Shown here: positions 1-34,836 of the stretch, in pieces
Layout of the letters: each line of letters begins with the position of its first letter
How positions within the stretch are numbered: position 1 is the stretch's first letter
Origin: Synergistaceae bacterium
GTDB taxonomy: Bacteria > Synergistota > Synergistia > Synergistales > Aminobacteriaceae
DNA: 34,836 nucleotides
Assembly (NCBI GenBank): GCA_031267575.1
Contig: JAIRYN010000021.1
Span: 1-34,836, forward strand
Direction: 5' to 3'
Notes under the pieces: generated by a model
Databases searched by the model: none
What the model was told of the DNA's origin: nothing
What the model saw: only the letters and a program-made list of their open reading frames with translations
Position numbers and translations under genes: made by a program

Positions 1-711
1 TTGGCGGAACGGATAACATCTACGGTCAGTTTGTTTGCGGATTCGCAAAGTATCGAGATATATGCTTGTAACGTGAACTGTCATATTTTACGCAACTATG
101 AGAACTTTGCTGAAAGCCGCAATTGCAAACAATATTTTCCTAATAATATTCCGTTTGCAAAAGGGAATAGCCGTTTTGTCGATTGCGGCGCATATACTGG
201 AGATACGCTGACGGAACTGGTGAACAACGTGGGTTTGGTTGACACATATATAGGTTTTGAGCCTGACAGAGATACTTTTTCAAAACTCGCAAAAACCGCT
301 TCGGGCTTGCGGCAAAAATTAGGACAAGCGTTCCTCTATCCGTGTGCTGTAGGCAGAGTGAATGAGTCATTGACAATAAGCGGTACAGTCGGAATGTTTG
401 CTCTGTCCGAGACCGGAGGACAATCTATACAAGTTGTAAGATTGGATGACGCGCTTGCGGCGTTTGCTCCGACTATGCTCAAGATGGACATAGAGGGCGC
501 GGAAATTGACACGATACACGGTGCGAGCGAACTGATTCGCGCTCACCACCCTGACCTCGCAATCTGTGTATACCATAAGATAAGCGATTACTGGGAGATA
601 CCGGTAATGCTTCATGAGTTGAATCCAAATTACGAATTCTACCTGCGTTCGCACAGTTCCTGTACATTGGAAACCGTGTTGTACGCTACAGAGAGGAGCC
701 GATCAATATAG
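1..711 (+). CDS. FkbM-family SAM-dependent methyltransferase (5' partial)
   Basis: Seen: 236 residues open from the first base. The S-adenosylmethionine-binding motif DCGAYTGDT is at residues 61-69, GFEPD at 85-89, LKMDIEGAE at 160-168 and the closing YLRSH at 214-218. These are the hallmarks of the FkbM family, which usually O-methylates sugars or small molecules. The segment before motif I (QYFP near residue 44) matches the lead-in of longer FkbM proteins, and the family usually has more sequence ahead of it. The TTG at base 1 is therefore probably not the real start, and the gene is cut by the window edge. The stop lies 2 bases before the next ATG, so it is probably co-transcribed with the two radical SAM genes. 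That context suggests modification of a glycan, lipid or peptide; the substrate is unknown. Base composition is AT-rich compared with the rest of the window. Confidence 0.85.
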   Translation: MAERITSTVSLFADSQSIEIYACNVNCHILRNYENFAESRNCKQYFPNNIPFAKGNSRFVDCGAYTGDTLTELVNNVGLVDTYIGFEPDRDTFSKLAKTASGLRQKLGQAFLYPCAVGRVNESLTISGTVGMFALSETGGQSIQVVRLDDALAAFAPTMLKMDIEGAEIDTIHGASELIRAHHPDLAICVYHKISDYWEIPVMLHELNPNYEFYLRSHSSCTLETVLYATERSRSI

Positions 712-713
712 CT

Positions 714-1784
714 ATGGAAGCGCTAAATATAGCTATGGCAATTCCTCAGCGCGTATCTTTGGCGGAACGATTACCGCTTTCTGTGCCGTTTTCGTTGCAC
801 GTGTTTCCATCGTATCATTGTAATTTCAAATGTGCATATTGCGTACATAGTTTAAGCTCGGCGGAGCTAAACGACATGCAGTTCAGAAAACAAACGATGC
901 CTCTTGAGGTATTCAAAAAAACAGTTGACGATTTACGTGAGTTTGCAACTCCGCTGAAAGCGATGATATTCGCTGGACATGGAGAACCTCTTACGCATAG
1001 TGCCATTGCCGAAATGGTAGCTTATGCAAAAATGGTAGCTTATGCAAAGCGGAATAGCCCCGCGGAACGCATTGAAATTGTGACGAATGGAACGCTATTG
1101 AATCAGACTTTGTCGGACGCTCTGATAAACGCGGGTTTAGATAGGCTTCGAGTATCGTTGCAGGGTGTAAATGCTGATGATTACGAACGAATCTGCGGAG
1201 TTCGGATTGATTTCGAGCGATTTGTGGAGAATTTGTCGTATTTTCATCACAACAAGAAAAATACAAATGTGTTTATCAAGATTATTGACATTGCTCTGAG
1301 CAGTCCAATAGAAGAAAGTCCAATAAAAGAAACGGTATTTCACGCCCTGTTTGACTCAATTTGCGATACGTCCGCGATAGAACATCTTATTCCGTTCATT
1401 GAGAAAATCGACCATAGCGCATTAGGCGGAGATTTGACGCAAACTAAACACGGCGATGGAGTTGTCCGTAGAGTTGACATTTGTGCTATGCCGTTTTATA
1501 TGCTTGTGTTGCTGCCGAACGGAGATGTAACCGGGTGTTGCTCTATTCAACCGCCGACGATATTCGGAAATGTAATGAAAAACAGCCTCTTGGAAATATG
1601 GCGTGGAGATAAACGTCAAGCGTTTTTAGTTGAACAGCTGCAAAGCAGAAACCTAAACGCCGTCTGCAAAAAGTGTAGCGTGCCGGATTACGGAATGCAA
1701 GTCGGCGACTATTTAGACGATGACCGGGACCGTTTGCGGGAATTGTTTATGATTAATATAGTAAAAGGCCTAAAGTTAAAATAG
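714..1784 (+). CDS. Radical SAM/SPASM domain enzyme, copy 1
   Basis: Seen: 356 residues. The radical SAM cluster motif CX3CX2C is at Cys36, Cys40 and Cys43 (CNFKCAYC), and a glycine-rich GHGEPL motif is at 88-93. A C-terminal cysteine-rich half resembles a SPASM or twitch domain (Cys257, 275, 276, 318, 321), with PNGDVTGC and a GNV...LLEIWRG stretch typical of that domain. Known: SPASM radical SAM enzymes modify peptides, sugars or nucleotides using auxiliary Fe-S clusters. It follows the FkbM gene by 2 bases and is paralogous to the next gene. The start is ambiguous: ATG 714 and in-frame ATG 735 sit in two copies of a 13-bp repeat (705-717, 726-738), and the nearest Shine-Dalgarno-like AGGAG (694-698) is rather far from both. 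Two in-frame duplications lie inside the gene (MVAYAK twice; ESPI twice). The substrate is unknown. Confidence 0.82.
   Translation: MEALNIAMAIPQRVSLAERLPLSVPFSLHVFPSYHCNFKCAYCVHSLSSAELNDMQFRKQTMPLEVFKKTVDDLREFATPLKAMIFAGHGEPLTHSAIAEMVAYAKMVAYAKRNSPAERIEIVTNGTLLNQTLSDALINAGLDRLRVSLQGVNADDYERICGVRIDFERFVENLSYFHHNKKNTNVFIKIIDIALSSPIEESPIKETVFHALFDSICDTSAIEHLIPFIEKIDHSALGGDLTQTKHGDGVVRRVDICAMPFYMLVLLPNGDVTGCCSIQPPTIFGNVMKNSLLEIWRGDKRQAFLVEQLQSRNLNAVCKKCSVPDYGMQVGDYLDDDRDRLRELFMINIVKGLKLK
1012..1047 (+). repeat. In-frame 18-bp tandem duplication in radical SAM gene 1
   Basis: The unit AAATGGTAGCTTATGCAA is present twice head to tail and adds a second MVAYAK to the protein just after the GHGEPL motif. 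Radical SAM copy 2 has no such insertion at the aligned place, so it is a recent, frame-preserving gain. Confidence 0.9.
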
Positions 1785-1830
1785 CTAAAAACTAGTTTTT
1801 AAGTGAATTAAAGTAAAAGGCCTAAAGTTA
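1760..1830 (+). repeat. 19-bp direct repeat flanking the stop of radical SAM gene 1
   Basis: A 19-bp sequence at 1760-1778 (the last codons of the gene) recurs perfectly at 1812-1830 in the spacer, 52 bp away. This looks like a copied gene tail. The rest of the 100-bp spacer to the next gene is AT-rich, and I see no terminator in it. Confidence 0.85.
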
Positions 1831-1885
1831 GAATTTTATGTTTACTAATTCTTAACTTAAACTGCTATATGAAAGGTAGAAACTA

Positions 1886-2905
1886 ATGGCTCACATCAAA
1901 CAAATTTCAGGTGTTGACGACCGAGTGGAACTAGCGGAAGTATTACCGCTGAAATCGCCGTTTACATTGAACGTGTTTCCGACAAACGCTTGCAACTTCA
2001 AGTGTGTGTATTGTGCGCACAGTTTGGATGACGCAACGATACTCAAAGAACATGGACTTGACAAAAGTTTTATGAGTATGGACACAATGCGGAAAATCGT
2101 GGAACAAAGCAAAGTTTTTGAGCCGTATAAGCTGCTGTCGTTTAATGGTCACGGTGAACCTTTACTCAACCGCGATTTGCCGGATATGATTGCACTTGCC
2201 AACAAAGCCAATATTGCCCGGAGAATTGAGATTATCTCCAACGCGAGCTTACTCAAGCGCGAGTACGCCGACAGACTGATTGAATCGGGACTGACCAATT
2301 TACGCGTGTCCTTGCAGGGACTTAACGCCGAATCATACAAGAAAACAAGCGGCGTTGATGTTGATTTTGATAAGTTTCTTGCGCAGCTCGAGTATTTCCA
2401 TAAAAACAAACGACCGGAAATGGGTTTATTCGTGAAGATTATGGATGTGTCGCTGTCTGATGGTGATAAACAGCGTTTTTATGAGATGTTCGATGGGATT
2501 TCCGATAGAATGTATATAGAATATGTTCAGCCTGTCTATCATACGGTTGAACTATCGAGTGATCAGTCGAATTCAGACGTACAACGCAAGTATGACCGAT
2601 ACGGGAACGCGCATACTGCCAGAGTTGTCTGTCCTCTCGCGTTTTTTACGCTCAATGTATGGCCGAATGGTGATTATGACCTATGTGATGCTCCTTACAA
2701 ACCGTGCGCATTAGGAAATATCAGTCAACTAACTATGCGTGAGATGTGGGACGGAGAAACCCTCCGCAATTTCCGCTACAGACTACTTTGCGGTGAAAGA
2801 TATACTTTGGAGGGTTGCAAAAATTGTGTCGCACCCGACGATTGCTCTCAACCCTTAGATGTATTGGATAACTATGTAGAACAATTAAAACCGTTTTACG
2901 CTTAG
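1886..2905 (+). CDS. Radical SAM/SPASM domain enzyme, copy 2
   Basis: Seen: 339 residues with ATG 1886 behind GAAAGG. CNFKCVYC places the cluster cysteines at 36, 40 and 43 and GHGEPL at 88-93, the same residue numbers as the preceding gene. The C-terminal half has Cys249, 267, 274, 302, 311, 314 and 320 with PNGDYDLC and LGNISQLTMREMWDG, consistent with a SPASM auxiliary-cluster domain. It shares the N-terminal pattern LAE-LPL--PF-L-VFP with copy 1, so the two are probably tandem-duplicated and since diverged. Copy 2 has more C-terminal cysteines, so the auxiliary cluster content may differ. The substrate is not predictable. The neighbouring FkbM methyltransferase suggests two chemistries acting on one product. 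No canonical RiPP precursor is evident; a 35-residue ORF lies just downstream. Confidence 0.83.
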   Translation: MAHIKQISGVDDRVELAEVLPLKSPFTLNVFPTNACNFKCVYCAHSLDDATILKEHGLDKSFMSMDTMRKIVEQSKVFEPYKLLSFNGHGEPLLNRDLPDMIALANKANIARRIEIISNASLLKREYADRLIESGLTNLRVSLQGLNAESYKKTSGVDVDFDKFLAQLEYFHKNKRPEMGLFVKIMDVSLSDGDKQRFYEMFDGISDRMYIEYVQPVYHTVELSSDQSNSDVQRKYDRYGNAHTARVVCPLAFFTLNVWPNGDYDLCDAPYKPCALGNISQLTMREMWDGETLRNFRYRLLCGERYTLEGCKNCVAPDDCSQPLDVLDNYVEQLKPFYA

Positions 2906-2998
2906 ATTTGAAGAATTAGATTTGAAGAAATGGAGAAACTTGCTATCTGCTTGACTAAAGAAAGTATAGACCAATTGACTAAAGAAAGTATAGACCAA
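2902..2998 (+). repeat. Two tandem micro-duplications after radical SAM gene 2
   Basis: A 14-bp unit is doubled at 2902-2915/2916-2929 and overlaps the stop codon of the gene. A 24-bp unit is doubled perfectly at 2951-2974/2975-2998. Confidence 0.92.
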
Positions 2999-3037
2999 GC
3001 CTTATATCTGATGCTTTTTGGGAATAGCAATTCGTAG
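2930..3037 (+). CDS. Doubtful 35-residue ORF
   Basis: An ATG at 2930 opens 35 residues that contain the 8-residue unit LTKESIDQ twice, encoded by the perfect 24-bp duplication. There is no clear ribosome binding site. It may be the tail of a lost gene or chance. It is listed because it sits directly behind two radical SAM/SPASM genes, where a small peptide substrate would be expected if this were a peptide-modifying cluster. Nothing in its composition (one Cys, no leader-like motif) positively supports that role. Confidence 0.15.
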   Translation: MEKLAICLTKESIDQLTKESIDQALYLMLFGNSNS

Positions 3038-3358
3038 ACTTATTGACAAATGGGACCATCATCTACTAAAAAAGCCCAGAAGGCGGGGTCCGTACCTGTC
3101 TCCTGCCTTCTGTCTCCTGTCTCCTGTCTTCTGTTCTCCTGAGCTCAAATGTTTATGTTTCTTCGTTATTTCTGTCAGTCGTGAAGATTTCTCCTAAGTC
3201 ATTTTAGAAATATTTATTTCAGGACAACCGTCTCTTATATATTGCGCTCTGTCCGCTATTAGTCCGCGTTCGCACGCGACATTCCGCAAAATAAAAATCA
3301 TGCCGGTTATTCATGCCGGTTATTCATGCCGGAATAAGATGCGCGATCAGGACGTTCT
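3038..3358. other. Gene-free spacer with pyrimidine-rich and 13-bp repeats
   Basis: No convincing gene. It holds a pyrimidine-rich run of CTCCTGT-like units (about 3097-3140) and a 13-bp unit repeated 2.7 times (3298-3332, TCATGCCGGTTAT). AGAAGGC/GCCTTCT arms around 3078-3110 could form a weak hairpin. The stretch separates the AT-rich + strand cluster from the - strand operon, and transcription converges here. I see no strong terminator. Confidence 0.6.
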
Positions 3359-4189
3359 TTAAAACGTCAGTTTGCCAAATTTCTCGACCTGCGCTTTAAT
3401 GGCCACCTCGGTAGGAAGACGTTCCATGCTGCTGGCGCCATAGAATCCATTGATGTTTTTGCATTTCTTCAAGATGTACTGAGCGTCTTTTGGCGTGGCA
3501 ATGGGGCCTCCGTGACAGAGAAGGATGACGTCCTGCCTCACGCTATGCGCCGCGTCGGTGATCTCATCGATCAGCTTCACGCAATTATCCAGGCTCTTGG
3601 CAGTCTGAGCGCCGATGCTGCCGGAGGTAGTCAAACCCATGTGAGCCACCAAGATATCCGCGCCGGCTTTTGTCATAGCCTTGGCGTCCTCAGCGTTGAA
3701 CACGTAGGGGGTGGTCAGGAGGTTCATCTTGCTGGCACGTTCAATAGCCTCGACTTCCAGCCCGTATCCCATGCCGGTTTCTTCCAGGTTGGCCCTGAAA
3801 ACCCCGTCGATCAGTCCTACTGTGGGGAAGTTTTGCACCCCCGCAAAACCCTCCTCTATAAGACGCCGTAGGAAGGATTCCCAGTTCACGAAAGGATCTG
3901 TGCCGTTGATTCCCGCTAGAACCGGAACCTTTTTCACCACCGGGATAACCTCTCGTGCCAATTCCAGCACGATATCGTTGGCGTTGCCGTATGCCATCAG
4001 GCCCGCCAGCGAACCGCGGCCGGCCATGCGGTACCGCCCCGAGTTGTAGATGACGATCAGATCGATGCCGCCCACCTCTTCCCATTTGGCCGAGATGCCC
4101 GTCCCCGCGCCGCCCCCGACGATGGGTTTTTTCGCCGCTATCTTCGCGTGTAGATTGCTCAGAATGCTCTCACGTGTCGGTGTTGTCAT
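3359..4189 (-). CDS. PEP hydrolase-like TIM-barrel protein
   Basis: Seen: 276 residues starting at ATG 4189 behind AGGAGG. The sequence reads as a TIM barrel: [30 protein letters not shown] near the N-terminus, [13 protein letters not shown] in the middle, then [10 protein letters not shown] and [16 protein letters not shown] toward the end. Known: this is the phosphoenolpyruvate hydrolase-like family (IGPS-like barrel), which in many bacteria and fungi is encoded next to or fused with Tm-1-like/UPF0261 proteins. Its reaction is not well established. Here it is the last gene of a - strand operon after the Tm-1-like gene, with a 38-bp gap made almost wholly of 19-bp repeats. With the divergent importer it may belong to an uptake and breakdown route for an unknown small molecule (inference). 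Confidence 0.85.
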
Positions 4190-4200
4190 AGTGTCCTCCT

Positions 4201-4257
4201 ATAATTTTTCAATTTTCCTATAATTTTTCAATTTTCCTGTAATTTTTCAATTTTCCT
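4201..4257 (-). repeat. 19-bp unit repeated three times across a stop codon
   Basis: A 19-bp AT-rich unit (TAATTTTTCAATTTTCCTA on +) occurs about three times head to tail. It spans the last codons and stop of the Tm-1-like gene and the short spacer to the next gene. On the - strand each unit reads as purine-rich GGAAAA, close to the true AGGAGG start signal of the next gene. Confidence 0.92.
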
Positions 4258-5436
4258 GAACTGTTCGGCGAGGGCCTCGGCAAAGGCGTCGTCGTTGATG
4301 TGGTGTGGCACGCGGATGACCTTCCTCCGATCAGTCAGCTTGACCGTCGCCTCGATAGCCTCAAAAAGAGCTTCATCCGCCTCCAGGTCGTAGAAGGGCT
4401 GCCCCGGAGCGTCGATAGCGGAAACCCCGCCTTCGGGAAGAAGAAAACGGACCTCACCCTCGCACTGATTGAGTTTTTCGCCGATCCAGCGCGCCATAGC
4501 GGCGTTTTCTTCCTTCGTCGTGCGCATGAGCGTCACATTGGCATTGTGCGCGTAGAGGTTGCGTCCTTTATATTTTTCTGGTACGGTGTTCATAGCTCCA
4601 AAGTTGACCATATCCAACGCCCCGACGCTACCCACATAGGGAAGTTTTGTGCGGATGACGGCCCCCAGACGATCAGGGCCAGCGCTCATCACCCCACCCA
4701 TGTGCAAGTCGCAGATTTCGGTCAAAGTGACGTCGATGACGCGCTTTAACATCCCGGAGTCGATGAGCTTCTCGAAACACTGGCCACCGATTCCCGTAGC
4801 GTGGAAAATCAACGGCTCGTATTCGTTCTCGAAAATGTTCCGCAAATTTGTCACACAAGGCGTCGTGACGCCGAACATCGTCATGCCCAACAGCGGCTTC
4901 GTGTCCGCGATATCGGGAATGGCGTTTTTTACCATGCCGGCCATGGCGTGAGCCGCGTTACCCAACACCGCCCGGGAAACGGGATTCAACCCCGCCACAT
5001 CCGCCACGGAGGCCATCATACAGATGTCGGTGGCTCCCACATAGGGAGTAGTGTCTCCGGAGGCGACAGTCGAGACCATTAGCTTGGGTGTACCCACCGG
5101 CAGACTTCTCATACCGCGGGTGACCAGTGCCGTGTTTCCCGAACCACCCATTCCCAGCACGCCGCCGATGTCGTCACGTCCCAGCAGAAATGCCTCCAAA
5201 GCCTCGCTCATGGCCGTCACCGCGCTGCCCCGATCGAGCCCCGCGCTGAGAAAATTAGGGATCTTAGGGTGATGCCTAGCAACATCGGCATTGGAGACGT
5301 CGACACAGTTTTTATGCTCGAAAATGCCTACGTCGATCAGCACGCATTCGACGCCCGCGCGCTCCAGAAGCTCTTTGGCGTAGGACAGCTCCGTATACTT
5401 GGTGTCGCATGTTCCAATAATGTAGGCTTTTTTCAT
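4228..5436 (-). CDS. Tm-1-like ATP-binding domain protein (UPF0261)
   Basis: Seen: 402 residues, the usual size for the family. It opens MKKAYIIGTCDTKYTEL, has VLGMGGSGNTALVTRGMRSLPVGTPKLMVSTVASG in the middle and TPYVGATDICMMASVADVAGLN after it, then a C-terminal half ending in the LLPEGGVSAID and RVPHHIND blocks. Known: the family is named after the tomato Tm-1 resistance protein, whose N-terminal domain binds ATP. The bacterial role is undefined, but the gene is commonly paired with the TIM-barrel gene found next here. ATG 5436 follows a GGGGGA stretch and lies 23 bp after the cupin gene. The C-terminus runs into the 19-bp repeat array, so its last residues (KIEKLQEN) are partly repeat-encoded. 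Confidence 0.9.
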   Translation of the reverse strand: MKKAYIIGTCDTKYTELSYAKELLERAGVECVLIDVGIFEHKNCVDVSNADVARHHPKIPNFLSAGLDRGSAVTAMSEALEAFLLGRDDIGGVLGMGGSGNTALVTRGMRSLPVGTPKLMVSTVASGDTTPYVGATDICMMASVADVAGLNPVSRAVLGNAAHAMAGMVKNAIPDIADTKPLLGMTMFGVTTPCVTNLRNIFENEYEPLIFHATGIGGQCFEKLIDSGMLKRVIDVTLTEICDLHMGGVMSAGPDRLGAVIRTKLPYVGSVGALDMVNFGAMNTVPEKYKGRNLYAHNANVTLMRTTKEENAAMARWIGEKLNQCEGEVRFLLPEGGVSAIDAPGQPFYDLEADEALFEAIEATVKLTDRRKVIRVPHHINDDAFAEALAEQFRKIEKLQEN

Positions 5437-5459
5437 CTTTTATTTCCCCCGTCGCGTTT

Positions 5460-5876
5460 TCACTCCGCCGACTGGGGCGGCAGCACGGTACAACCTGGAT
5501 CAGCCCGCATGGCGATCTCGGGGCCTGAGAATTGGTAGACCGCCATCAGAACCATATTTTCTTTGCCTGTATTCAAAGTGGAATGGAATTGACCGGGCTC
5601 AAGGTAGATCAGATCCCCCACGGTCACGGTTTTTTTCTCCTCGCTAGAATCACTAAAGACCACCTGCTCACCCTGTCCTTGCGTGACGTAAAGCACCTCC
5701 GAGCAACCCGGATGATTGTGCTTCGCGTGTCCCTTGCCTGGTTCAAGGGTCACAATTCCCGTAACCATTTCCTTCGCCCCGGTCACATTGGGTTCAGAAA
5801 GCCACTGTAGTTTGCCCCAATCAAAAACCTGCGTTTCTACGTTCTCCGCTCTTACGAATGTACGAAAACCACTCAT
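5460..5876 (-). CDS. Single-domain cupin protein
   Basis: Seen: 138 residues from ATG 5876 behind a strong AAGGAGGG. The two cupin motifs are visible: GKGHAKHNHPGCSEVLYVTQGQGEQV, with the metal-binding His-X-His and Glu, and GDLIYLEPGQFHSTLNTG, with the second-motif His. It is a small cytosolic beta-barrel that would bind a metal and a small ligand, acting as an isomerase, dioxygenase or sensor. It is the first gene of the cupin/Tm-1-like/TIM-barrel operon and diverges from livH. Co-direction suggests it acts on or senses the same compound as its partners; which one cannot be said. Confidence 0.85.
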   Translation of the reverse strand: MSGFRTFVRAENVETQVFDWGKLQWLSEPNVTGAKEMVTGIVTLEPGKGHAKHNHPGCSEVLYVTQGQGEQVVFSDSSEEKKTVTVGDLIYLEPGQFHSTLNTGKENMVLMAVYQFSGPEIAMRADPGCTVLPPQSAE

Positions 5877-5893
5877 CAGTAACCCTCCTTAAT

Positions 5894-5906
5894 GTTCATC
5901 ATGAAC
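5894..5906. promoter_or_regulatory. Perfect 13-bp palindrome upstream of the cupin gene
   Basis: GTTCATCATGAAC (6+1+6) lies just upstream of the cupin Shine-Dalgarno site. It could be an operator for the divergent region or a short hairpin in the leader. No recognised regulator site is claimed. Confidence 0.25.
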
Positions 5907-6269
5907 CTCAGGATACGAAACAAAATCATGTCATCGTCATAAATCCCAAGAACTATCAAGAACTATCAAGAATTATCAAGAACTATCGAGAAGTGCGCCT
6001 TGCTTTGTGGAAATCGCTTTGTGGAAATCCGTGAAATTTCCGCTTCTTCCTCAATATCGGCTCCTCTGTCGGGTTGCTCGGAGCCTTCTTGTCCACCTTC
6101 TTGTCCACCTCCTTTCTGATTTTCTTTCTGATTTTCTTTCTCTCTTTCTCTCTTTTGCTTTCTCTTGCTTTCTTTTTATTCTTCTCTCGATATATAGATA
6201 TTATATAGATATTATTTTGAAGGTTGATATTATTCTAGCATCGATACCCACAACTGTTATATACTAAAC

Positions 6270-6298
6270 TTGCAATATGTCAAAGATGTGCTTATAAT
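6270..6298 (+). promoter_or_regulatory. Sigma-70-type promoter for livHMGF
   Basis: TTGCAA (6270-6275), a 17-bp spacer and a perfect TATAAT (6293-6298). It lies about 138 bp upstream of livH, giving a leader of about 130 nt that contains the 14-bp doublet at 6346-6373. Confidence 0.7.
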
Positions 6299-6435
6299 GC
6301 GTAAATTAATTTTTTTATCGAATCCTACTATAAAGAAAAAATTTAAGTCATTTTGATTCAGTCATTTTGATTCGATTGGGCAAAAAAATGAGCAAAAAAT
6401 GAGCGAAAAATGAAATTTGAAGGGGGGAAAAGATA

Positions 6436-7329
6436 TTGAACCTAAACATGTTTGTCCAACACTTCATCAACGCTCTGGGGCTGGGCTCCCTTTATGGCTT
6501 GATCGCCATCGGGTACACCATGGTATATGGGATTTTGCGCTTGATCAACTTTGCGCACGGCGATATTTTCATGTTGGGCGCGTATTTCGTGTTCTTCGCG
6601 ACGATCCAGTACAAACTTCCCTGGGAACTCGGCGTGATCATCGCTATCGTAGGGGCCACGCTGTGTGGGCTCTTGGTCGACCGCGTCGCCTATCGTCCGC
6701 TCAGGAACGCCCCCCGTATCTCGGCCTTGATCAGCGCCATCGGAGTGTCGTTTTTCCTCGAAAACCTGGCCGTCGTGGTTTTCACCGGAATGCCCCGCGC
6801 CGTGGTTCAGCCGCCCTGGTTGATGAAACCCATCCTCGTGGGCGGTGTGCGATTTATTCCTCTAGGGCTCATGGTTCCGAGCATTTCCTTTGTCCTTGTG
6901 GGTGGGCTTCTGTGGGTCGTCTATCGAACTAAGCCGGGGCTGGCGATGCGCTCCATCTCTTATGACATCGAGACCACTCGTCTGATGGGTGTCTCCGTGG
7001 ACCGAATCATCGCCCTCACCTTCGCGCTGGGGTCTGGGTTAGCCGCCTTGGCCGGCATCATGTGGGCGTTACGCTACCCCCGAGTCGAGCCCTTCATGGG
7101 AATCTTTCCTGGCTTCAAAGCCTTTATCGCGGCGGTTTTCGGCGGAATCGGCTCCATTCCCGGCGCGATGGTTGGAGGGCTGGCTCTAGGTTTCGTCGAA
7201 ATCATGTCTATTGCCTTCTTTCCGCACCTATCGGGCTATAAGGACGCCTTCGCCTTTGTGCTTCTGATCGTTATCTTGCTTATCAAGCCCACGGGGCTGA
7301 TGGGCGAGAAAATGGAGGAAAAAATATGA
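6436..7329 (+). CDS. livH: Branched-chain amino-acid-type ABC transporter permease LivH
   Basis: Seen: 297 residues, multi-spanning and hydrophobic, with the family signature YGLIAIGYTMVYGILRLINFAHGDIFMLGAY near the N-terminus and the EAA-like loop AAVFGGIGSIPGAMVGG toward the C-terminus. TTG 6436 follows AGGGGGG by 8 bases; the internal ATG 6448 is a weaker alternative. Known: LivH and LivM form the membrane channel of HAAT-family importers for Leu/Ile/Val and other amino acids or short amides. It is the first gene of livHMGF. Its stop overlaps the livM start (ATGA). The divergent cupin/Tm-1-like operon raises the possibility that the substrate is not a plain amino acid. Confidence 0.92.
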   Translation: MNLNMFVQHFINALGLGSLYGLIAIGYTMVYGILRLINFAHGDIFMLGAYFVFFATIQYKLPWELGVIIAIVGATLCGLLVDRVAYRPLRNAPRISALISAIGVSFFLENLAVVVFTGMPRAVVQPPWLMKPILVGGVRFIPLGLMVPSISFVLVGGLLWVVYRTKPGLAMRSISYDIETTRLMGVSVDRIIALTFALGSGLAALAGIMWALRYPRVEPFMGIFPGFKAFIAAVFGGIGSIPGAMVGGLALGFVEIMSIAFFPHLSGYKDAFAFVLLIVILLIKPTGLMGEKMEEKI

Positions 7330-8444
7330 GCAGCGCGCGAACGACAGGAGCATCAACAACGCGTACTCGCAACGGACTGTTGAACCTGTTGTCGTTGGCG
7401 GCGCTCCTTTACTTTCTCTGGTGGGCGCCGACAAACCTCGACGGCTATAAGCTACGCGTCATCAACCTCATTGCCATCAACGGCATTTTGGGGCTTTCGC
7501 TCAACTTGATCTATGGCATAGCCGGCATGTTCTCCCTGGGGCACGCGGGATTCATGGCGATAGGTGCCTACGTCTCCGCGCTCCTGATCCTAACCCCCGC
7601 GCAAAAAGTGACCCAGTGGATCCTGGAACCCATCGCGCCATGGCTTTTGAACTTTCAAGTCCCGTTCATCATCTCCCTGATTCTGGCCGGGTTGGCGGCG
7701 GCTTTTGTGGGATGGCTCATCGCCCTACCAGTGCTGCGCTTGGGCGGCGACTACTTGGGTATCGCGACGCTGGGGTTCGCGGAAATCATCCGCATTTTGA
7801 TCGTCAACCTGACGCCCATCACTAACGGATCTCTGGGCTTAAAGGGGATTCCCGCTCACACCGATTTATGGATGAGCTACGGTTGTTTCCTCGTGATTCT
7901 CGTCTTCGTGACGCGCCTGATGAACAGCAACTTCGGCAATGTTCTCCGGGCGGTTCGCGACGATGAGGTTGCGGCCCGGACGATGGGAGTCGACACCTTC
8001 CGGGTCCGCACTCTGGCCTTCACCCTCGGCTGCTTCGGCGGCGGGCTGGGCGGGGCACTGATGGGGAACCTCATCACGACCATCGACCCCAAAATGTTCA
8101 TGATCACCCAAACCTACAATCTCCTGATGATCGTGGTTGTCGGGGGGTTAGGTTCCATCACGGGCAGCGTCATTGGTTCGATCCTAGTCACGACGATGCT
8201 GGAGTGGCTCCGGTTCGTCGAGAACCCCATCACGCTCGGTTCTCTTCGTATTCCTGGTATTCCGGGCATGAGAATGGTCATTTTTTCTGTGCTGCTAATC
8301 GCGGTTATCATCTTCCGTCGTGAGGGGATCATGGGAACGCGGGAGTTCTCGTGGAACTGGTTTTTTCCGCCGCTTAAGCAACCTGAGGGCAAGACGCCCG
8401 ATGACATAGATGACATATTGGAGGAGAGGAGGCGGGGCCGATGA
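7326..8444 (+). CDS. livM: Branched-chain amino-acid-type ABC transporter permease LivM
   Basis: Seen: 372 residues with many membrane spans. Diagnostic blocks are GILGLSLNLIYGIAGMFSLGHAGFMAIGAY, LRLGGDYLGIATLGFAEIIRI, NSNFGNVLRAVRDDEVAARTMG (coupling loop) and VVGGLGSITGSVIG. It starts at ATG 7326, overlapping livH by 4 bases, and its stop overlaps livG by 4 bases, so translation is coupled. It pairs with LivH in the inner membrane. A charged C-terminal tail (GKTPDDIDDILEERRRG) extends past the last span. Confidence 0.93.
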   Translation: MSSARTTGASTTRTRNGLLNLLSLAALLYFLWWAPTNLDGYKLRVINLIAINGILGLSLNLIYGIAGMFSLGHAGFMAIGAYVSALLILTPAQKVTQWILEPIAPWLLNFQVPFIISLILAGLAAAFVGWLIALPVLRLGGDYLGIATLGFAEIIRILIVNLTPITNGSLGLKGIPAHTDLWMSYGCFLVILVFVTRLMNSNFGNVLRAVRDDEVAARTMGVDTFRVRTLAFTLGCFGGGLGGALMGNLITTIDPKMFMITQTYNLLMIVVVGGLGSITGSVIGSILVTTMLEWLRFVENPITLGSLRIPGIPGMRMVIFSVLLIAVIIFRREGIMGTREFSWNWFFPPLKQPEGKTPDDIDDILEERRRGR

Positions 8445-9244
8445 CTTCTGAGCAGTACGTCAAAAACACCATCCTCGAAATAGAGAACGTTACGATCCGC
8501 TTTGGCGGGCTCGTCGCGGTCAGTGGCCTGTCGATGAAAATCCCAGAAGGCGTCATCACGGGCCTCATCGGGCCCAATGGAGCGGGCAAAACGACGGTAT
8601 TCAACGTCATCACCGGCTTTTACAGGCCTACGGAAGGAAGTGTTGCTTTCATGGGACGCCCCTTGACCGGCCTGCCACCGCACAAAGTCTGTGAAGCTGG
8701 AGTAGCGCGCACGTTTCAGAACATTCGTCTGTTCCACAACGAGACGGTGTTGGAAAACGTTATGGTCGGTGCTCACGTGCGCCAAAAAGGGAAATGGTGG
8801 CAGACCCTGGTTCCCTTCGTCTTCCCGAACGCTGAACGGGAGGAAAGAGAGCTCCGCACGTCGTCGATGAAGCTTCTTTCGCGTCTCGGACTGGCTGCGC
8901 AGGCCGACACGGTTTCATCGTCCCTGCCCTATGGTGCTCAGAGGCGCCTTGAAATAGCGCGCGCTCTCGCCACGCGGCCGAAGTTCCTCCTGCTAGACGA
9001 GCCCGCGGCCGGGATGAATCCGCAGGAGTCGGCGGAGCTTCTGAACTTCATCCGCGGGCTGAGAGACGACTTCGACCTGACCATCCTGCTGATTGAGCAC
9101 GACATGAAGGTCGTCATGGGGGTTTGTGAGCACATCTGGGTATTAGACCGTGGAATGCTGATCGCCGAAGGCTCACCTGGCGATATCCGATCAAATCCTC
9201 AGGTCATCGAGGCTTATCTGGGCAAAGACGCCCCGAGTGTTTGA
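8441..9244 (+). CDS. livG: Branched-chain amino-acid-type ABC transporter ATPase LivG
   Basis: Seen: 267 residues. Walker A GPNGAGKTT is at 44-52, a Q-loop region at VARTFQNIRLF, a degenerate signature LPYGAQRRLEIARAL (typical of LivG), Walker B LLLDEPAAGMNP and the switch histidine in LLIEHDMKVVM. ATG 8441 overlaps the livM stop. It is cytoplasmic and drives the LivHM channel together with LivF. Confidence 0.93.
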   Translation: MTSEQYVKNTILEIENVTIRFGGLVAVSGLSMKIPEGVITGLIGPNGAGKTTVFNVITGFYRPTEGSVAFMGRPLTGLPPHKVCEAGVARTFQNIRLFHNETVLENVMVGAHVRQKGKWWQTLVPFVFPNAEREERELRTSSMKLLSRLGLAAQADTVSSSLPYGAQRRLEIARALATRPKFLLLDEPAAGMNPQESAELLNFIRGLRDDFDLTILLIEHDMKVVMGVCEHIWVLDRGMLIAEGSPGDIRSNPQVIEAYLGKDAPSV

Positions 9245-9260
9245 GGGAGGAAGCCGGAAC

Positions 9261-9983
9261 ATGCTGGACATCCAGAACCTGAACATCTGGTACGGGGGTA
9301 TTCACGCGGTGAAGGGCATCGACGTCTCCATCCAGCGGGGGGAGATCGTCACATTGATCGGCGCTAACGGCGCGGGCAAAAGCAGCACGATCCGCGCGAT
9401 AGCCGGACTTGTGCGGGGATTCAAGGGATTTATCGGCTATACTCCTCATTCGGAGACTCAGCCCATTCGCCTAAACGGGCGTCAGCCGGAGGAGATGGTT
9501 CGGATGGGCATCGCACTGAGCCCGGAAGGCCGCCGAATCCTGCCTCAACTCACTGTGGAAGAGAATTTGCGGTTGGGAGCCTACACCCGCAACGACAAAG
9601 TAGAGATTGCCCACGATATGAACTACGTCTACGACCTGTTCCCGCGCTTGAAAGAACGTCGCTCGCAGAAGGGCGGGACGCTGTCGGGGGGGGAACAGCA
9701 AATGCTCGCGGTGGGGCGCGCCCTGATGAGTCGCCCCGACCTCTTGATGTTGGATGAACCCTCGCTGGGACTAGCTCCCATGCTGGTTGGAGAGGTTTTC
9801 GACGTCATACGGGAAATCAACCGTCAGGGGAAAACGATTCTGCTCGTGGAACAAAACGCCTTCGCGGCGCTCTCGATCGCTCACAAAGCCTACGTCCTGG
9901 AGGTCGGGTCGATTGCCCTGCAGGGGACGGGGAAAGAACTGCTCCACAACCCTCAGGTACGGGAAGCCTACCTTGGCGGATGA
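9261..9983 (+). CDS. livF: Branched-chain amino-acid-type ABC transporter ATPase LivF
   Basis: Seen: 240 residues from ATG 9261, chosen because GAGGGAGG lies just upstream; an in-frame GTG at 9237 would overlap livG and lacks such a site. Walker A GANGAGKSS is at 34-42, the signature LSGGEQQML and Walker B LLMLDEPSLGLAP are intact, and the switch His is replaced by Gln in LLVEQNA, as is usual for LivF. An insert around residues 55-80 (PHSETQPIRLNGRQPEEM) is a few residues longer than in the standard family. The stop lies in an 11-bp tandem duplication (9976-9986/9987-9997). Confidence 0.93.
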   Translation: MLDIQNLNIWYGGIHAVKGIDVSIQRGEIVTLIGANGAGKSSTIRAIAGLVRGFKGFIGYTPHSETQPIRLNGRQPEEMVRMGIALSPEGRRILPQLTVEENLRLGAYTRNDKVEIAHDMNYVYDLFPRLKERRSQKGGTLSGGEQQMLAVGRALMSRPDLLMLDEPSLGLAPMLVGEVFDVIREINRQGKTILLVEQNAFAALSIAHKAYVLEVGSIALQGTGKELLHNPQVREAYLGG

Positions 9984-10294
9984 CCAGCGGATGACCAATT
10001 GAATGAAAGCAAAACGTATGATTGGACGTGCTTAATCCTTATTCCGCTAAAACTTAAAATATGGGACAATTAAAATTTAAAATATGGGACAATTGCTCAA
10101 AGGGACAGTTGCTCAAAGGAAAGGAGGTGGACACGGGAGACAGGAGAAATAAGGAACACCGCGGCCAGAAGGATAGTCGGAAGGATATCGGAAGAATAAT
10201 GGAAATTGGAAGGATAATGGAAATTGGAAAGATAATGGATAATGGATAATGGAAATTTGTAGGTAATGTTGACTCTATTGAGGAGGTATGTGAA
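9984..10294. other. livF-livK spacer built of tandem duplications
   Basis: About 310 bp. An 18-bp unit recurs at 10054-10071 and 10077-10094 (period 23). A GACARTTGCTCAAAG unit is doubled near 10088-10118. ATAATGGAAATTGGAA-type units fill about 10190-10250. AGGAGG before livK is at 10281-10286. I see no strong promoter or terminator. livK may be read through from livF or have a promoter I cannot recognise. Confidence 0.7.
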
Positions 10295-11419
10295 GTGAAG
10301 AAGTTTCTTTTTGTGTTGTGCGTCGTGCTGCTTACGGCAAATGTAGCGTTCGGAGCAAATGTGATCAAGATCGGCGTCGTCGCTACGGTAACGGGCCAGA
10401 ACGCTTTCGGTGGCCAGTTGGAGCTGGAGGGAATGCAGCTCGCGAACAAACTCTATTCTGAAGCGTTCGGTAAGAAAATCGAACTCGTCATCGTGGACAT
10501 GAAGAGTGACAAGGTGGAAGCGGCTACAGCGGCCAGCCGTTTGATCGAAAACGACAAAGTCATCGCGCTTATCGGGCCCTACGGTTCCGGGCCCGCCATG
10601 GCCGCCGGAGAGGTGGCGGAGGTCGCCGGCATTCCGATGATGGGCACAGCCACAACCAACCCTCTGGTGACAGAGGGCAAAAAGTACGTTTTCAGGGCCT
10701 GCTTCATCGATCCCTTCCAGGGTGAGGCCGCCGCGAACTATGCCTTCAAGAACCTGAGCTTCAGAAAAGCGGCGGTGCTGACCGACGTCGCCAGCGACTA
10801 CGCCGTGGGCTTGGCCAGTTTCTTCAAGACGAACTTCACCAAACTAGGCGGGGAGATCGTCTCCGACCTGAAGTACCAGTCTGGCGACACGGATTTCACC
10901 GCTCAACTCACCGAGATCATCGCCAAGGAACCCGAAATCGTCTTCATCCCCGCTTACTTCGCTGAGGGCGCAATCGTCCTGAAGCAGGCGAGTGAACTAG
11001 GTTCCAAGTCGCGCTTCATGGGCGGTGACGCGATGGACAACCCGGAGATTGTGACGCTGGGCGGCGAGGCCGTCGAGGGCTTCCTGCACACCACCTTTGC
11101 CTACGATCCCAGTATGCCGGAGATGAACACGGAAGCCCAGGCCTTCACGGAGGCGTGGAAAAAAGAGCACCCCGACAAGGAGTCCAACGCCAACGCGGCC
11201 ATGGGCTATGACGCTTACGTCCTTCTCTATCAGGGACTTCTGAAAGCAGGAAAAGAGGACCCGCAGGCCATCCGTGACGCTCTGGAGAGCCTTACGGACG
11301 TGCCGACCGTTACAGGCCTGACCTCCTTCAGCGCGGAAAAACACGATCCTAGCAAAGACGCCGGAGTCGTCGAGATCAAAGACGGCAAGAAATCCTACAT
11401 TTACACCATAAAGCCTTAA
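10295..11419 (+). CDS. livK: Periplasmic substrate-binding protein of the liv importer
   Basis: Seen: 374 residues from GTG 10295, with AGGAGG 8 bases upstream. A Sec signal peptide (MKKFLFVLCVVLLTANVAFGA) is cleaved near residue 20. There is no lipobox, so the protein is soluble in the periplasm, which fits a diderm cell. The mature part is a type I periplasmic-binding (Leu/Ile/Val-binding) fold: IKIGVVATVTGQNAFGG, ALIGPYGSGPAMAAGEVAEVAGIPMMGTATTNP, then FTAQLTEIIAKEPEIVFIPAY and AAMGYDAYVLLYQGL. Order livHMGF-K with the binding protein last. The ligand could be a branched-chain amino acid or another amino acid or amide; this cannot be settled by eye. Confidence 0.92.
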   Translation: MKKFLFVLCVVLLTANVAFGANVIKIGVVATVTGQNAFGGQLELEGMQLANKLYSEAFGKKIELVIVDMKSDKVEAATAASRLIENDKVIALIGPYGSGPAMAAGEVAEVAGIPMMGTATTNPLVTEGKKYVFRACFIDPFQGEAAANYAFKNLSFRKAAVLTDVASDYAVGLASFFKTNFTKLGGEIVSDLKYQSGDTDFTAQLTEIIAKEPEIVFIPAYFAEGAIVLKQASELGSKSRFMGGDAMDNPEIVTLGGEAVEGFLHTTFAYDPSMPEMNTEAQAFTEAWKKEHPDKESNANAAMGYDAYVLLYQGLLKAGKEDPQAIRDALESLTDVPTVTGLTSFSAEKHDPSKDAGVVEIKDGKKSYIYTIKP

Positions 11420-11465
11420 CCGCACGGGGTCCGGTTCTACGACCATTTATGCCTTTTCGACTTGA

Positions 11466-11816
11466 TTTTACGATAAAGCAATGAGAAAGCCAACAGCTTC
11501 AGTCGTTGGATGAGAGTTGTTGGATGAGAGATGAGAGTCGTTGGATGAGAGTCGTTGGATAAAATTGGATGAAATTGGATGAGAATCGCAACGCCGCCGA
11601 CGGCGGCGTTTGTTTTGTATTTAGTTTCTTGTCATATGTCTACTTTCATGTTAAACTTCTTTAATAGCCTATCAACAATAGCCTATCAACAATAGCTTAT
11701 CAACAATGGCTTATCAACAATAGCCTATCAACGTGAGATACGGGGCGGAACACGAGCGGGATATCAAGCGGGATATCAATTAGAATTCCATGACTTTAGT
11801 CGTGGGAGTATGTCAA
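11466..11816 (+). repeat. Dispersed intergenic repeat, copy A (MITE-like)
   Basis: Copy A shares long blocks with 16796-17068: TTTTACGAT-AAGC-ATGAG at the left, the GC hairpin with the following ~50 bp, CTTATCAACGTGAGAT-CGGGGCG-AACACGA, and GTGGGAGTATGTCAA at the right. Near the left is a hairpin CCAAC..CGTTGG (11490-11509). Near the right is CCATGACTTTAGTCGTGG (11788-11805). Such subterminal hairpins recall IS200/IS605 ends, but no transposase is present. Copy A has five 14-bp units AATAGCCTATCAAC at 11663-11732, where copy B has one. It ends 14 bp past the lptD stop. Confidence 0.75.
11590..11622 (+). terminator. Rho-independent terminator-like hairpin in repeat copy A
   Basis: AACGCCGCC (11590-11598), loop GAC, GGCGGCGTT (11602-11610), then TGTTTTGTATTT. 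On the + strand this would end the livHMGFK transcript. The same structure with loop GTT is in copy B, so the terminator travels with the repeat. Confidence 0.7.
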
Positions 11817-11830
11817 GTTCAGGGCAATCC

Positions 11831-13582
11831 TCACTTCGGAAGGTTTTGGGGACGGTCGAAGGGATCAGTGTCTCTGAACTCGCCGAAGGACGCAGGAGTG
11901 TTGGGGAACGCCAGAATGGATATGTTGAGGCTAAGGCGGCTTTCCCCGTTTTTAGTATAATCGTGGTGATAGATTACTTCCCATTTCATACAGTCGTTGA
12001 CCCACTGGAGCGCGTAGCTGGTCTCATCCACCATAGACTCCTTCAAATCGTAACTTCCTCGCGCAAACACGAAAAATTCTCGCCCCACAGGAAAACGTAT
12101 TTTTTGATGCAGTCTTTCCGTCTTTCGAAAGCCATCCCAAAGCAAAGGAGACTCTCCCCAAACGTACCGCCGTTCGTAGCCGGAGGCCAGCTCCACCTCG
12201 CCCAGGTTGTAGCGTAACCCCCACAGCCCTTCCACCATCTTTTGGTTAGGGTAATCTTTTTCGTAAAACCAGATTCCGTAGCGGGAATTAGAGAACAACT
12301 GGACCGATTTGCTCAAGGGTATCTCGAAATAGCTGTGTAGCTTTGCTCCGTAGCGCGTGATCACATCGCCCGTAAAAGTGGGGGTTTTGTCCTGATAGTC
12401 ACCCCAGGATGTCTCCAACCGCAAATAGGAAAACCGCGAAAGCGGGTTGTCGAACCAGGGCGTCGAGAAAGTAAGCTCCGCTTTTCGGTCTAAGCGGCCC
12501 TTGTACTTATAAAGCGAACTTTTCCTGTCCTCTATGTACTCGTCCTTCGACCAGCGAAGAGCGGCCTGCCAGCCCTGGTGTTCGTAATTCAGTGACACTC
12601 GGGGGTGGTAGATCTTCTCGTTCCACGCGTTGTCCCAAGAGTACTCGATGCCGCCCATGATCGAGAATTCGTTGCCGCCGCCAAAACTCTGCACCACGTT
12701 AGCCGTCCATTCAAAATTTACGTCCGTCCAATAGGCCACTCCCAAATTGACGGAACCCGTTTCCCATGCCAGCGCTCCGCTAAGGCCCATGCCCGCTCCC
12801 TTATCGTCGTTGTGTTGAATGTAGGGGGCGATGGAGTGTTGCGCGGCTTTACGGTCGATGTTCACGATGTAATCCAGGGGATAAGTGAAAATAAAGGTCT
12901 TGCCCAGGTAAAGACGCGGCTTTTTCGCCACTACGTAGTGTCCAGGCATGACGGTGATTTTCTTCGTTTCGATGCGGTAGTGGGGGTGGTCCAGGGCACA
13001 AGTCGTGGCAGACACATCTTCCCAGATAGCCATGTAAGACATATCTTGTCTGGCATGGATAAGACCCCGCTCCACCGCTATGGAGTAAGGAAGGACTTGA
13101 ATCCCCCCTCCAGAGATGTACAGGGTTCCTTCTCCCACGGGAACGTTACTCCTAGCGCCGGTGAGAACGCCTTCCCCCGTGTTTAAGTTGTACTCCAGCC
13201 CGTCGCCCATCAGGTTCCCATCTTTGTTCCGCAACGACACCGGTTTGCCTGGTAGGGACGAGGCCCTCAGCTTTTGCGTGACGGCGTCGTAATCAATGCG
13301 CTCCGCCCGGACCGTGGCGTCTTGATACGTCAGGATAGCGTTGCCTTGAGCGGTGATTCTGCCTGCGGCATCGTCATAACTGACGCGTTCCGCGTCCAGT
13401 ATGACGCTTGCGGGCGAGGTAGCGGCAAAAACGGGTGTTCCGGCAAAACACAGAACAAAAAACAGAACAAGCTGCAGGATAAGCCGCAGGATAAACCTCA
13501 TGATAAGCCTCAGGAGGATACCGTCGCTCCCTCTCCAAACCCTGTTTTTTTCACCTTTATGCTTCAGTCTGTGCTTGTCCAC
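11831..13582 (-). CDS. lptD: LptD-like outer-membrane LPS assembly protein
   Basis: Seen: 583 residues from GTG 13582, with AGGAGG about 9 bases upstream. The start lies inside lptC (19-bp overlap). A long basic N-terminus precedes a signal peptide (LVLFFVLCFAGTPVFAA). Next comes an OstA/LptA-like beta-taco segment (VILDAERVSYDDAAGRITAQGNAILTY), then a barrel with the typical TTCALDHPHYRI and many alternating aromatic strands. Two mature cysteines remain (TTC and NDCMKW). Known: LptD inserts LPS into the outer leaflet. It is shorter than the roughly 780-residue E. coli protein. Three 12-bp units (13476-13511) encode part of the signal region (LRLI-MRFI-LRLI). Repeat copy A sits just behind the stop. 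Confidence 0.82.
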   Translation of the reverse strand: MDKHRLKHKGEKNRVWRGSDGILLRLIMRFILRLILQLVLFFVLCFAGTPVFAATSPASVILDAERVSYDDAAGRITAQGNAILTYQDATVRAERIDYDAVTQKLRASSLPGKPVSLRNKDGNLMGDGLEYNLNTGEGVLTGARSNVPVGEGTLYISGGGIQVLPYSIAVERGLIHARQDMSYMAIWEDVSATTCALDHPHYRIETKKITVMPGHYVVAKKPRLYLGKTFIFTYPLDYIVNIDRKAAQHSIAPYIQHNDDKGAGMGLSGALAWETGSVNLGVAYWTDVNFEWTANVVQSFGGGNEFSIMGGIEYSWDNAWNEKIYHPRVSLNYEHQGWQAALRWSKDEYIEDRKSSLYKYKGRLDRKAELTFSTPWFDNPLSRFSYLRLETSWGDYQDKTPTFTGDVITRYGAKLHSYFEIPLSKSVQLFSNSRYGIWFYEKDYPNQKMVEGLWGLRYNLGEVELASGYERRYVWGESPLLWDGFRKTERLHQKIRFPVGREFFVFARGSYDLKESMVDETSYALQWVNDCMKWEVIYHHDYTKNGESRLSLNISILAFPNTPASFGEFRDTDPFDRPQNLPK

Positions 13583-14112
13583 TGGATAACGCCTCCTCTA
13601 TCCAACAAAACGACTCCTGATACATCAAGACTCGCCACGTTCGCCTTCAAGAGAAACTCGGCGTCGTAAATCGTCAAACCTTTCGGAAATAAAAACTCAT
13701 CTTCATCCTTCGACCAGAACAGTCGTGGACTTTCTAAGTTTAGCACACGAGGCCCCATTTCCAGAGTTCCAAGAAGCGGGCCTATGTCCAACGAAGCGGC
13801 TTCTTCCGAGTAAACACCCTGATTGCTCCGTAAGTACCACTCCCCGCCATCGGCGATCTGGCGGCGCACGTCCAGGGAGCGTACTTCTATCTTGTTTTCG
13901 CTCCTCCGAGCCCAGGGAATTTGAACCTGCCAGAGGTCTCCCGATATCTCGCGCTCGAACTCCAAATTTTCCAGCAACAGTCCGGGCATATTTTCGAGCC
14001 CTTCCCTTAAAAGATTCACGTCGAGGTGAATATCCCTAAGAGTGTACCGGACCATCAGCCCTATGCAAAATACCGCCACAGCTAGGAAGACAAAAATTTT
14101 TTTGATTTTCAT
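13564..14112 (-). CDS. lptC: LPS export periplasmic protein LptC-like
   Basis: Seen: 182 residues from ATG 14112, with one N-terminal membrane anchor (IFVFLAVAVFCIGLMVRYTL) and then a periplasmic beta-rich domain with LDVRRQIADGGEWYLRSNQGVYSEEAASLDIGPLLG and the MGPRVLNLESPRLFW repeat-like strands. Size, anchor and position directly before lptD fit LptC, which carries LPS between LptFG and LptA. The primary sequence is divergent, so the call rests largely on context. The gene starts 5 bp after the upstream stop. Confidence 0.7.
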   Translation of the reverse strand: MKIKKIFVFLAVAVFCIGLMVRYTLRDIHLDVNLLREGLENMPGLLLENLEFEREISGDLWQVQIPWARRSENKIEVRSLDVRRQIADGGEWYLRSNQGVYSEEAASLDIGPLLGTLEMGPRVLNLESPRLFWSKDEDEFLFPKGLTIYDAEFLLKANVASLDVSGVVLLDRGGVIQWTSTD

Positions 14113-14117
14113 AGCGA

Positions 14118-15410
14118 CTACCAGACGATCTTCCAGTTGGATTCTTCGCGGACAACGCCCAAAGTGCGGCTGATCAGAGTGCGGATCAGAAGGATACGTT
14201 TGACCGCCACGATCTTAGCCCGCTCGACGCCCGTCCAATCAATCGTATACCCGTCTCGCAGGGCTCCTCTGAAATCCGAGGCTTTTCTCAACTCCGACTC
14301 GAAAGTCTCCTTGGAAAAAAGTTTTTGCGAGGATTTCGACAGCATGGAGTACATGGCGTCGGGATCGTGTTTCATCCAAAGTTCCAAAAAAGCCCGTACC
14401 GTTTTTTCTCGGGAAGAGTACGCTTTGTCGGCCTCGGTTTCCTGAGTTTTGGCTTCTTCAGAGAGAGGCTCTTGATTCCCTCTCGACCGTAGAGCTTCCA
14501 CGAAATCCTCCATGCTCTGGGACTCCTCTGGCTCCATCACAATGATCTCCGGTTCCGTCGCCACGTTTTTAGTGGGCTGGGTAGTTTCTGTGGTAGTTTC
14601 TGTGGTAATTTCTGTGCTGGGTTCGACAAGGCTGACGGACGCTTCAGGCTGCTTTGGAGTTGCCGGTCTGGGGTTTCGATTCGAGGCGCGTTTCGTAGTG
14701 GAGACCGGTTTTGGCGCGAAAGGCGGTTCTTGGGGGGCACGTTGCCCTGAAGCGGGTGGCAACTCCACGATCACTACATCAAGCAAGTCCTCAGGATTTC
14801 CACTGTTCTCACTGTTCTCATTGGCAAACAGAACTTCTGAGTTATCCAATGAGTTATCCAATGAGTTATCCGAAAAAGCGAAAATACGCTCGTCGTACAC
14901 GCCCATTCCTTGAACAGCGAGGGCGAAATCTCCCTCGTTCTGTTTAGGGAAAAAAACTAGCCCCTGAACCAATCCACTGAGAGGTTGGTCCAATGTCCGG
15001 TCGTAGCGGATGGGTTTGACGCGCTTTCCCTCGGCCGTAACTAGCGCGATTTTCTCGGAAAGAGGGGAAAAATTGAGTGGGCGGGGTCCAAAAGCGTACA
15101 CGGTAAAAAGGAAGGGTTCCGCCTCTCCGATGGACAGGCCCGAGATAAACCCCTCTTTGTAGGAGCGCCGTTCTGACTCTGTCATTCCCGTTCGGACCGC
15201 CTCCGAGTCCACCCAGGGGTCCACCAGTTCCTCAGGATAGTGCACGACCCAGACAAGACAATCTTGCCCCCAGTGAAAAGACGTCCGGTTTTCGAGAATC
15301 CGGATCGTATCCTCGAAGGAGTTGGCGTAGCAGCGGCTGGCGTTCCCAAGCCAGAAAGCGAACAAGGCAAGCGCTCCTGAAAGCGCAGGAAAAAAGCGAC
15401 GAAACTTCAC
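14118..15410 (-). CDS. Exported protein of unknown function in the lpt operon
   Basis: Not recognised. Seen: 430 residues from GTG 15410, 6 bp behind the preceding gene with only a weak ribosome site, so probably translationally coupled. A signal peptide ends near ASRCYA. A folded N-terminal half (about 30-175) is followed by a long low-complexity Pro/Thr/Glu linker (about 200-320), then a C-terminal domain of about 95 residues (KTVRAFLELWMKHDPDAMYSMLS...SNWKIVW) that resembles NTF2-like or DUF4878-type small domains in pattern. The linker carries in-frame tandem duplications: SLDN three times, NSEN-type units, and TTET repeats. Position before lptC-lptD suggests an envelope role. Confidence 0.7.
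   Translation of the reverse strand: MKFRRFFPALSGALALFAFWLGNASRCYANSFEDTIRILENRTSFHWGQDCLVWVVHYPEELVDPWVDSEAVRTGMTESERRSYKEGFISGLSIGEAEPFLFTVYAFGPRPLNFSPLSEKIALVTAEGKRVKPIRYDRTLDQPLSGLVQGLVFFPKQNEGDFALAVQGMGVYDERIFAFSDNSLDNSLDNSEVLFANENSENSGNPEDLLDVVIVELPPASGQRAPQEPPFAPKPVSTTKRASNRNPRPATPKQPEASVSLVEPSTEITTETTTETTQPTKNVATEPEIIVMEPEESQSMEDFVEALRSRGNQEPLSEEAKTQETEADKAYSSREKTVRAFLELWMKHDPDAMYSMLSKSSQKLFSKETFESELRKASDFRGALRDGYTIDWTGVERAKIVAVKRILLIRTLISRTLGVVREESNWKIVW
14580..14616 (-). repeat. In-frame 15-bp tandem repeat (TTETT linker)
   Basis: GTGGTAGTTTCTGTG-type units, about 2.5 copies with period 15, encode a Thr/Glu-rich linker in the 430-residue exported protein. Confidence 0.9.
14801..14871 (-). 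repeat. In-frame 9-bp and 12-bp tandem repeats (SLDN linker)
   Basis: A 9-bp doublet (about 14801-14820) and a 12-bp GAGTTATCCAAT unit in three copies (14839-14871) encode repeated SLDN motifs in the linker of the 430-residue exported protein. Both periods are multiples of three. Confidence 0.9.
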
Positions 15411-15416
15411 GGCTCG

Positions 15417-16550
15417 TCAGTTGATCTTTTGCTCAGCAGGCAGCACGATCGTCTCCGTATCGGTACCGGAAGAAGAAGGCGCGACAGTTCCCGTCGAAGC
15501 AGGAGAGGATATGCTCTCCCGAATCGTCGCCCCTGGGTCAATACGAAGGCTTTCCGGAACCGGATAGCCGGATACCTGCACGTCCCCAGAGGTTTCCACG
15601 AAGGTGATGCTTCCCTCCGCTATCGTGAGCGCTTCGCCGCGAATGAGTAATCCACCCAGCAACCCCAAGGGTCCTAGGGCGATCGCGCCGACGATACTGG
15701 TGGCTCCAGCCCCAATCATGGCGCCTTCGCCTTTGTTCCAGCTCTTTTCCGCGTCTTTCGTGGCCTTCTGAGAGGCGTTGCCGACGGTAACCGGGGGGCG
15801 CTGGGGACCCAGTGGCACCAATGCCTTAAAATCGATGCGGATCTCACTGGGTAAACCGCCGTGGCGGGGTTTTTTCACTTCTTGGATGTTGGCGGATATA
15901 GGGCTCCCCTTGGGTGCCACTAAAACCTTGTTCACCAGAAGGTCATCCACCAGCGCCAGCGCCACAGAATCCCCTTTTTGGGCTTTGGCGGGGGTCAGTT
16001 CTTCGAGAAATTTTATCTTCAAAACGGTGCTCGTCGGTAAAATCACGTCCTGAAAGAGCACGGGGTCGGCTACCAGCGAGGCCAGAATGCGCTCCACGCG
16101 CATTGCCAGAGGCTTGCCGTATTGCATTTCCCCGTCCAAGTCCACCTCCATATCTTCAACTCGCTTCAGGGCCGGTTTCCATCCTTGCGCGTTTTGTCCC
16201 ACGATCCACTCAGCCACGCTGAGCTTGAAGAGCATGGAGGGCTGGTCCGTCGTCCCCACCTCCAGAAAGTTCAAAGTAGCGGCGTGGCGCTCGGAGATGC
16301 TACCGGGAAGGTCCCTGCCGAACAGTTCCTTTTCGACGGTGTTCAATCGCTCGATGAGTCCTCCTTTGTTGGCTTCGCCGTAAACGATAGTCTCGACTCG
16401 CTTCATCATCAGCATGGACGTGCTTTGCTCTGTGTCGTTCACTACCTGAGCCGCTTGGGCGGGAATCACTAGACCGAAGACCGCGATAGAGGTGAAAAAA
16501 CCTATCAGCAATATCCCTCGAAAGCCCCTCTCCTTCGTTATTTTGTTCAA
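15417..16550 (-). CDS. Exported protein of unknown function, first gene of the lpt operon
   Basis: Not recognised. Seen: 377 residues from TTG 16550, supported by GAGGAGG 8 bases upstream. An ATG between the two is out of frame. The signal peptide (GFFTSIAVFGLVIPAQAA) is cleaved near residue 34. The N-terminal mature part has SMLMMKRVETIVYGEANKGGLIERLNTVEKELFGRDLPGS, a pattern that may recur around SERHAATLNFLE. A later beta-rich part (LPTSTVLKIKFLEELTPAKAQKGDSVALALVDDLLV, APKGSPISANIQEV) looks like an SH3-like or SAF-like exported domain. A glycine-rich hydrophobic stretch (GAMIGAGATSIVGAIALGPLGLLGGLL) could insert into or associate with a membrane. It opens a four-gene unit with lptC and lptD, so an outer-membrane or LPS-related role is likely (inference). 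Confidence 0.72.
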   Translation of the reverse strand: MNKITKERGFRGILLIGFFTSIAVFGLVIPAQAAQVVNDTEQSTSMLMMKRVETIVYGEANKGGLIERLNTVEKELFGRDLPGSISERHAATLNFLEVGTTDQPSMLFKLSVAEWIVGQNAQGWKPALKRVEDMEVDLDGEMQYGKPLAMRVERILASLVADPVLFQDVILPTSTVLKIKFLEELTPAKAQKGDSVALALVDDLLVNKVLVAPKGSPISANIQEVKKPRHGGLPSEIRIDFKALVPLGPQRPPVTVGNASQKATKDAEKSWNKGEGAMIGAGATSIVGAIALGPLGLLGGLLIRGEALTIAEGSITFVETSGDVQVSGYPVPESLRIDPGATIRESISSPASTGTVAPSSSGTDTETIVLPAEQKIN

Positions 16551-16585
16551 TGTGCATACCTCCTCGAAACATACGGTTTTCCCTT

Positions 16586-16669
16586 AAGTTTTCCACTAAG
16601 TTTTCTATATAAGTTTTCTATATAAGTTTTCCCTATATAAGTATAAGTTTTCCCTACATAAGTTTTCCA
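16586..16669. repeat. Tandem AAGTTTTCTATAT-type array upstream of the lpt operon
   Basis: About six imperfect units of AAGTTTTC plus CTATAT/CCTACAT. On the - strand the units read AAAACTTATATAG and offer several TATAAT-like boxes ahead of the lpt operon start. A TTGACG lies further upstream near 16692-16697. The array may have multiplied or displaced promoter elements; no single promoter can be named. Confidence 0.8.
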
Positions 16670-16726
16670 GCAAGTCAGTGATGTCGTCAACTATCCTAAT
16701 TTTATCAGTTGGGAAGGCTTTGCGAC

Positions 16727-16843
16727 ATGCGTTTCGAGGCGCGAAACCACGGTTTCGTCTTGGCCTCAGTGGCCATAGCGCTTTTACTTTGGGCCTTTTA
16801 CGATCAAGCGATGAGAAAGCCAACGGCTTCAGTCGTTGGATGA
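16727..16843 (+). pseudogene. 38-residue pilin-N-terminus-like fragment, possibly cut by repeat copy B
   Basis: ATG 16727 opens 38 residues with a hydrophobic stretch GFVLASVAIALLLWAFYDQ, which recalls the N-terminal helix of type IV pilins and pseudopilins, although the usual Glu at +5 is absent. The last 16 residues lie inside repeat copy B, so the rest of a gene could have been lost by insertion. There is no ribosome site I would trust. The segment also holds a perfect hairpin CGAAACC-AC-GGTTTCG (16742-16757). Chance is a serious alternative. Confidence 0.2.
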
Positions 16844-17068
16844 ATTGGATGAAATTGAATGAGAATCGCAACGCCGCCGTTGGCGGCGTTTGTTTTGTAT
16901 TTGGTTTCTTGTCATAGGTCTACTTTCATGTTAAACCCCTTTTTATGGCTTATCAACGTGAGATGCGGGGCGAAACACGACCAGCATATCAATGCCAGCA
17001 TATCATGCCAGGATATCAATGCCAGGATATCATGCCAGGATATCAATGTGGCTGTGGGAGTATGTCAA
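16796..17068 (+). repeat. Dispersed intergenic repeat, copy B (MITE-like)
   Basis: Copy B aligns with 11466-11816. The central ~75 bp (16860-16935) is nearly identical, including the hairpin. The left stem CCAACGGCTTCAGTCGTTGG is perfect at its ends, while the right subterminal hairpin is degraded. Here the units ATATCAATGCCAGG/ATATCATGCCAGG are amplified about five times (16986-17046), where copy A has only two related units. It ends 1 bp before the pyrG stop. No transposase is encoded. Confidence 0.75.
16870..16902 (+). terminator. Terminator-like hairpin in repeat copy B
   Basis: AACGCCGCC (16870-16878), loop GTT, GGCGGCGTT (16882-16890), then TGTTTTGTATTT. No established + strand gene lies upstream, so here it is probably cargo of the repeat. 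Confidence 0.55.
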
Positions 17069-17069
17069 C

Positions 17070-18739
<1,670 letters not shown>

Positions 18740-18760
18740 TTTCGCGCAAGCAATTACCCC

Positions 18761-18797
18761 AAAACAAAACTGGACCAGAAAAAAAAAACTGGTCCAG
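18761..18797 (-). terminator. Rho-independent terminator of the LysM/M23 gene
   Basis: Stem CTGGACCAG (18770-18778) with CTGGTCCAG (18789-18797), loop of ten A on + (ten T on -), followed on the - strand by TTTTGTTTT. It lies 36 bp past the M23 stop and separates that gene from pyrG. Confidence 0.85.
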
Positions 18798-18832
18798 CTT
18801 CCACTTCCACGTTTTACTTGTATTTTTTACTT

Positions 18833-20548
18833 TTATCGCAGGTAGGACAATGGATTCGCCGGGCTGTTGCCGTTACGGATCTCAAAGTGGAGGTGAGGCC
18901 CTGTTGCCCTTCCCGTAGATCCCACGCGAGCGATATTCTGCCCCACGGAAACCCTGGCTCCTTGTTTGACCAAAAAAGAATTGCAGTGAGCGTAAAGCGT
19001 AGACTGACCGCTGCTATGTTCCACGACCACGACCTTACCGTACCCTCCCATCCAACCAGCGTAGACCACTTTACCTTCTCTAGAGCTATTGATGACTGTC
19101 CCTCTCCCCGCCTTGATGTCGATGCCTGTGTGGAAATCTCTGCGCTTTGTAATAGGGTGACGCCGCCAGCCAAAAGGACTATTGATTTTACCCATGACCG
19201 GCCATCGGAAACTCCGTGAGACCTTTTGCACAGTTTTGCCTGTGTTCTTAGACGAGGTGGATGTGGATTTTTTCTCGACGACTCGGGTTTCGGCCACCGC
19301 CTCGGGACGCGCGCCGGGCAGGAAAATTTCATTATCCACTTTTAAAGCAACGGGATTGATCGTAGGGTTGGCTTTGCGAATTTTGTCCACGGCCACCTGG
19401 TAACGTTTGGCGATGTTATCGATGTTATCCCCTTTCTTTAATTTGTAGAAAATACCGTCCTGGTTGGGTATTCGCAAAACAGCGCCCGGACGCAGCACAG
19501 AAGAGTTTTTGAAAATGTTGCTGCCCACCAGGGTATCCACTTCCAAGTTTTGGGAGTTCGCGATAGACCACAAGCTATCCCCCGTCGCCACGACATAAGA
19601 AACGACCGTCACGGGAAGAACTTGTTCCCGCAAAGCCGCCGCGCGCATCTTGCGAGTCCGGACTTCCTCTAGAGTGCTCTCGATATCCTCAGGTTCGTTA
19701 GGAACGAGAATAATCTGTTGGGCAGCCAGACGATTGGCGTCCTTCAAGCCGTTGGCGCGAAGAATATCCTGAGCCGTGATCCCGCCATATTGGAAGGCGA
19801 TGTCGGACAGGGTTTCCCCCTTTTTGACCACGTGTTCGCGCCAACCCGCCCCGATCTCCGCGAGAATGATGTCCTCGTCTGGGAGTTCCATACCCGGCAA
19901 GTCGTCGAGAGAATCGTCGGGCAAACGCATCCCATCTTCCATTGTGTTGAGGATGATAGACTCGAAATCCGCCAAATCTTTGGGTAAGGGCCCAAAATCC
20001 CCCATTGGTTCGCTGAGAAGCATGGGGAGGGGTAAGGAAGCCATATCGACCACAGCTGCAAAGCTCAAATCCGCGCTTTCGACCTTGGGCAAGGAGGAAA
20101 ACACGTTCATTTCTCTAAGTTCTTTTTCTCTAAGTTCTTTTTCTCTGAGTTTTTTTTCTCTGAGTTCTTTTTCTCTGAGTTCTTTAAGGGATAACAACTC
20201 CCCCCCTTTTGGATCCAAGAACTCATCTTCTTCGCTCTCTTCACCGATGCTCTCTTCACCGATGATCGCCGCGTAAGTTGCGCCTTTTGTGGACGTGGCT
20301 TCAGCCATTCGTTTCATGTCGACATTGTCGCTCAGATCGACCACAATAAAACCACTTGCGGATAAACTTTCCTCGTTCTCCCGATCTCTCAGGTTTCCCC
20401 AAGCGATCCCCGAAAAACGGCTGCCGGCAGATACCATCAAAAACACGGACAACCCCAACATGAAAAAGATCACAAGCCCGAAGCCCCATTGAAATTCTCT
20501 GGAGGAGGAAACCTTCTTCTTTTCCCGTTTGGATGTTCTCAAGTACAT
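18833..20548 (-). CDS. Membrane-anchored LysM/M23 murein endopeptidase
   Basis: Seen: up to 571 residues. One N-terminal transmembrane segment (about 22-42) is followed by a Glu/Leu-rich stretch with five tandem LREKE units (122-146). Three LysM peptidoglycan-binding domains lie at about 238-283, 317-361 and 366-411. The C-terminal M23 LytM/lysostaphin domain has zinc ligands His473 and Asp477 (FHTGID), catalytic His521 (YAH) and His554 (HLHFE). All are intact, so it should be an active DD- or LD-endopeptidase, or an NlpD/EnvC-like factor, in the periplasm. GGGAGGG abuts ATG 20548 with almost no gap, so TTG 20542 (6 bases away) is the better start by spacing. Its own terminator follows. Confidence 0.9.
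   Translation of the reverse strand: MYLRTSKREKKKVSSSREFQWGFGLVIFFMLGLSVFLMVSAGSRFSGIAWGNLRDRENEESLSASGFIVVDLSDNVDMKRMAEATSTKGATYAAIIGEESIGEESEEDEFLDPKGGELLSLKELREKELREKKLREKELREKELREMNVFSSLPKVESADLSFAAVVDMASLPLPMLLSEPMGDFGPLPKDLADFESIILNTMEDGMRLPDDSLDDLPGMELPDEDIILAEIGAGWREHVVKKGETLSDIAFQYGGITAQDILRANGLKDANRLAAQQIILVPNEPEDIESTLEEVRTRKMRAAALREQVLPVTVVSYVVATGDSLWSIANSQNLEVDTLVGSNIFKNSSVLRPGAVLRIPNQDGIFYKLKKGDNIDNIAKRYQVAVDKIRKANPTINPVALKVDNEIFLPGARPEAVAETRVVEKKSTSTSSKNTGKTVQKVSRSFRWPVMGKINSPFGWRRHPITKRRDFHTGIDIKAGRGTVINSSREGKVVYAGWMGGYGKVVVVEHSSGQSTLYAHCNSFLVKQGARVSVGQNIARVGSTGRATGPHLHFEIRNGNSPANPLSYLR
20110..20263 (-). repeat. In-frame 15-bp arrays in the M23 gene
   Basis: Five units of CTCTRAGTTCTTTTT (20110-20182) encode LREKE repeats. 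A perfect doublet of GCTCTCTTCACCGAT (20234-20248/20249-20263) encodes IGEES twice. Both have period 15, in frame, in the linker between the membrane anchor and the LysM domains. Confidence 0.93.
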
Positions 20549-21026
20549 CCCTCCCGCGCTGAAAGTCGGGTCGAAAAAATCAACTCCGAAGTCGAAAACC
20601 CACGAAAAAACAAAAACTCGCTCAATTCACGCCAATCATCCAGAAAAATCCAGAAAAATCCAGAAAAATAAATTCTCCTTAAAGCTTGGGTTCTTCCCAC
20701 AAACAATCTTCCGTAAACCAATCTTCCGTACACAATCTTCTGCTTGACACGCCCTGACACGCCCATATCTCAGCGGCGTATCGTTATTGTTTTAGAACCC
20801 ATTCCCAGTCTACACACGGGCATTATATCACAACGCGAAAAATCAACTTTTCGAAGGGATAATTGAGGGGATAATTGAGGGGATAATTAATGATCGATTA
20901 ATAACAGTTTTTTCATAATAACAATTTCTCGATCCTTTATACTTCAAGAATACGAGAAGAGTACGAACGATTAAGCTAAAATATAAAAATAACTTTAACT
21001 TTTTGTTATTTAAGGAGAGGGCCGTT
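20549..21026. other. Divergent gap between M23 and rsmB
   Basis: About 480 bp without a credible gene. It contains a 10-bp ATCCAGAAAA unit three times (20638-20669), AATCTTCCGTA-type doublets (about 20705-20745), a TGACACGCCC doublet, and a 12-bp GGGATAATTGAG unit about three times (20856-20889). AT-rich sequence at 20890-21010 should hold the rsmB operon promoter; TATACT at about 20938 and TATAAA near 20984 are candidate -10 boxes without clear -35 partners. Confidence 0.65.
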
Positions 21027-22382
21027 TTGCGTGGAATCGAGGGAGCGCTGTTCGTCTTGCGCCGCGTTAAGGCAGGTCGGTTGGTGAGTGAGGCGTTGCG
21101 TTCGTTGGGGGGGGAAATCGCCGCGCCGGAGTTATCTCTAGCCGCGTCTCTCGCCTATGCCGTGTTGCGGCGGGAATCCTTGTGGAGGGCGCTTTTCGGC
21201 GCTTACGTGAAGAAAGAACGATCTGGAAAACCCCAGGGGCTTGACCCGACCGTTTCGGACTGTCTTTTGCTGGGTACGGCGGGGATTTTGGAACTCAAAA
21301 ATTTTGCAAAAGCCGCGCTGGTCAACGGCTTGCTGGAGATTCTGAAGTCCGAGGGTCGGGCAAAGGCCGTGCCGATGGTGAACGCCATTCTCCGGAACGT
21401 AGATAGAGGGGGGCTTACGGCTATGGAAAAACTGTATCGCAGTTCCCAGACAAAAGACCGCGCCTTGTGGGCGGGGGTGCCTGAATGGACGCTTCCGACC
21501 TGGAATAGATCTTGGAACAACGAGGAGCTTTTCGAGCTGTTTGAGCTGATGCAAATTCCTCCTCGCGGATCGTTGCGAGTGGCTCCAGGCAAAAGAGGAG
21601 AAGTGCTTGACCTCCTGAAGAGTCACGGAATGGAGGGTGTTCCATCCGACCTTTTCCCCGAATCAATCCGCCTTGCCTCCACGGTTCTTCCTACCCTCGT
21701 TCCGGGGTTCGATCGGGGGCTCGTCACGATGCAAACGGAGGGCTCCATGTTGGCCGCGTCTCTGGTCACTCAATTTGCCCGACCAAACGGACTCGTTCTG
21801 GATATGTGTTCGGGGCGAGGCGTTAAAGCGGGACAAATCGCGCAATTCCTAAATTCTGGGGTCTTGGGCTCCGGGGCGCGACTCGAGTGTTGGGAACTTT
21901 CCTCGGAGCGTCACTTGGCCGCTGTTCGAGAGATTGAAAGACTGGGAATACAAGATCGTGTGACGCTGCGCTTGGGGAACGCTCTTTCACTCGTTCCGCC
22001 GGAAAAACCCTCCGTCATATTGCTGGATGTCCCCTGTACGGGTAGCGGCACCTGGAACCGTAAGCCTGAATCCAAATGGAAGCTCTCCTGGGCAAAGTTG
22101 GATAAGTTCCACGCGTTGCAGTCGAGTTTGTTGCGTAGGGCATTAACTCTGGCGGAGGCTGGTGGTATTATAATCTACGTGACCTGTAGCCTTTTGCGTC
22201 AGGAAAACGAAAACATCGTGGCGGAAGCTCTTGCCAACCAAGAGGGGTGTATTGTGTTGGACGTTCCGTGGGAGGGTTCCCATCTGCGCCGAGGACGCCC
22301 TTGGGGAACGTATATTTGGCCTAATTTACCGTGGTTGGATGGTTTTTATGCTTCTATCATCATGAAAAGAGCGGGGGCTTGA
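21027..22382 (+). CDS. rsmB: 16S rRNA (cytosine-C5)-methyltransferase RsmB
   Basis: Seen: 451 residues from TTG 21027, chosen because AAGGAGAGG (21012-21020) sits just ahead; the in-frame TTG 21003 would place that site inside the gene. An N-terminal NusB-like RNA-binding half (VLRRVKAGRLVSEALRS..., VNAILRNVDR) is followed by a Rossmann methyltransferase with VLDMCSGRGVKAGQIA (SAM loop), DVPCTGSGTWNRKPE (motif IV, Cys that releases product) and YVTCSLLRQENE (motif VI, catalytic Cys). Known: it methylates C967 of 16S rRNA in E. coli numbering. It heads a six-gene + strand operon. Confidence 0.9.
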   Translation: MRGIEGALFVLRRVKAGRLVSEALRSLGGEIAAPELSLAASLAYAVLRRESLWRALFGAYVKKERSGKPQGLDPTVSDCLLLGTAGILELKNFAKAALVNGLLEILKSEGRAKAVPMVNAILRNVDRGGLTAMEKLYRSSQTKDRALWAGVPEWTLPTWNRSWNNEELFELFELMQIPPRGSLRVAPGKRGEVLDLLKSHGMEGVPSDLFPESIRLASTVLPTLVPGFDRGLVTMQTEGSMLAASLVTQFARPNGLVLDMCSGRGVKAGQIAQFLNSGVLGSGARLECWELSSERHLAAVREIERLGIQDRVTLRLGNALSLVPPEKPSVILLDVPCTGSGTWNRKPESKWKLSWAKLDKFHALQSSLLRRALTLAEAGGIIIYVTCSLLRQENENIVAEALANQEGCIVLDVPWEGSHLRRGRPWGTYIWPNLPWLDGFYASIIMKRAGA

Positions 22383-22387
22383 GGAAT

Positions 22388-23716
22388 ATGGACAAGATAT
22401 TCCGATGGACTTTATTATGTGTGGTCCTGGTGATTTTCACTTCGGGAGCGGTGGCGGTTTACACGGTTTTTTTCAGTAGTCCGGAAGAAAATATCGCGAC
22501 ACCTCCGCTACGCGAAATGTCGATCATTGAAGCCGAAGTGGAGGCCAAGCGGATGGGTTTCGTTGTGCAGGTGGAACAGGTGATCTCATCTTTGCCCGAG
22601 GGACGGGTTCTGGCCCAATCCCCCGAGGCGGGAGAGAGAGTGCGTAAGGGCAGAACTCTTTTACTGCGAGTTAGTAAAGGAGGGCCGCGCCGGACGGTGC
22701 CCGATGTGCGGAACCAAGCCGTCGCTCGGGCTCAAAAGCTTATTCAAGAGCAGGGCTTTGAGGTGGGGGACGTGATCTACATCAAGGACAACGCCTGGCC
22801 GTCGGGCGTGGTCATTGCCCAGAGCCCGGCCGCGCCCGCTAATATTCCCAGCGACACAAAAATTCACCTTTTGGTCAATCAGCCTGGACCAGGGTCAGAT
22901 GGGAAAGTCGTGATCCCCGACGTGGCGCAGATGCTGGAGCGACAAGCGCGGGAGCTTCTGACGACCAGTGGGTTGAAAATCGCCACCGTAGATCCCGTCT
23001 ACAGTCCCAACGCCGTCGAGGGCCTCGTCATCAGCACCCGCCCCGCCGCGGGAACATCGGTACGGGTGGGAGACGGCATTCGCCTGAGAATCGCCACCAC
23101 GAAACGGCCACAAGGTGTGCCGGAACCTCCTTCCTCTTCTTCTTCTTCTTCTTCCTCTTCCTCTTCGTCCCCTCCGCGCTCTTCTCAGGCGAACGAAATC
23201 CCTAGTCCGCAGGTAGTAGTAACGGTTCCAGGTCAGGGGAACATTTTTGTGGGTGAGGGATTCGACCCCAACGCCCCGGCGACGCCTATCCAGGTGGTCG
23301 ACTCCAATGTCTCGGTTTTCGACCAACGCTCGGCTCCGTCATCCACAGTCGCCAGAGCGCCCCTGCCTCCGGTCTCAACTCCTCAGCCAGCGACACAAAC
23401 GCAATCCGCACAATCCTCACAACCCGCGACTTCTCCAGCTTCGGTCGTCAATTCTAGGACTCAGGCGAAAGTGTCCCAGCCCATCAATTTGCAGCCGGTG
23501 GGCGGAAAAATCGCCCGAATCCGCTACCAGGTTCCCCCTCTTTCGCGGCCTTTGCAGCTCAAAATAGAGTTGGTGGATTCGTCGGGAACCAAGATTCTCT
23601 GGGATCGTGAAGCCGTAAGCGGTCAGCGTCTGTCGTTAGATACGCCTTACTCCAGAGAGTGCACCGTAAGAATTTACTTGGGAGGCGACTTCGTTTGGCA
23701 GGACAAATACATGTAA
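22388..23716 (+). CDS. Membrane-anchored PASTA-repeat protein without a kinase domain
   Basis: Seen: 442 residues from ATG 22388, 5 bp after rsmB, with GAGGA close ahead. One transmembrane segment (about 9-29) precedes three PASTA domains (about 38-96, 101-166 and 172-237), with the usual pattern of VPDV, an A--L---GF helix, and Q-P--G. A tract of about 13 serines and a Pro/Ser/Gln-rich linker lead to a C-terminal beta domain (PVGGKIARIRYQVPPL...VRIYLGGDFVWQDKYM). Known: PASTA domains bind peptidoglycan and usually form the outer half of PrkC/Stk1 Ser/Thr kinases. The kinase half is absent, although the gene sits where prkC lies in Firmicutes (between rsmB and rpe). A cell-wall sensor or divisome-type scaffold is likely (inference). 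Confidence 0.85.
   Translation: MDKIFRWTLLCVVLVIFTSGAVAVYTVFFSSPEENIATPPLREMSIIEAEVEAKRMGFVVQVEQVISSLPEGRVLAQSPEAGERVRKGRTLLLRVSKGGPRRTVPDVRNQAVARAQKLIQEQGFEVGDVIYIKDNAWPSGVVIAQSPAAPANIPSDTKIHLLVNQPGPGSDGKVVIPDVAQMLERQARELLTTSGLKIATVDPVYSPNAVEGLVISTRPAAGTSVRVGDGIRLRIATTKRPQGVPEPPSSSSSSSSSSSSSPPRSSQANEIPSPQVVVTVPGQGNIFVGEGFDPNAPATPIQVVDSNVSVFDQRSAPSSTVARAPLPPVSTPQPATQTQSAQSSQPATSPASVVNSRTQAKVSQPINLQPVGGKIARIRYQVPPLSRPLQLKIELVDSSGTKILWDREAVSGQRLSLDTPYSRECTVRIYLGGDFVWQDKYM
23132..23170 (+). repeat. Serine-codon microsatellite (TCT/TCC) in the PASTA gene
   Basis: Thirteen consecutive Ser codons, mostly TCT and TCC, form a trinucleotide tract between the third PASTA domain and the C-terminal domain. 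Copy-number change would alter linker length without breaking the frame. Confidence 0.9.
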
Positions 23717-24393
23717 TGGAGCGAAGGCTATTTTTCGCTCCCTCCGTGCTGGGGGCCGATCCCTTGAATGTGGGCAACGCTGTGGATTCTCTGAGAGGAA
23801 ATTTCGATTGGCTTCACCTGGACGTTATGGACGGGCATTTTGTTCCCAACATTTCCTTCGGTCCTGGGATGGCGCGGGCGTTGCGTAGAAAATATCCCGA
23901 TGCCTTCCTCGACACTCACTTGATGGTGGATCATCCGGACGCTTTTTTGTCCGCTTTCGCAGAAGCCGGAGTTTCTCAAATCTCGGTCCACGCGGAGGCG
24001 GAACCTCAATTACTTCACGACCGCCTAGCCCGTATTCGGAGCGCGGGGCTCGCGGCGGGGGTGGCCATCGCTCCCCCCACTCCTGTGGAGTTGCTGCGTT
24101 TCGCGCTTCCCGTGGTTGACGTGGTGATGGTGATGTCGGTGACTCCGGGTTTCGGTGGCCAGAGATTGATTGAAGAAACCCTGGAAAAGACGAGGGACCT
24201 GGCTCGTTTGCGCGCTGTGGAAGGATATAATTACCGGATACAGATGGACGGCGGTATTGACCTGGAAAATGTCGCGCAAGTCGCGGACGCGGGTTGCGAT
24301 ATTTTTGTCGTAGGCAGCGCCCTTTTCGGTAACACCGATCCAGGTCATTACCTGAAAGAAATGCGGCAACTCGCGCAAAATCGTTTGTGTTGA
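23716..24393 (+). CDS. rpe: Ribulose-phosphate 3-epimerase
   Basis: Interconverts ribulose-5-phosphate and xylulose-5-phosphate in the pentose phosphate pathway. Seen: 225 residues from ATG 23716, overlapping the previous stop as TAATG; the upstream open frame is read-through. Motifs are FAPSVLGADPLNV, WLHLDVMDGHFVPNISFGPGM (catalytic Asp), DTHLMVDHPD, MSVTPGFGGQ, and QMDGGIDLEN with VVGSALFG for phosphate binding. The stop codon lies within an 11-bp unit repeated three times (24387-24420), so the tail is repeat-affected. Confidence 0.95.
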   Translation: MERRLFFAPSVLGADPLNVGNAVDSLRGNFDWLHLDVMDGHFVPNISFGPGMARALRRKYPDAFLDTHLMVDHPDAFLSAFAEAGVSQISVHAEAEPQLLHDRLARIRSAGLAAGVAIAPPTPVELLRFALPVVDVVMVMSVTPGFGGQRLIEETLEKTRDLARLRAVEGYNYRIQMDGGIDLENVAQVADAGCDIFVVGSALFGNTDPGHYLKEMRQLAQNRLC

Positions 24394-24420
24394 TTTTGTG
24401 TTGATTTTGTGTTGATTTTG
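24387..24420 (+). repeat. 11-bp unit repeated three times over the rpe stop codon
   Basis: TGTGTTGATTT units run head to tail from the last codon of rpe into the spacer. Each unit brings an extra in-register TGA-like triplet. Confidence 0.92.
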
Positions 24421-24460
24421 TAAAATACATAAAAAGGCATATAAAAAGGAGGCTTTGTTT

Positions 24461-25327
24461 ATGCCCTCTTCCGATAAAGACGAAGCCCTGAGGGAACTGG
24501 GGAGCATGGCCAGGGGCCGGCGCGAAGACGTGTCGGTCTCTCTGGAGGAAATTTTCGAGAGAACAAGAGTGCGCGTGGAGTTTCTTCGAGGCATAGAGGA
24601 AGGAAACTATCAAGGATTTCCCGATCTCGTGTACACCAAGGGTTTTGTTCGCACGTATCTGGGCGTGATCGGCGCGGAGGATATGAAAGACGAGTTCATG
24701 TCATGGCTGAACAAGGAAAACGTGTCCCAAATACGGGAGCTTCCGCCTCGAAATGTCCTGGGTAACGGTACGTTGCCGACGAAAGGCTTCAAACCGGCTT
24801 CTCATTTTTGGTTGTTCGTAGTTTTGATCTTGATCTTGATAGGATCGGGGGGATATGTGTGGTATTCTTGGGCAAGCGGACTCATTTCCGACCCTTTCCC
24901 CCCAGCGATTGATGCGCGGAGAATTTCCAGTGAGGTTGTTTCCGACGAAGTGAAATCCGACGACGTCTCCGTGTCTCTGCTGAGTAACGCTGCAGGCTCC
25001 GCGAATTATCCCATGGAGATCCTGCCGCCGGCATCCCGAAGTATTGCCCCGAACCCTGAGCCCATGAAACCTCACCTCCTTATTAGGGCCAGAATGGACG
25101 TCTGGATGAAGGTGACGATTGCTGGAAAAGTGCTCTATAGCAACACTTTAAAGGCCGGATCTCAGGTATCCTGGGATTTGCCGTCGAGGGCCCAGGTGAC
25201 TTACGGGCGTCCTCACGGAGCGGAAGTTGTGCTGAATGGCAAAGAACTGGGAATTCCCAATCCGAGAGCGTCGAAAACGGAGACCTATTTTTACGAGCCA
25301 GATGGAACTTATCGCCAGGCACAATGA
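24461..25327 (+). CDS. RodZ-like helix-turn-helix membrane protein
   Basis: Seen: 288 residues from ATG 24461, eight bases after AAAGGAGG; an upstream TTG in frame is less well placed. The N-terminal HTH_25-type domain (SLEEIFERTRVRVEFLRGIEEGNYQGFPDLVYTKGFVRTYL) is followed by a transmembrane helix (about 109-133, FWLFVVLILILIGSGGYVWYSW), a variable periplasmic linker and a C-terminal DUF4115-like beta domain (LLIRARMDVWMKVTIAGKVLYS..., GAEVVLNGKELG). Known: RodZ links MreB to the elongation machinery. This order ahead of rimO and pgpA is seen in other bacteria. It ends in ATGA overlapping rimO. Confidence 0.82.
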   Translation: MPSSDKDEALRELGSMARGRREDVSVSLEEIFERTRVRVEFLRGIEEGNYQGFPDLVYTKGFVRTYLGVIGAEDMKDEFMSWLNKENVSQIRELPPRNVLGNGTLPTKGFKPASHFWLFVVLILILIGSGGYVWYSWASGLISDPFPPAIDARRISSEVVSDEVKSDDVSVSLLSNAAGSANYPMEILPPASRSIAPNPEPMKPHLLIRARMDVWMKVTIAGKVLYSNTLKAGSQVSWDLPSRAQVTYGRPHGAEVVLNGKELGIPNPRASKTETYFYEPDGTYRQAQ

Positions 25328-25364
25328 GGTCTACAATGAGGTCTACGGTGAGGTCTACGGTGAA
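25321..25364 (+). repeat. 12-bp unit repeated about four times at the rimO start
   Basis: Units of the type ACAATGAGGTCT / ACGGTGAGGTCT create four consecutive in-frame candidate starts (ATG 25324, ATG 25336, GTG 25348, GTG 25360) and give the N-terminus MRSTMRSTVRSTVN. Confidence 0.93.
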
Positions 25365-26706
25365 CGTATTTTTCATGAGCATGGGTTGCGCCAAAAACAG
25401 TGTGGATAGTGAGCGTCTGGCGGGTCTGCTTTCCGCCGCGGGAAATAAGATCGTCAGCAACGCGAGTGAGGCGCAGGTGGGCCTGATCAATACGTGCGCT
25501 TTTATTCAGGAGGCCGTCAAAGAGAACATCGACGCGATTTTAGATTTGGAAGATCTGAAGAAACAGGGCAAGCTCGAAAAAATCATCGTGGCGGGCTGCA
25601 TCGTTAATCGTTACGAGGCCGAGCTGCGCAAAGAATTGCCCTTGGTTGACTTTTGGGCGGGGACCGAGGACTGGGATAAAATTGTGGATTTTCTGGGGCG
25701 TGAAAAAGGGTCTTCCAACTGCCTCCCTGGACCTTCTCGGGGTCTGTTAGCGGAGACCCGTCCCTGGTCCCGCTATCTGAAGGTCGGTGAAGGGTGTGAC
25801 ACCTATTGCTCCTACTGCACGATCCCTTTGATTCGCGGACGGTTGCGCAGCGTTCCTATCCTCCGCTTGGTGGAGGAGGCGAAGGAGCTTGTCGCGTCAG
25901 GAGCAAAAGAGTTGTGCCTGGTGGGACAGGATCTTACGGCCTATGGGAGAGACCTTTACGGAGAGCCTTCCATTCAGAAACTCCTAGAAGCCCTGGAGAA
26001 TGCCTTACCGTCCGAGATGTGGATACGTCTTCTCTATCTGCATCCTGATCGGATCACCCGCGATTTTTTGGATTTCCTCTCAGACTCCGATAAAGTGCTG
26101 CCTTACTTGGATATTCCAATCCAACACATCGACAGTTCGATTCTTGCCGCTATGAATCGTTCGCCCGACGTTGCCCACATTCGAAATGTATTCCAGAGCG
26201 CGCGTAGGCGAAATCCTCTTTTCACCTTGAGAACGACGATCATGGTAGGATTTCCCGGCGAAACGGAGGCGCAGTTCGAGCGAGTCCTCGAATTTCTGGA
26301 AGAGGCAGAGATCGACAGAGTGGGGGCGTTCATGTACTCCCCGGAGGAGGGGACAAAGGCCGCGCTCATGGCTGGACAGGTTCCAGACGAGGTCAAAGAG
26401 GAGCGGTACAGCCGGTTGATGGGGGCACAGTCTCAAATTGCTCAAGAACGTGGTGAACTCTTCGTCGGAAAGACTCTACGTGTCCTGGTCGAGGAGACCG
26501 ACCAGGGAAACGCTTCGGCTTATGGCCGTTCTTACCGTGACGCTCCGGAGGTGGATGGCGTGGTCTTTCTGGAAAATGGAGGGTCTCTCGTTCCTGGTTC
26601 TTGGGTGGACGCGAGTATTCAGGCTGCCATGGGACACGATCTTTTTGCCTTTTTGCCCAACCAATCGCCGGCTCCTTTAGGTCACCCTTTTCTAGGATTG
26701 TCATAA
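25324..26706 (+). CDS. rimO: Ribosomal protein S12 methylthiotransferase RimO
   Basis: A radical SAM enzyme that adds a methylthio group to Asp88 of ribosomal protein S12 (E. coli numbering). Seen: up to 460 residues. The N-terminal UPF0004 domain has its three cluster cysteines (MGCAKNSVDSE, INTCAFI, AGCIVNRY). The radical SAM motif is VGEGCDTYCSYCTIPLIRGRLRS (CX3CX2C). The YLHPDRI, YLDIPIQH and FPGETEAQF blocks follow, and a C-terminal TRAM domain (GKTLRVLVEE...). ATG 25324 overlaps the preceding stop, but the first codons are a tandem repeat with four possible starts. By comparison with the family, whose N-terminus normally begins a few residues before the VFFMSMGCAKN-like block, GTG 25360 may suffice. 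Confidence 0.93.
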   Translation: MRSTMRSTVRSTVNVFFMSMGCAKNSVDSERLAGLLSAAGNKIVSNASEAQVGLINTCAFIQEAVKENIDAILDLEDLKKQGKLEKIIVAGCIVNRYEAELRKELPLVDFWAGTEDWDKIVDFLGREKGSSNCLPGPSRGLLAETRPWSRYLKVGEGCDTYCSYCTIPLIRGRLRSVPILRLVEEAKELVASGAKELCLVGQDLTAYGRDLYGEPSIQKLLEALENALPSEMWIRLLYLHPDRITRDFLDFLSDSDKVLPYLDIPIQHIDSSILAAMNRSPDVAHIRNVFQSARRRNPLFTLRTTIMVGFPGETEAQFERVLEFLEEAEIDRVGAFMYSPEEGTKAALMAGQVPDEVKEERYSRLMGAQSQIAQERGELFVGKTLRVLVEETDQGNASAYGRSYRDAPEVDGVVFLENGGSLVPGSWVDASIQAAMGHDLFAFLPNQSPAPLGHPFLGLS

Positions 26707-27137
26707 TGACAACCTCGCGATTTTCCGCCGCTGTGGCGACCGTGGGCGGGGTGGGATATCTGACGAAAATGCCTGGCACAATGGGGTCCGCCGTGGCTTG
26801 CGCGCTTTATTTACTTTTTCCCATCCCGTGGTGGGGGATTCTCATAGTCGCGCTTCTGGGAGTTTTTTGCTCCGACGTTTACTCCAAGGCAAATGAGGTG
26901 TTGGATCCGGGCGAGGTTGTGATCGATGAGGTAGTGGGCATGTGGATCTCCCTGGCGGGGTTACCTCCAGGGTGCGCGTTGGCGGCGTTCCTGCTCTTTC
27001 GCATTGTGGACATCGTCAAACCCGGCCCCGTCGGCAAAGTGGAGAAATTGCCGGGAGGGTGGGGTATTATGGCCGACGATGTGGTGGGGGGAATCCTGAC
27101 CAACTCGATTTTACGAATCATCCTCCGAATGTTCTAG
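26706..27137 (+). CDS. pgpA: Phosphatidylglycerophosphatase A
   Basis: Dephosphorylates phosphatidylglycerophosphate to phosphatidylglycerol in the inner membrane. Seen: 143 residues from ATG 26706, overlapping the rimO stop as TAATG. The family blocks are clear: GGVGYLTKMPGTMGS, DPGEVVIDEVVGMW, LFRIVDIVKPGPVGKVEKLPGGWGIMADDVVGG. Several membrane spans lie between them. Last gene of the rsmB operon. It converges on the small - strand genes with only 25 bp between. Confidence 0.93.
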   Translation: MTTSRFSAAVATVGGVGYLTKMPGTMGSAVACALYLLFPIPWWGILIVALLGVFCSDVYSKANEVLDPGEVVIDEVVGMWISLAGLPPGCALAAFLLFRIVDIVKPGPVGKVEKLPGGWGIMADDVVGGILTNSILRIILRMF

Positions 27138-27162
27138 AACGGAGGAGACGAAGAAAACGTCT

Positions 27163-27360
27163 TCATTTGGGTCGTTTCCACATCTTCCACACGATAAACA
27201 TGCTCATTGTTATCGCGATGTAAAATCCGACGCTGCTCCCATAAATGGCGTAAAGCACGCCTTCCTCACTCCAAGGCATCCGTAGGCCCGTCACGACAAT
27301 GCACACGAACGAGAATAGCAGCGATAGCGCGGTGATAATGTACTTGAGCTCTTTTTGCAT
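27163..27360 (-). CDS. Small two-span membrane protein of unknown function
   Basis: Not recognised. Seen: 65 residues from ATG 27360, six bases after GAGGAG. Longer in-frame starts reach back into the repeat array (27385-27420) and lack a ribosome site. Two hydrophobic segments (ITALSLLFSFVCIVVTG; YAIYGSSVGFYIAITMSMFIVW) are joined by a short acidic loop, with a basic tail KMWKRPK that should face the cytoplasm. It lies behind the cold-shock gene and its terminator on the same strand. Confidence 0.6.
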   Translation of the reverse strand: MQKELKYIITALSLLFSFVCIVVTGLRMPWSEEGVLYAIYGSSVGFYIAITMSMFIVWKMWKRPK

Positions 27361-27384
27361 GAGCTTCTCCTCAATATCCATAAT

Positions 27385-27442
27385 CAACAAAAATAAACAA
27401 AAATAAACAAAAATAAACAAGGCCTCCTAAGGAGGAGGCCTT
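27385..27442 (-). terminator. Terminator of the cold-shock gene plus 10-bp repeat array
   Basis: On the - strand AAGGCCTCC (27442-27434), loop of six, GGAGGCCTT (27427-27419), then T-rich TTGTTTATTTT units. The T-rich side is itself a 10-bp unit (AAATAAACAA on +) repeated about three and a half times (27385-27420). The repeat has therefore extended the U-tract region. Confidence 0.85.
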
Positions 27443-27466
27443 TGAAGTTTTGTGTTGTTTGAAAAA

Positions 27467-27667
27467 TTAGAGCCTGGAGACGTCGGCTGCCTGTGGTCCT
27501 TTTTCGCCGTTCACAATTTCGAACGCTACCTTTTGCCCTTCGGCAAGGGTTTTGAATCCATCACCCTTAATCGCGCTATAATGCACAAAAACATCCTTTC
27601 CTTCGTCAGCAGTGATAAACCCATACCCCTTACTTTCGTTGAACCACTTCACGGTGCCCTGAGCCAT
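27467..27667 (-). CDS. Cold-shock protein, CspA family
   Basis: Seen: 66 residues, the standard size, from ATG 27667 behind AGGAGG (27677-27682). The OB-fold RNA-binding motifs are intact: RNP1 KGYGFI and RNP2 VFVHY, starting [16 protein letters not shown] and ending [10 protein letters not shown]. It binds single-stranded RNA and DNA as a chaperone. It has its own promoter (27725-27753) and terminator. The leader is about 50 nt, much shorter than the temperature-sensing leader of E. coli cspA, so no thermosensor is claimed. Confidence 0.95.
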
Positions 27668-27724
27668 TCAAAAAAGCCTCCTAAAACTAATCAAAATTAC
27701 CGACCACAATGGCGGCGTGTATAA

Positions 27725-27753
27725 AGGATACAATCTCAAGATCAATATGTCAA
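27725..27753 (-). promoter_or_regulatory. Sigma-70-type promoter of the cold-shock gene
   Basis: On the - strand TTGACA (27753-27748), a 17-bp spacer and TATCCT (27730-27725). Transcription would start near 27718, about 50 nt before the start codon. Confidence 0.75.
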
Positions 27754-28117
27754 GGTACCTAATGCAAATTACGTGAAGTTTCCAGATGTTTTTTAGAATT
27801 TCCTTGAAAACCTTCCCGAAAAGCCGTGGAATCCTGGAGATTCTTTCACGAGAATCAGCCTGGCGACTTAGATCCTCAAAACTTGGCAAATAACGCGTCG
27901 ATGTGTTTTAATCATTCATGGAGATTCATGGAAGATGGGAATTCATGGAAGTAAGAATGGGAATGGGAATGGGAATAAGAATGGAAAAGAAAATGGAAGT
28001 GAAAAGAAAATGGAAGCGAAAAATGGAAGTAGGATTTTTTCATGGAAGTAGGATTTTTTCATGAGACTCGATTGAATTGGATTGGATTAAATTGGAGTTG
28101 GATTGGAGTGGAGTTTT
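27754..28117. other. Gap with purine-rich tandem repeats
   Basis: No supported gene. From about 27910 to 28110 the sequence is a nearly continuous set of degenerate short repeats: ATTCATGGA-type units, GGAATG hexamers (about 27957-27975), GAAAAGAAAATGGAAG units, a doublet of GGAAGTAGGATTTTTTCAT (about 28025-28062), and TTGGATTGGA-type units running into the start of the chromate transporter gene. A 73-residue frame on the - strand (27668-27889) is discounted because the csp promoter lies inside it. Confidence 0.65.
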
Positions 28118-28669
28118 ATGCTCGTAAGAGTGAGAGAATTGTGGGAAATTTTTTGGGTTTTTTTCAAAATCGGCATACTGACCTTCGGTGGAGGGTACAC
28201 GATGCTTCCTCTTTTGCAAAGAGATATCGCGCAACGGCGTCAGTGGGTGACCAACGAGGAGATCATCGACTACTACGCGATAAGCCAAAGCTTGCCTGGT
28301 ATCATAGCGGCCAACACCTCCATGCTCATCGGCTACAAGAAAGGGAAAATTCCCGGCTTGACCGCCGCGGCGTTGGGCATCGCTTGCCCGTCGCTCCTCA
28401 TCATCCTGATCATCGCCATGTTCATCGCGAACTTTCTGGACCTGGAGATTGTAGCCCACGCTTTTAACGGCATCCGAGTGGCGGTCACCGTACTGATCGT
28501 CAACGCCACCATCAGCATGTGGAAGAGCAGCGTAAAAGACCTGCCTCGTCTTCTCGTTTTCGCGGCGGCGCTGCTCATGTTCGCCTTCGTCAAAATATCC
28601 CCTATTTTTCCCGTCGTAGCTGGAGCTGTAGCGGGGATCGCGCTCACAGAAAGGAAAAAAGAGAGATGA
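28118..28669 (+). CDS. Chromate-transporter-family protein, first half-size subunit
   Basis: Seen: 183 residues from ATG 28118; an in-frame TTG 28103 is possible, and both sit at the end of a GGAG-rich repeat tract. Family motifs are FKIGILTFGGGYTMLPLLQRDI, WVTNEEIIDYYAISQSLPG and AANTSMLIGYKKGKIPGL, then four to five hydrophobic segments. Known: short-chain CHR proteins occur as adjacent pairs that together equal one full-length ChrA. Substrates include chromate, but many members are uncharacterised. The stop overlaps the next start (ATGA), so the pair is co-translated. Confidence 0.85.
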   Translation: MLVRVRELWEIFWVFFKIGILTFGGGYTMLPLLQRDIAQRRQWVTNEEIIDYYAISQSLPGIIAANTSMLIGYKKGKIPGLTAAALGIACPSLLIILIIAMFIANFLDLEIVAHAFNGIRVAVTVLIVNATISMWKSSVKDLPRLLVFAAALLMFAFVKISPIFPVVAGAVAGIALTERKKER

Positions 28670-29229
28670 TTTACGTTACTCTGATCTGCGAATTTCTGAA
28701 AGTGGGGCTTTTTTCCATCGGAGGCGGTCTCGCCACCCTGCCTTTTCTTTATCAGCTCGCCGACAAGTACCCTTGGTTCACTCACGCCATGCTCACGGAC
28801 ATGATCGCCATTTCCGAGTCCACTCCCGGTCCCATCGGCCTCAATATGGCCACCTATGCCGGATACTCGGCCGGCGGCGTTTTGGGAGGAGTATTGGCAA
28901 CCCTATCTCTGCTCACTCCCTCTTTTTTCATCCTTGTGTTTATTGTGAAGATCCTGGACAAGTTCAAAGAGAACCGTTTTGTGACGTCCGCGTTTTACGG
29001 CATTAGGCCTGCTGTCACGGCCTTGATCGCCTCGGCTGCGATAGGCATCGCCAAAATCACCTTGGTCGATATCCCCGCCTTTCTCCAGACCGGCGAAGTC
29101 ACGGATATTTTGCGTTACAAGCAGTCGATCTTATTTTTCGCGATCTTTTATCTAACCAATAAATACAATAAACATCCCGTCTACTACATTGGCGGGGCGG
29201 CAATCATCGGTGCTCTTTTCAAGTTTTAG
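28666..29229 (+). CDS. Chromate-transporter-family protein, second half-size subunit
   Basis: Seen: 187 residues from ATG 28666. Motifs are FLKVGLFSIGGGLATLPFLYQLADKYPWFT, MIAISESTPGPIGLNMATYAGY and GIRPAVTALIASAAIGI. It pairs with the preceding gene. Homologous halves in such pairs are expected to insert with opposite orientation. The gene ends in a TTTTAG hexamer repeated three times (about 29223-29239) that includes its stop codon. Confidence 0.85.
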   Translation: MIYVTLICEFLKVGLFSIGGGLATLPFLYQLADKYPWFTHAMLTDMIAISESTPGPIGLNMATYAGYSAGGVLGGVLATLSLLTPSFFILVFIVKILDKFKENRFVTSAFYGIRPAVTALIASAAIGIAKITLVDIPAFLQTGEVTDILRYKQSILFFAIFYLTNKYNKHPVYYIGGAAIIGALFKF

Positions 29230-29301
29230 TTTTAGTTTTAGCGGTGAAAGCGTCGCGTCTGATACAATCATGATGTTTGATTTCAACCTTGGGAGGCATA
29301 A

Positions 29302-30192
29302 ATGGAATTTTTGACCAACGTATGGCGGAACGTGAGGTCGAGGTTTAGGCGGCCTTCAGGCAAAACGAAAGATTCATCTGAGATATTGCCTGAACAGCCG
29401 GAGACCCTGGAGAAACCAGCCCCGGCAATCCCGAAAAAGAAAAAATGGAACAAAAAACCTGCGATCACGATTGCCGCCGGAGTATTGTTACTTGCGTCAG
29501 GGGTCGTTTTGTGTTGCTGGGTGTTTTCGCGCTCGTCGACGGCTGAGCGATCAGAGAGTAAACGGGAAGGGATTCCGACTCTTTCAAATTTGGATAAAAA
29601 TCTTTTCCAGGCTGTGCGGGACGGCGATATGGACTTGGTATATCGATACCTGCGCGAGGGCGCCAACATCAACGCGGTGAACAACGTGGGGAACACACCC
29701 ATCAAAGTGGCTATCGCGCTGAACAGGGTGGACATCGCGCGAGAGTTGTGCGATGAAGGAGGCGCCAGCTCTTTCACTTCTTTTACTCAGGGGCGAAGTT
29801 CTCCTTTGATTTACGCCATCGTGCAAAACAAACCGGAAATTATACGCGAATTACTGAAGTCGATAACAGACGCCAAAAAGATCGTCAATGAAATCGACAG
29901 AAACGGACTCACTCCTCTGATGTACGCGGTTGATCGCAATTATGTGGCGGTGGCACGGGAACTGCTGAGGGCGGGAGCCGACGTGGACAAACCCAACAAA
30001 GAAGGATATACTCCTTTAATGACAGCCGTGACCGTTGGGAAAGCGGACATGGTTGCTGTGCTTTTGGATGCCGGGGCGGATACGAAAGCCATTTCCCCGG
30101 AAGGGGAGACGGCTTTGAGTATAGCTCGGAGAAGAAACAAGCAGGTCATCATCTCTCTCCTCTCTGAAGCACAACAGTCGCGACTTTTGTAA
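29302..30192 (+). CDS. Membrane-anchored ankyrin-repeat protein
   Basis: Seen: 296 residues from ATG 29302 behind GGGAGG. A basic cytoplasmic N-terminus (about 1-52, ending KKKKWNKK) leads to one membrane span (about 54-74, ITIAAGVLLLASGVVLCCWVF). Then come five or so ankyrin repeats, with AVRDGDMDLVYRYLREGANINAVNN, TPLMYAVDRNYVAVARELLRAGADVDKPN and TPLMTAVTVGKADMVAVLLDAGADTKA among the clearest. By the positive-inside rule the ankyrin part faces the periplasm. Its partner is unknown. It is a single-gene unit ended by a strong terminator. Confidence 0.85.
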   Translation: MEFLTNVWRNVRSRFRRPSGKTKDSSEILPEQPETLEKPAPAIPKKKKWNKKPAITIAAGVLLLASGVVLCCWVFSRSSTAERSESKREGIPTLSNLDKNLFQAVRDGDMDLVYRYLREGANINAVNNVGNTPIKVAIALNRVDIARELCDEGGASSFTSFTQGRSSPLIYAIVQNKPEIIRELLKSITDAKKIVNEIDRNGLTPLMYAVDRNYVAVARELLRAGADVDKPNKEGYTPLMTAVTVGKADMVAVLLDAGADTKAISPEGETALSIARRRNKQVIISLLSEAQQSRLL

Positions 30193-30230
30193 GCTCGATG
30201 AGTCCGGACGAAAGGTTTTTTGTTCTTGAG

Positions 30231-30276
30231 ATTGTCCGATGCCGCCGGAACGGCAGACATCGGGCAATGTTTTTTG
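30231..30276 (+). terminator. Rho-independent terminator after the ankyrin gene
   Basis: An 11-bp stem ATTGTCCGATG (30231-30241) with CATCGGGCAAT (30258-30268), containing one G-U pair and an inner GCCG/CGGC helix, followed by GTTTTTTG. Confidence 0.88.
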
Positions 30277-30292
30277 TTACAATATTCTCCAC

Positions 30293-30322
30293 GTGACACT
30301 TTGGGGGCGCGTTTGTTATAGA
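30293..30322 (+). promoter_or_regulatory. Possible promoter of the flavoprotein gene
   Basis: GTGACA (30293-30298), 18-bp spacer, TATAGA (30317-30322), placed between the ankyrin terminator and the next start codon. One mismatch in each box. Confidence 0.45.
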
Positions 30323-30369
30323 AAAATTATCTGTGGGGATCAGGATCAATATAAGGGGTGGGTCGAAAG

Positions 30370-31455
30370 GTGAGCGACAGAACACCGATTCTAAAGCTAG
30401 GAAAGCATCAGCCACGCTATCCTTTGATACAGGGAGGTATGGGTGTGGGAATTTCCGGTCCTAGGCTCGCCGGAAACGTCGCGCGACGTGGCGCTGTGGG
30501 GACAATTGCAAGTGTGGGGCTCAGCCATAATTCCCCCCACTTCGTTTTGGAAAAAGGAAATTATTTTAGATCTAACGAGATCGTAATAAAAGAGGTGGTG
30601 CGTCAGGCTCGGGAAATCGCCGGACCTGATGGGGTATTGGCCGTCAACTGCATGGTGGCCCTGACTGATTATGACACGGAAGTACGAGCCGCGGCCGAGG
30701 GGGGGGCGAACGTGATCATCTCTGGAGCGGGGCTTCCCTTGCGTCTGCCCGAGTATACGAAAGACTTTCCCGACGTAGCGCTGATTCCCATCGTCAGCTC
30801 CGCTAAAGCAGCCAGCCTGATTGCGCGGCGTTGGGAAAGACAGTACGGCAGGAGCCCCGACGGTTTTGTAGTGGAGGCTCCTTCCACCGCGGGAGGGCAT
30901 CTGGGCGCTATGACGATGGAGCAGGTATACGATCCCGCGCTCTCCATCGAGGTAACATTGCCGGCCACGGTACGTTTCGTGGCGGAGGAGATGAAGTCCG
31001 ACATCCCTGTCATCGCGGCGGGCGGCGTGTGGGATCGCAAGGATATGGAACGCATGTTCGAACTAGGCGCCAAAGGGGTGCAAATGGGCACTCGCTTTGC
31101 CTGCACGATAGAAGGAGATGCCTCCGACCGTTTTAAGCAGGCTTACATTGAAGCGAAAGAGGAGGACGTCGTCTTGATTCACAGCCCGGCCGGGCTTCCG
31201 GGTCGAGCCATCAAAAACCCCTTCGTCTCCCAATATTTACAAGGACAAGTCGAGAGTAACCCTTGTTTCGCCAACTGTTTGACGCACTGCCGCTATCGCA
31301 AGACTCGGGAGACCTTTTGCATCGCTTTGGCGCTGGTCGACGCTTTCAACGGCAACTGGGAAAAAGGACTGTTTTTCTGCGGCAGCAACGTGGGCAAGGT
31401 CAACAAAGTGGAAACAGTACAGGAGATTATCGAGGAGTTATTCGGAGCAAAGTAA
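30370..31455 (+). CDS. Nitronate monooxygenase / FabK-like FMN oxidoreductase
   Basis: Seen: 361 residues if GTG 30370 is used; GTG 30358 would add four, and both follow an AAGGGG-type site. TIM-barrel FMN family blocks are YPLIQGGMGVGISGPRLAGNVARRGAVGTIA, VNCMVALTDYD, GANVIISGAGLPLRLPE, EAPSTAGGHLG, VIAAGGVWDRKDMERMFELGAKGVQMGTRFACT. Known: relatives oxidise nitronates or act as enoyl-ACP reductase II (FabK). A C-terminal segment with four cysteines (NPCFANCLTHC...TFC) is seen in a subset from anaerobes and could bind a cluster (inference). It may form a unit with the downstream redox genes. Confidence 0.82.
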   Translation: MSDRTPILKLGKHQPRYPLIQGGMGVGISGPRLAGNVARRGAVGTIASVGLSHNSPHFVLEKGNYFRSNEIVIKEVVRQAREIAGPDGVLAVNCMVALTDYDTEVRAAAEGGANVIISGAGLPLRLPEYTKDFPDVALIPIVSSAKAASLIARRWERQYGRSPDGFVVEAPSTAGGHLGAMTMEQVYDPALSIEVTLPATVRFVAEEMKSDIPVIAAGGVWDRKDMERMFELGAKGVQMGTRFACTIEGDASDRFKQAYIEAKEEDVVLIHSPAGLPGRAIKNPFVSQYLQGQVESNPCFANCLTHCRYRKTRETFCIALALVDAFNGNWEKGLFFCGSNVGKVNKVETVQEIIEELFGAK

Positions 31456-31510
31456 TAAAAAAAGTAATAAAAATTGAAAGGAAACAATTAAAAATTGAAA
31501 GGAAACAATT
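31451..31510 (+). repeat. Tandem duplications in front of the TlpA-like gene
   Basis: AGTAATAAAA is doubled over the stop of the flavoprotein gene. A 19-bp A-rich unit is doubled at 31471-31489 and 31492-31510 (period 21). The second unit carries the AAGGA ribosome site used by the next gene, so the ribosome site itself has been duplicated. Confidence 0.9.
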
Positions 31511-31513
31511 GAA

Positions 31514-32014
31514 ATGAAAAAATATTTAGGGGCGGTTGTTGTCGCGGTATTTCTTCTAGCGGTGATGGGGGCCGAAGCTCAGGACGCTTTTCCCGCGTTT
31601 TCCACGAAAAGCCTGACTGGAGAGCAGGTCACCAATTCCATTTTCGCCGAAAAAAAACTCACGATGCTCAATTTTTGGGCGACTTGGTGTCCTCCATGCC
31701 TTGATGAGATGCCAGATCTAGGCCGACTGGCGCGGACCATGCCCGATGGATCGCAGTTGATCGGCGTTCTGATAGATGTAGAAGATCAGGAGTCCATCGA
31801 TGAAGCACAGGAAATTTTAAAGGAAACCAAAGCCGACTTTCTTCAGATTTTGCCTGTCGAGGAAATGAATTTCTTTTTGAGAAGCGTTACCGCGATTCCC
31901 ACAACCATTTTTGTGGACTCTCAGGGTAAGATCGTGGGTAGTCCCCTCATCGGATCCCGCTCCGAAGCGGCATATCGGGCGGCTGTCGAGGCCGCCCTCA
32001 AGTCGCTGCAGTAG
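31514..32014 (+). CDS. TlpA-like thioredoxin-fold protein, exported
   Basis: Seen: 166 residues from ATG 31514. A signal peptide (MKKYLGAVVVAVFLLAVMGAEAQ) is followed by a thioredoxin fold with the redox site FWATWCPPC (WCPPC), the insert typical of TlpA/ResA, and the cis-proline in TAIPTTIFVDSQGKIVG. It should work as a periplasmic thiol reductant. The stop lies in a 13-bp doublet (32012-32024/32025-32037). Followed by the CxxC micro-protein and NapH-like genes, a set known from clostridia. Confidence 0.88.
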   Translation: MKKYLGAVVVAVFLLAVMGAEAQDAFPAFSTKSLTGEQVTNSIFAEKKLTMLNFWATWCPPCLDEMPDLGRLARTMPDGSQLIGVLIDVEDQESIDEAQEILKETKADFLQILPVEEMNFFLRSVTAIPTTIFVDSQGKIVGSPLIGSRSEAAYRAAVEAALKSLQ

Positions 32015-32050
32015 GTCGCTATAATAGGTCGCTATAGTAGAAAACGATAC

Positions 32051-32197
32051 GTGCCAGAAAAGGTTCGCAAGATCATTCGTGCGGTGTTGTTCGTCGTAGC
32101 GGTTATATTTGTCTTCTGGGGCGTTTGCAGAGGCGAGATGAAAACCGTTTTCGTCAAGGCTGTCAATGTCTGTCTGGAGTGCGTCGGAATTGGATGA
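32051..32197 (+). CDS. CD1871A-type CxxC micro-protein
   Basis: Seen: 48 residues from GTG 32051. One membrane helix (about 11-25, AVLFVVAVIFVFWGV) is followed by CRGEMKTVFVKAVNVCLECVGIG, ending in a CLECxGIG motif. Known from memory of annotations: a family named after C. difficile CD1871A has this RGE...VF-KA--ICLECIGIG ending and sits between a TlpA-like gene and a 4Fe-4S NapH-like gene, exactly as here. The CxxC could form a disulfide or hold a cluster or metal at the membrane. No ribosome site is obvious, and the gene is short enough to be missed by ordinary length cut-offs. Confidence 0.75.
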   Translation: MPEKVRKIIRAVLFVVAVIFVFWGVCRGEMKTVFVKAVNVCLECVGIG

Positions 32198-32230
32198 CCG
32201 CTTTCGAGCCACGCCCAACGTCGGCTCTTG

Positions 32231-32258
32231 ATTGAGTTTAATTGAGTTTATTGAGTTT
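32231..32258 (+). repeat. 10-bp unit repeated three times before the iron-sulfur protein
   Basis: ATTGAGTTTA units run head to tail up to 10 bp before the start codon of the NapH-like gene. I see no Shine-Dalgarno site between the array and the ATG; the duplications may have displaced it. Confidence 0.9.
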
Positions 32259-32268
32259 TCCGATCCAA

Positions 32269-33150
32269 ATGAAACGTAAAATTATCCAATGGTTGACCCT
32301 GATAGGAAGTAACGCTTACTTTACGGGCTTTTTTGAAGGGCACATTTACAAAGGCAAGCTGAAATCCGTTTGCGTCCCGGGGTTGAACTGCTACTCCTGC
32401 CCTGGGGCGTTAGGTTCTTGTCCTCTAGGTTCCTTGCAGGCTGTTCTCGGAGCGCGGCGTTATCGGTTCAGTTTTTACGTAACAGGTTTGCTGATGGGGT
32501 TCGGCTTGACGTTCGGGCGCTTGATTTGTGGTTTTTTCTGCCCCTTTGGGTTGATTCAAGAATGTCTGTATAAGGTTCCTTTTTTTCGCGGTAAGAAGCA
32601 CAGTCAGCTCTGGAAAAAGTTGATTTACGTCAAGTACGTTCTTTTGGCCGTTTTTGTCGTCGGAATGCCTCTTTGGGCTAGAGGAGGGCTGGGGATCGGA
32701 GCTCCGGCCTTTTGTAAGTACATTTGCCCAGCGGGGACTTTGACGGCGGGGTTTCCGCTTTTGGCCGCGAACCCAGCTTTGCGTGAGACGACGGGATGGC
32801 TTTTTCTATTGAAGACGGCGGTTGCCTTGGGGACCGTTCTGGGGTGTATTCTGGTCTATCGTTTTTTTTGCCGGGTCCTCTGTCCCTTGGGCGCGATTTA
32901 TGGCCTTTTCAATAAAATTTCCCTTTACCAGATCAGGTTGGAGAAAGGAAACTGTGTTCGATGCGGGGTCTGTTCCCGCGTCTGCAAGATGGGCGTCGAC
33001 CCCTCCCTCACTCCAGACAGCCCAGAGTGCATCCGCTGCGGAGACTGTGTTAAAGTCTGCCGCTTCTCCGCCCTCACCTCCGGTTTCACTTCTTCTCTTA
33101 AGAATGAACATGCCGTATCCAACAACGAGAACGCGAGGTCAACAGTATAA
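32269..33150 (+). CDS. NapH/CcoG-like polyferredoxin membrane protein
   Basis: Seen: 293 residues from ATG 32269; an in-frame TTG 32242 lies inside the repeat array and is less likely. Multiple membrane spans carry cysteine pairs: CYSCPGALGSCPLGSLQ, CGFFCPFGLIQE, CKYICPAGTL and CRVLCPLGAIYG. Two C-terminal 4Fe-4S ferredoxin motifs follow, CVRCGVCSRVCKMGVDP and CIRCGDCVKVCRF. Known: such proteins pass electrons across or along the membrane, for example from quinol to periplasmic partners. With the TlpA-like protein and the CxxC micro-protein it could form a thiol-reducing relay (inference). Last gene of its unit. Confidence 0.85.
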   Translation: MKRKIIQWLTLIGSNAYFTGFFEGHIYKGKLKSVCVPGLNCYSCPGALGSCPLGSLQAVLGARRYRFSFYVTGLLMGFGLTFGRLICGFFCPFGLIQECLYKVPFFRGKKHSQLWKKLIYVKYVLLAVFVVGMPLWARGGLGIGAPAFCKYICPAGTLTAGFPLLAANPALRETTGWLFLLKTAVALGTVLGCILVYRFFCRVLCPLGAIYGLFNKISLYQIRLEKGNCVRCGVCSRVCKMGVDPSLTPDSPECIRCGDCVKVCRFSALTSGFTSSLKNEHAVSNNENARSTV

Positions 33151-33192
33151 CCAACTCCCGCATTCATAGGTTAGTCGGTTAGTGTATGCTTG

Positions 33193-33221
33193 TTGACAAG
33201 AACGAGTAAAATACATATAAT
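33193..33221 (+). promoter_or_regulatory. Consensus promoter for tRNA-Ser
   Basis: Perfect TTGACA (33193-33198), 17-bp spacer, perfect TATAAT (33216-33221), ending 10 bp before the tRNA. The 5' leader would be only a few nucleotides. Confidence 0.85.
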
Positions 33222-33231
33222 TATAATGTTT

Positions 33232-33325
33232 GGTGAGTTGGCTGAGGGGTCGAAAGCACTCGCCTGCTAAGCGAGTATAGGGGCTAGAACCTCTATCGAG
33301 AGTTCAAATCTCTCACTCACCGCCA
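33232..33325 (+). tRNA. tRNA-Ser (anticodon GCT)
   Basis: 94 nt including encoded CCA. Acceptor arms GGTGAGT and ACTCACC, discriminator G. Anticodon stem-loop CTCGC-CTGCTAA-GCGAG (GCT). A long variable arm (TAGGGGCTAGAACCTCTA region) and T-loop TTCAAAT, all typical of a class II tRNA-Ser reading AGC/AGU. Confidence 0.95.
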
Positions 33326-33335
33326 TTTTTTAAAA

Positions 33336-33412
33336 GCGGCAGTAGCTCAGTTGGATAGAGCGAAGGCCTACGGAGCCTTAGGTCGCGGGTTCGAATCCTG
33401 CCTGCCGCGCCA
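33336..33412 (+). tRNA. tRNA-Arg (anticodon ACG)
   Basis: 77 nt including encoded CCA. Acceptor arms GCGGCAG and CTGCCGC, discriminator G. Anticodon stem-loop AAGGC-CTACGGA-GCCTT (ACG, expected to be edited to ICG). T-arm GCGGGTTCGAATCCTGC. It lies 10 bp after tRNA-Ser and probably shares its promoter and the terminator downstream. Confidence 0.95.
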
Positions 33413-33438
33413 AATTTTATAACCAAATAACCTCACTT

Positions 33439-33480
33439 AACCCCAGAAGCCTAGGCAAGACTAGGATTTTGGGGTTTTTC
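33439..33480 (+). terminator. Terminator after tRNA-Ser/tRNA-Arg
   Basis: Outer stem AACCCCA (33439-33445) with TGGGGTT (33470-33476), inner CCTAG/CTAGG, then TTTTTC. Confidence 0.85.
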
Positions 33481-33603
33481 ATGCCTAAACTAACACCTCC
33501 TAAAACCTATATTGAAGATCTTCTGTTGAAGATCTTCGCGGCCTCGATGTAACGCTGGGGAATTTCAATACGCTGCGCGGATAGCGTTACCTGGAACTGT
33601 TTC

Positions 33604-33991
33604 TTGGACGCGTTTGAAGGAGGGAAGATTGGTTTCGACGAGGTCTCCAACAAGCTGGAAGAAGGATTGAACGGCCTTATCAGTTATTTTAGGCCAAAAA
33701 ACAAAAAAAACGCGTTGAACACGTCGAGGAAATACACGAAAAATTTAGAGCGTGAATTTAGAGCGTGTTTGAATGGTTTTTGCGAGGAATTTGAATGGTT
33801 TTTGCGAGGAAATGGATATCGACCGCGCTATTGCGCCGGATGTGACCGCTTACAAAAATATCGAAAACCTAAACGTAGGAGAAAACGACTCTGAAAGTGT
33901 CGAATACAACGCGCTGCTAAATCGATGGTCTCAAGGTCAGAAAGGCGCGTCCGCGTTGTCGGACGTTCTGAACAAGATAAAAACGAAATAG
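33604..33991 (+). pseudogene. ORF broken by tandem micro-duplications
   Basis: Two overlapping frames (from TTG 33604, and one ending at TAG 33989-33991) are one reading frame split by a duplicated 22-bp unit at 33771-33814. Removing one copy joins ...FRACLNGFCEE directly to MDIDRAIAPDVTAYKNIENLN...VLNKIKTK. A second, 13-bp doublet just upstream (33744-33756/33757-33769) also breaks a frame: without it the preceding codons read VEEIHEKFRACLNGF, and a run of A near 33703 may be a third lesion. The product is not recognised; it looks charged and helical. It sits between two tRNA pairs, a common landing place for mobile DNA, but no integrase is present. Confidence 0.6.
33744..33814 (+). repeat. 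13-bp and 22-bp frame-breaking tandem duplications
   Basis: TTTAGAGCGTGAA and the following TTTAGAGCGTG copy have period 13. GAATGGTTTTTGCGAGGAA occurs at 33771 and 33793 (period 22). Neither period is a multiple of three. Confidence 0.92.
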
Positions 33992-34105
33992 TTTAACGCT
34001 TTTTGGCAAACAAGCACCGCGAGTTGCTCTTTTTTGTCCGCTTTGTCCGCGAAAACCTATCAATAGTTCCAGGACACCATGTACCGACTATGCCAGTCCG
34101 CTAAC

Positions 34106-34134
34106 TTGACAAGGAAAGATCCTTGATATAAAAT
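34106..34134 (+). promoter_or_regulatory. Promoter for tRNA-Tyr/tRNA-Thr
   Basis: TTGACA (34106-34111), 17-bp spacer, TAAAAT (34129-34134). It is about 90 bp ahead of tRNA-Tyr. Two perfect duplications lie in between: 13 bp at 34152-34164/34165-34177 and 15 bp at 34182-34196/34197-34211. These lengthen the leader. Confidence 0.75.
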
Positions 34135-34226
34135 AAAAAAAGTTTGGTTTTGTGGTTTAGCTTAGTGGTTTAGCTTACTAGAAGGAAAGTATAGCTAAGG
34201 AAAGTATAGCTGATGTTTTTCAATAA

Positions 34227-34312
34227 GGTGGAGTGGCCGAGTGGTCAAAGGCAACAGACTGTAAATCTGTCGGCATGAGCCTACGTTGGTTCGAACCCAA
34301 CCTCCACCACCA
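34227..34312 (+). tRNA. tRNA-Tyr (anticodon GTA)
   Basis: 86 nt including encoded CCA. Acceptor arms GGTGGAG and CTCCACC, discriminator A. Anticodon stem-loop ACAGA-CTGTAAA-TCTGT (GTA). Class II variable arm and T-loop TTCGAAC. Confidence 0.95.
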
Positions 34313-34318
34313 TAATAA

Positions 34319-34394
34319 GCCGACTTAGCTCAGTAGGTAGAGCACATCCATGGTAAGGATGGGGTCTCCAGTTCGAGTCTGGAAGTCGGCTCCA
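34319..34394 (+). tRNA. tRNA-Thr (anticodon GGT)
   Basis: 76 nt including encoded CCA. Acceptor arms GCCGACT and AGTCGGC, discriminator T. Anticodon stem-loop CATCC-ATGGTAA-GGATG (GGT). T-arm CCAGTTCGAGTCTGG. It lies 6 bp after tRNA-Tyr. Confidence 0.95.
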
Positions 34395-34402
34395 GTGATA
34401 AT

Positions 34403-34460
34403 AAGGGGTTAGGAGATTTTCCTAAGTCCTTTTAGTTTTTTTTATAACCCCTTTATAACA
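34403..34460 (+). terminator. Terminator after tRNA-Tyr/tRNA-Thr
   Basis: TTAGGA (34409-34414) pairs with TCCTAA (34420-34425), followed by a T run at 34436-34443. A larger pairing of AAGGGGTTA with TAACCCCTT encloses it. It faces the - strand methyltransferase gene and may act in both directions. Confidence 0.65.
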
Positions 34461-34515
34461 AATATAACAAAATAAAAAAAGCAGGGAGGGGAACCCCCGC
34501 CCTTCCCCCTTTTCG

Positions 34516-34836
34516 TCAACCGTTTCCCTCCAGTCTTCTTTTCGCGATGGCGCAGTACTCCAACTCTTTCTCGACGGCCAGCCAGCGTCGTCCCAATCTC
34601 TCAGCGGCGACCGCTGTGGTTCCACTTCCGACGCAGTGGTCCAAAACCAAGTTATCTTCGTTGGTGTAGGCGCGGATCAACCACTCGAAAAGCGCCAAAG
34701 GCTTTTCTGTCGGATGCCCATGATGTTCACTGTTCGAAAAATGTAACACGCTGCGCGGGTGACGGGTGCCTTTGTTGTCACGCTTAACGGTCGCGCGGTT
34801 TTGGTATATCTCCGTTTTTTTGCCACTTGCTTGTTT
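34516..34836 (-). CDS. Site-specific DNA methyltransferase, C-terminal part (cut by window edge)
   Basis: Seen: 106 residues open to the last base of the window, so the 5' part is missing; a GTG at 34749 is internal. Motifs are HPRSVLHFSNSEHHGHPTEKPLALFEWLIRAYTNEDNLVLDHCVGSGTTAVAAERLGRRWLAVE, with HPTEKP and the SAM-binding loop VGSGTT typical of N4-cytosine/N6-adenine DNA methylases of the type III Mod / beta-class kind. The catalytic DPPY/SPPY motif would lie upstream, outside the window. Whether it belongs to a restriction system, a phage or an orphan enzyme cannot be seen. Confidence 0.85.
   Translation of the reverse strand, partial: KQASGKKTEIYQNRATVKRDNKGTRHPRSVLHFSNSEHHGHPTEKPLALFEWLIRAYTNEDNLVLDHCVGSGTTAVAAERLGRRWLAVEKELEYCAIAKRRLEGNG

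Follow-up and report, generated by a model that had tools for sequence, protein, structure and literature searches.

Short tandem duplications in a Synergistaceae-like genome carry a strand-matched mark resembling topoisomerase I cleavage sites

Background

Short head-to-tail duplications that arise independently of pre-existing repeats have been described in the E. coli topA mutant R168C, where they are 2-19 bp long (PMC6954433, Bachar et al.). At the E. coli hotspots there was no common motif and no match to known cleavage sites, the de novo origin of tandem repeats from non-repeating sequence was called unknown, and the choice between direct TopA action and supercoiling was left undecided (PMC6954433). 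The available part of PMC7587558 makes the same statement on the origin of tandem repeats and the role of TopA, and gives a cytosine four bases before the cut as the preference of type IA topoisomerases. For E. coli topoisomerase I, the in vivo motif given in the available part of PMC9352719 is TCNTTA/T, cut four bases after the C. Searches of an open-access library for topA-linked tandem duplications in bacteria yielded PMC6954433 and its citing papers, subscription papers lying largely outside this scope.

The window analysed here is a stretch of 34,836 bp from a Synergistaceae-like genome of 2.76 Mb in 76 contigs. We consider its duplications to be products of TopA (type IA), made by cutting, copying and rejoining on one strand, and put the probability of this reading at roughly three in four.

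Results

Tandem duplications in the window

An exact scan found 58 perfect head-to-tail runs of period 7-60 in the window, compared with 1-6, 1-5 and 0-7 in sequences simulated at Markov order 1, 2 and 4 (eight simulations for each order). The unusual density claimed in the initial annotation is confirmed, being far above that of composition-matched controls, and it is real and striking. Tandem Repeats Finder (TRF) recovered all 15 arrays listed there; the exact scan found at least two perfect copies in 14 of them, and the array at 32012-32037, with 93% matches, is imperfect. The arrays studied were as follows (strand is given where one was assigned; "marked" refers to the cytosine pair described below).

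1012-1048: 18-bp duplication, in frame in radical SAM ORF 714-1784 (MVAYAK twice); of the two possible alignments, one gives a C-4 pair on both strands
2902-2929, minus strand: 14-bp perfect duplication across the end of ORF 1886-2905, both ends marked
2951-2998, plus strand: 24-bp perfect duplication in a spacer, both ends marked
3298-3332: 13-bp unit, 2.7 copies (exact scan), ends ambiguous over 9 bases
4197-4258: 19-bp unit, about 3.2 copies, end of ORF 4228-5436 and spacer to ORF 3359-4189; one of two overlapping runs marked, plus strand
5947-5992: 10-bp unit, 4.6 copies at 91% (TRF), perfect core 5947-5972
6002-6029: 14-bp perfect duplication in a spacer, unmarked
6084-6141: two adjoining 12-bp arrays (TRF and exact scan)
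6191-6215: 11-bp unit, 2.3 copies (exact scan)
6346-6373: 14-bp perfect duplication in a spacer, unmarked
6383-6404: 11-bp perfect duplication in a spacer, unmarked
8400-8417, minus strand: 9-bp duplication, in frame in ORF 7326-8444, both ends marked
9976-9997, minus strand: 11-bp perfect duplication across the end of ORF 9237-9983, both ends marked
11501-11582: nested arrays of 7-14 bp that grew on a dispersed REP-like element (TRF)
11663-11732: 14-bp unit, 5 copies at 92%, perfect core 11663-11696
14838-14871: 12-bp unit, 2.8 copies, in frame in ORF 14118-15410 (exact scan)
16576-16663: spacer upstream of ORF 15417-16550 with nested arrays (13-25 bp), perfect core 16597-16631
16836-16862, minus strand: 9-bp duplication (16836-16853) with a third, diverged copy, located on a REP-like element (TRF and exact scan)
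18691-18738: 16-bp unit, 3 copies at 96%, upstream of pyrG (TRF and exact scan)
20110-20264: 15-bp arrays (LREKE-type repeats, GEES duplication) in LysM/M23 ORF 18833-20548 (TRF and exact scan)
24384-24421: 11-bp unit, 3.5 copies (TRF and exact scan)
25321-25363: overlapping pair of 12-bp arrays where the rimO ORF starts (MRSTMRSTVRSTV) (exact scan)
27382-27420: 10-bp unit, 3.9 copies at 96% (TRF and exact scan)
32231-32258, minus strand: two adjoining 9-10 bp duplications, 32241-32258 marked
33742-33811, minus strand: 13-bp duplication followed directly by a 22-bp perfect duplication, the second marked
34033-34050, plus strand: 9-bp perfect duplication, both ends marked
34152-34211, minus strand: 13-bp and 15-bp perfect duplications, four bases apart, before a tRNA-Tyr gene, both marked
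34454-34471, plus strand: 9-bp perfect duplication, both ends marked, present at two further places in the genome sample

The LREKE insert of the LysM/M23 ORF was missing from all six relatives aligned. Most units are unrelated in sequence, which bears out the earlier view of a process rather than one repeat family. The duplications had also been called independent; this does not hold for every unit, as the arrays at 11501-11582 and 16836-16862 lie within a dispersed REP-like family, the one such family found, which decorates a few arrays. Target duplications of a single transposon would hardly account for the arrays, since unit lengths vary too much.

Distribution in the source genome and in other genomes

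Merged loci of period at least 9 numbered 44 in the window (12.6 per 10 kb) and 171 in 362,082 bp sampled from the source genome (4.7 per 10 kb). The corresponding values per 10 kb were 0.22-0.88 for the six genomes closest in PyrG, 0-1.5 in samples of other Synergistota (except a 4.8 kb sample with one locus, 2.1), 0.50 in 1.22 Mb pooled from other phyla and at most 0.25 in shuffled controls. The window is therefore denser in tandem duplications than ordinary bacterial DNA, as had been proposed, and the source genome stands out from its relatives.

A larger sample of the source genome (1,062,708 bp of the 2.76 Mb) yielded 513 loci of period at least 9. Spacers held 380 of them (16.8 per 10 kb) and genes 133 (1.6 per 10 kb), with gene limits that are approximate, being drawn by a home-made codon score that fails on genome G005 and miscalls 1012-1048 (in ORF 714-1784) as spacer. 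The period was divisible by three in 121 of the 133 genic loci. Locus density was uneven along the genome (chi2 116 on 60 df), and in spacer density the window ranked second among 61 stretches. Convergent spacers carried 26.4 loci per 10 kb and divergent ones 15.9, which is contrary to a simple twin-domain supercoiling expectation and counts against the TopA reading, with selection on promoters as a confounder.

Homology at the ends and repair genes

Among 309 isolated spacer duplications, 127 had no bases of homology at their ends, 52 had one and 19 had two; these 198 are near the expectation for random sites, simulated duplications having zero, one and two bases in 54%, 28% and 11% of cases. 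Four or more bases were found in 91 duplications, against about 3% expected. Independence of pre-existing repeats thus applies to about two thirds of the duplications (198/309) and not to the 91.

Slippage between short repeats already present, frequent if mismatch or flap repair were weak, draws its support from these 91 duplications and from the existence of multi-copy arrays. The end homology that slipped-strand mispairing calls for was lacking in the majority class and present in the minority, and slippage does not predict the strand-matched mark described below. Matches above cut-off to MutS, MutL, PolA 5' exonuclease, SbcD and RNase HII (rnhB) were found in the source genome, and a RecJ-like protein matched below the family cut-off, as it did in relatives. 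Loss of mismatch repair was rejected because both mutS and mutL are present; more generally, none of the seven families searched showed a loss specific to the source genome, so the earlier suggestion of weak repair found no support. Slippage, named in the same place as a possible cause, was set aside as the main route, for which we consider it unlikely, and was kept for the homology-bearing tail only: since this minority and the multi-copy arrays exist, slippage probably lengthens or makes some of the duplications. Among duplications with two or more bases of end homology, the -4 offset discussed next ceased to stand out.

A cytosine mark at both junctions of the same strand

C at -4, or its complement G at +4, was enriched at both ends of the duplications (0.40-0.50 vs 0.26), and no comparable position was seen within 15 bases outside or 9 inside. 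C-4 preceded both junctions on the same strand in 91 of 161 exact-end events of period at least 9; the figures were 8/23 at period 8 and 364/2814 at periods 4-7. Pairing on the same strand gave odds ratios (OR) of 4.7 (p 6e-6) and 5.4 (p 6e-7), and pairing on opposite strands an OR of 0.26 (p 4e-5), with n=163. Same-strand C-C views numbered 95, compared with 15.0 (sd 3.6) when positions were randomised within the same sequences, and over an 8 by 8 grid of offsets the OR peaked at the -4/-4 cell, with smaller side peaks in the -4 row (3.8 with U -7 and 2.7 with U -3). Opposite-strand pairs (54 views) exceeded a position-shuffle null of 18.7, yet were below the expectation under independence; pairs inside the unit reached 36 views vs a null of 8.6.

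After removal of REP-like and repeated units, 154 of the 161 events were kept as distinct units, by which a single dispersed repeat family was rejected; 86 of these 154 carried the same-strand pair (OR 4.0, 5.8 and 0.29). Outside the window the pair was found in 80 of 144 events. Among copies with one mismatch, 38 of 81 showed it. The remaining 70 of the 161 exact events lacked it, so that part of the duplications may arise otherwise, or the preference of TopA may be loose. The marked strand was the template strand in 18 of 21 cases in genes (expected 56.5%, p 0.005); in co-directional spacers, the link to transcription (24/36) was not significant. For perfect copies from other Synergistota (n=30) and other phyla (n=29), the mark was not significant. 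Among near-perfect duplications, with no more than one mismatch and a period of 11-20, the strand-matched mark exceeded chance in other Synergistota (12/34, p 0.0009) and perhaps in other phyla (8/35, p 0.019), in exploratory, one-sided tests chosen after the perfect-copy sets had proved non-significant.

Match to the cleavage motif and polarity of the ends

C four bases before the cut, the preference of type IA enzymes, is thus found at the duplication junctions. T occupied -5 in 59 and 58 of 87 oriented events. TCNNN^ occurred in 89 of 322 views at the junction vs 15-35 at 14 other offsets, and TCNWT^W in 23 views vs 1-7 at 12 other offsets. The two ends differed: T at -1 was present in 43/87 events at the 5' junction vs 16/87 at the 3' junction (p 2.5e-5), and the extended motif TCNTT^A/T was enriched at the 5' junction and not at the 3' junction. 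An excess of T(-1) at the 5' junction is expected if the first junction alone is a cleavage. An active duplication mechanism, the other cause proposed earlier, is supported, and the junction marks indicate a particular enzyme.

T(-5)C(-4) at both ends of one strand is also what two cuts would leave. TopA might cut the same strand twice, the freed piece being inserted elsewhere (e.g. in the sister) without copying, or another enzyme preferring C(-4) might be responsible. As the ends are unlike at -1 and +1, they are not equivalent cuts, and the genome yielded one type IA enzyme; we therefore think either variant improbable. Homology-free tandem duplications would also result from staggered double-strand breaks, or from nicks paired across the two strands, if these were filled in and their ends then joined; adjacent nicks in plants are cited as a possible model in PMC6954433, and marks at both ends would by themselves fit two cuts. 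Such breaks predict C-4 on opposite strands, the arrangement that was depleted while same-strand pairs were in excess, so the strand test speaks against them as the main route; moreover, Ku, of use for end joining, was found in 0 of 39 genomes, and they seem very improbable. Being missing from all 39, Ku cannot explain the difference in duplication load. Least credible is an origin in assembly or sequencing errors, or in one dispersed family, as the 76 contigs and the REP-like arrays might suggest, given a genic density one tenth of that in spacers, the preserved reading frame, diverged copies, the mark in the one-mismatch class and its persistence without family and repeated units.

The topoisomerase of the source genome

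The residues of its TopA aligned to E. coli R168, R169, D172, R173 and Y177 are all intact (R254 is the R168 equivalent), by which a catalytic-residue lesion was rejected; no R168- or R35-type lesion was found. In an alignment of 30 frames from 39 genomes, considering columns conserved in at least 25 of the 29 others compared, the protein departed past the variable N-terminus only by V to I, S to A and a loop insertion. The insertion comprises 14 residues and includes a 27-bp duplication whose two ends both show C at -4 on the complement of the coding strand; the TopA of genome G011 carries, at this position, an insertion unrelated to it. This insertion is a candidate, and only that, for the reason of the high duplication load. 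One duplication in topA is unsurprising, as at 1.6 per 10 kb of genes about one third of equally long genes would be hit.

Discussion

The data show the density of the duplications, their weak end homology, the strand-matched C-4 marks, the motif match and the preserved frame. From these, the formation of the duplications by TopA can be envisaged as follows, the enzyme, the copying step and the order of events being those that we infer. TopA would cleave one strand at a site of the type TCN(A/T)T^(A/T) and keep hold of the 5' end, while a polymerase would extend the free 3' end by about 8-25 nt, displacing the old strand. TopA would then join the new 3' end, again with a cytosine at -4 in its pocket, to the held 5' end. 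The strand would now carry the stretch twice, and replication would fix the tandem duplication. Such a route would need no pre-existing repeat, double-strand break or Ku. Selection would leave duplications in spacers and, in genes, those keeping the frame, and slippage or further rounds could then lengthen some arrays.

It is conceivable, though we would lean against it at present, that new tandem repeats in bacteria are made by TopA in general, through cutting, copying and rejoining of a single strand, and that this lineage is a natural TopA mutator in which the process is greatly amplified and even rewrote its own topA. The near-perfect duplications of other genomes and the mark on the duplication in topA are hints in this direction. 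The 161 natural exact-end events offer an enzyme-like mark at base resolution, with one strand and one polarity favoured. The strand-matched mark could serve as a signature for finding natural TopA mutators in other genomes, and the question of how repeats originate de novo becomes directly testable on existing E. coli data.

Among known systems, the Portiera endosymbionts of whiteflies, with their tandem repeats and spacer growth, share an uneven load of tandem repeats among related genomes; the available part of PMC7821994 tabulates the state of dnaQ and leaves topoisomerase and microhomology unmentioned, whereas the present genome has 2.76 Mb and the repair genes searched for are present. 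The junctions have TC at -5/-4 and A/T around the cut in common with the motif at which E. coli topoisomerase I cleaves in vivo. In the available part of PMC9352719 the sites mapped are trapped cleavage complexes, whereas the present mark borders duplications that have been fixed, and just one of their two edges shows the motif in full. With E. coli topA R168C (PMC6954433), a laboratory precedent, short head-to-tail duplications that do not depend on pre-existing repeats (about 8-25 bp here vs 2-19 bp there) and the implication of topoisomerase I are shared. R168C is a laboratory point mutant, whereas this is a natural genome in which R254 is intact; it is therefore classed as working like R168C and not as that mutant. 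The R168C study reported no motif and left the mechanism open, whereas the duplications described here carry a strand-matched TCNNN^ mark at both ends.

Density of the tandem duplications

The initial annotation had named 15 short tandem arrays and described the window as unusually dense in them; all 15 were present, 14 with perfect copies, and 58 perfect runs (period 7-60) were found in the window vs 0-7 in 24 simulations. A first sample of 362 kb from the genome containing the window held 4.7 loci with periods of at least 9 per 10 kb, compared with 0.22-0.88 in the six genomes closest by PyrG and at most 0.25 in shuffled sequences. This genome comprises 2.76 Mb in 76 contigs, the window being one entire contig, and the named contigs nearest to it by PyrG (77% identity) belong to MAGs of Synergistaceae recovered from goat rumen and reticulum. 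Its G+C content is 0.51 vs 0.57-0.62 in the six genomes, and its called coding density 79% vs 83-91%. In G005, a comparison genome consisting of a single 2.7 Mb contig, coding calls (a home-made codon score was used throughout) covered merely 26% of the sample, no MutL domain was found and RNase HII was broken over two frames, perhaps reflecting a frameshift-rich assembly or a different genetic code.

A larger sample of the genome (61 stretches, 1,062,708 bp, window included) yielded 513 loci with periods of at least 9, at 16.8 per 10 kb in spacers and 1.6 per 10 kb in genes; spacer density in the six relatives was 0-4.8 per 10 kb. In spacer density the window ranked second among the stretches. 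Convergent spacers were densest (26.4 per 10 kb), followed by co-directional (19.1) and divergent ones (15.9). Periods of genic duplications were divisible by three in 121/133 cases, and the LysM/M23 gene of the window carries a lineage-specific LREKE-type repeat insert missing in six aligned relatives. Other features of the window were:

714-1784 and 1886-2905: ORFs of neighbouring radical SAM proteins, matched by many NCBIfam radical SAM models, the best 25 listed per ORF all being below cut-off
11498-11582 and 16828-16862: dispersed REP-like element

The REP-like element had 18 matches over 13 stretches of the genome, every one in a spacer. It contains an inverted repeat, which reads CCAACGGCTTCAGCCGTTGG, then ATGAGAATCG and onward, and its TTGGATGA portion is frequently in tandem copies. 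A second dispersed motif, CATACTCCCACGACTAAAG, was seen in the sampled spacers, where one 14-mer reaches 41 copies.

Slippage and repair

Replication slippage with weak repair had been suggested as one plausible cause, an active duplication mechanism as the other. Weak repair found no support in the gene families searched: MutS, MutL, the PolA 5' exonuclease, SbcD and RNase HII all scored above cut-off; a RecJ-like protein was present, although under cut-off, as it was in relatives. Writing a duplication as X-U-U-Y (left flank, two unit copies, right flank), end homology was read as additional matching bases, zero denoting exact ends. Among 309 isolated spacer duplications 127, 52, 19, 20 and 91 had 0, 1, 2, 3 and at least 4 extra bases, whereas duplications simulated at random sites of the same spacers gave 54%, 28%, 11%, 4% and about 3%. 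About two thirds thus appear homology-free, which argues against slippage for these; the others make up a tail that may stem from slippage or from repeated rounds.

A strand-matched C at the junctions

In 163 exact events C at -4 had a frequency of 0.50 in X (left end) and 0.40 in U (right end), and G at +4 of 0.40 in U (left end) and 0.49 in Y (right end), the background being 0.26. How these marks pair by strand discriminates between models. Staggered cuts predict that C-4 in X accompanies G+4 in Y, a pairing that was disfavoured (OR 0.26, p 4e-5). Same-strand pairs were favoured, with an OR of 4.7 (p 6e-6) for C-4 in both X and U and of 5.4 (p 6e-7) for G+4 in both U and Y. Same-strand C-C views numbered 95 vs 15.0 (sd 3.6) with random positions inside the same sequences, and in an 8 by 8 offset grid the top odds ratio (5.2) fell at -4/-4, with lesser side peaks elsewhere. 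Opposite-strand pairs, although fewer than independence would give, still exceeded the position-shuffle null (54 vs 18.7) because individual ends are so frequently marked.

With short chance repeats as inner control, the same-strand pair occurred in 364/2814 repeats of period 4-7, 8/23 of period 8 and 91/161 of period at least 9. After removal of the REP-like family and repeated units it was found in 86/154 events (80/144 outside the window); in the window alone, counting clustered repeats, 12/19 exact repeats of period at least 9 carried it.

For periods 11-20, perfect and one-mismatch pairs numbered 345 and 236 in 1.06 Mb of this genome, 16 and 65 in other Synergistota (1.10 Mb) and 19 and 53 in other phyla (1.22 Mb). 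The mark was kept in one-mismatch pairs (38/81) and nearly gone in two-mismatch pairs (24/149; three-mismatch baseline 47/525), so the process is recent or turnover is quick. In exploratory pooling of perfect and one-mismatch pairs it appeared in 12/34 in other Synergistota (p 0.0009) and 8/35 in other phyla (p 0.019); the perfect-only sets of these two groups did not reach significance.

Correspondence with topoisomerase I

Topoisomerase I prefers C at -4, according to the excerpted text of PMC7587558, and in vivo the E. coli enzyme is described in the excerpt of PMC9352719 as binding TCNTTA/T and cleaving at TA, four bases past C. In unselected data TCNNN^ occurred at the junction in 89 of 322 strand views vs 15-35 at 14 other offsets; for TCNWT^W the junction count was 23, vs 1-7 at 12 other offsets. 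In 87 events oriented solely by the C pair, T stood at -5 in 59 and 58 at the two junctions. T at -1 was found in 43/87 at the 5' and 16/87 at the 3' junction, and A/T at +1 in 63/87 and 41/87; this asymmetry fits a model in which the 5' junction is the one genuine cleavage site, while at the 3' junction the strand is rejoined and the C pocket alone counts.

A PF01131 search found one type IA topoisomerase in the genome. The counterparts in it of E. coli R168, R169, D172, R173 and Y177 (numbered via the 4rul chain) are unchanged, and what sets it apart among 30 aligned TopA frames is an insertion in a loop, about 14 residues long. The insertion may cause the duplications through slower rejoining. 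It contains a perfect 27-bp tandem duplication, both ends of which have C at -4 on one strand, and, given the genic density, it is quite possibly just another product.

Proposed mechanism and known systems

Cut sites, strand and polarity were taken directly from the sequence. TopA would cleave a single strand and remain attached to its 5' end, a polymerase would lengthen the free 3' end, and TopA would reseal the extended strand; the copying step and rejoining by TopA are what we infer. The route dispenses with Ku, which was absent in a search of 39 genomes.

No previous report of a strand-matched mark at tandem-duplication ends was found in the open-access literature searched. The nearest known system is the E. 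coli topA R168C mutant, in which tandem duplications 2-19 bp long arise de novo, with no motif and the mechanism left unsettled (Bachar et al., PMC6954433). The events described here are of the same kind; what is new is their high density in a natural genome and, in contrast to the account of the mutant, a base-level mark, which points to topoisomerase I itself acting directly on one strand.

Follow-up and report, generated by a model that had tools for sequence, protein, structure and literature searches.

Short tandem duplications throughout a Synergistaceae genome and its IS608-like elements carry a strand-specific mark suggestive of topoisomerase I

The window analysed in this study, a stretch of 34,836 nucleotides from a Synergistaceae bacterium, contains two copies (A and B) of a dispersed repeat that differ in the number of their internal tandem units, along with short tandem duplications elsewhere (Table 1). 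The only known RNA families in the window are tRNAs. By its sequence, the dispersed repeat is a non-autonomous, internally deleted IS200/IS605 (IS608-like) element: a left end with the first codons of tnpA is fused to the 3′ terminus of tnpB, followed by the right end.

Table 1. Positions of the two element copies, their parts and the marked tandem duplications in the window.
Feature	Positions	Strand	Basis
Copy A, 345-bp internally deleted IS200/IS605 (IS608-like) element	11472..11816	+	aligned to 55 full MITE copies
Copy A ends: left GATAAAG.., right ..GTATGTCAA	11472..11816	+	sequence
TTAC flank 5′ of copy A (IS608-type target tetranucleotide)	11468..11471	+	63/69 left ends
Copy A left-end hairpin CCAAC..GTTGG, guide-like AAAG before hairpin	11490..11509	+	sequence; IS608 guide
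Copy A expanded GTTGGATGAG-type units (family consensus, one)	11501..11592	+	TRF, unit counts
Copy A five AATAGCCTATCAAC units	11663..11732	+	TRF
Copy A two AGCGGGATATCA units, former TnpB codons R-D-I-N	11755..11779	+	TRF, unit counts
Copy A right end: GAAT guide, hairpin TCCATGACTTTAGTCGTGGGA, terminal TCAA	11783..11816	+	sequence; IS608 right guide and cleavage site
Copy B, 267-bp element, same family as A, right end further deleted	16802..17068	+	sequence, alignment
TTAC flank 5′ of copy B	16798..16801	+	left-end search
Copy B two to three TTGGATGA-type units	16834..16862	+	sequence, unit counts
Copy B five CCAGGATATCAATG-type units	16981..17048	+	TRF
Copy B truncated right end: GTGGGAGTATGTCAA retained; GAAT guide and left hairpin arm gone	17049..17068	+	alignment to consensus
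24-bp tandem duplication outside element, same-strand C(-4) at both junctions	2951..2998		junction scan
19-bp tandem duplication, same-strand C(-4) mark	4221..4258		junction scan
22-bp tandem duplication, same-strand C(-4) mark (minus strand)	33768..33811		junction scan
15-bp tandem duplication, same-strand C(-4) mark (minus strand), near tRNA genes	34182..34211		junction scan

The genome carries at least 71 copies of this element, A and B included. A 35-nucleotide core pattern (up to three mismatches) occurs at 68 places, and the reversed pattern used as a control occurs at none; therefore, the similarity of the copies is far beyond chance. IS608 inserts 3′ of TTAC, has a left guide (AAAG) that lies 5′ of a hairpin and a right guide (GAAT), and is cleaved on the right at TCAA (PMC5934647). 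The family resembles IS608, other IS200/IS605 elements and their non-autonomous (MITE-like, REP-like) derivatives in its TTAC left flank (63 of 69 left ends; AC belonged to the search pattern, TT did not), in its TCAA right end (48 of 59, the remainder mostly TTAA; the search pattern held TCAA, with up to four substitutions allowed), in the AAAG and GAAT guides placed 5′ of the end hairpins in the consensus and likewise in copy A, and in the presence of numerous internally deleted copies. A partner with the same ends, in which a 132-amino-acid Y1 transposase (Y1_Tnp, PF01797, E 6e-33) lies between a left and a right end, is found at L122:7630-8399, and further copies are alike, with the transposase directly behind the shared left end. 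This transposase reads HIR in place of the expected HUH, and that of another copy reads HIH. At the family level nothing essential departs from IS608; copy B, without a right guide and with one of its hairpin arms lost, is probably immobile. An exact search for the core in other genomes gave no match, and weak relatives were found in a few genomes of the same family, chiefly one (G024).

Copies A and B had been proposed, in the original prediction, to be a natural before/after pair in which tandem units multiplied independently after the element had spread. The counts largely bear out the description of the two copies. The AATAGCCTATCAAC unit, which is the start of tnpA (ATGGCTTATCAAC encodes M-A-Y-Q), is present five times in A and once in B, the CCAGGATATCAATG-type unit is present five times in B and, as AGCGGGATATCA, twice in A, and the sequence outside the units is 93-94% identical (100 and 48 nucleotides). 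The left-end GTTGGATGAGA unit, held to be expanded only in A, is indeed strongly expanded there (about six), but B has two to three where the consensus has one. Both copies had been located correctly, except that the starts given for them took in a flanking TTTTAC. A plain before/after reading does not fit, as both copies have lost a right-end part that most copies retain, and B has also lost the GAAT guide and a hairpin arm.

Among the 89 insertions of at least 8 nucleotides seen in family members, 63 are tandem, compared to 1 of 89 after replacement of the inserted sequence by random genome letters. On a tree of 53 copies that was built from consensus columns and is poorly resolved (35 of 50 branches open), left-end unit counts change 26 times, against 24.8 for shuffled labels, and two right-end sites change 10 and 8 times, against 10.3 and 7.7. 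On the same tree the right-end 12-bp unit changes 17 times, against 20.3, and only 2 of 100 shuffles are as low; in addition, two copies (c65 and c66) have one deletion and one array in common. These results partly support the original prediction: most units were gained copy by copy after the element had spread, but the right-end 12-bp unit is partly inherited. A point that the original prediction had missed is that unit expansion is not a property of the element itself.

The analysis covered roughly 1.47 of the 2.76 Mb of the genome. In stretches not picked for repeats, exact tandem duplications with units of 9-40 bp occur at 4.28 per 10 kb (18.2 in noncoding DNA). The corresponding values are 0.53 (noncoding 1.6) for the nearest named Synergistaceae and 0.53 for 20 family members, which represents an excess of about 8-11 times over the nearest relatives; after order-3 shuffling, units of at least 8 nucleotides are found at 0.3 per 10 kb. 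Ordinary noncoding DNA is as dense in exact tandem duplications as the elements are (27.5 versus 26.5 per 10 kb), which rules out an element-specific cause. The cause of unit expansion is a genome-wide process, and not the element. The excess spans unit lengths of 5-16 nucleotides, with a tail to about 24, and the duplicated unit is AT-rich. Among intragenic duplications, 79 of 92 (86%) have units divisible by three and retain the reading frame, and therefore the duplicated sequence is real. The topA gene of the genome itself contains an in-frame tandem duplication.

Replication slippage is the textbook source of gain and loss of tandem units. Ordinary slippage might have created and expanded the units in a genome that is merely tolerant of them, and the arrays do resemble VNTRs and minisatellites in that counts of 10-25 bp units vary between copies. 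Slippage probably acts on arrays that already hold two or more units; 129 of 328 arrays look like three or more. However, the first duplications in this genome are free of microhomology and have a sequence-specific mark at their junctions, which distinguishes them from slipped-strand arrays. Slide ambiguity is zero in 48% of clean two-copy duplications and in 51% of random fake duplications placed at the same loci; since this equals the null, no microhomology is needed for the first duplication. Nor would slippage be expected to leave C(-4)/T(-5) at both ends, and MutS and MutL are intact, each present as a long open frame, so that a mismatch-repair mutator was rejected. Loops of such length are not expected to be seen by mismatch repair. 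Slippage is disfavoured for the first duplication, and we consider it quite unlikely as an account of both creation and expansion.

The mark was characterized at the junctions of 242 clean duplications, with MITEs masked. Cytosine occupies position -4 in 45% of cases, compared to 22% expected (chi2 157, binomial p 1e-28), and is prominent across all unit-length classes, and also within coding DNA; T at -5 also reaches 45% overall. When every offset and base was scanned without bias, the top two signals were C(-4) (z=20) and T(-5) (z=12). C(-4) lies on the same strand at both junctions of 117 of the 242 duplications, compared to 25.7 expected (p 3e-49), and the share is similar in each half of the data (47.9% and 48.8%). 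Once duplications are oriented by C(-4) alone, T(-5) reaches 71% at each end. In copy A, the array of five units has the same form, being preceded by TTCTTT and having TCAAC at the unit end, which places C(-4) and T(-5) on one strand at both junctions. Since only some one in two duplications has the same-strand pair (11% by chance), other routes, or a less strict preference, must also be at work. All other sequence together yielded just 50 clean duplications, 8 of which carry the pair. Counts of the cut strand relative to transcription revealed no clear bias (23 template and 15 sense in genes; 32 and 23 in intergenic DNA).

A staggered double-strand break whose 5′ overhangs are filled in and end-joined, as for eukaryotic Top2 or plant breaks, also yields tandem duplications free of homology, and 45 duplications have opposite-strand C(-4) in the geometry of a 5′ overhang. 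However, within duplications it is the same-strand marks that are correlated (odds ratios 5.0 and 3.9) and not those on opposite strands (0.81), and on these grounds we dropped overhang fill-in, which had been our initial model. Furthermore, Ku is absent from the genome and from 40 relatives. We judge a staggered break to be extremely unlikely.

The two junctions differ on their 3′ sides. T at +1 (the second base) is present in 46% of units behind the cut, compared to 27% of right flanks (p 0.003), and therefore only the left junction looks cleaved. This asymmetry bears on a scheme in which topoisomerase I makes two independent cuts on sister strands and the ends are exchanged, such that the 3′-OH of one sister’s unit is joined to the 5′-phosphotyrosine of the other, leaving a duplication on one and a deletion on the other. 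Sister-strand exchange likewise predicts same-strand C(-4) at both junctions and no microhomology, but it predicts an equal 3′-side preference at both and needs two cuts 5-20 nucleotides apart in two molecules. Marked deletions would also be expected equally often, whereas the deletions seen in MITE copies lack such a context (few cases, judged by eye). For these reasons we regard exchange between sisters as unlikely.

The TTCNNN mark agrees with the cleavage preference published for bacterial topoisomerase I. This enzyme prefers C at -4, forms a 5′-phosphotyrosine and rejoins it to a 3′-OH, and its cytosine pocket is described as holding the 3′ end by the -4 base (PMC7587558). By our count of the mapped Escherichia coli and Mycobacterium tuberculosis sites, C(-4) is present in 26 of 26, T(-5) in 15 of 26 and C(-5) in 0 of 26 (PMC2702276, Table 1). 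The resemblance thus covers both C at -4 and the frequent T at -5 (PMC2702276, PMC7587558), but the sites are known in vitro as cleavage sites and are encountered here as genomic duplication junctions. We found no literature report of topoisomerase I sites as genomic tandem-duplication junctions, and no description for bacteria of duplication marked by topoisomerase I as a mutation route.

The cut could also be the work of another enzyme with a TTC-like preference: a mobile-element endonuclease, for example, or a nuclease of the CRISPR or another kind. TTC is also a motif of some CRISPR systems. IS200/IS605 transposases, whose elements are abundant here, too form a 5′-phosphotyrosine and leave a 3′-OH (PMC5934647). 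Y1 transposases of this type, however, rely on guide pairing and cleave after TTAC or TCAA, rather than three nucleotides downstream of TTC. The second TTCNNN at the unit end, moreover, requires an enzyme that grips a 3′ end through the base at -4, as the cytosine pocket of topoisomerase I is described to do (PMC7587558). We therefore find such an enzyme a very unlikely source of the mark.

The genome encodes a single type IA topoisomerase (one PF01131 gene), with its DPDREG and YMRTDS motifs and cytosine-pocket residues intact, so that an extra or second enzyme of this type was rejected. All relatives have a TopA with nearly identical conserved residues, yet almost no such duplications, and therefore TopA alone does not explain the burst. 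A 14-residue insertion and four odd residues in the TopA of this genome, I407, N575, Q674 and S720 in the numbering used here, are candidates for its cause. No repair gene is missing among those for Pol I, exonuclease VII, MutS and MutL; loss of the 5′ nuclease domain of Pol I and loss of exonuclease VII were rejected, as both are present.

We infer that TopA is the enzyme and that it would act as follows. TopA would cut one strand after TTCNNN, producing a free 3′-OH and a 5′ end to which it stays bound. Rejoining would not be immediate, and a polymerase would add about 5-20 nucleotides to the 3′-OH within an AT-rich, easily melted stretch, displacing the old strand as a 5′ flap with TopA still attached. 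A new 3′ end with C at -4 would fit the cytosine pocket and be joined to the 5′-phosphotyrosine of the flap. The looped extra unit would then become a tandem duplication, fixed at the next replication, and copy number might rise through later slippage or repeats of the event. We consider it reasonably probable that the repeat is an IS608-like non-autonomous element whose extra units come from this genome-wide process of cutting, extension and rejoining by TopA. Whether bacterial topoisomerase I can be regarded as a duplication machine, with a single cut, end extension and flap rejoining accounting for about a thousand duplications here, topA included, seems to us evenly poised.

In yeast top2-FY,RG and human TOP2A K743N, short duplications arise de novo at topoisomerase cleavage sites with no prior repeat (PMC11477040), and the events described here are likewise short, repeat-free in origin and a genome-wide mutator outcome. 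Topoisomerase II duplications, however, are mostly of 2-4 nucleotides, involve a double-strand break with 4-nucleotide overhangs and depend on NHEJ (PMC11477040), whereas those in this genome are of 5-25 nucleotides and carry a type IA mark on one strand, in the absence of Ku. An origin of the topoisomerase II type was rejected, given the excess at 5-16 nucleotides, the one-strand marks and the lack of Ku.

How short tandem duplications originate where slippage has no existing repeat to act on is an open question. The present genome offers hundreds of events whose sharp, strand-specific mark points towards a single enzyme, as well as some 70 element copies of known ancestral sequence in which gains can be counted against the consensus. 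If the model is true, topoisomerase I would stand beside topoisomerase II as a source of duplications, without end joining, and would provide both a testable bacterial mutational signature and a source of in-frame protein repeats.

Copies A and B (11472-11816 and 16802-17068 in the window) belong to a family that numbers 71 or more copies in the portion of the genome analysed. When compared with the 295-nt consensus derived from 55 non-autonomous copies, 63 of the 89 insertions of at least 8 nt proved to be tandem repeats of adjoining sequence, whereas only 1 of 89 random inserts of equal length scores as tandem. The tandem insertions are spread over many sites of the element. Among copies in which the respective site is present, the unit count ranges from 1 to 10 for the left-end 10-mer, from 1 to 5 for the junction 14-mer and from 1 to 4 for the right-end 12-mer, and further unit types also differ in count between copies. 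The original prediction that copies A and B gained tandem units independently holds at most sites, because most unit counts placed on a tree built from consensus columns, which is weak, change as often as shuffled labels do. It fails in part for the right-end 12-mer, whose count appears partly inherited by the same comparison on this weak tree.

The family resembles IS608, for which the target, guides and cleavage sites have been published (PMC5934647). The sequence TTAC lies directly 5′ of the element start in 63 of 69 copies; in the consensus, AAAG lies 5′ of the hairpin CCAACGGCTTCAGCCGTTGG, and the right end carries GAAT, the hairpin CCCACAACTTTAGTCGTGGG and the terminus GTATGTCAA. The target, guides and cleavage sites are thus those of IS608. 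In about 12 copies, a Y1 transposase gene is located directly behind the same left end; one of these elements, L122:7630-8399, has the layout LE-tnpA-RE. The short copies have the 3′ end of tnpB as their right half, as evident from PF07282 matches and from HDRDINAAVNILRVGASTLKGEDVRPVSVGCLCRS, which was read by eye. In copy A the 14-bp unit is the beginning of tnpA; in copy B the unit of 12-14 bp is what was once the RDIN region of TnpB. Part of the right half is gone in both, and the loss in copy B includes the GAAT guide.

One TnpA copy may be inactive, as HIR stands at the position expected for the HUH motif, and another near the end of contig C40 carries HIH. In copies c5, c25, c28, c31, c45, c55, c56, c59 and c61, GATTCTCATCC or a near variant substitutes for the left-end arm, and one long palindrome surrounds the left hairpin in the subgroup with this type of arm. 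The tnpB 3′ end and the right end are kept in all internally deleted copies with a full right end. Such copies could in principle supply many TnpB guides, because the TnpB guide RNA of related elements comes from this region. In a genome from another genus of the same bacterial family (G024), the element has approximately 13 weak relatives, most of which match just a part of the left end, and the element family therefore predates this genus.

Duplication extends well beyond the elements. The density of exact tandem duplications with 8-40-nt units is 27.5 per 10 kb in noncoding DNA outside elements and 26.5 inside; noncoding DNA from 20 family members has 2.9, and shuffled sequence has 0.3. For units of at least 9 nt in stretches chosen irrespective of their repeat content, the value is 4.28 per 10 kb versus 0.53 in the nearest named relatives (Synergistaceae MAGs with TopA proteins up to 84% identical), and extrapolation yields about 1,200 duplications genome-wide. 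The window itself carries 13.5 tandem duplications per 10 kb, compared with 4.3 in unselected stretches. The excess spans unit lengths of 5 to ~16 nt with a tail reaching 24, and units are richer in AT than their flanks. Unit length is divisible by three in 79 of 92 duplications within genes. The duplications are therefore genuine sequence under selection, which rules out assembly errors as their source.

Features of the genome discussed in the text (L122, L142 and L246, other stretches of the same genome; G000, genome handle; C47 and C73, contigs)
Feature	Location	Strand	Remarks
LE-tnpA-RE element	L122:7630-8399		
TnpA copy with HIR	L122:7773-8171		
TnpB of another family, 413 aa	L142:8303-9544		Open frame; in-frame repeats SRVHSRVHSRVH and SSKRSSKRSSKR, instances of coding duplications
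topA	L246:7560-10052	-	The genome's only topoisomerase I; 14-residue insertion SGASSSEGRSYELK
Second exonuclease VII large-subunit fragment	G000:C47:100640-100933		Broken, two stops; intact gene on C73
Duplication clusters	window, near 5947-6413 and 27947-28115		
Four tRNA genes (Ser, Arg, Tyr, Thr)	window 33232-34394		Several tandem duplications in intervening gaps

Slippage was considered as the origin of these repeats. Slide ambiguity in clean two-copy duplications shows no excess over random ones, and thus no microhomology signal, which argues against slippage for the first duplication step; the exception is a small class with slide ambiguity of at least 8, resembling decayed third units. 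The junctions do carry a mark. Among 242 duplications with elements masked and boundaries unambiguous, C occupies position -4 at 45% of ends, compared with a null of 22%, and T occupies -5 at 45%. In a scan of every offset and base, the strongest signal is C(-4) (z 20), followed by T(-5) (z 12). The C(-4) signal is shared by coding and noncoding DNA and by all length classes, recurs when an independent half of the duplications is taken, and is unaffected by one flank-redundant case. Left- and right-junction marks are associated when both lie on the same strand, with odds ratios of 5.0 and 3.9, but not when they lie on opposite strands (0.81 and 0.47). Same-strand pairs occur in 117 of the 242 duplications versus 25.7 expected, and about half of the duplications lack one. 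With C(-4) as the sole criterion for orienting the junctions, T(-5) reaches 71% at each. Because T at the second base of the unit (+1) is one-sided, at 46% versus 27% at the corresponding right-flank position, the sequence at one junction resembles a cleavage site both before and after the cut, and that at the other resembles only an acceptable 3′ end.

Bacterial topoisomerase I prefers C at -4, a base that lies in a cavity positioning the scissile phosphate, and the enzyme forms a 5′-phosphotyrosine that is then rejoined to a 3′-OH (PMC7587558). Among 26 mapped sites tabulated in the literature (PMC2702276), by our count, C(-4) is present in 26, T(-5) in 15 and C(-5) in none. The genome has a single gene of this class, and the TOPRIM, tyrosine and cytosine-pocket segments of its product are intact. 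This TopA differs from 29 Synergistaceae TopAs by four residues and the 14-residue insertion, which is missing from nearly all of them and includes an in-frame 27-bp duplication that itself bears a TTC-type junction mark. No Ku was found in the genome; MutS, MutL, the Pol I 5′ nuclease and exonuclease VII are all present.

The nearest described process is duplication by topoisomerase II, known from yeast and human cells (PMC11477040), which differs from the duplications here in size, geometry and the need for end joining. We found no report in the open-licence literature of a type IA enzyme making such duplications. The simplest reading is that TopA would make a single cut, the freed 3′ end would be extended, and the same TopA would join the lengthened end to the displaced flap. 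This series of steps would account for the position of both junction marks on one strand, the 3′ preference seen at one junction only, the AT richness of the unit and the length range, and duplication would be independent of end joining.
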